From Mytilus galloprovincialis (lineage: Eukaryota > Mollusca > Bivalvia > Mytilida > Mytilidae), in contig NC_134840.1 in the NCBI RefSeq assembly GCF_965363235.1, positions 96,236,416 through 96,300,415 on the forward strand: a stretch of 64,000 nt of DNA. Reading direction: 5' to 3'. Numbering within the stretch: the stretch's first letter is position 1; each line of letters opens with the position of its first letter. The position numbers and the translations under genes are program-made. The notes beneath the pieces were generated by a model. That model did no database searches. It was not told the origin of the DNA and worked only from the letters and a program-made list of their open reading frames with translations. Shown piece by piece: positions 1 through 64,000 of the stretch.

Positions 1-240
1 AATAATTTTATTGCCATATAAATCAAAAACATGATCTGTGACAAACATAACATATATATACAAAAATAAACAAAATAATAATTCTGGTTATTGAGAAGCT
101 TAATATTTTCTTATCAATACAATGTGATTAAAACGTTTAGCTGATTTTTACAGAGTTATCTCCCTGTAGTGTTGGGTACCACATTAAGCTTCAAGTTTAT
201 CATACATAAGATCATAAAAAAACATTTTATTAAAATGCAA

Positions 241-2260
241 TATGTCAATAAAGGTTTTGATTTTGTAAATATTGCTGGTATTTTTAACGATCATTCTGTT
301 AAAGAACAAATTCCTAGATATTTTGATAATACTGAGCTCCCTCTTATTTGTTATATTTACAAAAAAAATCTACCTGGAAATGTGTGTTTAATTACAGCCA
401 ATTGTGTAAGGACGTTAATATCGGTGAAAATACACATACTTCATGTAATTGTGGTAATTACGAATATATGTATGGACCAATTTTCTATGTTATAACAGGA
501 GATCTTAACATCGTTCAAGACCGAGAGTTAAAATCATTCCTCAGTACAGGACCTAAATATCGTCCCCCGTCAATTATTAATTAGAAAGAGTGTCGCAATA
601 TCATCCACGACTCACTCAGTACTTACTGTTTGAAATGGATTAAACAGGAAAAGGCTGACAAAAAATCTTTGGACTTTTTTTTAATTCAGTAATGAACATA
701 GTTGATATACGTATTCAACATTTTAAGGAACATTTCACTCATAACAACAACAACAACAAACTTATTTCTCGTATCCAAAATAAACTAAAAGATCTACCCA
801 AAGAATTTTTTTTGTCCCGGCCCATAAAGCTGCTAATTATATTATTATTGTTTGACGTAAATTTTATATTGAGGTTCTGAAAAAAAAAATTACCAACTCA
901 CCAACATTCGAAATGATCCCATTTTCTGGAAACGACATCTGTAACAAACATAAATATTTACCTCTTTACAAGCAGAACTAAATATAATGAAAGTCCCAAC
1001 TATGTATTGGCTTCCGACGCTACACAAAACACCTTACAAATATAGATTTATTTCGTCTTCAAGCCATTGTTCCACTACTTAATTGTCTATTCTTCTTACC
1101 AGTACACTTTGTACAATCAAAAACATAATAAAAAATTGATAAAAGAAGACCTTTGAAAAAAGTGGAATTAATCACTTTTGGAGTGCCAAAAACTCGCTGG
1201 AAGTATTTGATAAATTGCATGCTTCTATTGGTTATTATAAGTCTGTTTAAAGTTTTGATTTTTTTCCCTTTATACCACATTGCCTGACATTCTTATTAAG
1301 AAAAAATTCAAAAAAATTCAAAAAAATTCAAAAAAATTCGCACACCTTATCAAATTGGCATTTGAAAAATCAGAATGTGAATATATATGTTCAACTCTTT
1401 TAGGTAATTTTTAATATCAATAAACAAAAGAACTATGTCAACTGGACATGCTTTGATACTATATCTGCCCTTGATTTTTTACTAGATAACATTTTTGTTC
1501 GCTTTGGAATTCCAATGGGAACTACTGTGCACCACTTATTGCGGACCTGTTTTGGTATTGCTATGAGTTACAATTTATGACAAAAATTAGCAACGACCCA
1601 TCGAAAAAACATCTGATACAAAAATTTAATAATACTTTGAGATATTTGAATGATATATTGGTTCTCAATAACGACTACTTCAGTATGTATACTATAAAAA
1701 AATATCCTGTTCTTGATATCTATATCATTAACGAGAAGCGTGATACTAAAATTCATGATTAAAGAGATGATTTTTCATTTCCTATCGTAAATTATTCATT
1801 TTTAGATGGTGACGTCCCCTTTGTCACCATCTAACGGTGTTTATATATCCCAACTTGTAGGATTTGCTCGTGTATGTAACAACCTTTTAGATTTTAACGA
1901 GAGAAATTTATGTATTACTGAAAAATTATTACAGCAGGGTTTTCGATATCACAAAGTAGTCAAAACATTTACTAAATTCTATCATCGGTACAAGGACCTC
2001 ATTCGTAAATATAATTCTACATGCACACTTCTTATACGTTCAGGCATTTCATATCCAATCGTTTATGGTAATATTTTTTATAAAGCACAAAAATGTCAGT
2101 ATTCACCTCAGACGTTAACCTTTAAATAGACTTATTAAGAAGGGATATAGTTACGATACTGTTGTCAGGTCATTAAAGATTGCCTATTTTGGCTTTTCTA
2201 TTGAATCACTCATAGGGTCTTTGCATCGGAACTAAACAAATTTATTTAAAAACTAGTTGA
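241..2260 (+). mobile_element. Decayed Penelope-like reverse transcriptase element
   Basis: Scattered reading-frame pieces in the same order as a Penelope-like reverse transcriptase. There is an N-terminal piece with ITGDLNIVQDRELKSFL near 495-545. A YWLPTLHKTPYKYRFISS piece lies near 1000-1060 and resembles the LPKLHK motif typical of Penelope-type RTs. A C-terminal piece at 1806-2129 contains NGVYISQLVGFARVCNNLLDF. The same family recurs at 17134-18085 and 46680-47250. The frames are interrupted many times, so this is an inactive relic. The Penelope-like assignment is from remembered motifs; another RT class is possible. Confidence 0.6.
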
Positions 2261-2323
2261 TGGCATAACACGTGTTGTGTTCTTCTCATATATGTGATGA
2301 TGGTATAATATAAAACCCTGAAC

Positions 2324-2345
2324 GGGGGGGGGGGGGGGGGGGGGG
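2324..2345. repeat. Homopolymer G tract (22 G)
   Basis: Twenty-two consecutive G residues directly after the Penelope-like remnant. This is a simple repeat, prone to length variation and assembly error. Confidence 0.95.
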
Positions 2346-2569
2346 TGAGTATTGTGCCTGATATTTTTATGATGAAGACATAATCTTTCAATAAGTGTAA
2401 TTAAAGTCTGGAGCTGGCATGTCAGTTAACTGCTAGTAGTCTGTTGTTATTTATGTATTGTTGTCATTTTGTTTAGGTTCTTTTGTTACATCTTAATACA
2501 TCAAACTCGGACTTCTCTTAACTGAATTTTAATGTGCGTATTGTTATGCATTTACTTTTCTACATTGGC

Positions 2570-3020
2570 TAGAGGTATAGGGGGAGGCTGCAGATCTCAT
2601 AAACATGCTAAACCCCGCTGCATTTTTGCGCCTGTTCCAAGTCAGGAACCTCTGGCCTTTGTTAATGCTTAGTCTGTTTCTGTATGTGTTACATTTTAAT
2701 ATTGTGTCGTTGTTCTCCTCTTATATTTAATGCGTTTCCCTCAGTTTTAGTTTGTTACCCCGATTTGTTTTTTGTCCATAGATTTATGAGTTTTGAACAG
2801 CGGTATTCTACTGTTGCCTTTATTAAGTCTTCTATTATTTTTAACTTTAGTTTCTTGTGTATAATTTGGAGTTGATCACTAAACTTGTAAATATATTTAT
2901 TTAGGAGCCATCTGAAGGACGCCTCCGGGTGCGGGAATTTCTCGCTGCATTAAAGACCTATTGTCGACCTTCTGCTGTTGTCTGTTATATGGTCGTCTCT
3001 TTGACACATTCCTCATTTCC
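2570..3020 (+). repeat. Dispersed repeat family B, longest copy
   Basis: A stretch found again at 62605-62925 (+), 25165-25445 (-) and 57735-57995 (-), with fragments near 12045, 15355, 27388 and 57371. Diagnostic blocks are a GAACCTCTGGCCTTTGTTA segment, a segment on the theme GGGAATTTCTCGCTGCATT and the end CTTTGACACATTCCTCATTT. No protein is encoded. The family is unnamed by me. Confidence 0.8.
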
Positions 3021-3689
3021 ATTCTCAATTGTATAGTAAAAAAAAAACCAACAACACACTGCTAATTAGCCCAATGTTCACTAAAGCTTGTGTTCATTCA
3101 TGTTTAAACCAAATAGATTTGGCTCTTATCCTATACATCCTTAAATTTACTTTTATTGTGATGTTGAATAATTATATTTTTTTGATTTTGACATGTAATT
3201 TTAAAAAAGATTGGGTTAATAATAATAAAAAGATATGTACTTTAAAGTTTTAAATGAGCTATTAATTCTGAAATAAAATATAAAAATGAAAGTGCAATTA
3301 TTATTTATTAAACTCGTAAACGAAATCAAAATATAAAGATGTATCTACCTACTCATACATTGTACTTATAAAATAACTAATAAAATAAAAGTCCCTTTAA
3401 CTTTTTAAAGTACGTAGCTTAGGAGTAGGAGTCTTATTAAAGGTTCATTTATACATGTTTTATGCGCAATTATCAATGTTGAGACGTCCATCACGTACAT
3501 TTTGTAGTCGGAAACGTTTTGTTCATCCGTTGATGAGATATAACCCATCAAACGTTGTTTTAACAGTATCAATGTTCAAATACTGTACTTGTACGTTTTT
3601 GGTAAGTACTGGTTTGATTCAGATTCGCGTGTATTTATTTTCGCGAAAATAAACCAACCGCGAAATGCGTGAAAATAAAGACACCGTGA
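3021..3689. other. AT-rich spacer, no gene seen
   Basis: No conserved coding segment was recognised. A small palindromic stretch around TTTTCGCGAAAATAAA at about 3638-3653 lies just before the BEL/Pao fossil. I could not identify a long terminal repeat here. Confidence 0.5.
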
Positions 3690-6480
3690 ATTTGTATTAA
3701 GTCTCCAATTTCAATCCTTCTTTTATTATTCCCGTTTTTTTGGTGAAATTCGCTGAGGGAAGTCAGGTACTCTGATTTCCATCGATTCCAAAATTGTTGA
3801 ATTATTAACGATTGTCTCTTTGCATGTTTATCTAAATTCGTAATGTTCATGAAATCATAGTTTTCAATATCAATATTTTCTCCACGAGGATATGGTAGTG
3901 TATTAATGCGTCGTCCGTATAAAAGATGAGCTGGAGTAAGAGGTTCCGAATCCACTACATCTGAAGAAATGTAAGTTAAGGGTCGATTCAATCTCCATTG
4001 TTACTGTTTTCTAAATCAATTAGCGATTTCCAAGTACCTTTCGTATGCTAGTTTTCGTTAAACCAATGAGGCGTTCCCACCAGCCTCAAAACCATGGTGC
4101 TCGTTTTGGTATAAATCGCCATTGTTTCCTTGTAAAGCAAATGCTTCCTGTAATTTCTCAGATTTACATAGTCGTGTTATTTCATCTGAAGCAGAAACAA
4201 AAGTAGATGCATTGTCTGATAGAATCAATCGCGGTAAAAATTTTCTGCAAACAAAATGTCTAAACGCTTGTAAAAACGTGTCCACTGTTAAGTTTGTTAC
4301 CACTTTCAAATGTATGGCTCTAGTTGAAGCGCACGTATATTAGCAAAGGTATGCTTTAACTAACGACTTTTCTGTGTGTCTTAAATGTAGTGCTCTTTTC
4401 AAATATATTCCTATAGCCGTAAACAGTTGCGCTTCTTGCAGTCTTATCATCAGTAAAGGAGGAGGGTCTGGTGCTGAATATGTCTTTCCTATTAATTTAC
4501 GGCATGTAACACATGTTCTCAGCATTTTTCTAACAACTTGTCGAATTGCAGGTATCCAAAATATATGTCTTATGTGAGTTATTGTCATATCACAGCCTGC
4601 ATGTAAAACTTGCCTATGCGCGTCAATCATGATGAGTTCAGATAATGCGTGATCTGATGGTAGTAAATACGGGAATTTTGCGGATTCCGATATTGGTGCG
4701 TTGTGTATTCGTCCTTGACATCTCATAAGAATAAACGTAGTTGTCTTATTCTAGGCAAATTCGTTGTATTTTTCGATTTCAGCGCCTTATATTCTTGTGG
4801 AAAACTCGTCTCCTGACAGTGCTTTATCCATAATTTTGCGGATTTCTGTATTTCTGGTAGTTTCAATTGTCCTGTTTGTATTGAATTACATTTCTTACGA
4901 CACTTACAAACGAAACGTTGTACATAAGCAGTTAAAAAAAACAATAGCGTCATCTTCTGTATTTAAGCTGGACAATATGTTGTCAACATACAGGTCTTTT
5001 TCTAATAATTTCGTTGTTGTATTGTCGGTTTGCTGTAAATGCTTGTATAACATGGCATTTAAAATGAAAGGTGAGCAAGTTGCTCCAAATAGTAAAGCTA
5101 TAAATCGGTATTCAACCAAATGGCTATCAGGATCTGATGGATTGCTTAGCCATAGAAAACGTGTAACATCCCTGTCGTCTTCGTGTAGAAAGGCGTTTTC
5201 AATGTCCGTTGTTATGGCATAACAGTTGAGTCGAAATCGAATTAAAATTTTCGTTAAATCATTCAGCATCGGCGGAGTGTTTAGAGACAGTCATTCAAAC
5301 TGGGATGGTTTGGTGAAATCCGACAACTACAATCGTACACTATTCTAATTGGCGTCGTGCTTGAGTCCTTTTTTACTGGATGATGTGGAATGTAGTGAAT
5401 TTTGTTCGGAATCGGCTCAGTTTCATACACTCTTTCAATGAATCCGCGGTTTTCTTGATCCGTTATGATATCGCTATACTTTTTTAACATACTTGGTTCT
5501 TGGCACAGTCTTCTTATTACGCTTTCTGTTCTTTTCTGTGTAACAGCATAGTTTAATGGTAACTCATCGTGGTCGGTTTTCCAGGGTAACTTTGCGTAAT
5601 ATTTGTGGTCTCGAAACTCAATTGAAGATTCTTGGTAATTTCGTATGTAATCATTCTCTTTTTCGTGTACTTCCGGAGATTCAATTCCTATAGCCTCGAG
5701 CTTCCAAAACGCTTCTAAGTCGTGTTCCTCAGTATTACGTGAAATAAGCACATTGAAAATAATAGACGTTGTTGAGTACTATGATTTTTCTGAGTGTAAC
5801 GGTCCAGAAAGTAAGTATCCTAGTTTCGATTTGACTGCGATAGGTCCGTTTCCGCGTACAACTTTATCTTCAATTATTTCCCAATAAAAATCGGCTCCAA
5901 TTAATAACGAAATTTCAAAGTTATCTTGTTGCGTAACAGGATGTGCGAGCTTTAGTCCTTTCAAATAACAATTGTTCCTGTTAATGTAACGAATGTGGTT
6001 CTGTAATGGCGTAGCTATCTTTGGAACGATTAAAACCTGTATTGGGATTTTATGTCAAGTTTCAGTTTCAACATAAACTGTGGCTTTATCAAGTCGCCTA
6101 GCATTAGTGTTGGTTTCTCCGAATGATGAGAGTTGAATATTGTCGGCTCTTTCTCTCTGTAGATTCAATTTACGCGCAAGACTCTCCGTTACAAAAGATC
6201 TTTTAGCGCCTTCATTAAACAAAATATTCGTATCAGTGCAATGAAGATGCGACCAAACGGCGGCCACGGCAGTTTTTAACAATAAATTTGAGTGAAATTG
6301 TGCTGACGAGTGTAAAATCGTGGAATCTTCTTGTATCTCGGTGTCCTTCACAAGATTTACTATAGTTGATGTAGATGGCGTAGTTTCGTTCTTATTACTA
6401 CTGTTTGTAAAGAATTGTTCGTGTCAGAGTTACTTCTCTTGTCGGGGTCTTTGTTGTGTCTAGTTAGCGTTAATTAGAGA
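3690..6480 (-). mobile_element. Broken BEL/Pao-type LTR retrotransposon fossil
   Basis: Read on the minus strand, recognisable pol parts occur in the family order. A retropepsin-like region lies at about 6.35-5.8 kb, a reverse transcriptase at about 5.75-4.9 kb, a zinc-binding and core integrase region at about 4.7-4.06 kb, and the C-terminal domain characteristic of BEL/Pao integrases (with LTPAHLLYGRRI) at about 4.0-3.7 kb. Motifs include GADFYWEI in the protease-associated part, ITTDIENAFLHE and YVDNIL in the RT, and HAGCDMTITHIR in the integrase. The element is broken, with at least half a dozen interruptions. No clear gag or paired LTRs were seen. It is probably an old insertion, although the domain order is undisturbed. 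Confidence 0.85.
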
Positions 6481-6765
6481 AAATCCGACAATTGTCTGAG
6501 CGGCTTCGTTTTCTTATTGGGCCTTCAAATAATTAAACTATTGAACATCTGTCAATGTTGGGTTGTAATGAACTGCCGACTCGTAAGAATATCCACCCGA
6601 GATCAAATTAACTAGATGTTAGCTACTATATGTCCCCATAAAGCATTCAACAATGAGCAAAACCATACATCTTAGCAAGTTATTAAAGGCTGCGACAAAT
6701 TTAACTGTAGAAGAACTCAAATGAGAAACCAACGATCTGATTTCTGTTCAAAGCAATAATCGAAA

Positions 6766-7322
6766 AGTAAGATCACAAAAATAATGAACTTAGAGAAAAA
6801 TCAATTCTGAAAGTCCATAATCGCATGGCAAAATCAAATAACAAAACGCATCAAAAACGAATGGACAAGAATTGTCATATTCCTGACTTGGTACAGGCAT
6901 TTTTAAATGTAGAAAAGGGTGGGTTAAACCTGGTTTTATAGCGCTAACCCTCTCACTTTGATGACAGTCTCGTCAAATCCGTTATATTTACATTGATGCG
7001 TAAACTAAACAGACACAATAAATAAAATAGTCAAAATATAGGTACATCAGTCATCATCGTATAACAATTTTAAAAGGAACAATTTAACAGAACACAAAAA
7101 CATCTATCTACAAACACATTCATTGATTTGTGTGTCTGACGTCAGAAATTTTTTATACGTCACATTAATTTGTCGTTCAATGTGCATGTAAACAATTTCA
7201 AAATTTACATAGGCAATGTTAGCATGTAGGGTTAAAAAATCAAAAGTATGTAAGAATAAATATCAGAAATAGACCGAGATTGAAAATAGTCCAAAAGTTG
7301 TATATAGAATTTATAAGAATCC
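6766..7322 (-). repeat. Dispersed repeat family A, long copy
   Basis: Family A is recognised in plus orientation by the words CTGTACCAAGTCAGGAATAT, a CATTCGTTTTTTATGTGTTTTG-like block and a terminal TTTTTGTGATTTTACTTTTT. This copy and the one at 20548-21012 are the longest. Both include a TCTGACGTCAGA-like palindrome and a TTCTTATAAATTCTATATA end. No protein was seen. It is probably a non-autonomous mobile element of unknown class. Confidence 0.75.
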
Positions 7323-9811
7323 CGAAATAGTTAATTCCACTATGCGATTGAATTAATTTGACGTTTATGGTTCAACGTATTTTGTAATTCTATATAAAAT
7401 ATGATATACAGTATCAAACAATAGTCACTGCATCACAGACTCTTAAACTTGAGACAGTATATTTAGAATATCGTGGAGTTAAAACTATTTTGCGGGCTCC
7501 CCGACCCCTTCTTCCCCTTAACCATGTCAGACGTGTAATAGTACATCAATGGGGTTAAAAATTCATGAGAGGACTTGGTAATCAAAACTTAATATTAAAA
7601 ATATTGCAAAACGAGGAAAATTGTATCCTGAAGATTCAAAATCAACAGTCAACAGTTCTGCCAAAATCAATTCAACCTGGAATTATAACAAAAACTACTT
7701 TTTGACTAACTGCTATATTTCGCAACTTTATTTGGAAGTTTTTAATCTATTACAAATGATGATTGCTTGTCTAGTCAGGTCAAAAATAAGGTCGGTCGTA
7801 CACAGTTTAAATGTACATGTAGCCGACAACATACAAGTAACACGTGTTTCTTTGAATATCAATATTGTTTTTCAATTTTATTTAATAATGTACCACTTCA
7901 TACTTAATACTAAATCGCAGGAGCTTTTTCAGGTATTATCGAAACTTTATTGCATAAAAAGTATTAGAAAGGATTAATTGACAATACACCATGCAGTTAT
8001 GCAATATTACAAACCATAGTCATTTTATTCATTCGCAATAATAATTGATAAATTTTAACATTATGTCGGTGTAAGTCAAATCTAAATTGTGATCTTTCAT
8101 ATTTCAAATTCAATACTTTGCAAGTACTTTTTATTGTAATTTCAAATATAGTTTATAAAACCAAGACTTATGCTGTCCGCTTTGTATTATTTTGTTAGTT
8201 TTCTAGTTTGGTTACTGTATAATTGGCCTATAACCCCCTCCTCCCGCACACACTCCTTTTATTCATCATAAAACTGGTTCAAAAGTTAAAATAAATAAAA
8301 AACAAACAAATACATAGTTTTCTAGAAAAAAAAATATAAAAACCAGATTTACTTTTTGACTAGCTGCTACGTTTTGCAACTTTAAGTAGACGTATTTGGC
8401 TATTTGACTAGTGATGCCGCTTACGGTATTCCGGGTAGATTCAAGCATGGACATACGAAGGACAGATTCTATGTGAAACAGAAGCAACGCTTTGTATTTT
8501 TTTTTTTTAAATATATCAAAAGCTAGTTTAAAAGAGCAATAACTTTTTAAATTATATCGTAGGAAACTTACGAAAAGTAACCTGACATGTCTACTTTACG
8601 CTTTGCAAATTACACCCACCAAATTTGGTTAAAAAGGGTTTTTCTTCTTTGGCAGTTGATATATATTGTGTAACTTCGTTCAATAACAGGCGCCATCAAA
8701 CAAATTATCAGTATTAAGGTGAAACATATATATATTAATTTCGATCTAAACCATGACAAACTTTAACCAAAACCATGACGAATTTCTAGACACTTTACCG
8801 AACCATTTCAATCGCTTAACCAAAACCATAGCAATTCCGATATCTTGCTTATTCTGCGTTAATTTTGTGAAATAACAATTCCAATGTAGGTCTTTTTACT
8901 TCCAATACAGATTCAAACATCATATTTGCTTTTTATTTGCTCGTTTGAATAGAACTGCGGCAATTGTTTTGGGAGGTAACATAAATTAACCATGTTCATC
9001 TTAACCAAACTATGACAACATCACTGTACCAAAAGCTCCTCGATATGATGACCTTACTACCCATGTGGGTTATGCTTGCATTTACATATATTCCACATCA
9101 TATTCATTTCATATTATAAATTCACAGAAATATGATACCAAGAAATACAATATAAAACCAGATTAAAATCCATTAAAATATACGATCGGTTAATATCAGT
9201 ATCACGTATGCTCCGAGTGATATAAGCAAGATGATTTGCTTTTAAAAAGTGTGTAATGTAAAAGAAATTTTTTGTGGTTAATTAAATGATAAGCAATTTT
9301 GTTTTATGTGAACTGTTTTTTGTGTTTTTATTTATATTAAAAGTCAAGTTTATTAGTTCCATTTAGTAAGTTTTAATTGATATAGTTTCCCAGCGCTGAG
9401 CTCCTATTGATTCTCGTCTTCATTCACTGTAATTTTTTAAAAAATGACATATGTCAAGGTTCATTGACTTACAATCAAATATGAATAGGTAAGTTATCAC
9501 AAACTAGTTATCTCCTTGTAGGTTTATAGGCGAATAAATCGTCAAACGAATACAAAGGATTAACATACAAGGTAGAAATATTTGCATCAAGGTTCATTTT
9601 TGTATCGTGTGTTATCCCCAGTTGTTTTGACATGGTACGTACTATCAGTTTGTTGTCGACTTGTAATTTTTGCATCACAGAAGCCACAACATATATCTAG
9701 GAGGTAATGATTTTTTTTTTTTTTTTTTTCTTTTGAGGAAAAGGTTGTTTTCATTGAACATGTTAAAACAATAAGATTATCTCTACAAAACAAGTTTCAT
9801 GTGAACTTTAA
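7323..9811. other. Gene-free spacer
   Basis: Open frames here (for example 7621-7977) are short, AT-driven and match nothing I recognise. One block of about 42 bases, beginning ACTTTTTGACTA, occurs at 7697-7740 and again at about 8350-8392 in the same orientation. A T-rich run lies at about 9711-9730. Confidence 0.5.
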
Positions 9812-10460
9812 AGGGGCACTAGCTGTCAAAAACATGTACACCGATTTGACTTGAATTCTCATATTCGATTTAAAACCATTTAAAATATTTAATTTCTTTA
9901 TCAAGAGAAAGTATAACATAAACAATATACCGGGCATGAGCACGATAAGATTTAGCTTCGTTTCGTGTGTTTTTTTTACTAGAAACCGTCCATAATTAAC
10001 TGTCGAGTTGACCTCCGATTACCATATATAAGGGATATAATATATCAGACTCGTTATCTGGATTTTTCTATGTCTGTTTAATTTCATACTATAGTTAACC
10101 ATAGTTTTTACTTGGATAAGAATGATTTTTTGTGGATCGAATCATTCAATCAAATGATTTACCTTTGTTTCACTTTCAATGTTGATATTCGTTTCCTTTT
10201 AATAATTGAAACACTCACAATGCATGCGGTACATATATTTAGCTAACGGGTTAAATTGAAGTTCACATGAATATAAGGATTCAATGTGGTCGAACTATCC
10301 ATTTGCAAGTGAATAATTCATTATCAATGTTTCTTAGCATAGTTTGACAAAATTGAACCACACTGGTAGCTGAAAGCGATACTATTTCACTTTCATTACT
10401 GATTGAACAAACAAAAAAAATCACATTTTATATTTTTCATATATCGTAGCTAGTGCCTAT
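9812..10460. mobile_element. Candidate TTAA-flanked MITE-like element
   Basis: The left end reads TTAA followed by AGGGGCACTAGCTG. The right end reads AGCTAGTGCCTAT followed by TTAA. The ends are inverted copies (11 of 13 bases match), and both flanks carry TTAA, the target preferred by piggyBac-type transposases. The roughly 650-base interior has no coding frame. The word AAAGGGGCACTAGCTGTCAA is, from memory, common in bivalve genomes. Class assignment is an inference. Confidence 0.5.
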
Positions 10461-12349
10461 TTAAGTCGTTAAATAAAGAAATGAAATGAAACGGAAAAAG
10501 GTCTATGTCATTGTATCTTTAAATTAAAGGTACATGCGTTGGTGTTTAAAGTGTGTACAAGTCTTTTTATGTGCACACCTTTTGAGCCTTATGGTTGATG
10601 ACTTATACTAATAGGACCGGTACTTATATAGTACGTATTTGTCACGCTTTGATCCTTCTTTGGTATTTATTATAGCTCATAAACATCGATGTTAATTACA
10701 TACTGAGGACAAAAACCTTTAAACAAATGGCTTCTCTCTAAAACCTACTGGCAAATGATTTAAAAAAAAAACCATTAAAGATAATCATTTGAATAAAACG
10801 TTACATTTGACATCATTTTATTTGTAAATATATCATGTATATCAGGTTATGATAAAAGTATACACATGTGAAGGTATTCAACTTAAGTCAGCCAATTATT
10901 GACCCATTCAGGAGACATCACAAGTTATATATATTGATAACAAATAGATATTAAAAAGAAATGATATTATCTCAGTCGCTGAGTACAAGCATGCCTTATA
11001 TATCTGAAAATAGTAACAATAGCAGCAATATGGTCCGTATAACAAATGAAATATCAAATCTTAAAAAGTTTTTTGAATTTTACCTTTTGGATTTCTTTTT
11101 AAAGTTTTAAAACATTAATAATGATTTACATTTCAAATTTTAGTAATTTTATGAAATTTGGAAAATTTCACAAAATAATCAAAATTTCAAAATACTAAAA
11201 TTCATTTTAAAATTTGATAGCTATTTCAAAAATTAAAAATACTAAACTTAGTATATAATATGCAATTTTGATTATTTCGTTTAAATTTTTTTATTATTAT
11301 ATCAAAAAAGGAAAACGTACGACCAAGAACATAGATATCATGTTCGCTTGTAGGTACCTGTAAATTGTGCAACCGTATAAAAACGACACGAAACAAAGCA
11401 AACCGAAAAGCAACGAAATGTAACGAACACTAATTTTTACTTTAAAAACAGTTACAAACTTCATTTTTAAATAAGAAACACGGTTTTGATTATGATCATT
11501 TTTAGTTAGGAAAAAAAAAAGACGAAACATTTCAAATTATTTTTAATTTAAAAAAAAATCAAAGAAGAGGTGAATTCTCTATACAAATCAGAAATCACGT
11601 GAGATACCAGTATCCTGAAATTTCAAAAGCTTTTTTATCTATTTGGAACAAAAAGAAAAACTAAACCTTTTTAAAACTGAAGTAAATAGATTAGTTTTAG
11701 TTTAGAAAAAAATCTAATTGATGCAAAACCTTACATAATTCAGGATACAGAAATACCACCCCTTGTTTGATTTATTCCTTTTGCAATTAAAACGATTACA
11801 TTTCTTCTATTAAAAAAATCAAGCACAATATGCTAAGGCTTAATACATTTGATTTCTTCCGCAATAAAGTTTACGGTATCACTATAGATAAAAGAAAGAT
11901 AATCCTTAGTATATATACTGTCTACATTCCAACAGGTAACTTTATATAAGAAGTAAAAACAAAAAGAAAATAAGAATTTATTATCAAAATATGAAGTTTA
12001 CTTCATATATGTTACATTTTTACTTAACTTATACAGTCACGTTTTTTGTTAAAGGCCAGCTAAAGATTGCACCTGGGTTCAGGATTTTCGTGCTGTTTAG
12101 AAGACCATTTGGTGGCCTTGTGCTTTAGTCTTCTTTTTTTTTTTTGGTTTGATTGTTGTCTCTAATTTTAAAGCAAAAATATTTAATTAAAGATTATTAT
12201 AATTATGCTGGACATTTGTATGTAAAAAGTAAAATAAAAAATACCGAAATTGAAAGCCCTTTATCAAAAGGCAAAATCAAAGGCTCAAACATATCAAACG
12301 AATAGATTACAACTGTTATACAGTGTATCACTGATTTCGCACAAAGAAG
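10461..12349. other. Gene-free AT-rich spacer
   Basis: Very AT-rich, with low-complexity alternations of AAAATTT around 11100-11250. A degraded family B fragment lies at about 12045-12150. No gene was recognised. Confidence 0.5.
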
Positions 12350-12640
12350 TTAAATCACAAAAATACTCCAAGGAAAATTCAAAACAAATAGTCCATAATG
12401 AAATGTCAAAATCAAATGATAAATCACATTAAACGAATGGACAACAACTATCATATTTCTGACTTGGTACATGCATTTTCAAATTTAGAAAATGGTGGAA
12501 TAAACCTATTAAGCTAGCTAAACCTTTCACTTATATCATAGTTGCTTAAAATTGCACTATATCGACAACGGTGCGTGAATAAACCAGAACAGACATAATA
12601 CGTAAACATGTCAAAATAGGGTTACAGCAGTCAACATTAA
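12350..12640 (-). repeat. Dispersed repeat family A copy
   Basis: Minus-orientation copy. It contains the complement of the GACTTGGTAC and CAGGAATATGACAG-type words, followed by the AAAATGGTGGAATAAACC block shared with 6766-7322 and 50945-51240. Confidence 0.7.
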
Positions 12641-13581
12641 TTGTATTATAATCTTAATCATATCGTCCTGAATTATGCATACACAATCGGGGGTTATTAG
12701 TTATAGCTTTAATGGTGACAACATTATGTTGCCGATTAAACGAAAAAAAAGTTGAATAAAATTTTGATTAAGAGAACACGTCTTTGGAATCTTAGCAAAC
12801 CATCTATATAAACATAAATATTAAATTCTAATATGACGTGCTTCTTTCGCTTTGTAACAAACACCGTGATAAAATTCTCGATATATCTATACTTAGCGCA
12901 GACTCCAAGATGTACACAAATGGCTGTTTAAATATGCCTCCCACGTAAATCCACATGTATCGTAACCTATGTGTAAACGGTTGTGGATTTCGATGTGTTA
13001 ACAATTACAATTGAATAAAACCCTACAGAACATTTATTCTGATTCTGATGCATAACAAAAAGAATTTACACATTAGAGAACGGAAAAATGGACAAAAACA
13101 AAATAAATTAAAATTCCGCGAAATTCCAGTAATGATTTTTGCGCATTAACGTCATTTCAAAACATGACGTCATACGAATGAAAACGTCAAAGCTCAAGGT
13201 TTTTCTATTGCGTTTACCTTCTAAACTCGGATACAATTGCATTAAAATAAAGTATTGAGGTACGTGTTGCTTGTTTTCTGTTCTATTGCTTTATTCGCAC
13301 ATTTACTGATTTCAGCAAGTCAACATGGCGGCTCTTTGGTAACAACATGTCAACAGTGAATTTGACGATAGCTTACGATAAAAAATGTAAATGTTGGGTT
13401 TACTGAGAAGTAAAAAAAGTAATCACATTTTTTTTCTAGCGGTTAGTTAAGAAATCATTCATGCAGGTTTATTAGATTTGTTTTACATTTATCGAACAGT
13501 GGATAAAATAAAACAGCCACACACACGGTGTACCCACCATCGCTTCAGTTTTTTAATGATCGTATTTGTCCTATTAGAATC

Positions 13582-13745
13582 GAAATAATTCATGGAAGCC
13601 ATAGATTTGTTGTAAATTTACACATGGCCTGGGCCGTGATATTCGTTAATTTTATCCCTCGCTAACGCTCAGGATAAAATTTGAATATCACGGAACAGGC
13701 CATGTGTAAATTTCCAACAAATCTATGGCTTCCATGAATTATTTC
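13582..13745. repeat. Large inverted repeat (hairpin or foldback element)
   Basis: A left arm of about 76 bases (13582-13657) and a right arm of about 74 bases (13672-13745) are nearly perfect reverse complements, with a few mismatches and a 2-base length difference. A 14-base loop, CTCGCTAACGCTCA, separates them. The arms begin with GAAATAATTCATGGAAGCC. This looks like a foldback or MITE-type element. The transcript could fold into a long hairpin. Confidence 0.9.
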
Positions 13746-15953
13746 TTAAATGTACAGCACAATATGTTAAAATGTAATTTTTTTTAAAACTAATTACATA
13801 ACATTATCTCTATTCCTAAGAATCTGTGTTTACCAAAGAGGGACGAAATATACCAGTGGGAGAGTTAACGATAAGAAAAAAAAACAACGATGGGGTAAAC
13901 CAAAATTTGTCAACAATTTCAACAACAAACAGGAATTGCCCTTTTAATCAATGATATAAATACTCGCATCTTCACATTTGACATTGAAAATTATTTTGAG
14001 CTATTTTAAAACATCTATGGAGTTGAAACGAGTAAATAACAAATCGAAGGGTGTGGGATTTAGAGAGTTACAAGAGAATATCTATAAACTGTATGACATA
14101 TCGGGATTTGTTTCAAAAAGAAAAAATTGTAAATTAATAACTCTCAACTGATATTCATTTATTGATAAAACTACAGTGGAGGAACCTGGATAAGAAAAAA
14201 ATACAGGAAAGGGTTTATGTACAAGGGAATCTCTTTTGCATTATTCATGTTATTGTATTTTTAAGTGGTGGTTGCTGATGTTGTTGTAAAGTCCTTACAC
14301 GATATGACAAACATCAAATGGTTTTACTAATACTAATATTTTTCTGTATTTTCTACAACACGATATATTTTTCATGGTAATTTGTTTCACTCCCCTACTA
14401 TTTTACTCATTCTTTATATTCGATCTTAAGTGACATTCATGCACTTGCAGATCCTCCCACATTTCATATTAAATGGTAAAATTTGGAGGAAATAGGCTAT
14501 ACCAGTCTTTCGAATAGGATGAAAAAATAAAAGTCGACACTAATTCTTTCAGAATTCCAAACGACTTACAAAGTATCTTTATTTTGTTAGTTTCCGCGGT
14601 GAAATTAAAACTGTAATAATGATTTGCAGGTGATCACGGGAATAGCCTGACCCTTGTTAAATTAATGAATATGAAAGTGTTATATTAAAAACCCGTCTCT
14701 GTAGGACTTCAAAAGAAAAAATAAAATAGTATTTAAATTTACATACAAGAAAATGACGGTAAGATATACATTCGACATATTTGATTGCTTCTGGGTTAAG
14801 GTCATTTAACAACTATAATGGTCATGCTAATACAGTGTCACGAAATCCTTTCATCTCACTGAGTAGTATTGTACAAAACAGAATTAAATCATACTGACTT
14901 TTAAAACATTATCTAAATTTTAAAAGACATCTTCTGTAGTGTTCTACATCAATTGTTTTACCGTAAATGAACATACTTTTTGGGTTGTTTTTTTTTTTTT
15001 AAATAATTTGTTATTTAAAAAATTGTGTTGTTACGTCTGTTTGTTTTCCCAACACATTGTTGTCAATATATTTGAAATCAATTCGACTGTCAAAAAAGTG
15101 AGAAATATAGATAGCTGAAAAACAACAGGTGTACCCCCCCCCCCCTCCCCAAAGTTTCTACATAAGGAAATCCCTGTTCCAAGTCAGGAATATGACCGCT
15201 GTTTTTAATTCTTTTCATGTGTTTGTACTTTTGATTTTGTTTTTTGATAAGTGTCATATCGAATTCCAATTTGTCCTTGGAGTTCGGAACTTATGTTATT
15301 TCACTTTTTAAAATATAAAAAAAAAGCATTTCAAAGATTTTTCTTCGTTTTTTTTTTTCTCGCTGTGTTGAAGACCCATTAGTGACCTTTGGCTGTTTTC
15401 TGACCTTTTCTTGGACTGTGGTCTCTTTGCGAATTTCCCATTTCCCTTCTCAATTAAATAGATCATTATATATCAGTTGTTGAATCAGGAATATTTCAAT
15501 CATTTCTTTTATTTGAATTAATACTTTTTATAAAAAAAAAATATACAAATATAATGACAACAATTGCAGAAATCATAAAAGATGTCTTCTGATTCCCTCA
15601 GGTTTTGTTTGCCTTGATGTGACGATAATGGGTTCATGTGATTTGGACATCGATAAACGTCTGTCTCGTTCTATTCTACATTCATAATCACACTAATTTA
15701 TTCCAAATATTTCTAAAATGATGGAAAGGCGTATAATTTCTAATGAAGCTTGATAACCAATAACTAACGGTCTGAATCAATAGATCATTGAACTTATCGA
15801 CATATAAGGTAGTATTATAATCCTTAAACGTAGAAAGATGAAGAACCACTGACGGATCAAAATCATTCCGTAAATTCGCCAGTGACAGTTTATTATTTGG
15901 GATTACATCTGAGTTTGCGAAATAATCTTTTAAAACCATTTTGATCATTTGTA
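13746..15953. other. Spacer upstream of PC-like gene 1
   Basis: Holds a run of 12 C at about 15134-15145, a family A-like fragment (15160-15315) and a family B fragment (15355-15455). No TATA box or untranslated exon of gene 1 could be assigned with confidence. The promoter is presumably in or upstream of this stretch. Confidence 0.4.
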
Positions 15954-16175
15954 ATGAAAAGTTACTTTGTAATCATATTGATACATGGGATTTATATTAC
16001 CAGTTGTTTTGATAGATTTTTAAATGAAGAAGAGAGAAAAGTACCGAATAGGATCAAACGACTGAACGTAGGAAACGGAGAGTTCACAAACAGAATAGTT
16101 TTTACAACGACGAGAGAAGATGACCCAAGTGTATGGTTCAATAGGAAATATCCTCAATATGAATACATTGGACAG
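15954..16175 (+). CDS. Gene 1 coding exon 1: signal peptide and start of prodomain
   Basis: Residues 1-74, ending in phase 0 at GACAG before GTGAGAT. A hydrophobic leader (MKSYFVIILIHGIYITSC) is followed by an acidic/basic linker with RIKR at 33-36. The prodomain core then begins at EFTNRIVFTTTREDD, the position of furin's FTNTWAV. The start codon is supported by the matching ATG and leader in gene 2. Confidence 0.9.
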
Positions 16176-19100
16176 GTGAGATATGTTCTTGAAAAAAGGG
16201 TCTGAACTACATAATCCATTAGAATACTTCATTAATGTAGAAAATGTATTATCTTAAAAAGGCTTTAAAATGTTTTAAATATATCTGTTACTTCGTTAAT
16301 TTTGTTTTAATGGAAGATCTGTATATGCCCCATTTATGGGCATTATGTTTTCTGGTCTGTGCGTCCGTCTATTCGTCCGTTCGTTCATCCGTTCGATCGT
16401 TCGTTTGTTATTTCGTCCGTCTGTCCCGCATCAGGTTAAATGTTTTGGTCGAGGTAGTTTTTGATCAACATGATGAAGTTGAAGTCCAATCTACTTGAAA
16501 CTTAGTACATATGTTCCCTATTATATGATTTTTTTTAATATTGAAATGCCAAATTAGAGATTTTTCCACATTTTCACGGTCCATTGAACATAGAAATTGA
16601 TTTGCGGATGGGGCATCCGTGTACTTTGGACACATCATTGCTTAATTTTGCTACATTAACACGATTTAGATTAGAAACACTTAAGGAATGGATATATTGT
16701 ATATACATATCTTTGTTTGTTTGTGCTGCCCTCTAGGTAACTGCTGGGTTATTTTTGTCGTTCATGTCTGTCGCATTATTGATCGAGCATTTGATTTTGA
16801 AGGATTTTAATGAATTGAGCTTGTAGTTCTGTATTTTTGTTTTTATTCTATTTTATATTGACGTATACCCCACATCGCCATATATTCTTTTCATTATTAA
16901 AACTGGTTTGTAAAAATCATGGAAACTAACCGATATTCTTTTCATTATTAAAACTGGTTTGTAAAAATCATGGAAACTAACCGATATTCTTTTCATTATT
17001 AAAACTGGTTTGTAAAAATCATGGAAACTAACCGAACGACCAGTTCACACTTTGAAACAAGTATGGACTTTGCTCATTGTTTCAGGAAGAACGGTGACCT
17101 ATTGTAATTAATTTCTGTGTCAATTGGTCTCTTATGAAGAGTTGTATCGTTGGCAATCATACCACATATTCCTACTTTTATATATTCACTCGCTGTTTTC
17201 CTTTTCTAATGGGAACAAACTGTGCCCCTCTACTTGCCGACTTGTTTCTTTATTATTATGAGGCTGACTTTATGCAGGAACTTCTTAGGAAGAAAGATAA
17301 GAAGTTGACAATATCCTTTAACTCTATTTTCAGCTATATAGATGATATTCTTTCACTAAATAATTCAAAATTTGGTGACTATGTGGAACGCATCTATCCC
17401 ATCGAGCTAGAGATAAAGGATACACAGTTACGTCAGCCTCATATCTTGACTTATATCTAGAAATTGACAATGAGGGTCGGTTGAAAACAAAACTTTACGA
17501 CAAAAGAGATGACTTCAGCTTTCCAATTTTGAACTTTCCATTTCTAAGTAGCAACATTTCAGCAGCACCTGCATACGGGGTATATATCCCCGTGCTTGCA
17601 TTTTCTGTCATGATTTTCTTGATAGAGGGTTGCTGCTCACATGGAAGCTTTTAAACCAAGAGTTCCAAATGGTGAAGTTGAAATCATCCCTTCGTAAATT
17701 TTACGAACGCCATCACGAGTTGGTTGACTGTTATGGAATAACCGTTTCACAAATGATATCGGATATGTTCCTTACGTTGTAACTACAATCCTCTTCCCTT
17801 TCATGAATGTGACCTACCGAATTAGACTATTAACCGGATTTGTTATCACATAAGCAACACGACGGGTCCACATGTTGAGCAGGATCTGCTTACCCTTCCG
17901 GATCACCTGAGATCACCCCTAGTTTTTTGGGGGGGTTCATGTTGTTTATTCTTTGGTTTTCTATGTTGTGTCATGTGTGTTGTTTTTTGTTTGTCTTTTT
18001 CTTTTTTAGCCATGGCGTTGTCATTTTGTTTTAGATTTATGAGTTTGGCTGTCCCTTTGGTATCTTTCGTCCCTCTTTTAAAGAGACGATGTTATTTTAA
18101 AAATTTTTAAATAAATGTAATTGACAGGAAATAATGGCAAGCAAACATGTTGTTTCAAAAGTAGGAAAACAAAACTAAAACATGTCCATGACTTTTTCTT
18201 CCATCTTAACTAGGAGCTTGAGTATTGTGCTAGAATTGAGGAGCCTTACACCTTATTATTTGCCTCACTGCTTTCTATGTTAAGTACTTGATTTATAAGC
18301 AGGGCTCTTTTGTATTCAGTTAAAAACTAAATGACCGGTATTTCATGTAATATAGTATACATTGTATTGCCTTGTGCTAATGTAATTACATGTGAATGTG
18401 TACAGGTTCCCAGAATTGAGGAATTTCAAAAACCTAAAACCAGGCATATTAGTTCAAACAACAGGCTACATCTATCTCATTAGTATTGAGTTCAAAAGTA
18501 TTATACCTTTTTCAACGAGTTCTCATTGTAACCCAACTCAAATGTCACATAAAATCATCTTTTGTATACTTTTGAATGTGATGTATAACAAGTTAAACCT
18601 TTCAAAAATATATGGCGTGCTTCGTAGTATTTTAAATGTCAGTAATGCAACGTGAAGCAATTTTGTTCGAGTCGTGAATACCAATACTGTTAATTCATTT
18701 CCTACATTCCGTTTTGCACCGCGATTCAATTCAGTTATTATTAAAAAGTGAAAGAAATGTCATATTCACTGTAAAGTGTTGGCACTGTTGGTATTAAAAA
18801 GAAACTAGCTATCACCTTCTATAGCTACGGTGCAGGAAATGCATACCCTTCCGGAGCACCTGATTTCACTCCCAGTTTTTAGTGGAGTTTGAAAATATGT
18901 ATTTGAACCTGAAATGGATATGAAATTTCATTACAAATATGTGACGAATATATGAATATCGTATGAGTTTTTATTTGACCACACAAATAGCTTTTACAAC
19001 ATCTTATTATTTATACTAGATTACCGCCTTATAAGAATTAATTTTAAATTTGTAATATTTTAAAGAGGCTAAAAGGGTGTAGACACGGCGTGAACAACAT

Positions 19101-22100
19101 GCGCGTTTCAGTTTTATTCTTTTTGAGTATTTTTTTTTTTTGCACAATATATGGTCGTCATTTTAAATAAATCATTTTCTTTTTATATCTTAGTTTGTTG
19201 ATTACATATATTGGAAATGAAATAAAACAGAATTTTATAAAGAGTAATGTAGGGATTACAAATTATAAATTGATACACCCTAGATTTCTCCTTTCTATTA
19301 TGACAAACCAATTTTCCGTAATGAACAGAAGGTTTGGATCCATTAAAACGTTTAATCCCGCTGCAAATGTTTGCACCTGTCCTAAGTCAGGAATCTGATG
19401 TACAGTAGTTGTCGTTTGTTTATGTAATATATACGTGTTTCTCGTTTCTCGTTTTGTTTATATAGATTAGACCGTTGGTTTTCCCGTTTGAATGGTTTTA
19501 CACTAGTAATTTTGGGGCCCTTTTTAGCTTGTTGTTCGGTGTGAGCTAAGGCTCCGTGTTGAAGGCCGTACTTTAACCTATAATGGTTTACTTTTTAAAT
19601 TGTTATTTATATGGAGAGTTGTCTCATTGGCACTCACACCACATCTTCCTATATCTAGATATGTTGTCTGACATTATTACTACCAATATTCCACATGATT
19701 AGATCTGACTAGGTATATTTCTCTTTGATGTGGAAAGAACAGATATTTACCAGTTCAATCCAGATTCCGATTAAAGTTATCATATTGAGATTAACGCAAT
19801 TGATTATAGTAGTTACTACTTAGACTACTGGGCCACATAGGCCCCTTATACACAAAATTAGAGCTATACGTGTATTAAAGGAAACTATCAAACCAAAAAC
19901 AAAAAAAGCGAAATAAGTGCATAGACACAGTTGTAATACATACTTATGAGTTTATAAAATATCTTAGGTATTTTTAATATGTCTTCTAACACATTTCCTC
20001 TAAATCAGAGGTTGAGTGTAAATATTTTGTCATTAGTCAACATAGACCGTATATTATCTTGATCGTTGTTCGTTTGAAGCCATCCTGATCTTTGCTTTAT
20101 GTTACAAAATCTTATGCGTATATATACATGTATACATGTATTGTTTTATCCGTCAAGTTTTAACCGTCAAAGATTGTAATAATTACCTGAAATCTGAAGA
20201 GGATAACATAAAAATTGCAAAAAGAAAGCGAATTTTATTAAACAAACTTATTAATATTACTTTAACCGTTGGATTGTTTTATGTGATATCCATTTAACGT
20301 GGCTCGGTACTTAAACATCCCGTCAATGTGTTTGTATTGTCTTTCATTTTTCGCTGGTGTGTTTTGTATATGCGACTTTTTGTATTTCTTTGGTTCTTAT
20401 AACGTGACTCTGTACTTTAAAAGCTCCCGTCAGTATGATATTGTTCTATTTTATGTCATTATGATATATTTCTATTATGAATTACTAAATACGTTGAACC
20501 GCAAACGTCAAAATTATTCAATCACGTAGTGGAATAAACTGTTTGTGGATTCTTATAAATTCTATATAACTTTTGGACAATTTTCAATCTTGGTCTATTT
20601 CTGAAATTAATTCTTACATATTTTTGATTTTTAACCCTGTATGCTAATATTGTCTATGTGAAATTTTAAAATTGTTTGTATATACATTGAACGACAAACA
20701 TATGTGACGTATAAAAAAAATTCTGACGTCAGACACGCGGATCAATCAATGTGTTTGTAGATAGATGTTTTTTGCGTTCTGTTAAATTGTTCCTTTTAAA
20801 ATTGTTACACGATGATGACTGTTGTACCCATATTTTGACTGTTGATTTATTATGTTTGTTTAGTTTGAAAATGCCTGTACCAAGGCGGGAATATGACAGT
20901 CCTTGTCCATTTGTTTTTTATGTGTTTTGTTATTTGATTTTGCCATGTGAGTATGGACTTTCCTATTATATTTTCCTCTAAGTTCAGTATTTTTGTGATT
21001 TTACTTTTTAATCGTTTTAAGCATTTTTTTAGCAAGTTTCTGAAGACGTTATGTTTCTCTTCTGCATTTAAAAGGATATTTGATATAAGTTAAAATGGTG
21101 AATCTGTATTATATAACGTTCATTTGTTTGAACATGCACATATAAATTCTCGATTGTGATAATCTTAAATGTTTCCTAAACATTGTTGTAACGTTTGTTG
21201 TGCGGAGTGCAGTCATTTGTGATGTTAACTAAAATTGGGACGATGACACGTCTTTCATCGAGTAAACATTTCTGCCAATCAAAATAAAAACATCTTTATA
21301 AATATTATTGTTATGCAATTATATTTTATTCAATTTGAAGGTTAATTTGGTTATTACACCAAATATTGTCTTTGGAAAACAGTAAAATAATAAAAATACC
21401 GAGCTCCGAGCTTCGCATATAAGCGAATGGCAAAATCGAAAGCTATAACACATCAAACAAATTGATAACAACTGTCATAACCTTGGTATGGTCAGGAAAA
21501 AAAAAGAAGTGTTTTTCATTCTTTCCGTTTGTTGATTGATTGTAGCGATCAATTTTGTGATTTTTTTATGGACTTTTGGAATTGACCTTTCATTTTGATA
21601 TATTTATTTTTACTTAAATAATGATACGACATTACGACTTAGACAAACATGCGAAAAGCTGTTTAGAATATATTCTTATTGCCAATTGCTTTAAATGATA
21701 AGGAGCAGTTTCAACCATTTAGTTATCTATATATTTAACAATGTCAAAATGTCTTTGTGTGATACCTTGACAAAACGTACTGCACAGTATTGAAACACAG
21801 TTCATGCTATATTAACATTTATGGTACGAATGTTCTGCGCCACATGAGCAGTTAATAGATGTACTCCTCGATGATGAGTAATTTTTGTGTCTGTTTTAAA
21901 TGATGACCATTACAATACTTTTGATATAAGTCATTATATTTACTTATTTTCATGTAGTGTTAAATGTCGATAGAGTAGATTGAACGATATTTCAATTTCA
22001 ATTCAATTTATATGAAAGACTCAACCTTGAATAGTTTTAATTCGATACAGTCGGAACTATGAACCGATCATGTTTTGCAGATTACAAAAACTCTTCAAGG

Positions 22101-25100
22101 CTACCAACCTTAAAAGTTAAAATGACATACATAGCAGTGACATTTAAATTATACCGATAGCGTAACATTAGCTGTTGGGCTGAAAGGTATCTTAAATTAT
22201 TGCCAAGTCTGAAAGATGGATTAATAAAGTTGAGGATTTTACTCAAGGTTGAGCGATAATACTATATTCATAGTGTTGGTTCGGTGTGACTAAACGCATG
22301 AATCATACTCAATCGTTGTATTAAATCATCCTTTGTTTATGAACTATAATGATAGAACTATAAGTAAACTGAGAGCCGATTTTTTTTTTAAATGTTGATT
22401 GGGAATCAGGTTCATATTTTCTACTAAACAATGTTCTGATAGGAATATAGAAAAGTACGATTAACACGTCTTTCGTCTATATAAAACTTAAATCCAACAG
22501 GTCGAGAAAATTTCAATTAATTTGTTTGTGAATTATCATTGATATGGTCATAATCAGGAATTAACTGTCTACAAGACTTTTTTTTACCTCAGGAATAAAT
22601 TACCTTAACTGTATTTGACAAAACTTTTAGGAAATTGTGTTGTCCTATGCTCTTCAACTTCGTGCTTTATTTGGCCTCTTGAATTTTTTGTTCGAGCGTC
22701 ATTGGTGAGTCTTTCGTTGACGAAACCCGTATCTGGTGCATATTTGAAATTTAAATTCTGGTATCCATGATATTTTATTATTAAAATAGTATAGATACAA
22801 TCTTCTTAAATGACATTAACATTTGGTTGATGTGTTTTATCATGTGATTTTGCCATTTGATTAGGGACTTTCTGTTTTGATTTTTCATCCGAGTTCAATA
22901 TTTCTTTGATTTTACTTTTTTTTTAGTTTCGTGTTTACTGAAATGTTTATTCTTGTAAGTATGAAATACTTGACTTTACTCCCGTTTGACTGTATTTCAA
23001 CTGTGTTTATATTTTGTTTACTGTGTAATATTTTTCTTTGTTCTAGTTTTTGATTGGGAATACAAAGTATATCACTGCTCAAATACGACAGAAGAAAACC
23101 AAAGAGGTATTGAGTACTCTCAGAGAAGATTCGAATATCAAAGTTCTGAGACAAAGTCCTGAGGTAAGAGCAGATTTATTCTAAAGCGACTCGATGTGAC
23201 CACTTCATTATAGCATTTAAACTCAAACAAGTAAGAACTAACAGTACTGTACAAAACTATCAAATCCTATGATAAAAAAACCTTGGTTTGATTTTTCTGA
23301 ATATCGTATTTCTAAATCGTGACTCCTTATTCATTTTGTATCCCGCTTTAAATGTTGCTCTTTGTTTTTTCAACCGTACTCGTTATAATTTGTGATCACT
23401 TTTCTTACGATTATCTTTTCTGAATCCAAATTTATTTATATAAAGACATTTGTACTAAATCTATATTTTATTTTACTGACGTTCCTACTTGTGTCAGACC
23501 GTTACCTGTTTCTTAAATATGTTTATTTTTTCTGAATTAAAATTGTTTGAATAAAGACATTTGTACTAAATCTATATACAGGTTCAGTATTAAAAGTTAC
23601 CTAGAAAGATAATTGTATTTTTTTTACTGACGTGCCTACTTGTCTCAGACCGTTACCTGTTTCTTAAATATGTTTATTTTTTCTGAATTAAATTTGTTTA
23701 CATAAATACATTTGTACTAAATCTATATACAGTTCGAGTATTAAAAGTTAGCTTGAAATATAATTGTATTTTATTTTACTGACGTGCCTACTTGTCTCAG
23801 ACTGTACCTGTTTCTTAAATATGTTTTTTTTTCTGAATTAAAATTGTTTGAAATAAGACATTTGTACTAAATCTATATACAGGTTCAGTATTAAAAGTTA
23901 GCTTGAAAAATAATTGTATTTTATTTTACTGACGTGCCTACTTGTCTCAGACTGTACCTGTTTCTTAAATATGTTTATTTTTCCTGAATTAAAATTGTTT
24001 GAATAAAGAAATTTGTACTACATCTATATACAGGTTCAGTTTTAAAAGTTAGCTTGAAAGATAGTTGTATTTTATTTTACTGACGTGCCTACTTGTCTCA
24101 GACCGTTACCTGTTTCTTAAATATGTTTATTTATTCTGAATTAAAATTGTTTAAATAAAGACATTTGTACTAAATCTATATACAGGTTCAGTAATTAAAG
24201 TTAGCTTGAAAGATAATTGTATTTTATTTTACTGCATGCCTACTTGTCTCAGACCCTTACCTGTTTTTGAAATGAAAATTCTCATGCCTTAACAAAAAAA
24301 TACACAATGAATTTTATTGATAGCAGTGAGAAAAAATACTTTCCAGGCAATGGAGGAATAATTCAGGTATATGTAGTCTTGTGTTTTATTCACATGAGAA
24401 TAAGACCAAACATATTTGTATATCTCCGAATGAAGTATTGTAATTGTGACAAATTTTCAGAGAAGTAATGTACTGCTAGTATTTTAAGTGACTATATTAT
24501 ATTACTATGCATCTTTATCAAGATACAGAGACATCAGCTGTGTTGATAATATTGTCGTCTCTTGCTACACTCTAAGTACAGAGATATATTGAGTACGTTG
24601 ACTGGATTATCATCTATAATTACTATCTCAGAAAAAATTAATACCAGTATTATTACACCCAGTTGCTTTACCATGAAATCAGTGATAGCAGTTCAATAGG
24701 CAAGATTATTGTTTTTGTTTATAATATTAGTTCCATTTACCTTCAAGCGATTTCTTTTTATTGTAACTCTTTTTGATGGATGACAATAGACAGCATAAAT
24801 ATAATATTATGATTAAAAGAAAAAGTCGGATGTATGTAATTAAGACGGATATCAGACACAAACATGAAATGAACATGTAGTGGTCTGTAACAATATACAG
24901 GTATACTGACATAATGTTCAACTTTAAATCCAAGGTTTACCTGGATGTGAATTAAATAACCAAGCACTATCAGACATATAAGATCAACACATTGATTTCC
25001 GAAACGTCAAATACGATAATACATAGGACCATGATGGAAGTTTTATCTAACTGCAGTCCGTGTATACCGACATAGAAACAATTTTCCTACGAAAATCTTT

Positions 25101-28100
25101 ACATATTAAATTAAATACCTTTAGTTTCTCTTTTTCTCTTATAAGCCCGCTAGATATATCGTTCTCAATGATAAAATTGAGAATGGAAATGGGGAATGTG
25201 CCAAAGAGACAACAACCCGACCATAGAAAAAAAACAACAGCAGAAGGTCACCAACAGGTCTTTAATGTAGCGAGAAATTCCTGCACCCGGAGGCGTCCTT
25301 CAGCTGGCCCCTAAACAAATATATACTAGTTCAGTGATAATGAACGCCATTCTAATTTCCAAATTGTACACAAGAAACTAAAATAAAAATAATACAAGAC
25401 TAACAAAGACCAGAGGCTCCTGACTTGGGACAGGCGCAAAAATGATAGTTTGTATCTTCATTCATTGTAATGGTGATGATTTTGAACGCATATCGTGATG
25501 GTCATTGGTATTTTGTTTATCCGAAGACATTTTTTTTTAACTCTATCTTAAAACTTGTTGGAACGATAGCAATCTATTAAGATTTGACTTTCTTTAAACG
25601 ATGCATGAAGTTAAATATGTAGTTTTGTTTTAATCATGAGGATTGAAGTAATATTAATTTTTGATTTGAATTAATAAAACATTTCTTTTGCAAAAATTTA
25701 AAAGTCTATATTTTCGAATATAATACATTATTATGTCATTTATTAAACTTTATTGCAGATTTCATGGGTTAAACAAGAAAAGGCATATGTCAGAAAGGCG
25801 AGAACAGTGGATACAGAATGGCCGAATCTTTGGTATTTGGTATGGCTTCATTACGAAATCTGATATTTGTTATCAAAACATATTATTTTGAACTCATTTG
25901 TAACCTAGCTTATAATTCTATGTTTCGTCTTACATCAATAGTTTTCTGTGGCTAACACGATTCGTGCCTTGGCTTTCACCGAACTGCAAGCATGTAACTA
26001 TGTATTTTTGAACACTAAATGTTTCGCACAAAAACTCAACCACATCAAAGAAAAGGAAAACAACTGCCAATTTTATTTAGACAATAGGGAATTTTGCAGA
26101 CTATACAAATCAAAGTACTAGTAATAGAATGGTTAATGTAGGACTTACTCATAATTAGCAAAAGGTAAAATAACAAAAAATGCCCCTGACTTATATAGTG
26201 CCGTCCGTTTCTAATGTTTTACAGCTACTAGTATCTGATCCTCTCACTTGAATGACAGTCCATTAAAATTCCATCATATTGACAACGATGTGTATACAAA
26301 ACAAACAGATATCACATGTACAAATGTCGAAAATAGCAAGGGATAGTCAGATACATTACTGATATAAAACATAGTAACCAACCTTACAAAAACAATTAAA
26401 GAGCAGACTAAAATTCATCATTTCAGGATATTTTGTGTTTTGAATACGTTCAAAAATGTAAAAACAAATGTTGTAATCAAAAAGGTACCATAACAAATCA
26501 AATGTATGTTTAAATTTAAGAATGGTGATGTTTCTCCGTCAATGAAAGTTGACAAAGCCTGGGCGGCAGGTTATTCCGGTAAGGGTATTACTATAGCAAT
26601 TTTGGATGACGGTCTTCAGACAGACCACCCTGATCTGGCAGCCAATATCGTAAGTACACATTATTATTATTATATCTCTAAGTGTATTTAAGTAATTAAA
26701 CATTTTGTTACTCGAAACGTGCATGGATAACCAAGATTAAATTTAAACAGTTTCGAATATTGTATTTTACATAATATTTTTTATAAATTAGTAATAATAT
26801 CAAATAAGCATTGACTGTAACGTATTTGTATACACTGGATAATAATTATTGAAATCAAAAAGACTGACAGAGCAATGGTGTATTTACATAGAGAACATAA
26901 GGCAAAGGACGCGTTATCTGTAAACATATGTCAGGGTACACATCAACCTAGAGAGATTACAAATTGCATTAAAACAGCACAAACTAAGGACTGACTTCGT
27001 GCGATATTCTTTTTTTTTCAAAAATTATGTTTAATAGTTGTCAAAGGTACACAGCTTATAATTACATAGCCAGACGCGCGTTTTATCTACATAAGTCTCA
27101 ACAGTGACGCTGAGATCAAAATAGTTACAAGCCAAACAAGTAAAAAATTGAGAGAAAACGTATGATTTATTAGAATATCCCTCCTGATGTATTTGAGTTG
27201 ATGACTAGATTCTAAATGAAGCAAGAAGTAAAGAGAAAATATGTTTTTAAAAGTCGAAAACAACTTTCCGTTAGGATAATAATCAGGATAACCACATGCA
27301 TTTTGATGCTTTTTGAATATTTGTTCTTTGTCCTGAAATATTACGACACAGATATCATGCATTTTACTGAACAAGAAAACAGCCATGTAAGGGCCAGCTG
27401 AAACACGCCGCTGTGTTGAAGACCTATGTTTTTGCACTTTGGTCGAGTTGCTGTTTCTTTGATACATTTCCTTTTTTATTCATAATATTGTTCGAAAATA
27501 TAGATATAATCATGCTATTTTTTTAAATCTTTTAAAATAAGGTTTGATTTTCGGATACCACATGCATTCGATTTGTTTGCTTTATATTATTTATCTTCCA
27601 TTCAGGTTACACTAATTTTCAAGGAATGTTAATAATTATATTTGCTAAACATTATATAGGATACTGCCAATGATAGAGATGTTTATGACAATGATGATGA
27701 TCCTACTCCAACAAACGGAAGCAGGTAACCAGTTCGATTATAAGTCTACATAAACTTATTATATTTACCAGGATTAGAATTCACTCATCAGTGACGATCG
27801 TATGCAAAAAAACAAAAAGGTGTTATAAAGTTCGAAGTTGATAAGTACTAAAACATGCCAGGAACTATTACTTCTATTTGAATTAACAAGCGAACTTTCA
27901 TGTTTGTTAAATGTCCGAGCTTGGGTAAACTTTTTTCGTTTTTAGTTTGCTATCTTTTCCTGAACGTTTGTTTAAAAAAAAACCAAGTGCATCGGGCGTC
28001 ATCTAGCATTCACGAAACTAAACTTGTTTCAATGAGACAACAAATGCATTTCTCGGATATATTATGTGTCATTTTCTTGAAATACGTTGACTGTTTATTC

Positions 28101-31100
28101 AGATGGAATCAACTGTTTGAACAGTCAGGTATATACAGCTTACTAAATTGCCATGGCGTTGTCAGTTTATTTTCGATTTATGAGTTTGACTGTCCCATTG
28201 GTATCTTTTGTCCCTCTTTGATGAATTTGGCTATTTATTTTAGATATTTTTGACATAAAGCTCTTCATCGGTTTCGGTACTTATACATCTTCGGATTTCA
28301 AATGTTTGGTTTTGAGCGTTTCTGATGAAGGTAAATCCAGAAAATCGATTCAGACGCCAAAAATTATTAAACGTCTTGTTTTCAATTTTTTACTGGTAAT
28401 TTGGGAGCCAAAATTAACGTATTACAACTAATTAATATATGACAGTATATATCATTTAATAAATGAAATATATATATATATATACGATACTTTCATGACA
28501 CTCCAAATACATTTCAAAATTATTATTTCAGTCATGGAACAGAAACTAGTGGATTTATAGGTGCTATCAAGGACAACAATGTATGTGTAGTTGGTGTGGC
28601 CTTTAAAAGCACCCTTTTAGGTATGTTAAGTATTGTTCGGTGAAATTTCACTCTGTCTTATACGTGAGTTAAGTGTTGGATTGATTTTGTATGACATTTC
28701 ACAAAACTATCACAAATGTAGGTATTGAAAAAAATGACATCTGCCACTGCGCATGCGTATTCATTGGTACGATACAAGACCCAAAAAGATGTTAATATAA
28801 ATAAAGAAGAATAAATAAAAAGGTAGATAGATTGTCAAACAAAACTAACAAGATAAACAGGTAAAACAATAAGTGTCAAGAAGAAAGCAATGGTTAGTTA
28901 AAAATACTGAAGTACAATTCTAAGAAAGCCATACAAGAACACGATCAACAAATAATGATACAAAAAGACATACTAACCCACTAAAACACGTTCACTGCCC
29001 AAAATGAACCTTATGTAAGACCGACGATAACCCAACTCTTGTCGATATATAGTAGTAAGACCGACGATAACCCAACTCTTGTCGATATATAGTATTAAGA
29101 CCGACGATAACCCAACTCTTGTCGATATATAGTAGTAAGACCGACGATAACCCAACTCTTGTCGATATATAGTATTAAGACCGACGATAACCCAACTCTT
29201 GTCGATATATAGTAGAGCAAAACATATAGGAATAACAATGCAATTAAGATATCAGGCTTACTATTTTGTTCACCAGACGCGCGTTTCTTTTACAAAAGCC
29301 TCATTAAATATGTAGAAATAAAAGGCAAAAGGACAAATGAATTCCAAATATAAACAGCGTTGACGATCAAAATACATAACATATAAAAAAAAATGTCAAA
29401 TAACTGTCATTTTCCAGACTTGATATCGACATTTTCTTATGTAGCAAATGGTGGATTAAACCTGGTTCTGTAAAGAAGTTAAACATATTTGAAAAGATGA
29501 TTTGCCTCAGTTACCATTTGAACACTACATGTACATCGTTTTATAAATACGAGTTTCCTTTTGAGCTAACACAATGTCACTTAACAGCGACCGTAAACGG
29601 GTTTCAAAGATTAAATTGGTGTCGGAATATCAATACCCTAGCAAAGCACAGTAAAGAGTGGACTATCAGGAAACTATTATCATATTTCGGTTTTCGTCTT
29701 TTTTAACTTTTTGTTAGGTTCTGTATTGTATCATGTGGTACTACAATAACAAATAGAAAAAAATAATTTTGAATAAGTTAATTAAAGTACATTATTTCTT
29801 CAATTGCTTTACAGGAATTCGAATCTTGGGTGCTTTGGGCATAACAGATTCAGATGAAGCTCAAGCTCTCACTCACTATATTTCTAAGGTTGATATATAC
29901 AGCAACAGCTGGGGACCTGATGATGGTACTGGCTTTAATGCTCCTAAATCAATCACAAAGGCAGCATTAAAAAATGGAGTTAATAATGTAAATATCATAT
30001 ACGTAACAAATATCCGTGTAATCCATACGTTTTATCCATCTGATGAGTTAAGTCTTTTTCAACTGAGTTTTATAGTTCGTTTTTATGTTGTACTGTTATA
30101 CCACTGTTCCAGGTAACGGCGAGGGTTGGAATCCCGCTTACATGTTTAATCCCAAAACATTATGTATGTATGTGACTGTCCCACAAAAAATACTAAACTC
30201 CAAGGAAAAATTCAAAAAGGAAAGTCCCCAATCAAATGGCAAAATCAAAAGTTCAAGCATATCAAACGAATAGATAACAACTGTCATATTCCTGACTTGG
30301 TACAGGCATTTTCTTATGTAGAAAATGGTTGATTGAACCTGGTTTTATAGCTAGCTAAACCTCTCACTTATCATTAATTAAAGTACATTAATGCTGTGCT
30401 CACCTATATAATTCATTGGTTGTCGTTTGTTTATATTTTACATATTTGTTTTTCGTTATTTTTTTTTGTACATAAATCAGGCCGTTAGTTTTCTCGTTTG
30501 AATTATTTAACATTTTTATTTTGGGGCCTTTTATAGCTGACTTTGCTGTATGAGCTTTGCTCATTGTTGAGCACCGTATGGTGACCTATAGTTGTTAATT
30601 TCTATGTCATTTTGGTATCTTGTGGAGAGTTGTTTCATTGCCAATCATATCATGTCTTCTTTTTTAATACGTACATGGTTTTTTTTATTGTTCGTAGTCT
30701 CCTATAAAATATCGTTTAAAAATAGTGTATATATATACTTAATGTTCAATAAAACGAAAAGTAACTTTTGCGATATCAAAGCATACCTAGGTCTTTTCTG
30801 TATAATTGCTTCGATTGTTTTGACAGATGTGAGCCAGCTCACACGTGTGGACAGGCAAGTCTATTTTTGACCGTTCTTAAACAAGAAAGTGTTATCAATG
30901 AAATCAAATAAAATTAATTTGCAGTGTGTTTATATCGATAAAGATATTTAAGAATAGTTTATCAATCGCAATCAAAAGATAGAACACGCAGAAAAAGAAG
31001 ATACCCTCTTAGCTGTACTTGTTTATGGGAACCACCAGTAGGCTTCCTTTTAGTACAAATATGAAGACCATGCGAAAATATAGATCGTGCATAGAAGATA

Positions 31101-34100
31101 GATGGAAACTAATATTTTGAATACGAACTCAATAACTCATTTGTAAATCGAACAAAAGTAGTTAAACTATCTGTCAAATCATATGGCAAAATCAAGGGTG
31201 CTTTAATTTATTCACATGATTTGCACCACGTGACTTTGTCCCTTTTAATCAAATTACTTCCCTTAGCTTAAGATAGAAAATATAATTTATTTTAGATTTG
31301 CGAATAATCTAATCCTTTCCGTCAGGTCTCTAAAACTAATGTATCTTAAAAAAACTTCCTCTGGCGGATAACTCCATAAATTATGTGTAATTCTAAGTGA
31401 AAATGCTTAATATTTGACTTTTTACGAAATGGGAAGGTTGAAATCATCATGTTTTTAAAAGGATTTGGCCGTAAACTTTAGAAAGCAGGTAAGTTAAAAG
31501 TTATTTAACTTTAACATTCAACCTACAAGATGTGTCCCTATATGCGAACAAATCAAGAACAATATCTTCTTGCATAAGTATTTCTGTTTTGAATCTTGCT
31601 ATTTTACTATTTTTTATCATTTTATTTGATCTTAAATAGCAATTACACAATGGTGAGACGTTACGCGCGATGTTGGTACGGTACCTCATTGAAAAAATTG
31701 ACGTGCTCGGCAAGATACAGGTCTCAAAATTGCAATTTTGTAACTTAAAATAAATTTCTGTTGTAAGCATTTTAAAATAAAAGGTTTTTCAAAAGAAAAA
31801 CGAAGAAAATAATTGTATAAACTATGTTTTATGTTATATGCGACAAGCTTCAATTTAAAAAAAACGGGATTTTTTAGGGTGTCCCGCGTAACATGTTTCT
31901 TTTATTGTTACAACTGAACCATGATTTGTATCTTAACCATTAAATATTTTAAAAAACGGATTTTTCCATTGTCTTACAGAAATGTTTCTTCAGTCATTTA
32001 CGCAATATTTTATGATGTTATTATAATTCCTAAGAAAAAAATGCGTTCCATACAACTTAACTCAAATTTACGGCAATTTTTTACTTACCCGTGCTATGAT
32101 AAAATCGAATTGAAATGATTTTTCGAAATGTTATCATTCTTAATTTTCTAAAAATCTAAAATACCTCAATTTCCTATTAGTAATTTAAAATCACGTCGAT
32201 TTTTCGGAGTCTTACTAGAATGTCGCACTTGCGTAAAAACGGTTAAAATATACGACTTTTTTTTATTCTACCACATGCCGTTGAATTTTGTATTTGAAAT
32301 ATATAGTTTTGACCGAAACCCTGGCATATTTTAACCTGAACGATACGAAGTCTCATTATTGAAGGAAGCGGATATTCAGGTTTGTAGACACAACAAATCT
32401 TGATTCGGTTCAAAACTTTTAACCTACTAGTGGATGCAAACTTCACATTAATATTTTACTCACACCCGGACAAGCTAATATATATTTTATGTTATTTATG
32501 CGACGAATGTATACTAGTTAAAAACTCAATTGCATGGTAGCAATGAGGTCGTGCCTTTATATATTGATATTTGACCTGATGAAAAACATACTGACGAAGA
32601 CGACACAACTGACACTGAATATACAATGACTGACTTAATTGCAGAGAGAACTCTACTGTCCCTATAAAAGGATGAAGAAAATGCAAAGTACAAATGTACT
32701 ATTTATTTTACGCATTTCCTTGCCCTGAAACTCTAAGAAAATTTGAAGATGACAATTTAACGGGGCGTTTCTTTTACAGCAAATATCCTTCATGGACCGT
32801 ACTTCGAAGCATATTTGAATAGATTCAAAATAATCGTTTTTTAAATTGATTAGACAAAAACTTACAGCACGATACTACACGAAATAGTCGTTATTATGCT
32901 ATCACAGCAGTTAGTCTCCAGTTAAGAGTTAATTTCCGATTTTTACCTACGTCTCGAAGCCGTCCGTTTGGACTCTCGTACTAGAAAAAATGAAACTTCA
33001 AGGTAGACTATATATGCAATAAATGTTGCTATGACAATATATGATTTATGATCAATACAGACATAAAAAAAACATCAAGATTAACATAGACTTATACTTT
33101 CTAGTACATATCCTTAGGAATGTCATTGTCTCAAAGGTGAAATAGAGATTGAAAATATAAATGCGATACAAAGCAATACGTTCCATCAAATTAAGATGCA
33201 TTTATCAACCAAGCTCTAGATTCTTGATATCTTTTTTGTTATACCGAAACGCTAATCAACAGTGAAGAAATTAAAAGACTTATTTAGTTATTGTTTCCAT
33301 GTACACACCAATAAAATGGAATGTATTCAGAGTAGACACTGTTCATTTGTACACAAACAGAAGCCTAAAATCATGTACAATTCACCTATATGCGAACAAA
33401 TTGTTCATTCGACATAGGTATTTGCATATTGGCATTTTTAATAAAAGGGCTCATATAATCCTATTGTATATTGTAATAGCCGCCGTCATGATAAGGTAAA
33501 ATGGCCGCTATGCAAATTAGCAAGTTACCGCAAATTTTACCATATGTAACATATGAAAAAAAAACCTACTGTACATGTCAATCAGTGATAATGTACACGT
33601 GACGACATGATGTTTTTTGTAATAAGTTTTTCGAATTGGTAAGAAATGTCCACACTATGGCATTTTTGTGAAACTCATTGAAGACATATGGTTAAAAATT
33701 GGGTACACTAAACGTGCATTGATCTATGTGTGACTCTTCATGTTACTAATTCTGTTGCAAAGCTAACCAAATATACCGAGGCTAAAGAGAACAAAAATTA
33801 GAAAAGTACAGCTAAGGCATGTATTCCTGGGATTAGAAATAATTGGATGTGGATGAAAATTATACACTCCGGCAAAGGAGAAGATTTCAGTTTTTCAATT
33901 GTGGATTTGACATATATTTCTGCGTAGGAATATCCGAACAGCGCCAAATATGAAGTGTATATGTATCACTTGATAAAACTGTTGATTCATTATAATAAGT
34001 GGTGTACTAACGTTCGTGGTTATGACGAAGCACGAACTGTAGTGTTCAATAAAGTAACAATCAATATAGATTTTAACGCGAAAGTATGCAAGAAAATTAG

Positions 34101-37100
34101 TACTAACGGAAATATATATTTTATGCTGATAAACTAGATTGCCGAATGTGGTTTATCACCGGGTTTTTGTCCTTTCATGAACCTTACCAGGAGCTATATG
34201 CGTAGCAAAACCATCTTAGAAATTTGCATCAATTGATTTGAAGCAGAATGTGATTAAAAACAAGCTTGGCAATTTTACAAACAACACGGCAAAATGTGTA
34301 TTATCATGAAATTAGAATATAGTTTAAGCAATAGCACTGACTCTTAAAGAAAATGAAGAAAAAAGTTCATAATCATGATGATAGAAATTCCATCATTAAT
34401 TTATTAAAAATAAATTTTAATTATTTTAACACGTTCAAGGGCAGGAATGGTAAAGGAGTTATTTATGTATGGGCTGCAGGTAATGGAGGTACAACAGATA
34501 ACTGTAATGCTGATGGCTATGTCAATAGTATTTACACTGTAGCCATCACTAGTGTACAGATAGGTCAGAATGCGTGGTACTCTGAAGTATGTGCTCCTGT
34601 TTTGGCTGCAGCATATGGTGGCAGCAAGTTTGACAAGTTCCTGGTAAGTCTTCTGTAAAATAATAGAAGTCTAAGGATAAGTAATAGCTACAAGAACCAA
34701 TGTTCTTAACGTTATAAATATTAAGTGATACTTTAATATTACATATTACAAAACTATCCATGCAATACAATAATATTTCCAAAATATATGCTTAATTATA
34801 AAGTTCTTCACATGAACACGTCAACAATCGGTACCAAGGGAAATCACAAAAATACTGCACTTAGAAGTCAGTTTGTTTTCAAAGAATGAGTTTAAATATC
34901 TGTTAGGTATTATCTGCCTATCTTTAACTATCAATTCACATAAAAAATTATGTTAAGTAAAACAGCGGTTAATAGTCCCAAAATAAGATTTATTTCTCTA
35001 TTTTAGACAACAACAACTACCCCATCAGGATGTAAGAGTGAAGGCGTGGAGGGGACATCGTATGCAGCACCTATTGCTACTGGTATTGTTGCTCTCACGC
35101 TTGAGGCTAAGTAAGCATGTGACCCTTAAATAATTGCGATATTACTCAAACTGAAATAATATTATCATATAGAGTTTAAGATATATCTATAAAGAAACAG
35201 AGTTTTGTATACACAAACAAGTACCGTAATAAACAAAAGTTGTCAGTGTTCCCTCAAAAACCCGAAATGAAATCAAATGAATGGGTTGGTATTGCATATT
35301 TATATTCATTGCATATAGATGTTCCTGTTTTTTTACTTCTGAATTAATTTTGTATACATCCCGTCATTGTGTTATTGTTCTACGGTATTTATTTTTTGTA
35401 TTCTTGTCTTAATTGCTTATTTATTTGTTTAGATATTATGCCTTTGTGTTCCTCTTTGATGATATATATTTGATTGTTTTTATGGCTTATGAGCTTATAA
35501 CACAATGTTGAGTGCTGTATAACTATTTTTTTATGTCTGTTTGTTTTATTCACACATCGCAGTGATGGAATGTTATGCGACTGTCATACAAATGAGAGGT
35601 TTAGCTAGCTCTGAAGCAAAATGTCCTTTACAACCAGGTTTATTCCACCATTTTCTACTTCAGAAAATGCCTGTACAAAGTCAGGAATATGACAGTTGTT
35701 ATACATGCGTTTGATGTGTTTGAGCTTTTTGTTTTTTTTTTAAATGTACATGTGTTCTTTTATTGATGATTTAATTCGTTTGAAAATTCCAGAAACATAA
35801 ACCTTATGGTTTTTACGTTGACGTCGTGTAAATACCATTCTCTGTATTTACCAAATGATTACCATTATTGGTTTAGTTTGACATGTATTATTTAACCTAC
35901 TTTATATACAGGTACACATGTAAATAAACTTAACTTAAAACAATATACCTATTTTGTATGTGCATTGTATATGTTTCTGGTTCATTTTGTATTCACAGTC
36001 CAGATCTGACTTGGAGAGACATCCAACATCTCATTGTTCTCACATCAAACAGGAATGATTTTAATGACACATACGATGCTTGGTCAATAAATGGAGCAAA
36101 AAAAGAATGTGAGTTTTTAAATATAGAAATATTAAGTTCACATAAAATGAATTAAGTGGAAAACAGAGGGGGAGTTTACTAGTTAACGCATCATTGTAAA
36201 TATAACGGAATTTGATGAAACTGTCATCAAAGTGAGAGGATAAGCGCTATTCAACCAGGTTTAATCCACCATTTTCTACTTTTGAAAATGCCTGTACCAA
36301 GTCAGAAACATGACAATTGTTATCCATTCGTTTTTGATGCGTTTTGTTATATGATTTTGTCATGTGATTACGGACTTTCCGAATTGATTTTCCTCTAAGT
36401 TCAGTATTTTTGTGATTTTACTTTTTATTGGTATCTTTGTCAAGTTTTACAAAATCCAAATTAATTTCATAACATTAACAGTACCTTTTTTTCTGTACCA
36501 GATTCGAATTTCTATAGTCAATGTCTGATCAGTGATGCTCAAGGCCAAAATATTTGAAAATTCAAAATTTCTTAAAATTATGAAAAGCTATAAACAAAAA
36601 CGAACAAACAGGCATAGCCAAAGCCAGGCAAAAATTCATTCCTTTGCATGAGGGAGAGATATCCCTTACTCTTAAATAAACTAGAACACACCCGCGACAT
36701 CGCGGGCATATACATCTCCTGAACTGTTGTAGGATGATTTTTTGTAAAAGATATTATGTATGGAGAATTTCATAAAAGGTATCAAAAGCCCTCTCCCTTT
36801 TTCCAAAGTCCGATATTTGTTTCCTTTCTGTTAAATTCGATAATATTCATGTTTCTGACCTCAGACCACAATTATTCTACTCCTTTGCTACAATGCATCT
36901 ATTCAGTCGGAAACCAGGTTACAAAAGAATCGAAGCTCTCTATTAGAGAAGGCGATAAATGTTTACTGTATTGTTTACTATAGTGACAAATTTTTAAAAA
37001 GTTAATAGAAACAAACAAAACTGATATTTTCTACTCAATTACGAGGTGTTTTATTTCAAAACCACCATTTGCATAAGTTTTCAATTTATCTAGTACATAG

Positions 37101-40100
37101 TTAAGCAGAACAATTAGATATCAAGTCGACGACATGGGTATCTTTCAAGTTGGATGACAAAAATGCATAACCTCCGATTTTTTTGAAAAAATTACCACGG
37201 ACGGAAAAGATATCAATCTATTAGTTCAGTAATTTTCGTGTCTGCCCTTCCATTATGTGACTGAAGAAAAAATTCCAAAAAATAGGTAACAATTGTATCG
37301 AAAAGAGAAAATCGAGTGCACCTTTTTATGTTAGGGCGTGTTTGAGTTGAGTATTTTGTCTTGATATCGTTCAAAGTAAGAATATTTCATACATCGTCTC
37401 GCTTCAGATTCTATCATTTTTATATATTAAAGCTACATGTTGACTTTATAACACAAAAAAATAACAGTACTAAAAGATGAAATATATGGGTCAAGTGAAA
37501 TACCTATCTAATGAGTCACAAAAACAGGGAAGGTGTGTTCGAATAGCTATTTTTTTACTGAAAGTACTTGACGACAGTCTTACAAGTTGGATGATGAAAA
37601 TGCATATCTTCGAAAAATTCTAATTTTTTGTGTGTGATAACTAGGGTTTATAGTCTTCAACCACTAAAAAAATCTAGTCTGCCCTTCCACGAAATATTTA
37701 ATTAGTTTTTTTTTAAATGTTTATGATTTTTCGAAAATTCCACCTAACAACCGATCAGACAATAGTTTTAAGTTGAATCAATGCAGACAATATCATTAAC
37801 TGATGCTCATTAGCTAGTTGATACATTTGTCTTTTAAAATATAACTGACATATAAGGATCGTATTGGTGCAATGTGGATAAATTTATCGGTTTCCAAGAG
37901 CAAAATTGGTAGCGCGTCATCGCTACAATGGCTTCCATTTTTACGATTGTGAAAATGAACTGGCGTAATGGGGAGATAATTTTGACGAAGTAGGATCCTG
38001 ACTGTATTGGTAAAAGTCAAATTAAATTCAAAATTTGCACCGCTTCACACATGAAATAAATGTAACTTCTTATATATATTGACCATTATTAGTCCAATAA
38101 AGTATGCTTCTAGGACAATCATTCATCAGTGCTTTTTCCTTTGAGAGTCTTCTTAACATGCCAATGGTAGGATATATGAATCTTGTATAAATGTCTAAGA
38201 CCGACTAAGGCTATTTTTTGGGGTGGTCGGAGGGGTCCGGATCCCGAAATCCCAGGTTTAAAAACATGAAATCCCGAGATACAGAATTTACATAAATTCA
38301 TATCCCGAAATCCCAAAATCGAAAAACATATTCCCAGATCCCGTAAGGATCAATCCCAAAATCCCAAGGTTAAAAACACCCGATCCCGGTTCCCAAAAAA
38401 GGTCCTGCCTCCCTCTAATCTCTACCCTACTTCCATGTTTGCCAAATCACTACTTTCACTTTCAACAATAAATTTTTATGCCCCATTTATGGGCATTATG
38501 TTTTTTAGTCTGTGTTTCCGAGTGTTCGTTCGTTCGTACGTCCGTCTGTTCCGCTTCTGGTTAAAGTTTTTGGTCGTGGTATTTTTTTATGAAGTCAAAT
38601 CAACTCGAAACTTAGTAAATATAGTGCCGATGTGGCATCCGTGTACTATGGACACATTCTTGTTTCAACATGTTTTGCTTATTTTAATATATATGCAACT
38701 GGTATGATCCCTTAATTTACATAGAGTCTCTATATATTAAAGTAGTATAATCGTAGATTACATGTAGATAAACGCGAAAAATAATGGTCCTCTCTAAGGT
38801 TTTTTTTATTTTTGTTATCTATCATACGATTGGTTGTACTTGTGCATGTTTCAAACCGGAAGTCTTATTTATGACTAAAAAGTCAGTCTTATGACGGAAT
38901 CAATATCCGGACTCCTTTTTTGTCGTTTTTCTGCAGAAATAACTCAATTTGAATAATCATAAGAATGGATGACAAATGCGACTATGCATGTTACCTATAG
39001 AACACAGAGGCATGATGATTAATCTATCGTTGAAGGAAGCTTAAGAGAAGCGACACACAAAATGAAGTCTTCTCGTTTAATAGTATAGATAACAGGTGAA
39101 ATCAAGAGCTTAAGACCAGTAGATATATTTGTTTTAAACTGCGCATGTCTTGTATACATGTTTTATTTTTAATTTCCAGTCAGCCAGGTATTAGGGTTTG
39201 GTTTGATGAACGCCGAAAGTATGGTGAGCTATGGTAAAAACTGGGTACCTGTTCCAATACAACAAACTTGTATCTTATCAAAAAGGACTCCATCTATGTA
39301 AGTATTTGTCTTACGTATACACTGTGTCTTACACTGCCTTACAATGTGGTTTGTTTTGAGTGTTTATATGTCATTATTTCAATGACAGACCTTCTAAGCA
39401 GCATACTTTGTGCAGTTGACATAAAAGAGGGACGAAAGATACCAAAGGGACAGTCAAACTCATAAATCTAAAACAAACTGACAACGCCATGGCTAAAAAT
39501 GAAAAAGACAAACAAACAACAGCACACATGACACAACATAGAAAACTAAAGAATAAACTCCACGAACACCACCAAAAAACTAGGGGTGATCTCAGGTGCT
39601 CCGGAAGGGTAAGCAGATCCTGCTCCACATGTGGCACCGGTCGTGTTTTTTATGTGATAACAAATCCGGTAAATAGTCTAACTTTCTTGAATATAATTTT
39701 CCCAATGAAATCGTTAAGGTGTTTAGGTGTAGGTTTAAGGTGTAGTGGTGTATATTGTAATGATTATTGTGAAAAATAAAAGTGCATGGAATTGGGTTTG
39801 GTGCTTAAACTTCAGTTTGTTTCATAAAAGATGTATTACAATGTGCTTGTCCCTTAACACGTTATATTGCGGATAATTTAAATTACAAGTCGTTTGTTAT
39901 TGAAATGGAAAGTGAAACAGTGAATTGTGTATTGATGTAAAGTGAACGGGGTAATGATGTATGGTATCAGTGTAATATTTGATTTAGCTGGATAGATGTT
40001 AAATCTGATATATTTTTTTCCCAAATGCGACCTACCGAATCAGACTTTTTACTAGGTTTGTACTCACATGAGCAACAGAAAGTTTGCGACATATGAAGCA

Positions 40101-43100
40101 AGATATGTTAACTTTTAGTGCTGACATGAATTGTCATTGATATGGTTATATTTATACATTTACTGTTAACAATCTTTTGAATTTTGGAAATACTAAGGCT
40201 TTTCTACCTCAGGCATAGATTACCTTAGCTGTAATTGGCAAAACTTTCAGGAATTTTGGTCCTTAATGCTCTTCAACTTCGTTCTTTATTTGGCATTTTT
40301 AACTCTTTTGAATTCGAGCGTCACTGATGAGTCTTTTATAGACGAAACGCGCGTCTGGCGTATATACTAAATTTAGTCCTGGTATCTATGATGAGTTTAT
40401 TCCTGACCACCTCAGATAATCCCTGGTTTTTAGTTGGGTCAGTACTTCGTATTGTATGTTGCGTTATGTGCAATATTTCTTTGTGTTTATGAATTTGGAT
40501 GTCCTTTTGGTATCTTTTGCCTCTCTTTTAATCGAAAGTTTTTCTGAATATATCGTTTTAAGACAAACTTGAAAGTGTTAATCACACAGACAGATGTTTT
40601 TCATTTTAATAATGCATTTACTATTAAAGCAAGTAAAAGGAAGGTTATGAAGTAACATCGACACGACGAACCACTTTGTATACGTCTGTAATAAAAACAT
40701 AAAAATTGTCAGAAACATTGGTTTTCTTTCGAAATGGACTTGGTAATTAAACGGTCTGCTAAAATACATTACTTATTAAATTGTAAACATTTAAAAAAAA
40801 AGTGGTTGTAAATACACCGTTCTATTTTGATGTTTCTGAAGGTAATTTATAATTTTGTCAAATGAACTATTGTTTGTTCTATATATAATGGAAGTTAAAA
40901 ATAAAATTGCTATCTTACAAAAAAAGGTTCTCTTTTAAAGTTCTAAAATGTCTTTATTTCTATATGTATCTTTTAGTAAACTGTTGTTATGCTTTCAATC
41001 GTGACTTTAATAAATTCTTAACTAGAATTGTTCTTGAAATATGTTTTAATATACAGTTCTCGCTTTGTCCGCTCACTCGTTCGAAAGTACAGTACAGGTA
41101 ACACGCCTTTCATACAACATGTTTATACTGTAATTTAGATTGTAAAACGATATCTACCAGACTATTTTCATTTCTTACAGGAGCACCACTACAGCGGTAT
41201 CTGATTCAATTATTGTAACATCTCGTGATTGCTCGTCCATTAACTATCTGGAACATGTGCAAGTTGACATTACATTCTCATACTCAAGATTTAGAGGTGC
41301 AACGCAGTTATATTTGGTATCTCCATCTGGTACCATTAGTCATTTGCTGCACTACAGATATCAGGACGAGGTCGACAACACAGCAGCCGGGAACCAAACA
41401 TGGACTTTCATGTCAGTACATTTTTGGAAAGAAAATCCCATCGGACGCTGGCACCTGGAAATCACTTCCTATGTGGAAACTGTAACAGGTAAACAATATC
41501 ATTGTCTAATGTCCTAATTTTAATATGATAGTGTGACACAATATTGTCCTCGCTTTAGGGATTTCTTGATTTAAACAATGGATTGTTGTCAGTTTCTCCA
41601 ACTCATGTTTTGTGTGGTCTCATGTATTTTCAATTTCAACTGTCATTGTAAAGCATGCACATTTTAGTTATGTTATCAATATTTGAGGTTTATGGAAATA
41701 TCTTTATAATTCAACATGACAGCACAAATAAAATATCATATTGGTTTACGGCTGAAGATCATTACACTGAGGTAGCCCATCATCACGTCCGTGATTGTGT
41801 CTTTGGAATTTTTTTTATCGACAAATACGGTCATGGAAAACATTATAACGCAAAGGGAAGGTACAATATAATGCCTTAATCAATTAGCTTACAGTTATTC
41901 GGACAAGTCTATATTGGCGATTGGAATTAAAATAAAATTATTGATTGTAGACAGTGTTTTAGTGAATATTTTGTATATTGAACCTAACAGTTTTCATCAA
42001 TCATTTGTCTTATTATATATGTATGTGATCTTGTAGTAACCTTGAACAGTTGGACACTTAATTTCTTCGGAACATCAACAGATCCATGGCCAAGTAAGTT
42101 AACTAAAGCAATGCAGAAACAAACTATATCAAACAGAAATTTACAGTTTGCATTGCCGTAGGTATTTATAACACGAGAAAGTATTATAAGATTTTAACTT
42201 ATAATGATTTATTCTATTCAAAGTTGATTAAAATACTAAAGAAAAGATTTCTTAAATTCCATTTTTAATTTTCGAGTAAACCATAATAAAAACCTGAATA
42301 CATATTACCCGCAGGTCGATTGTTTCCAACAAATGTTCGCTTGATTAATTAATATAATTCATGGAAGTCGACATCACGAGAAACATGTTTTACAAATACG
42401 AATATATTAAAAGTTGCTCAACTTTTCTAAGTTTTCTTCAACTTAAGGAAAAGTTCTTTTAATTCTTGTTCGTCAGATGTATCGTGCATATACATGTCCA
42501 AGACAATTTGTTACCTGATCTTACATCGTACGTTACAAATCAAATAAAAAACAAATTTGCTTGTTTTCCTATTGTAATAGCTCCTTCGTTAGCAACACCA
42601 TACTGCAATGTCACAAAAATGAAATAAAGAGTCTTATCAAAATGAATCTTAGTTCATATGTGTCGATTTGAACATGTTCACGACGTCAACTTAACATTCA
42701 AACCAAACGAAATTCTGCAATATTCGTAAAGTCCATTTTAAAAAAGATTGAATGATTCTACTAGGTATATATCGGTTTCATAGTTCAAAATGAAAGTTCC
42801 TGTCATATACTATCTTAAGGCTGTCGACTTGAAAAACTTTTTTTTTTTCTTAAGATACATAGTTCATGGATATTTTTAGCGTTATTATTATAACGTATAA
42901 ATTTGTATAAAATTATTATAACTCATATCATTTCTTTACTTCTCAAATCGATGTTAATAAAGTGAATGTTCAATAAATAAATGATTAGAAATTAACTGGA
43001 TTTCTTAGTCATTTAGTCATCTTGGGCAATCAATATGTCTAATTTTAAAAATTAATTGTTTTATTGTTTAAACTGTTGGGCCGTCTCTTATTCTAAACTG

Positions 43101-45092
43101 ACCCTAATAATATTATATCATTGTCATCAATTGAATTTTAGATAATTTGAAATGTTTTGTAGGTATTGGACAATCAAGCACAGCTACTACCAAAACTACA
43201 ACAGAACCAAAGACACAAACCACAACAGTAGGTAAAACAACACGTAGTACAACTAAACTTAAAACTAAACCTACCACAGCAAGTACAACATTGGTGTCTA
43301 CATCAAAGGATGCCAATGGTTCAATAGCTAACAGTAAGTATCAATGCTTTGATTTTTAAGCATTTAATATCAAAACGCTAAGATAAAGATAACAATGAGA
43401 AACAGACTGATCAAAATGAACAAGAATTCTAAGATAAACGCTCTCAAGATTTAAAACGTACAGAACTAATGGCTTAGAATAGAATGTCTGCTTTAAGAAT
43501 TTGACCATAAAAAACACCTGCTGTTCTTAAACGGCATTACCATGCCTTTAATTGCGTTCGCAAGATGCGATTCGTCTACAAAACATTCATCTTTTAGTGG
43601 AGCTAGAATAGAAAAAAATGTGAGTGTCAATTACAGAACAAGTCGAAGCGTATTATTATCGATGTGAACTGGTACTTAACAAGAACATTGATATAATGCC
43701 TTAAACAAATCAGTTGTATAAACATATCTCTTGATATGCTTGTGGATTATTTCAATTGTATCAATGATTCACGTTAATATCATTTACAATTTTGGTTCCT
43801 TTTATGGTAGAATAAATTCGTAAAATCAGCAAAAACAAGGCCTGGCAAAACATTCCATGTTAGCGAATGAGTATTTTGTAGAGGTGAAATTAATACTGTA
43901 AATTTTTTAAATGTAAAGGTGCTCAATTGCATGTCATATTGTAAAGGTGATTTACTGATTGCAGGCAGTTGTGCTTTGATGGTTTTGTAGATTTTCTTGA
44001 TGAAGTCAGCACTGAAGATCATTTTCCAATCAGCATTGTGGTATTATTATCAATTTAAAACGATTATTCATTCTAGCTTACAATACCAATGTTCCGATGA
44101 TTGCCAGTATTATTGGAGCCGTTATTGCAATTCTAGCACTTGTTGGAGCAGTGTTTGCTACTTATGCATTAATGAAGAGCATAAGGAAGTACGTAAGAAT
44201 TTTATTATCTTTATACATTCAAAAATGCATGAGATGCTGCCTTCAGCAGAAGCCAACACAAAATGGTTTAAAAGGTTGTAATAGGCGCAGTCAAGTATAA
44301 AAAGATAACACAAAAAAAAACATGTTATGGTAAGAATTATTGTCAATAAGACTGTTATCCTTAAATACTACAAACAGAAGAATGGGGTAATGGCAATATC
44401 ACCTTATGACCTTCAACATTGAGTGAAGCAATAAACCGCATCTTTTTAACAAATTATATGTAATAATTCAAATCAAAAAAGATCAATGAACTGATTTATC
44501 ATACAATAAAGAATACAAATCATATGGCAAACAGTAATCAACGACAACTTCCGGTTAACATGTTCTGGTTTGTTACAAGAACCTCAAGAATATAGCTGGA
44601 TTTAACACATTTTTGTTACGTCAACCTTCCCTCAACCCGGTGCAAAGATACAACAACACAACTTATATCAATTTTTTAATGAGACAAGATTCTTTGTCAT
44701 ATTCTTTTATGCTACTAAGGTTTATATGAAAGTAAAAAAAACATTGAATTCTTAAAAACTGTATTTGTAGACAACAACATATCATGCCAATTTGAATAGG
44801 TTTTTTTTTTTGTTAGTTGGACACATACACACAGGTAAGATAACCTGGAAACTTGTCATCAATGAAATTGCAACCAACGATGAGACACGCAAATAAAAAA
44901 ACAGAAAGCATTCCTGTTATCGTATGACCTTAAGGGGAATACATGTTGTTCCTAATATTTCTTTTTCTTACTGTTTTTAGACTTGAAACAAAGAAGCAAC
45001 GCAAGTCAGAAATCCCAAACTTGTATATGTATGACAGGGAACAAAATCAAGCTGTTACACAAATATATGGTAGACGAATAGATGTGTATTAA
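15954..45092 (+). CDS. Proprotein convertase-like membrane serine protease (PC-like gene 1), 16 coding exons
   Basis: Sixteen exons with GT-AG introns and matching phases join into 2172 bases, 723 residues plus stop. Order: signal peptide (about 1-18), prodomain ending in RKAR at 125-128, S8B catalytic domain (about 129-445), P domain (about 455-587), Thr/Ser/Lys-rich stalk (about 593-650), one membrane span (about 656-681) and a 41-residue tail. Catalytic residues are Asp169 (ILDDG), His206 (SHGT), Asn307 (WAAGNGG) and Ser378 (EGTSYAAP). Cysteines matching all three furin disulfides are present: 223/369, 314/343 and 462/488. By family knowledge it should cleave precursor proteins after basic residues in the secretory pathway as a type I membrane protein. 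It has no Cys-rich domain, so its layout recalls yeast Kex2. Pocket residues differ from furin, so specificity may be altered. A tandem paralogue follows at 52010. The start is the first ATG, directly before a hydrophobic leader. Confidence 0.92.
16324..16645 (+). repeat. Dispersed repeat family D copy
   Basis: Begins TATGCCCCATTTATGGGCAT, runs through a CGTCCGTTCGTTCATCCGTT-rich part and ends with GGGCATCCGTGTACT and GGACACAT. A shorter copy lies at 38478-38666. The word pair is, from memory, widespread in molluscs. No protein is encoded. The nearby open frame rich in VRSSVRS is a by-product of the CGTTCGTC motif. Confidence 0.8.
16882..17034 (+). repeat. Tandem repeat, 51-base unit, 3 copies
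   Basis: Three essentially identical 51-base units beginning ATATTCTTTTCATTATTAAA and ending GGAAACTAACCG, in intron 1 of gene 1. The near-perfect copies suggest recent expansion. Confidence 0.95.
17134..18085 (+). mobile_element. Penelope-like reverse transcriptase fragment with 3' tail
   Basis: The RT catalytic region is readable at about 17209-17455: GTNCAPLLADLFLYYYEADF, then the YIDDILSLNN active-site box and FGDYVERIYPIELEIKDT. Downstream frames show LEIDNEGRLKTKLYDKRDDF. The piece ends in a non-coding 3' tail of about 200 bases containing CTTACCCTTCCGGATCACCT, CACCCCTAGTTTTTTGG and GTATCTTTCGTCCCTCTTTT. That tail recurs alone elsewhere in the window. The fragment is 5'-truncated and frame-broken. 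Penelope-like is the best fit from memory. Confidence 0.7.
18086..19434. other. Intron 1 spacer
   Basis: No gene was seen. A fragment at about 18840-18890 repeats the CCTTCCGGAGCACCTGA part of the Penelope-like 3' tail. A family-B-like CCCGCTGCAAATGTTTGCAC segment lies at about 19358-19377. Confidence 0.5.
19435..19655 (+). repeat. Dispersed repeat family C copy
   Basis: Shares with 30420-30660 a block running from GACCGTTGGTTTTCCCGTTT through TTTTGGGGCC to GGAGAGTTGTCTCATTGGCA. A fragment of the same end lies at about 17080-17170. Non-coding. Confidence 0.8.
20548..21012 (+). repeat. Dispersed repeat family A, long copy
   Basis: Near full-length counterpart of the minus-strand copy at 6766-7322. 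It runs from TTCTTATAAATTCTATATAA to a GTATTTTTGTGATTTTACTTTTT-type end. It lies in intron 1 of gene 1. Confidence 0.8.
22528..22775 (+). repeat. Dispersed repeat family E copy
   Basis: Shares with 40120-40400 a roughly 250-base segment from GTGAATTATCATTGATATGG to the GAGTCTTTCGTTGACGAAAC motif and a CTGGTATC end. Minus-strand fragments with the CCAGACGCGCGTTT word lie at about 27055-27140 and 29265-29365. Confidence 0.75.
22840..22920 (+). repeat. Family A 3' fragment
   Basis: Only the end of family A (TCATGTGATTTTGCCATTTG to TTGATTTTACTTTTT) is present, about 130 bases before exon 2 of gene 1. Confidence 0.65.
23047..23163 (+). CDS. Gene 1 coding exon 2: prodomain
   Basis: Residues 75-113, phase 0 at both ends, between TTGTTCTAG and GTAAGAG. 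It contains LIGNTKYITAQIRQKKTKEV and the helix VLSTLREDSNIKVLRQ that ends a convertase prodomain. Same length as gene 2 exon 2. Confidence 0.9.
23415..24270 (+). repeat. Tandem array, unit about 150 bases, 5-6 copies
   Basis: CATTTGTACTAAATCTATAT recurs with small variants near 23457, 23558, 23709, 23859, 24010 and 24162. Each unit also carries a CTGACGTGCCTACTTGTCTC block and a CCTGTTTCTTAAATATGTTT block. The first interval is shortened to about 101 bases. It lies in intron 2 of gene 1. No coding sense was seen. Confidence 0.9.
25165..25445 (-). repeat. Dispersed repeat family B copy
   Basis: Minus-orientation copy in intron 2, recognised by AATGGGGAATGTGCCAAAGA, GAGGCGTCCTTCAGCTGGCC and CAGAGGCTCCTGACTTGGGA. 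Confidence 0.8.
25759..25839 (+). CDS. Gene 1 coding exon 3: prodomain cleavage site
   Basis: Residues 114-140, phase 0 at both ends, between TATTGCAG and GTATGGC. The sequence VKQEKAYVRKARTVDTEWPN contains RKAR, the predicted autocatalytic site. The mature enzyme would start at Thr129. NLWYL matches furin's QQWYL. Confidence 0.9.
26521..26649 (+). CDS. Gene 1 coding exon 4: catalytic Asp
   Basis: Residues 141-183, phase 0 at both ends, between TTTAAG and GTAAGT. It contains KAWAAGYSGKGITIAILDDG with the catalytic Asp169, and then TDHPDLAAN. By hand count 38 of 43 residues match gene 2. Confidence 0.93.
27660..27724 (+). CDS. Gene 1 coding exon 5: acidic calcium-site loop
   Basis: Residues 184-204 plus two bases of codon 205. 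The Asp-rich DRDVYDNDDDPTPTNGS aligns with furin's DVNDQDPDPQP calcium-binding region. It then reaches the catalytic His about six residues sooner than furin does. Splice sites are ATATAG and GTAACC. Confidence 0.9.
28150..28225 (+). repeat. Penelope-like 3' tail fragment
   Basis: The words GCCATGGCGTTGTCAGTTTA, ATTTATGAGTTTGACTGTCC and GGTATCTTTTGTCCCTCTTT match the extreme 3' end of the element at 17134-18085. It lies in intron 5. Confidence 0.75.
28532..28620 (+). CDS. Gene 1 coding exon 6: catalytic His
   Basis: Completes Ser205, then His206 in SHGTETSGFIGAIKDNNVC and on to VVGVAFKSTLL. It ends in phase 1. Thr210 stands where furin-type enzymes, and gene 2, have Cys (HGTxC). Cys223 matches the first disulfide cysteine of furin. 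Confidence 0.93.
29015..29214 (+). repeat. Tandem repeat, 40-base unit, 5 copies
   Basis: Five units of 40 bases, each containing AAGACCGACGATAACCCAAC and TCTTGTCGATATATAGTA. They alternate between GTAAGA and TTAAGA starts (units 1, 2 and 4 versus 3 and 5). The array is contiguous without spacers, so it is not a CRISPR. It lies in intron 6 of gene 1. Confidence 0.95.
29815..29987 (+). CDS. Gene 1 coding exon 7: S1/S4 pocket region
   Basis: Completes Gly235 and runs to residue 292, ending in phase 0. It contains TDSDEAQALTHYISKVDIYS (Glu249 aligns with furin Glu236) and SNSWGPDDGTGFNAP, the equivalent of furin's SWGPEDDGKTVDGP. Splice sites are TTTACAG and GTAAAT. Confidence 0.93.
30180..30372 (-). 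repeat. Dispersed repeat family A copy
   Basis: Minus-orientation copy with CATATTCCTGACTTGGTACA and CTAGCTAAACCTCTCACTTA, in intron 7 of gene 1. Confidence 0.75.
30420..30660 (+). repeat. Dispersed repeat family C copy
   Basis: Matches 19435-19655 from the GGCCGTTAGTTTTCTCGTTT block to GGAGAGTTGTTTCATTGCCA. It follows directly after a family A copy in intron 7. Confidence 0.8.
30661..34439. other. Remainder of intron 7, no gene seen
   Basis: About 3.8 kb of AT-rich intron. Short open frames (for example 31501-31770 minus and 33299-33499 plus) show no recognisable domain. No repeat of the families above was recognised here. Confidence 0.5.
34440..34643 (+). CDS. Gene 1 coding exon 8: oxyanion Asn and disulfide
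   Basis: Residues 293-360, phase 0 at both ends. GRNGKGVIYVWAAGNGG carries the oxyanion Asn307. Cys314 and Cys343 (in WYSEVCAP) match the furin 303-333 pair. Asp317 in CNADGY matches furin Asp306, but the middle Cys of the usual CNCDGY is Ala. Splice sites are TTCAAG and GTAAGT. Confidence 0.93.
35007..35110 (+). CDS. Gene 1 coding exon 9: catalytic Ser
   Basis: Residues 361-394 plus two bases of Asn395. A run of five Thr precedes PSGCKSEGVEGTSYAAPIAT, which carries Cys369 and the catalytic Ser378. The exon ends LTLEA, as in the family's LTLEAN. Splice sites are TTTTAG and GTAAGC. Confidence 0.93.
35560..35745 (+). repeat. Dispersed repeat family A copy
   Basis: Contains TTATTCCACCATTTTCTACT and AAGTCAGGAATATGACAGTT, in intron 9 of gene 1. 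Confidence 0.75.
35999..36108 (+). CDS. Gene 1 coding exon 10: end of catalytic domain
   Basis: Residues 395-431, ending in phase 1. PDLTWRDIQHLIVLTSNRND closely matches the family's LTWRDMQHLVVQTS. It continues DTYDAWSINGAKKE. Splice sites are TTCACAG and GTGAGT. Confidence 0.93.
36218..36428 (+). repeat. Dispersed repeat family A copy
   Basis: A good copy, from AACTGTCATCAAAGTGAGAG to TTTGTGATTTTACTTTTT, about 110 bases into intron 10. Confidence 0.8.
36691..36706. repeat. GC-rich 16-base palindrome CCCGCGACATCGCGGG
   Basis: Six-base perfect arms around ACAT, striking in AT-rich surroundings. It follows AACTAGAACACA. It probably marks the start of another interspersed element within 36.68-38.1 kb, where two related blocks containing GTCTGCCCTTCCA (near 37240 and 37678) suggest an internal duplication. 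Confidence 0.6.
38190..38405. repeat. Element with repeated ATCCCGAAATCCC motif
   Basis: Short variants of ATCCCGAAATCCCA occur several times across about 200 bases, mixed with GGTTTAAAAACA and AAGGTTAAAAACA. The stretch ends CCGGTTCCCAAAAAAGGTCC. It is non-coding and in intron 10. Confidence 0.75.
38478..38666 (+). repeat. Dispersed repeat family D, short copy
   Basis: Shares the TATGCCCCATTTATGGGCAT start and the GGCATCCGTGTACTATGGAC end with 16324-16645 but lacks the middle. Confidence 0.8.
39180..39297 (+). CDS. Gene 1 coding exon 11: catalytic/P-domain junction
   Basis: Completes Phe432, then runs to Ser470 and ends with two bases of Met471. SQVLGFGLMNAESMVSYGKN aligns with furin's SHSYGYGLLDAGAMVALAQN. 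Cys462 begins the P domain. Splice sites are TTCCAG and GTAAGT. Confidence 0.92.
39425..39700 (-). repeat. Penelope-like 3' tail copy
   Basis: Reverse complement of the tail at about 17820-18085. It has AGAGGGACGAAAGATACCAA, GACAACGCCATGGCTAAAAA, a CTAGGGGTGATCTCAGGTGC block and ATCCTGCTCCACATGTGGCA. In intron 11. The open frames here come from this repeat. Confidence 0.85.
40025..40530 (+). repeat. Penelope-like tail split by a family E insertion
   Basis: The left part (about 40025-40115: TGCGACCTACCGAATCAGAC, then CACATGAGCAACA) and the right part (about 40397-40530: GACCACCTCAGATAATCCC to GGTATCTTTTGCCTCTCTTT) are the two halves of the Penelope-like tail. A family E copy (about 40120-40400) lies between them. 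This dates family E activity after the tail's insertion. Confidence 0.7.
41181..41488 (+). CDS. Gene 1 coding exon 12: P domain
   Basis: The longest exon, residues 471-573 with split codons at both ends. It contains Cys488 (partner of Cys462), LEHVQVDITFSYSRFRGATQ, LYLVSPSGTISHLL, and NQTWTFMSVHFWKENPIGRW followed by HLEI, closely following furin's P-domain WAFMTTHSWDEDPSGEWVLEI. The RGD of furin is not kept. Splice sites are CTTACAG and GTAAAC. Confidence 0.93.
42037..42093 (+). CDS. Gene 1 coding exon 13: end of P domain
   Basis: Completes Val574, then TLNSWTLNFFGTSTDPWP to residue 592, phase 1 at the end. It matches furin's LTKFTLVLYGT. Splice sites are TTGTAG and GTAAGT. Confidence 0.9.
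42094..43162. other. Intron 13, no gene seen
   Basis: About 1.07 kb of AT-rich sequence with no recognised repeat or frame. Confidence 0.5.
43163..43333 (+). CDS. Gene 1 coding exon 14: Thr-rich stalk
   Basis: Residues 593-649. A low-complexity Thr/Ser/Lys/Pro stretch (for example TATTKTTTEPKTQTTTVGKT), the expected make-up of an O-glycosylated stalk between the P domain and the membrane, as in Kex2. Phase fits exons 13 and 15. The antisense open frame at 43113-43316 is its shadow. Confidence 0.85.
44077..44188 (+). CDS. Gene 1 coding exon 15: transmembrane segment
   Basis: Completes Thr650, then to Arg686 plus two bases. PMIASIIGAVIAILALVGAV and the FATYAL that follows form one hydrophobic span of about 26 residues, followed by basic KSIRK. 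The donor is GTACGT at 44189. The alternative GTAAGA at 44193 would break the frame of exon 16. Confidence 0.88.
44981..45092 (+). CDS. Gene 1 coding exon 16: cytoplasmic tail and stop
   Basis: Residues 687-723 and TAA at 45090-45092. The tail (LETKKQRKSEIPNLYMYDRE, then QNQAVTQIYGRRIDVY) is basic near the membrane and has four Tyr, but no clear YxxPhi or acidic-cluster sorting signal like furin's. The acceptor is TTTTTAG. Confidence 0.88.
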
Positions 45093-45274
45093 ACTAACTA
45101 AAAGCCACAAAGCTTAAAAATGTACATTGCCTTTGTGCATTGCCAGATAATCAGTAACAAATAATTCGAATTCATCAGAGAATTTATTCAGGATTAATTT
45201 GCATATTGCTATGTACGATCATCATGTATGATTCTTCAAGTACTCTGTTTACCTTCACATTTTATAAGACTTTA

Positions 45275-45488
45275 AAGTTTCTGAGCAGGATCTGCTTACC
45301 CTTTCGGAGCACCTGAGATCACCCCTAGTTTTTTGGTGGGGTTCGTGTTGTTTATTCTTTAGTTTTCTATGTTGTATCGTGTGTGCTGTTGTTTGTTTGT
45401 TCTTTTCATTTTTAGCCATGTCGTTGTCAGTTTGTTTTAGATTTATGAGTTTGACTGTCCCTTTGGTATCTTTCGTCCCTCTTTTGTA
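45275..45488 (+). repeat. Penelope-like 3' tail copy in the 3' flank of gene 1
   Basis: Clean copy from GAGCAGGATCTGCTTACCCT to GGTATCTTTCGTCCCTCTTT, starting about 180 bases after the gene 1 stop. It is probably inside the 3' untranslated region if the signal at 45543 is used. Confidence 0.85.
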
Positions 45489-45542
45489 TACTGATACTTC
45501 ATACACTAGACTATTTTTGGAAGAAAATGTCTTACTGTCATC

Positions 45543-45548
45543 AATAAA
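45543..45548 (+). promoter_or_regulatory. Candidate polyadenylation signal of gene 1
   Basis: AATAAA about 450 bases after the stop codon. A second AATAAA lies at 45837-45842. Which one is used, if either, cannot be told from sequence. Confidence 0.35.
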
Positions 45549-45967
45549 CTTTTATAGTAATTTTCTATTTGCAATACGTGTCTGAATATCGTTCTAAGTA
45601 TCAATCTTTGTAATAGGGAGTCACCTTGATTGAACTCTGAATGTAAGTTTTTACTTCTTTATTTATATGTTGACCCCTGTGATGTGTTTGTTAACGTCTA
45701 GATGTCATGATTTTTCTGTAGATCTCTTTCGTTGATCTCATGATTCTAGATGGTGTGTTTCTTGTGTAGCTATAGATGTCTTGAAATATATAAATAATGA
45801 CTACTGATGCAAAGTGACAACGTTTTTAAAAGCAAAAATAAAATGAAACCCTTCTACAATTTATTTGAAAAAAAAATAAAAAGTTGCATATGTAATATCC
45901 TACATTGAAATTAAAGGCTAAACCAAGTATATCAAAAAAGAAGTACATACAACTCAAATATATTGTG

Positions 45968-46135
45968 TTGTACAAGTTATTATTTTTTTCTCAACAAAAT
46001 TTGTACAAGTAATTCCTGGTACAACTATATTAGTACAGGTAATAACTGGTATGATGGCATCATACAAGTTATTACTCATACAAAGTTTTTGTACAAGTAA
46101 TTACCTGTACAAAATAATAAAATGTACACGACATA
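45968..46135. repeat. Cluster of GTACAAGTTATTA/GTAATTACCTGTAC motifs
   Basis: Variants of TGTACAAGTAATTACCTGTAC occur repeatedly in both orientations (near 45970, 46010, 46035, 46065 and 46090), giving a region rich in small palindromes. Origin unknown. Confidence 0.6.
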
Positions 46136-46679
46136 TATATATTTGTGATGCTATCTCATTTATGTACTTCACATTTCTATGTATTTAGACTTCATGACAT
46201 ATTTTGGTGATACGACTGGCGAATATTTATCCAACGGTCGACTCTTCTGATGGCATACACTATAACCATTTGCTGTCCTAAATTGAAGACTTGAATTTGA
46301 ACAAACGTGTGTTTTAAAATATGTTGTTTTTTTTATTTGTTTGATTGCAAATTTAAACCATAAATTGTATTTGTTTTTTTAAATATGTGTGTTTGTGTAT
46401 ATGATACATGGTATGATATACAAATATTGTTAAATATTTACATCGTATATTTTTTTTATCTTTTTTTATATCTTAATTTTTAATTTTTTTATATTTCTTC
46501 TTTTGTCTTTTTGTTATAATTGCTTTCTTATAAATATAACTTATGCATACTTGAAACTGTTTGTAAATATTCCCTTATATTGAACAAAGTAGCAAAATAA
46601 TAAATAAATTCGTGTTTTGTTGTCTTGTTAAAGTATTTTTGTGATTTGTAATTAAATTCACAAAAACAGTTAGACACCA

Positions 46680-47250
46680 TGATCAATCTTCATAGAAGCC
46701 TTGAAACGATACCAATATTTAGTCGGATCGACAGAATCATAAGACATGTAAATAGAAGTCATGACGTCAATTCAAGCTATTGGTATAATTGTTTTCTGCT
46801 AAACAGTAACTATTTATCAAAGACATCATGATAGAAAATACTAGCGCTGAATCAACTGGAAGATATTTACTCCATAACCAGGCGCTTATAAATATTGCTA
46901 CATTGAAAAAATGTTCCCAATTGGAGAGCTGAAGCCATCTGTATCGTTGAAACAAATGCTGTTCTCAAACGACCATCATTGTCATTTTCTAGATACAAGT
47001 CAAAATATGAGACAGACTTAATTCGTTTTATTATTCTTTCGCAACTCTAATATGAAGTTAAGCTGATATGAATAAAGGAACAAATCGACAGGATTAGGTG
47101 CACAGTTAGACGTAAGAATTCCGATCATTCTCGCAACGAAACAAATATGTTGTCCATCAAGAAATCATACATCTTGATAACATTTTAAAAAACGATATTT
47201 GAATAAGTGTTATCTATTGGCACAGGACAGTTTATCCAGCCCTTAAACTA
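46680..47250 (-). mobile_element. Degraded Penelope-like RT fragment
   Basis: On the minus strand, pieces resemble the copy at 17134-18085. NCAPNPVDLFLYSYQLNF corresponds to NCAPLLADLFLYYYEADF, YFDLYLENDNDGRLRT to the LEIDNEGRLKT region, and PGYGVNIFQLIQ to the PAYGVYI region. The frames are broken and it is inactive. Confidence 0.6.
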
Positions 47251-47771
47251 AATATTTGTTTCTCCAGTAGCCAATTTTTTTTTATGTCAGAATAAAACAG
47301 GACAAATTCTGACAATTTAATGTTTTGGAATGGAAAAAACCTTTGAAAGGTTATATAAGTCAAAATAAAAATACTATTGCTAGAGGAAAAGAAGAAAATT
47401 GTATGTGCCTAAATAGATCTTTGGAAGTTTTTTAGTATCTACATCTAATTCACACTGATTCTTGAGTAGGTAGTTTCACAATAACTCAGACATATCGTTT
47501 TAGTTGTTGATAAAATTGTTCACTTCGTACTACAATTTTTTTCCTTACAAAACCTAAACCCCGGCTATGATTGATGACAGAGTTGATAGCTATAGTTAGG
47601 GTTCCCTGTAGCACCTGACAGAACTAGTTTGTAAGGACATTTTTTTTAAATAAGATATCCAATGTAGTGAAAGAATATCTACTTCTTCCTCTGAATGAAA
47701 ATCAAAGAGAACCAGAATAGACAAATCTTTACTTGTTTTCACAATTTCTCCTATCGGTAAGCGTCATATAT

Positions 47772-47922
47772 AGACAATAACTGTTTAGTGTCTTTAAATA
47801 TCAGCTGTATTTGTACGAGGCTAGGAAACAAGGTGTATGCGAGCTTTTAGCGAGCTACTACACCCGTTTCGAGCCGAGTACAAATACAGCTGATATTTAA
47901 AGACACTAAACAGTTATTGTCT
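47772..47922. repeat. Perfect 45-base inverted repeat (hairpin)
   Basis: The arms at 47772-47816 and 47878-47922 are exact reverse complements, beginning AGACAATAACTGTTTAGTGT. They are separated by 61 bases that are themselves partly palindromic (GCGAGC...AGCGAGCT). It directly abuts the inverted-repeat element at 47920-48433. Confidence 0.93.
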
Positions 47923-48433
47923 TTATCCTGCAATTAATTCTGTATATTGTTTGTGTTTTGAAAGACACAAAAACTAACATATTTAGCATTTATTTTCGAT
48001 TTGTAATCCCTTGAGGCCCGCGTAGTAATATCAAAATCAAACATTACGCTGAAGACGGGTTCGCAAAAAAGAATCTCGAATGGTCAACAATAATACATCG
48101 CTCAAGGTGAATAATTATCTATTTTAACATAACAACTAATTTCAACAGTTAAAACGAATAACAAAACATTGTCAAATTTGAAACAGAAGTCTACGAGTTG
48201 TCCTACGCTTCAGACTTGACATTCACTAAACATGCATGCTGAAATTGACATGGTTGATTTTGTAACACAATCATACACATTCAATACACATTCTGAGGTC
48301 ACACAGGTTCAAACAATACTCAGTCCGGCAGTGGGCGGAGCTTTAAGCGATATCTGTATAGTATACAGATACAGCATAGCGATATCTGTAGGGCTGTATC
48401 TGTATAGTAGGACAGCCAATTGCAGGATAAAGA
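47920..48433. mobile_element. Candidate 0.5-kb inverted-repeat element
   Basis: Bounded by TCTTTATCCTGCAATT at the left and its exact reverse complement AATTGCAGGATAAAGA at the right (16 bases each). Near the right end are nested copies of GCGATATCTGTATAG and its palindromic partner ATACAGATAC. No coding capacity beyond a short chance frame. It is probably one compound element with the adjoining hairpin. Confidence 0.55.
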
Positions 48434-48514
48434 GGTATATGTTGAGTTTCAATGTGAATAATTCCACTATCAAACAATTTATGTAATGTGATTTACTATT
48501 TTGTACATAAAAAA

Positions 48515-48645
48515 ATGGACGATCTAAGTCAGGAATATGTCAGTTATCCATTCGTTTGGTGTGTTAGAGAGCTTTTGATTTTTCTACTTGGTTAGTGGCT
48601 TTCCGTTTTGAAATTTTCTCGGAGTTTTTGTTACTTTACTTTTTA
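48515..48645 (+). repeat. Family A fragment
   Basis: Contains AAGTCAGGAATATGTCAGTT, TCCATTCGTTTGGTGTGTTA and the GTTACTTTACTTTTTA end. Confidence 0.65.
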
Positions 48646-49012
48646 CACAGAATATCTATGTCATTTGGGATTATTTTATTTTTATCATAAGGCACCAACT
48701 TTGTCTTTAATGTAGGCATGCATCAAAATAGAGGTACAGCAGTATCACCGTGTCACAATCTCAATTAGAACAAAAACAAACAAATATCTGACAAAGAAGC
48801 ACAAAAAAGCATCTATCAAATCAAAAACCACATTTATTGTTTACTTACATATGTATTTTAAATCAACACATAAAGGATTGAAATAATTCATGTGACTGAA
48901 TGGCAATGTTCACATCAACTCTAGTGTAGAGCCGATTGTTTGACGTCAGAAAGTAAACGTCACATAGGAAGAGATGTAAGATAATTTTGTTGTTCAAAGT
49001 ATTTTTAAAGTT

Positions 49013-49090
49013 ATAATAGAACAGTAACATATTTGCATTATAATAGAACAATAACATAATGGCATTATAATAGAACAGTAACATAATGGG
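49013..49090. repeat. Short tandem repeat, about 29-base unit, 3 copies
   Basis: TTATAATAGAACAGTAACAT occurs three times with small variants. The antisense frame with repeated MLLFYYNA is a by-product. Confidence 0.85.
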
Positions 49091-49879
49091 GGAAAGGGGT
49101 TTTAAAGTACAGAGCAACGTCATATATACTAAAGAAACACACCAATATGTACAATCGGAAGGTTTGAACTTGAAGTCGTCAATTTAAATATGTTTTTAAT
49201 TGAAAATTAGTTGCAATTGCTGGGGTATAGATGAAAAAGATCATAGGTACATACTGGTCTTTAAAGCAGGAAAATATTTACGAAATATAAAATAGGCTTT
49301 ATTTGATCTATGACAATTTAAGCTATTTAAGATATATGCATTCAATATCATGAACATAGTTACCAATCATCGTGTTAATCAGTTAGAATGTATCATCGAT
49401 AGCTTTATAAGTTTACTATTTTCAACATGTTCAATGCTAGCTTTTGCATACTTTGTGATCAACGTAGTTTGAACATGAGATTCGCCTTATGCGAGTTGAA
49501 TAAATGTTCAAATAGAAGAATATGTTTCGGTCCGTAGATAAACTGTTCGTATAAAAGTCAAACAAATATACCAATTAATACTGCGTAATAGGCATTTAAA
49601 TGATGACAGACTGGAGGCTTCGAAAGGTTAGGAGTACCATGCATGCATACTCACTGTCTTTTAATTCACTTTGGGTACTATAAGAGTAAAAAATCGTTAT
49701 ATCAATTAAAATAGTTTTGATATGCCTTCAAAATTGTAAAGAATATGATTGAAGATATTCTGTTGTTATTATGAATTTTCAAGATTCCACATCTTAACAA
49801 TAGCATTCCTAAAATTTGCTGATATGTACATATATATATGTATGTCTGTAAGACTTCAATATAATATCTAAAAAACCAA

Positions 49880-49935
49880 ACAAAACAAGACGTACTCCTA
49901 TGCCAAAAAAAACAAAACAAGACGTACTCCTATGC
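49880..49935. repeat. Direct duplication, 32-base spacing
   Basis: ACAAAACAAGACGTACTCCT and the following ATG occur twice, immediately before the minisatellite. Confidence 0.85.
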
Positions 49936-49965
49936 AAATACAAAAAGGAGGAGGCCAATAACAAC

Positions 49966-50800
49966 GGACAGAATCAAACGCTCTCAATCAATGGAAACTG
50001 ATAGAAAATCAATGGAAACTAACAGAATCAAACGCTCTCAATCAATGGAAACTGACAGAATCAAACGCTCTCAATCAATGGAAACTGACAGAATCAAGCG
50101 CTCTCAATCAATGGAAACTGACAGAATCAAACGCTCTCAATCAATGGAAACTGACAGAATCAAACGCTCTCAATCAATGGAAACTGACAGAATATCAATG
50201 GAAACTAACAGAATCAAACGCTCTCAATCAATGGAAACTGACAGAATCAAACGCTCTCGATCAATGGAAACTGACAGAATATCAATGGAAACTAACAGAA
50301 TCAAACGCTCTCAATCAATGGAAACTGACAGAATCAACTGCTCTCAATCAATGGAAACTGACATAATCAAGCGCTCTCAATCAATGGAAACTGACAGAAT
50401 CAAACGCTCTCAATCAATGGAAACTGACAGAATCAAACGCTCTCAATCAATAGAAACTGACAGAATCAAACGCTCTCAATCAATGGAAACTGACAGAATC
50501 AAACGTTCTCAATCAATGGAAACTGACAGAATCAAACGCTATCAATCAATGGAAACTGACAGAATCAAACGCCAATGGAAACTAACAGAATCAAACGCTC
50601 TCAATCAATGGAAACTGACAGAATATCAATGGAAACTAACAGAATCAAACGCTCTCGATCAATGGAAATTGACAGAATCAAACGCTCTCAATCAATGGAA
50701 ACTGACAGAATCAAACGCTCTCAATCAATGGAAACTGACAGAATCAAACGCTCTCAATCAATAACAACTGACAGAATCAAACGCTCTCAATCAATGGAAA
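49966..50800 (+). repeat. Minisatellite, 33-base unit, about 25 units
   Basis: The unit (start ACAGAATCAAACGCTCTCAA, end TCAATGGAAACTG) repeats nearly without change across 835 bases, with some shortened units carrying ATATCAATGGAAACTAAC. Because 33 is a multiple of 3 and the unit has no stop in this frame, an open frame (49991-50764, 257 residues) reads METDRIKRSQS over and over. No signal peptide, splice context or codon-level signature of selection was seen, so I annotate it as repeat rather than gene. Confidence 0.9.
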
Positions 50801-50810
50801 AAATGTCCTA

Positions 50811-50900
50811 TATCTGACTAGGAACAGGAACTTTGTCTTATATCTGACTAGGAACAGGAACTTTGTCTTATATCTGACTAGGAACAGGAACTTTGTGTTA
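50811..50900 (+). repeat. Tandem repeat, 30-base unit, 3 copies
   Basis: TATCTGACTAGGAACAGGAA followed by CTTTGTCTTA, three times, adjoining the minisatellite. Confidence 0.95.
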
Positions 50901-50944
50901 TAGCTGGCTACATGTTCAATAATGTGACAGTTGTTTACATTTCT

Positions 50945-51240
50945 ATAAAGTAAAATAACAAAAATACTGAACTCAGAGGAAAATCAATTCGAAGAGTATA
51001 ATTACATGGCAAAATCAAATAATAAATTGCATAAAAAACGAATGGACAAGAACTGTCATATTCCTGAATGGGTACAGGCATTTTCAAATGTAGAAAATGG
51101 TGGATTGAATCTGGTTTTATAGCTAGCTAAACCTGTCACTTGTATGACAGTCGCATCAAATTCCATTATAGTGTCACCGATGCGTGAACAAAACAAACAG
51201 ACACAATAGGTAAAAAGGTCAAAAAATATTTCTATTGTAT
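50945..51240 (-). repeat. Dispersed repeat family A copy
   Basis: Minus-orientation copy with AAATACTGAACTCAGAGGAA, GAATGGACAAGAACTGTCAT and ACAGGCATTTTCAAATGTAG. Confidence 0.8.
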
Positions 51241-51654
51241 TGAAAAAAATGTTTAAACAACATACATGATAGATTATATGATGACAATTATTTGGATCCA
51301 GCAGTCAAAACTGGGTAAACATACATCACAGATATACATCATAATTTAATAAAACAATATTCAAACAACAATAAGATTAATCTTACAGAGACGACAACGA
51401 AAGAGAAGATAAAAACAACATGCAGTTGACAATGACGTCAACAGAATGTTTTTTTTGTCGTTGATGATATATACAGTTTTCAGTTTCTCTGTAAGTTAAA
51501 ATTAACTATAAATATCAAGGTAAATAAAATAAAACATATAGAAACATCACTGATAAACTGAAGAATAAAAATTATGTCCAAATCGCACATTGAATCTCAT
51601 CTGTTTCAGGATGCCAAAGTCAAAAATAAAACGGTTGAATGTGATATGTATAAA

Positions 51655-51795
51655 AATTCAAATCACAAAAATACTGAACACCCAGGAAAATTCAAAATGG
51701 AAAGTCCCTAATCAAATGGAAAACACATCAAACGATTGGACAACAACTGTCATATTCCTGAATTGGTACAGACATTTTTATATGTAGAAAATAAT
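51655..51795 (-). repeat. Family A fragment
   Basis: Contains AATCACAAAAATACTGAACA and ACAACAACTGTCATATTCCT, about 220 bases before the start codon of gene 2, so it may lie in or near that promoter. Confidence 0.7.
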
Positions 51796-52009
51796 TACGT
51801 TAAAAGTTATACAAATAAAAGGCCTAAATGTTCTATTAATACACACCAATAGAATGAAGTAACCTCCTATCAATTATAAAATATGTAACTTTTAAAGGGA
51901 TTTACACACAAAACAATCATTATTTCACGGACTAGTTCTTCCCTTCAAAACTGAACCATCCTTCTCCTATTATAAGTTAAAATTTTAAGTGTGCTGAACA
52001 ATTCCTGTA

Positions 52010-52240
52010 ATGAAAGTCTTATTTGTCATTGTATTGATACACATTAATTATCGGATTAGCGGATTAGAGCATGTTGACAGATTGGTTAGCGAAAAAGAGG
52101 ATAATGTTCAGAAAAAAATAAAAAGGGTTAACGTAAAGGATGGAGAATTCACGAACAGAATAGTTTTGACAACAACAAGAGAAGATGACCCACTATTATG
52201 GTTTAATAAAAAATATCATAGATATGAATACATAGGACAG
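52010..52240 (+). CDS. Gene 2 coding exon 1: signal peptide and start of prodomain
   Basis: Residues 1-77, phase 0. The leader MKVLFVIVLIHINYRISG is followed by a charged linker with KKIKR and then EFTNRIVLTTTREDDPLLWF, closely matching gene 1. The donor is GTAAGT. Confidence 0.9.
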
Positions 52241-55200
52241 GTAAGTTGAATTTTTTTTGTAAACAATGCTTTGTGTCTAAATTTGGTAAAACAAAAAGAA
52301 AAATCAAAAGACTGTACAAACACATATATAAATTGCTTTAAAGTTATCCTGACCTTACGAAACTCGAGACATTTACCAGTTTAAATTACAAACGCAATTT
52401 TTGCATTCTTAAGAGTTGATAATGAAATAGACAGATGGGTTTTATGTGAAAGTTTGAGATTTCCGATATCTTTTGTTGATGTGTATTTTTTTTAAAAGTC
52501 CAGGATTATTAGTATGATGAATAAAGGCGGGAAATGCCACAGGGTCTTTTAAAACCAACCTGACAACGCCATTTAAAAAACGAAAACGACGAAAATTCGA
52601 TCATGTCCACAAATATGTAGAAAAAGTAAACTCTCAATAATACAAAACTGAAAGTAAAATTCAAAACCAAAAGCTCAAACACATCAAACGAATGGGAAAA
52701 AAATGAAACAGTTACAATATCTCGTAGGGCGACTTTCAGATTGAGTCCGTTTGACTTCACCATTTCGAACCCTTCGTAAGCAGAAATCCGCTTTCTGGAA
52801 AATTATGACCAGCAAACTCTTGAGCTGCTAAAATGTTACTACAAAGAAATGAAATATTATTAGTTGCGAAGCTGTAAACATCTATTTTGACCAAAAGTAT
52901 TGTTTTCAATTGAACGTCATTCTAAATTTCTAGATGTATGTCGAGTTATGAGACAGAATTACTTAGATGTGTGCTATTTTGTTTTATTGTAATGTTCATG
53001 TGATAGATGTGATTAAAGTAGTCCCAAGCTTTGGATTATTTAGTGGGAGGTCATCATTTATATAGCGTAACGTGACGTTAAATGGGAAATGATGGTTTTT
53101 ATCTTTCATCTATTAAAGTATTTTTCGTAAGAAGTACGAGTTCTTCGAGAAGAGGAGTATACTAAGTCAATTGAATGCTGATCGTTTGTTTCATTTGTGA
53201 AAAATACGTCCTTCAAACGCAAGAAATGTGTTGTCAATCAAATATTCTAACATCTCATTACTGGAAAAAAATGTGTTTAAAAAGTATAATTTATCTCTTC
53301 CAAAAACTTGACTTGTCTTATGCATGTTATCAATTTGTCTACAAATTAGGCATGGAGTATACTAGTGAAATGGTTAGACGAGTAGACAAAACAAAACGGT
53401 AATACAATTGCCAAAAGAAACGAAACTTCGAGTGTATGTACTCTTCTACCATAAAGTAAACTTTTCAAGTGCATTTCAGTGAAAATATTTCATAACAATT
53501 ATAAAATAACAAAAAGGACTCTACCCGTTTAAATCCCACGCACAAGTACTTTTGTAATTTAATATTCAAAAGTATGATCGTGTTACTTTGTTGTGATTTA
53601 TACTTTTTTGTAAAAATCAATTGAGCAGAAAATACGATAACATTAAACTTTGTATAAAATTCAGTTTATATCACAATTTAAACGCAGATCATTTGAACTG
53701 TATACATATGATACTGCCATCAATGAGCATGTCACATGTCTTTAGGTTTACTCAAGATACGTAACTTTCTGTGTAGTATTGATTGTGAACCTGTTCACTG
53801 CGAGAGGGTTAGCGCTATAAAACCAGATTTAATCCACCATTTTCTGCATTTGAATATGCCTGTACCAAGTCAGGAATATGACAGTTCTTGTTCATTCGTT
53901 TTTTATGTGTTTTGTTATTTGATTTTGCCATGTGATTATGGACTTTCCGAATTGATTTTCGTCTGAGTTCAGTATTTTTGTGATTTTACTTTTTTGCAAC
54001 CATGTCGTTTACAGTTTTCTTGACTTTCTACTTTTGAACGTATCCCCTTTCCTGTTTTTATATGAAAAAAAAGATATCTACAGATTTAATGGTTTAACAA
54101 CCGCTTAAGTATATAAGTAATGAAATATGTGAAAATTATATGTTTTGTGAAATCCCTCATTATTTACAGATTAAAGCAAATATTTAGATTAAATAAAATT
54201 CAGATTTAAAACAACGCAGATAATCATTGAAAACTATGAATTTTAATTGATAATTCCTACAAATTACTAATTGATTGAGTATTAAAAAAGTGATTAAACA
54301 TTTTGAAAACCAACTTTTGAACTATTATTTATGTTTTTTATCATCCTTTTGACATTTGTTATTGTCCTTACCCCTCAGTTAAGATACTGCGTAAAGATAA
54401 ACATCAATTACCAAAATAAAAGTCTCTGGTTTCTCTTGGTCTTCAATCGCATGGAGAACATCCATACCTAACATTCCTATATTATAGGGAGTTATGATAT
54501 GATTGCCAATAAGACAACTATGCAAATGTGTTTAAATGAATTAATAGATCGCCTCTAATAAGGATTACCACACATACTAAAAGATAATTCCAAAGAATCC
54601 TCAAGTGACAAAATTTCAACACAAATACTAATCTTAATGACAAAACAAAAGCTAATAATGAATATGACATGTTATACCACATGACAGGCACTTACTTACC
54701 CCTGCCTTCGGACAATCCACATAATACATACAGTTTTTATTTTATTTTTATTGTCAATTACAACGAACATATAACTATTTTAGTTTTGGATTGGGGAAAC
54801 AAAGTATATCACTGCTCAATTACGTCAGACAAAAACCAAAGAGGTATTAAGTACTTTAAGAGAAGACCCGGATGTGAATGTCTTGAGACAAAATCTTGAG
54901 GTAAGATGTAAAAAGTGCAATGGTTTTTAAATGGGAAAAATGAAATCGGAAAACATTTAATCAGTTTTTACATATAAACGTTTATAGCTTTTTAACTTTC
55001 TCAAAATAAATTGTAAAATATCAACTACATATTATGGAGAATTGTTTGTGCATTTCAAAATTACATTAATACAATCACAATTCAGAATTATCGCATACAT
55101 GTATATGCACTATTTTATCACATGTCATGTGAATTAGTCACATGCATCTCTGCAATGAACCATACTGTTTCAATTAACTCTAGATATGACTTAATATCAA

Positions 55201-58200
55201 AAGTTACGGAAAGGTATTAAATCACAACCTAAATTCTGTAATTGCATACGACAGTACTTAAACAAACTAACAGGTTTTTGTTAGTTTTATGGTTTGGTTT
55301 TGTTCTTGTAAAGCTGAAATGAAGCCATGAAATTCTCTTATCATGTTTCCTTTGTTCAAATAATGGACTATATTAAAAACATCTTTCAACTTTTGACGGT
55401 TACGAGCATGACATTGTGCAGAGTCACTTCTTAATTTACATGAAGATGTGTTTTTGTTATTTGTATTAAAGTCAACTTTGCCTGAGGGAGTTGACCATAA
55501 ATCTCTCTTAACTCATATGTTCACGATATTCCTAAATGTCTTGTATATACTTGAAAAAACTTTTGTTGATAAACTTTTTGATGTTTAAACTAAATCTTCT
55601 CAACACCCTCATTGATTAATTGGATGGGTGTTATTTCTATTATAGATTTCTTGGGTTACACAAGAAAAGGCACACACCAGAAGGGCGAGAACTTTAGATA
55701 CAAAATGGTCGAAACTTTGGTATTTGGTAAGTAACGGACCTGTAATGCTAACAAGAGATTTTTAAATTTATACAGATACATTGTATTCCCATTACTTGAA
55801 TAAAACAAGAGTTGTGTTTCGGGACACACATGTTTTTTTTCTCTCTTGGTTATTGAAGCAAGGGCCAAAAATTCTTGACCTGATAAGTTGCCCATGACTG
55901 TATATTCATATCGCTTGAATTTGGTACACTACAATAACAGTTTAGTTTTATATATCGAATTCTTAGCTTAGATTTTTAAAGATTTTTCTTGTTCACATTT
56001 AATCAAAAAGCTTTAAATAAGACAATAACAATCAAAATCAAGGAGTAAACAAAGACTCACAAAACTAATGAACATTTTCATCAACAGTTATAAATTATAA
56101 GTAAGAAACAACACGATCAAGTTCACTTGGATATATTAAATGTAAGTTATCACTGAATATATTATTATTAATAGACAGTACATCATCAATATACCGAAAG
56201 GTGAAATTAAAAGACTAGGCTTACCTTTTATACAAGCCCTTGGATAAATTCTGCTTCATATGAATATAAAAAAAATCGGAAAGTAACATCAACTGTGCGC
56301 ACATTTACAAAACATTAGGTATTTTTACATGAAATAGCTAACGTTCCGTTTTCATGGGAAATTTTCATAGACAAATTGACCCATGAGTAAGCGTACAATC
56401 TCTTCTTCTTGGTGTCTGTGATGAATCCCGTCACATTATGGTTTAAAAAACTTTGTTGAAAAGCTATAGATTAATAAATAAGGTATCAGATCTATTAACA
56501 TGAGGATTTAAAATTTGAATACACATTCTGTTCACGCATCATAATTTTTTAACGGTTTACTGTCTTTTAAATACCTTAACTTCAATTAGTGATAAGCAAT
56601 TAAGTGATAAGGATTTTTTTCTTGCCCGGATGTGTCACTTTTAACTAAATATAGAAAAACTCCAAAAATTGTATAGCCTTATGAATGTTTCTCTGGTATT
56701 GTAAGCCCCTCTTGACTGTCCCTCTGGTATCTTTCGTCCCTCTTTAATACGTCTGATGTTGAAAAAACAAAACACCAGATAAGAGAGGTAAACTTGAAGC
56801 ACTAATTGGATTAATGACTCTGAATCCTTTCGTAAAAATCGTTGATTCCTACATTTGACATGATAACAATGACGGTTCCAATCTTACTGCATTTTATGCG
56901 GATTTATGTCGACAACGTATATCTCTTCAGCCTGAGGGTAGAATGATTGAAGATCCAAACCTTCAAAAAAGAATATAGACATGTTTTGATTTTTTTTCTA
57001 CTGAATCTAAACATGTTCTAATTTTGGAAGTTCCACAAATGAATATGATGTAAATGAACAATCGACTCACTTGTGATTAACTTGTAATGGTGAACGCTAT
57101 ATATATGTTCCTACATTCTAATAAATATGATTTCGTCGGGTATTGTGTAAGAATTGGAACTATCAACTTCTATTTCAGAATGGTGATGTTTCCCCATCAA
57201 TGAAAGTTGACAAAGCATGGGCGGATGGTTACTCTGGTATGGGTATTACTATAGCGGTGTTGGATGATGGTTTACAGACAGACCATCTTGATCTTGCTGC
57301 TAATGTCGTAAGATGCTGTTTTATTGATGTCCTACACCACGTCAGGATCATTGCCATTGTTATATTATAGTTCGTTTCTGTATGTGATTCATTTTTCTGT
57401 TGTGTCGTAGTTCTTCTCTTATATTTGATGTATTTCCCTCAGTTTTAGTTTGTAACCTGGATTTGTGTTTTTCTCAATCGATTTATGAATTTCGAACAGG
57501 TTCATACTGTCTTTATTTATTAACATTAGTCATTGTAAATTAAGATACTGAAACGAAGTATATCCGATTGAACATGATTGAATGTTGACAGATTCGAAGA
57601 TAAAAAAATATTTATAGAACAACACCTCAATGTACGACTATATAATATGAGAATACAGTTCTCATGTTGGTCCACTCATCCAAAGTACCAGTCAGTCAAA
57701 ATTCCTGTCGTAAATACCTTGGACTATTTACAATAAACAATAAGATTGAGAATGGAAATGGTGAATGTGTCAAAGAGACAACAACCCGCCCACCAATGGA
57801 TCTTCAACCTAGCGAGAAACTCCCGCAACCGGAGGCGTGCTTAAGCTTTTTCCTAAACAAAACTGTATACTAGTTCAGTGAATTCATACTTAACTCCGAA
57901 ATATACACAAGAAACTAAAATTAAAAATTATACAAGACTAACAAAGGCAATAGGCTCCTGACTTGGGAAAGGTGCAAAAATGCGGCACAGTTAATCATGT
58001 TTTTTTTTTTAGATTTCAACCCCACCCTGTACCTTTAGGCACTGTAGACAAACAAACACACAATATTACGCACAGTAAAATTCAGTTCAAAAGTTTGTTA
58101 TATGTAAAGTATACATCTGTAATCATTTCTGTGAGCTTTTCGGTGACCGTTTGTGCATCTAATTATGTTCAGGTAGTAAGTAAAATTCATTCAACTTTGT

Positions 58201-61200
58201 TAACATTGATTTGTATCCAGTAAAGAATGTTTTTTATCCATAATGTTTTTGTTTTCATACCGCACAGGACACTGTCAGTGATAAAGATTTTTATGACTAT
58301 GATGATGATCCTCGTCATGAAGGTGGAAACAGGTAAAAATCCTAAACTTAAAGATGAAAAACATTAATAATCCTTATCATGAAACCCTCATAGTGATGCC
58401 GGGAAGAGGTAATAATCCTTCTCATAATGACATATACAAGTTTAAATATAATATCTATCATCACATGGGATACAGGAATTAAATATTATCATCACGCTAA
58501 AGACGGATTATAATCTTTGACACAATGTCAAATCTAGGAATAATCATAATCATCTGATTCAAAATATAGTTCAGTTATAGCTGTAGGGATCCTATATAGG
58601 TGATTTTGCTGTGCTGACAAATCATTTGCAAGTTTTAAGTCAAATTTAGATTTTTTAAATCTTGTAATATGACTTATAACGCTATGCAAAATATTGAATA
58701 TAACTATATTAACTTTTAGTTTTTTATTATATTTTGGTTAAAGCGTTTTGAAAATCATTGGCAAATAACAAAGTTTGAAAAACACAGATCTTTGTAGCCA
58801 AATACAACTTGCAATCTTTGTTTTGTCATTTGCTTTCATATTACGTGTGATTTAATTAGTACTATGATTTCATCATTACAGTATAGGTATTTGTCTTATT
58901 TTAGTCACGGCACAGAATGTAGTGGCTTAATAGGTGCAGTTAAAGACAACAATATATGTGTAGTTGGTGTGGCATTTAGCTGTACTCTTATTGGTAAGTT
59001 TGCTTTGAGGTTTTTTAAAGTTACAAAATAACGTTTTGTATAACCTTACAGCGATGGCCAATGATTCAGTACTGGCAGTTTTAAGAAGATTTTCTCTCGG
59101 ACTATAAGTATACTGAAAAGATGAAAAATAACTTGTTATTTGGTAAACGTGTCTTGCTTGTTGAATTTCAATAAAATCTGCATTCCAGTCGAATTTCTCT
59201 TGGAAAATCTAGAGTTAATTACGGGTTGTAACTAAGAACTTGTTCACACTCATTTTAAAACGAGTAAATCATATAAATACATATATAGCTCTTATGCAAA
59301 TAAGTTCACTGTCCAGCCATGGCTTTACATATTTAGCCTTTTTAAATTATACACATTTTTTTTTTTGGTTTATTTACCTTGGGATTTTACAGATGTATAA
59401 TTATTTCATTGGTATTTGTCGAGTGGTAAGTTATATTTTCCATTTGAGTGAATTCAAACTTAAAAGGCCAGCCTGCTATGATATATTTAGTGTTGTATTA
59501 TATCTTCCATTTTTTAGATCTGAAAACATGGTTTTCATTACAAACAAGCTAAGAACACCTAACAGAAACAAAATGTAGAAAATAATTATAATAAACTACA
59601 ATATATTTAACGGAATCAGCGGTTTTTTTTCTGTGTATCCGTTCTTAACAGAATTTTGCTGTAATATTTCTTGATATCTCGGTTAATAAATATTAACAAA
59701 AGCAAGACGGTATGATCATGATGATAAATAATCATTTTACATCTTAACAATGATATAATTTGATTTACAGGAATTCGGATTTTAGGTGATAGCGCTTTGT
59801 TAGATTCAGATGAAGCCCAAGCTTTAAATCACTATATTTCAAAGATTGATATATATAGCAACAGCTGGGGACCAGGAGAGCTAACTGGTTTCGAAGAACC
59901 CGGTCCAATCACAAAGGTAGCACTGCAGAATGGAGTAACTAATGTAAGTTTATATATCTGATGTATATATAAAGGATGTTTAACTCTTGCCAAAGTGTAA
60001 GGTGTCCGTTTAGCTATGCGGTATACATTGAAGTCTATATAATTGTCAGAGTATGTTGTTGACTATAATATGAATCAATCATATATAGACAAGGATTATA
60101 CAGTGCAACCACAATAAAGATAAAACAGTATGAGTGTTAAAACTGAAAGCGAGTGACTACAATATGAATTCATAATATTTAGGCCACGATTATACATTGC
60201 AACAACAATACAACTTAGACAGTATGCGTTTTTTCTCCTGAAAACGCCATTTAAATAAACACGATTGATAATTCAAATATATTTTATGAAAGTTGCTGGT
60301 GTCATTTTTACATGTATTACCCGGAGCATTTTATATACTAGTTGAAACATATGTTGGGTCCAAATTCCCTTCATAAAATCCTGAAAGCATAATCAAAATA
60401 TAATAAAGGATCTAAACCTTTATCAGACTTAAAGTACTAAAAGCAGAAAATAAAATAAGATAAATGTTTCGGACAACGAGCAATAGAACATACAATGGGG
60501 AAAATAAATAAATGATATTTCATATGTTTGTCTCACAATCATACCACATCTCATTATTTTATATTGCACAAGGTGATTATCCAAAATTTTTCTCATTTAT
60601 TAATATGAAAGGGAAGGAATGGAAAAGGTTCTATTTACATATGGGCTGCAGGTAACGGAGGTACGGCAGACAATTGTAATGCTGACGGCTATGCCAACAG
60701 TATATATACTGTCGCCATCACTGGTGTACAAATTGGTAAAAATGCATGGTATTCTGAGGTTTGTGCTCCTGCTTTAGCTGCAGCGTATGGTGGAAGTGAA
60801 GATGACAGATTTATGGCAAGTCTTATGTTGTGCATGGGTAAAAGGTTATCAAAATTGTGAGAACTTAATTCCCTGCAAAAGTGTATTTCTGGTTAATCAA
60901 ATTATGTCCTGAATCAATTTCCTATTCTTTATTGCATACACCAATATTTACTGATAAGATAACATCTTCTATACTTTGGCTCACTGTAGTATTTATTTTG
61001 ATGCAACCATGATTTAAAAACCAGTAAATAAACATTCATATACAGATTCTATCTCGATACTTGACTTCTGTGAGGTTTTTCTTTTCCTTTGTTTTCAAGA
61101 TGTATTAACTTGTGTGAGTTAAAAAAAATAGTATGCCGCTCTACTGTATGAGGACAACAACGTAACGACAGAAACACTGAAGTGCAACAAAAACAAACTT

Positions 61201-63304
61201 CTACATACATAGAAACATTTAGAAACGAACATTTGCCATATTCCTGAATTAGTACAGGACATTTGAAGAAAATATGGTTGTTTTTTAATCTGGTTTCATG
61301 GCTAGTCAACATTCCCACTTATATCATTTATATGGCAATGATGAAAATACCGCTAAAATGGCAACATGACATGACAGGAATTCAGTATAATTAATCGCAA
61401 GAACACCCAGCACAGAGAAAAACATAGATAATAGCAAAATAATACATTACAATATGTTAACCACAGAATAACAACGAACACTTTGCATCAATTTACGACG
61501 AGATATCATAAACAAAACATAAACAAAGACCTGGTAAAATTTCACTTATTTAGACACAGGCCAATTGAATAGATCAACCTATTCGTGATGGTGTCCAATA
61601 TATTTGTCATTTCTAACATTTCCTCATCATAGTTTTGTGTGTGTACAGTTCCTGTACACTCCCGTAAATGTAGTCAGTGTAGTATAAACATTTCATTGTA
61701 AGTAGAACAAAAACATAGAACAGCTAATGTATCTAAGGTAGATAAAAACTGGTTTTTTTTTTAGACTACAACAACAACAGCATCAGGATGTAAAACCGAG
61801 GGTGTCCAAGGAACGTCATATGCCGCACCAATAGCCACTGGTATTGCTGCCCTCACCCTAGAGGCTAAGTAAATACATTTTGATCTTTTTTTTGTTGCTC
61901 ATATAAGTATCGTCACATGTAACTAGTGCTGCTGTGTGATTCCATATTCACCGCATGCTTCTGCAATAGTTGACATTCTTGTTTAAACAAACGCGCATAA
62001 TTCCACTAAATGAGCAATATAAGGTATCGTTACGGACCTGTGTAAAGTAATTCTATGCACGGACTATTTTGACAAACATATGGACGGAAATTAAGAATAT
62101 AACAATTGTAGCCTTTGTATGAGGTTAATACAAGTCAATATATTCCTTAACTCCATATTAATAAAACTTTAATAGTTTTTTTTTTATGAATGGGAATTTG
62201 AATAACTTAGAATAATAATCTGCAGAAAGATATATTCACCAAACAAAACGTCGCGTGCTTTTACTTGTATAATTTAGGTAAAAAACTTTGATGTCAGTTG
62301 GGTTTGGTAAATAATGTCAATTACATGCAGTTCTCCCAGAATATTGCATAAAATGACTATAACTGTATCATTTTGCAAAGCAGTATCGTCACCACTGATC
62401 GAAATAATTTAATCGGTATAAAAGTATACAATACATTTATTTGACGCATTTAGTACATACAATACAGTAGTTGATACTTGAGCAGTCAAATGCAAATCGA
62501 GTATTCATTGCACAAAGTAATTGTGATTCAACAGTTCATGGGAATCAGTAAAGTAAACATATAACTGCTAGTTTCATTAGCTTATTATGACAGACATTGG
62601 TTAGAGGTATAGGGGAGGGTTGAGATCTCACAAACATGTTTAACCCCGCCGCATTTTTGCGCCTGTCCCAAGTCAGGAGCCTCTGGCCTTTGTTAGTCTT
62701 GTATTATTTTAATTTTAGTTTCTTGTGTACAGTTTGGAAATTAGTATGGCGTTCATTATCACTGGACTAGCATATATTTGTTTAGGGGCCAGCTGAAGGA
62801 CGCTCCGGGTGCGGGAATTTCTCGCTACATTGAAGACCTGTTGGTGACCCTCTGCTGTTGTTTTTTATTTGGTCGGGTTGTTGTCTCTTTGACACATTCC
62901 CCATTTCCATTTTCCATTTTATGACATATCATAACATTCTTTGTATAGCATACAGTGCCGATCATGGTTTTTGTTTCTACATGCCAGACTGAATATGGAT
63001 CATTTACTGGTATTAATATTATGTCGCATATAATCAAAAATATCTCTAAAGCATAACATTTATATTTTGTTAAAGTGTATTCTCGGTACATGTTTTCTAA
63101 ACAGAGTATCTTCAATGATATTTAAATTGTAAAGCAATGTTGCTACGTTTACCCTCAGTTGTGTAGATTATTGTCTTTATATTTATATTGCCAGTCCAAA
63201 CCTGACCTGGAGAGATATACAACATCTGATTGTTTTCACATCAAACAGGAATGGTTTTAATGACACGTACTCTGAATGGTCTATCAACGGGGCAAATAAA
63301 GAAT
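52010..63304 (+). CDS. Proprotein convertase-like serine protease (PC-like gene 2), first 10 coding exons, truncated by window end
   Basis: Ten exons (1303 bases, 434 codons plus one base) join without a stop. They cover signal peptide, prodomain ending RRAR at 128-131, and the S8B catalytic domain through the exon matching gene 1 exon 10. Catalytic residues are Asp172 (VLDDG), His209 (SHGTECSG), Asn310 (WAAGNGG) and Ser381 (QGTSYAAP). Exons 2-10 equal those of gene 1 in length and phase, so it is a tandem duplicate. By hand count exon 4 matches at 38 of 43 residues and exon 8 at 57 of 68. Exon 1 is 9 bases longer. The P domain, stalk and membrane span are presumably beyond base 64000. Differences from gene 1: WGPGELTG instead of WGPDDGTG, HLDL instead of HPDL, Cys retained after HGTE, and a GC donor on intron 8. 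Confidence 0.92.
53795..53993 (+). repeat. Dispersed repeat family A copy
   Basis: Good copy with CCTGTACCAAGTCAGGAATA, TGATTATGGACTTTCCGAAT and TTTTGTGATTTTACTTTTTT, in intron 1 of gene 2. Confidence 0.85.
54784..54900 (+). CDS. Gene 2 coding exon 2: prodomain
   Basis: Residues 78-116, phase 0. FWIGETKYITAQLRQTKTKE and VLSTLREDPDVNVLRQ parallel gene 1 exon 2. Splice sites are TTTTAG and GTAAGA. Confidence 0.9.
55646..55726 (+). CDS. Gene 2 coding exon 3: prodomain cleavage site
   Basis: Residues 117-143. VTQEKAHTRRARTLDTKWSK contains RRAR, the predicted autocleavage site. The mature enzyme would start at Thr132. It ends LWYL. Splice sites are TTATAG and GTAAGT. Confidence 0.9.
57179..57307 (+). 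CDS. Gene 2 coding exon 4: catalytic Asp
   Basis: Residues 144-186. KAWADGYSGMGITIAVLDDG carries Asp172. The family's HPDL is HLDL here. Splice sites are TTTCAG and GTAAGA. Confidence 0.93.
57735..57995 (-). repeat. Dispersed repeat family B copy
   Basis: Minus-orientation copy with GAATGGAAATGGTGAATGTG, CCGGAGGCGTGCTTAAGC and TAGGCTCCTGACTTGGGAAA, in intron 4. A plus-strand family B fragment (about 57371-57500) lies in the same intron. Confidence 0.8.
58268..58332 (+). CDS. Gene 2 coding exon 5: acidic calcium-site loop
   Basis: Residues 187-207 plus two bases. DKDFYDYDDDPRHEGGN, as short as in gene 1. Splice sites are GCACAG and GTAAAA. Confidence 0.9.
58905..58993 (+). CDS. Gene 2 coding exon 6: catalytic His
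   Basis: Completes Ser208, then His209 in HGTECSGLIGAVKDNNICVV and GVAFSCTLI. It keeps the Cys after HGTE that gene 1 lacks, and has an additional Cys in SCTLI. Splice sites are TTTTAG and GTAAGT. Confidence 0.93.
59771..59943 (+). CDS. Gene 2 coding exon 7: S1/S4 pocket region
   Basis: Completes Gly238, then to residue 295. DSDEAQALNHYISKIDIYSN is conserved. The pocket motif reads SWGPGELTGFEEP, without the Asp pair of gene 1 or furin. Splice sites are TTTACAG and GTAAGT. Confidence 0.93.
60612..60815 (+). CDS. Gene 2 coding exon 8: oxyanion Asn, GC donor
   Basis: Residues 296-363. GRNGKGSIYIWAAGNGG carries Asn310. The two disulfide Cys and CNADGY are kept. The exon must end at ATG before GCAAGT, a non-canonical GC donor, to match gene 1's exon length and stay in frame. 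The acceptor is GAAAG. Confidence 0.9.
61190..61330 (-). repeat. Family A fragment
   Basis: Contains TTTGCCATATTCCTGAATTA and AATCTGGTTTCATGGCTAGT, in intron 8 of gene 2. Confidence 0.6.
61765..61868 (+). CDS. Gene 2 coding exon 9: catalytic Ser
   Basis: Residues 364-397 plus two bases. ASGCKTEGVQGTSYAAPIAT carries Ser381, after a Thr run as in gene 1. It ends LTLEA. Splice sites are TTTTTTTTTAG and GTAAAT. Confidence 0.93.
62605..62925 (+). repeat. Dispersed repeat family B copy
   Basis: Contains TCCCAAGTCAGGAGCCTCTG, GGGGCCAGCTGAAGGACGCT and TTTGACACATTCCCCATTTC, in intron 9 of gene 2. Confidence 0.85.
63195..63304 (+). CDS. Gene 2 coding exon 10: end of catalytic domain
   Basis: Completes Asn398, then PNLTWRDIQHLIVFTSNRNG and DTYSEWSINGANKE, ending in phase 1 before GTGAGT. 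This is the last exon inside the window. Confidence 0.92.
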
Positions 63305-63424
63305 GTGAGTTTCTCAGGGGAAAATAATAATAAATAAAAAAAAAGCTCTCAGACTATCCAAACAAAAACCAAAGTTCAAAAAAGGATTATTTAGTTTTAA
63401 ACCAAAGGCAAAGTATACTGAAAG

Positions 63425-63660
63425 GACATAAACCCTCGTTAGTTGATAATAAATTGACATTGCCATGCCTAAACACGACAAAGACAAACAGACATAGAAC
63501 CGCACACAAAGCACAACATAGAAAACAAACGACTGTTAAACACAAATCAAACGAAACACTCTGCGTGATTCCTGGATCTCCGAAAGGTCAAGCAGAATTT
63601 CATCCACATGTGGCACTCGTCGTTTTGCTCATATAAGTACAGACCCGGTGATAAAGGGGA
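63425..63660 (-). repeat. Penelope-like 3' tail copy
   Basis: Degraded reverse complement of the tail, with GACATTGCCATGCCTAAACA, CACAACATAGAAAACAAACG and CATCCACATGTGGCACTCGT, in intron 10 of gene 2. Confidence 0.65.
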
Positions 63661-64000
63661 ACAGGATTGTTGTTTTGACAATTGAAACATATCCATCATC
63701 ATCTGTCAAACATATATTCTAAAACACTCAACCAGCTCATGGTATCGTCCGTATAATTAATAAAGCGTTGATTTTAACTTCCTCACTTAGAACTCTTGTT
63801 TAAATATCTTCCTTGTAAGCAGCTACCTTCCTGGAGGAAAGCATGGTATGAATATCAAATAAACTGGCAGATATGTAGTCTGTATTCATGCGCTCCTATA
63901 ATGATGCTAAATGGAAAGTTCAAAATTGGGAAGATTAAATCCTCTCTTTTATCCGAAATTTTAGTTTTCAAAACCCAACATAAAATTAAAACTGGTGACA

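Follow-up and report, generated by a model that had tools for sequence, protein, structure and literature searches.

Two genes from a divergent and expanded branch of kexin-like convertases in Mytilus galloprovincialis and their predicted monobasic specificity

Described convertases and the mussel genes

Yeast Kex2 has a P domain and a membrane anchor and requires a dibasic site; furin has a C-terminal membrane span, as predicted likewise for the two mussel genes described here (genes 1 and 2), and in PC2 an Asp replaces the oxyanion Asn. With Kex2 (kexin; 1ot5) the mussel genes share the S8 domain with its acidic S1 residues, and with human furin (PCSK3; 1p8j, 4omc) the clade holding genes 1 and 2, termed clade X in the following, shares the S8 and P domains, the catalytic residues Asp, His, Asn and Ser, D154, D306 and in most members E236. 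Clade X differs from furin, to which it is 42-49% identical in the catalytic region, by a short loop ahead of H194, from which D191 is mostly absent, by a Ser at position 193 in most genes, by the exchange of A369 for Tyr or Phe, by a shorter SWGP loop and by putative self-cleavage sites that are mostly non-dibasic.

According to PMC8244231, the convertase set of animals is small and stable, with seven members in mouse and human, and invertebrates have PC1/3 and PC2, as a rule two furins, and in some cases PC7. The same source reports six basal convertases of the cnidarian Nematostella, which, compared by description only, likewise lie outside the PC1/3, PC2, PC7 and furin clades. An expansion corresponding to clade X is not described among the literature matches listed, and the main text of the pan-genome paper PMC7653742 does not mention the terms convertase, furin, kexin, subtilisin, proprotein or peptidase.

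Genes 1 and 2 and the related loci of the genome

The window, i.e., the complete stretch of 64,000 nucleotides that was analysed, contains two S8 plus P-domain genes on the + strand, whose joined exons are free of stops, as originally predicted. Gene 1, modelled by spliced alignment to the raw sequence, begins with the ATG at 15954, closes with a stop codon whose last base is 44300 and consists of 15 exons separated by 14 introns, all of them GT-AG; it is complete, as had been claimed, with a length of 722 rather than 723 residues. Exon 1 (15954..16175) contains the ATG, a hydrophobic leader and the start of the prodomain, which continues in exon 2 (23047..23163) and ends in exon 3 (25759..25839) with the putative self-cleavage site RKAR^T. 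The catalytic domain comprises exon 4 (26521..26649) with the catalytic Asp (DDG), exon 5 (27660..27724) with the acidic loop ahead of the catalytic His, which is shorter than in furin, exon 6 (28532..28620) with the catalytic His itself (SHGT), exon 7 (29815..29987) with the S1-wall loop SWGPDDG, exon 8 (34440..34643) with the oxyanion Asn (AGNGG) and the motif NCNADGY, exon 9 (35007..35110) with the catalytic Ser (GTSYAAP) and exon 10 (35999..36108), in which the domain ends. The P-domain region starts in exon 11 (39180..39297), the P domain is encoded by exon 12 (41184..41488) and its final strands by exon 13 (42037..42093); exon 14 (43163..43333) encodes a Thr-rich stalk and exon 15 (44077..44300) the predicted transmembrane segment, a 19-residue hydrophobic stretch with a Kyte-Doolittle mean of 2.78, followed by a basic tail and the stop. 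A donor-like GTAAGA lies directly 3' of the transmembrane segment, and the end of the predicted basic tail is therefore provisional.

Gene 2 starts 7.7 kb downstream (44300-52010; 6.9 kb in the original prediction) and, according to the spliced alignment, runs on the + strand from the ATG at 52010 to the end of exon 10 at 63304 within the window; its exons 11-13 (C3:96301123-96303816) are located past the window end, as are its P domain, stalk and predicted transmembrane segment. Exon 1 (52010..52240) carries the ATG, leader and prodomain, exon 2 (54784..54900) further prodomain and exon 3 (55646..55726) the putative self-cleavage site RRAR^T. These are followed by exon 4 (57179..57307; catalytic Asp), exon 5 (58268..58332; short acidic loop), exon 6 (58905..58993; catalytic His), exon 7 (59771..59943; S1-wall loop SWGPGELTG with Asp changed to Glu), exon 8 (60612..60815; oxyanion Asn), exon 9 (61765..61868; catalytic Ser) and exon 10 (63195..63304; end of the catalytic domain). 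One of the 12 introns read is GC-AG, with the GC donor at exon 8. Exons 2-10 agree between the two genes in phase and in length (117, 81, 129, 65, 89, 173, 204, 104 and 110 bp), again as predicted, and the stalk and hydrophobic stretch past the window are similar to those of gene 1 (Kyte-Doolittle mean 2.31). A membrane span was read in genes 1 and 2, and one further clade X gene is a candidate for it.

Genes 1 and 2 belong to the kexin/proprotein convertase family (S8B) by their domains, an S8 catalytic domain followed by a P domain. Their PF00082 and PF01483 matches, with cut-offs of 21.8 and 21 bits, are far beyond chance: 160 bits (E 1e-46) and 78.8 bits (E 3.4e-22) for gene 1, 159.1 bits (E 1.9e-46) and 65.6 bits (E 4.3e-18) for gene 2. 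The SKI-1 / PCSK9 type, which is not known to have a P domain, is ruled out by the presence of this domain.

In this genome the PF01483 profile matches 44 exons, of which 17 belong to clade X, eight to seven other PC-like loci and 19 to a more divergent set, which leaves about 36 further P-domain loci (17 + 19 of 44) in one mussel. The branch is thus far larger than the pair originally proposed: genes 1 and 2 are two of 17 members, and 14 of the 17 lie on contig C3. In every clade X gene the exons carrying the S1 wall and the Asp, His, Ser and oxyanion Asn were recovered, and these five catalytic exons are stop-free throughout; the 5' part of the member at 96.33 Mb is provisional, its alignment having crossed a stop there. 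One of the other loci is separate and furin-like, matching human furin with 80% identity across 192 residues, and there are loci that we take to be PC5-, PC1-, PC2- and PC7-like from their motifs rather than from a tree with named orthologues.

Substrate-site residues, self-cleavage sites and proposed function

In furin numbering, all 17 clade X genes retain D153, D154, H194, N295, D306 and S368, the catalytic Asp, His, Asn and Ser being intact throughout. The expectation that the genes differ at functional positions was borne out for the substrate site, as aligned to furin. A369 is exchanged for Tyr or Phe in 17/17 genes, and Ala is found in all six other PC-like rows read from this genome; E236 is present in 14 of 15 clade X genes read. 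The loop ahead of H194 is three to four residues shorter than in furin, and its residues were counted in contiguous genomic stretches of 12 clade X genes, including exon 5 of genes b, l and n. In this set D191 is absent from 11 genes and stands at an ungapped place in one (gene c), residue 193 is Ser in 11 and Pro in gene n, and at 192 an Asp that could serve a basic P2 is present in five genes (a, b, c, l and the member at 96.33 Mb). Genes 1 and 2 retain D154 but not D191, and their catalytic His is preceded by G-S-S and G-N-S, so that the acidic S2 pair of dibasic-specific convertases (D154 plus D191) is not complete. The SWGP loop is one residue shorter in clade X than in furin, and the gap makes the equivalent of D258 ambiguous.

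The prodomain of clade X is predicted to end in a basic autocleavage site, which was read from the sequence in the 16 genes other than the 96.33 Mb member. In these putative sites P4 is always Arg, P1 is Lys (10/16) or Arg (6/16), P2 is non-basic in 15/16 (Ala in genes 1 and 2) and basic in one, and P1' is Thr in 15/16. The link between pocket and site is not strict, because gene c has D191 with Pro at P2 and gene a has the classical site RVKR^S; moreover, self-cleavage sites need not match substrate sites, and the specificity proposed below is read through the furin alignment.

Genes 1 and 2 are probably functional genes of a kexin-like convertase clade that has expanded and diverged, with products anchored in the membrane and probably of monobasic specificity. 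From the sequence we infer activity, specificity, membrane topology and substrates as follows: each product would be a zymogen in which leader, prodomain, S8 catalytic domain, P domain and Thr-rich stalk are followed by a single membrane span; it would remove its prodomain itself by cleavage after an R-x-x-R/K motif and subsequently process further precursors of the secretory pathway or the cell surface, for which shell, byssus, gamete or defence precursors were originally suggested as possible examples. Because the residues accepting basic side chains at P4 and P1 are retained, genes 1 and 2 lack furin D191, the helper for a basic P2, and a bulky aromatic residue adjoins the active Ser, the sites cleaved by clade X are most likely monobasic R-x-(P/L/A/T)-(K/R) followed by T rather than dibasic KR/RR sites. 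An expansion of this size, with a clade-wide change so near the substrate, would represent a natural experiment in the acquisition of new substrates by a constrained processing enzyme and would alter predictions of precursor cut sites in mussels. More tentatively, clade X may be a new animal convertase subfamily with a mucin-like stalk and a monobasic R-V-x-(K/R)^T specificity accepting Lys at P1, whose 17 mussel genes, next to the usual PCs and a more divergent set of 19 loci, would process precursors that furin and PC1/PC2 do not.

That clade X is an immune-related family maturing the defence precursors of the mussel appears doubtful, though expression studies point in this direction. A contig named furin-like protease kpc-1 in haemocytes of M. 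galloprovincialis is among the genes raised only in Vibrio-infected animals, with a mean fold change of 62.65 (PMC6401078), upon repeated challenge a kpc-1 contig is classed as primed (142.49) and a PCSK5 contig (317.59) as one of the strongest changes (PMC6697025), and in Ostrea edulis infected with Marteilia proprotein convertase is named as one of the strongest increases (PMC9679248). The published contigs, however, are compared with clade X by name, and in immune studies of mussels a label like furin-like or kpc-1 may stand for several distinct enzymes. In addition, the mussel CRP-I and myticalin precursors, as presented in PMC10138031 and PMC12294457, have dibasic KR/RR sites and therefore fit the ordinary PC types better than the self-cleavage sites of clade X. 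The processing of antimicrobial peptides was set aside as the main reading, since the precursors presented there are dibasic.

It is improbable that the products are membrane-bound, non-proteolytic decoys or binding proteins with a fold kept by constraint. In favour of this reading, the substrate pocket and the position next to the active Ser have changed, and in the more divergent set, which comprises 19 P-domain exons on C2, C7, C8, C9, C10 and C14, the active Ser is lost in two of eight C2 copies; it is kept in the other six, which rules out that the C2 copies are all pseudoproteases, and in the C7 copy. In clade X, however, the four catalytic residues are kept in 17/17 genes and a self-cleavage site basic at P1 and P4 in 16/16 read, and a dead enzyme would not need them.

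Phylogenetic position and selection

The tree, with yeast Kex2 as outgroup and rows including human furin and the PC-like loci of this genome, was rebuilt together with the dN/dS analysis after removal of intron-edge residues and inclusion of two further exons; the result was unchanged. Clade X forms one branch (100/100), in which genes 1 and 2 are sisters (95/88; 96/88 rebuilt), in agreement with the proposed duplicated branch, which would be lineage-specific according to the original proposal; it stands apart from the genome's remaining PC-like rows, from human furin and from yeast Kex2. The human and mussel furins pair with clade X outside (99/95; 96/92 rebuilt), and clade X is rejected as furin orthologue, since it does not lie inside this branch. 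The oxyanion residue is Asn in 17/17 genes and Asp at the PC2-like locus C3:67.79, which excludes clade X as PC2 orthologue. The original claim of a placement apart from furin and PC2 holds in these two respects, whereas sister origins to furin or the PC2-like rows are not rejected. The fair tests of a furin origin are those in which clade X is moved as a whole: as sister of furin it gives a p-AU of 0.091 and as sister of furin plus PC5-like 0.38, neither rejected. Sister positions to PC2-like (0.276), PC2 plus C10 types (0.122), the PC1/PC2/C10 group (0.393) and PC7-like (0.381; a row of only 117 residues) are not rejected either. A constraint that joins just these two genes, 1 and 2, to furin gives 1.3e-7 (0.0005 rebuilt) but also splits clade X.

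These sister positions, the same domain order, similar exon lengths and the 42-49% identity to human furin are what would be expected if genes 1 and 2 were ordinary furin or PC2 duplicates of conventional dibasic specificity and unchanged function. We regard this as highly improbable, because the genome has its own furin-like locus paired with human furin, as well as the PC5-, PC1-, PC2- and PC7-like loci named by motif, and because clade X has a long stem (1.83-1.95 changes per column), a non-PC2 oxyanion residue and mostly non-dibasic self-cleavage sites.

Clade X, the divergent convertase clade favoured here, is under purifying selection, with a median dN/dS of 0.129 (range 0.067-0.415) for the 103 finite of 136 pairs among 17 genes, the remaining 33 being saturated and without a ratio; for gene 1 against gene 2 dN/dS is 0.164 at a dS of 0.97 (0.94-0.97 across builds). 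Although haplotigs may exist in the assembly, one other PC locus being near-identical on two contigs (C10:11.70 and C213), and although 33/136 pairs are saturated, it is extremely improbable that the extra copies are assembly artefacts or decaying pseudogenes, given the stop-free catalytic exons of all 17 genes, the low median dN/dS and a dS of at least 0.225 (genes h and i) among clade X pairs. For genes 1 and 2 a pseudogene or allele reading was set aside, these dS values, including that between genes 1 and 2, being judged too far for alleles.

The second divergent set has S8-like exons besides its P-domain exons, as has clade X, and very long branches. One C10 member shares a Phe after the active Ser and stood among the clade X rows in one tree; it has lost the aspartate of the NCNxDGY motif.

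Gene models and the interval around them

Gene models were obtained with a small custom spliced aligner, the result of which was compared with the raw reading frames. Within the window (C3:96236416-96300415 in a genome of 1.385 Gb), gene 1 occupies positions 15954-44300 of the plus strand and is composed of 15 exons, with GT-AG borders at all 14 introns; it is complete, as originally predicted, but encodes 722 rather than 723 residues. The spliced alignment of gene 2 starts at 52010 on the same strand and crosses the right end of the window. With spliced models for both and PF00082 and PF01483 matches in each that lie well over the cut-off, the pair of proprotein convertase (PC) genes as first observed is real, and the alignments also bore out that exons 2-10 are identical in length and phase. 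The two proteins share 73.9% identity over a 595-column alignment (dS 0.97, dN 0.16, dN/dS 0.164), dN/dS being 0.27 in the prodomain, 0.16 in the catalytic domain and 0.10 in the P domain. Downstream of the P domain, both genes encode a Thr-rich stalk followed by a hydrophobic span, located at 43163-44300 in gene 1 and beyond the window in gene 2.

Three similar open frames of about 90-105 codons (17826-18107, 39374-39649 on the minus strand, and 45268-45582) lie within and next to gene 1 and probably represent a dispersed element; two of them are 82% alike over 68 residues, and the third was matched by eye. Between the genes, a minisatellite with a 33-bp unit (50007-50800) leaves a frame of 299 codons open (49865-50764, plus strand), with an 11-residue unit and a KR pair in many copies. 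This frame resembles a multi-copy peptide precursor; it gave no Pfam match, and the array is probably a satellite. In a retroelement remnant interrupted by many stops (3635-6423, minus strand), the match to an integrase zinc-binding domain exceeds the cut-off and that to a reverse transcriptase falls short of it.

Family size and selection

The PF01483 profile matched 44 exons genome-wide, such counts being lower bounds. Sorted by position and exon similarity, 17 of these belong to a divergent PC clade including genes 1 and 2 (clade X), eight to seven other PC-like loci, and 19 to a more divergent set. The tandem pair first observed is real and accounts for only two members of this large, divergent family. 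On contig C3, members a-f (95.87, 95.92, 95.94, 95.98, 96.01 and 96.09 Mb) are followed by gene 1, gene 2 and a member at 96.33 Mb, which has a candidate hydrophobic span downstream; h, i and j are located at 78.60, 78.70 and 78.98 Mb, and k and l at 111.35 and 111.41 Mb. The remaining members are m (C8, 47.25 Mb), n and o (C12, 36.46 and 77.64 Mb). The exons of f apparently extend over about 160 kb of the minus strand, from C3:96230477 down to C3:96071502, seemingly head-to-head with gene 1, the two outermost being assigned to f from exon order.

The His, S1-wall and Ser exons (in separate searches), the oxyanion-Asn exon and the catalytic-Asp exon were located in all 17 genes, and these five exons contain no stops. 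Median dN/dS within the clade is 0.129 (range 0.067-0.415) for 103 of 136 non-independent pairs, the other 33 being saturated; an earlier count of 15 genes gave 0.128. The smallest dS is 0.225 (h versus i).

The seven other loci are, judged by motifs, presumably furin-, PC5-, PC1-, PC2- and PC7-like, plus one divergent unassigned type. The latter occurs in near-identical form at C10:11.70 Mb, on a chromosome-size contig, and on the 33-kb contig C213; the copies may be one gene, that on C213 perhaps a haplotig. In the more divergent set, the 19 P-domain exons are accompanied by S8-like exons and are located at C2 16.8-17.2, 72.7-72.9 and 70.85 Mb, C7:75.72, C8:87.87, C9:21.16 and 51.11, C10:1.86, 18.73-18.80 and 42.25, and C14:17.69 Mb. 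The NCNxDGY aspartate has been lost from one C10 member, and Ala or Phe replaces the active Ser in two of the eight C2 copies.

Phylogenetic placement

In a tree of 193 columns (His exon through Ser exon, two rows of the more divergent set omitted), which compared rows of this genome with human furin and yeast Kex2, clade X forms one branch supported at 100/100, its stem measuring 1.95 changes per column; after removal of intron-split residues and with the S1-wall exon now included for n and o (191 columns), the values are 100/100 and 1.83. When the two divergent rows are included, one lands inside the clade, and a single clade X is still compatible with the data (p-AU 0.184). Genes 1 and 2 group as each other's closest relatives in both trees (95/88 and 96/88).

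Human and mussel furin pair to the exclusion of clade X (99/95 and 96/92), in line with the branch separate from ordinary furins originally predicted, but a topology holding clade X with furin retains a p-AU of 0.091. For several other placements the values are 0.122 (with PC1-like, or with PC2 plus the C10 rows), 0.274 (C10-like), 0.276 (PC2-like), 0.38 (furin plus PC5-like), 0.381 (PC7-like), 0.393 (PC1/PC2/C10 rows) and 0.464 (all other PC rows as one clade, X outside), with partial PC1-, PC2-, C10- and PC7-like rows and long branches meeting as flagged by the tree program. With p-AU values of 0.091-0.464, the data are compatible with each of these placements, and so with several PC types as the nearest to clade X.

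Substrate-site residues and predicted specificity

In furin numbering, D153, D154, H194, N295, D306 and S368 are kept in all 17 genes, and E236 and D233 in 14 and 15, respectively, of the 15 read at those sites. The residue following the active Ser is Tyr in nine and Phe in eight members; it is Ala in human furin and all six other mussel PC-like rows. Compared with furin, the SWGP loop lacks one residue; it has an acidic residue in all members, which is Asp in 15 of them and Glu in the remaining two, gene 2 and the 96.33 Mb member. For 12 of the 17 genes, the stretch leading up to His was read across the exon junction (exon 5 of 65 bp in eight, 68 bp in four), and this loop is 3-4 residues shorter than in human furin. 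Counted backward from His without gaps, the equivalent of D191-N192-R193 is G-S-S (gene 1, e, k), G-N-S (gene 2, d, h), G-D-S (l), F-D-S (a), W-D-S (b), D-D-S (c), S-D-S (96.33 Mb member) or K-F-P (n), so that D191 is kept in one and Asp is present at 192 in five of the 12.

Furin cleaves itself at RTKR^D. Self-sites of clade X, compared within the clade only, were placed by their distance from an upstream aromatic-x-x-Q motif, by comparison with the furin site, in the 16 of 17 genes in which exon 3 was read. The inferred P4-P1' residues are RKAR^T (gene 1), RRAR^T (gene 2), RKAK^T (f), RVPR^T (i), RVPK^T (h, b, c, l), RVTR^T (j), RKTK^T (n), RITR^T (o), RVLK^T (e, k, m, d) and RVKR^S (a); P4 is Arg in all 16, P1 is Lys in ten and Arg in six, and P2 is non-basic in 15. 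As the enzyme residues for P4 and P1 are also retained, a monobasic R-x-x-K/R specificity is predicted. Judged by domains, residues and the apparent autocleavage site, there is good support for assigning genes 1 and 2 and clade X to the convertase family, but not to its dibasic-specific PC types, and the proposed function is a prediction from sequence.

PMC8244231 describes the usual PC repertoire and mentions that Nematostella has six PCs outside the classified types. In mussel and oyster, contigs labelled kpc-1 or PCSK, not matched to clade X loci, are reported to change after infection (PMC6401078, PMC6697025, PMC9679248). The AMP precursors described in PMC10138031 and PMC12294457 have dibasic sites, and the accessible text of the myticalin paper (PMC12294457) leaves the cutting convertase unnamed. 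Among the literature matches listed, with subscription papers mostly outside coverage, none describes the clade X expansion.

Myticin-prepro, a family known from Mytilus-type mussels and so a pointer to a mussel host, gave 17 genome matches, at C10:51.84-51.88, C10:43.9-44.1 and C1:94.61-94.64 Mb, seven of which contain internal stops.
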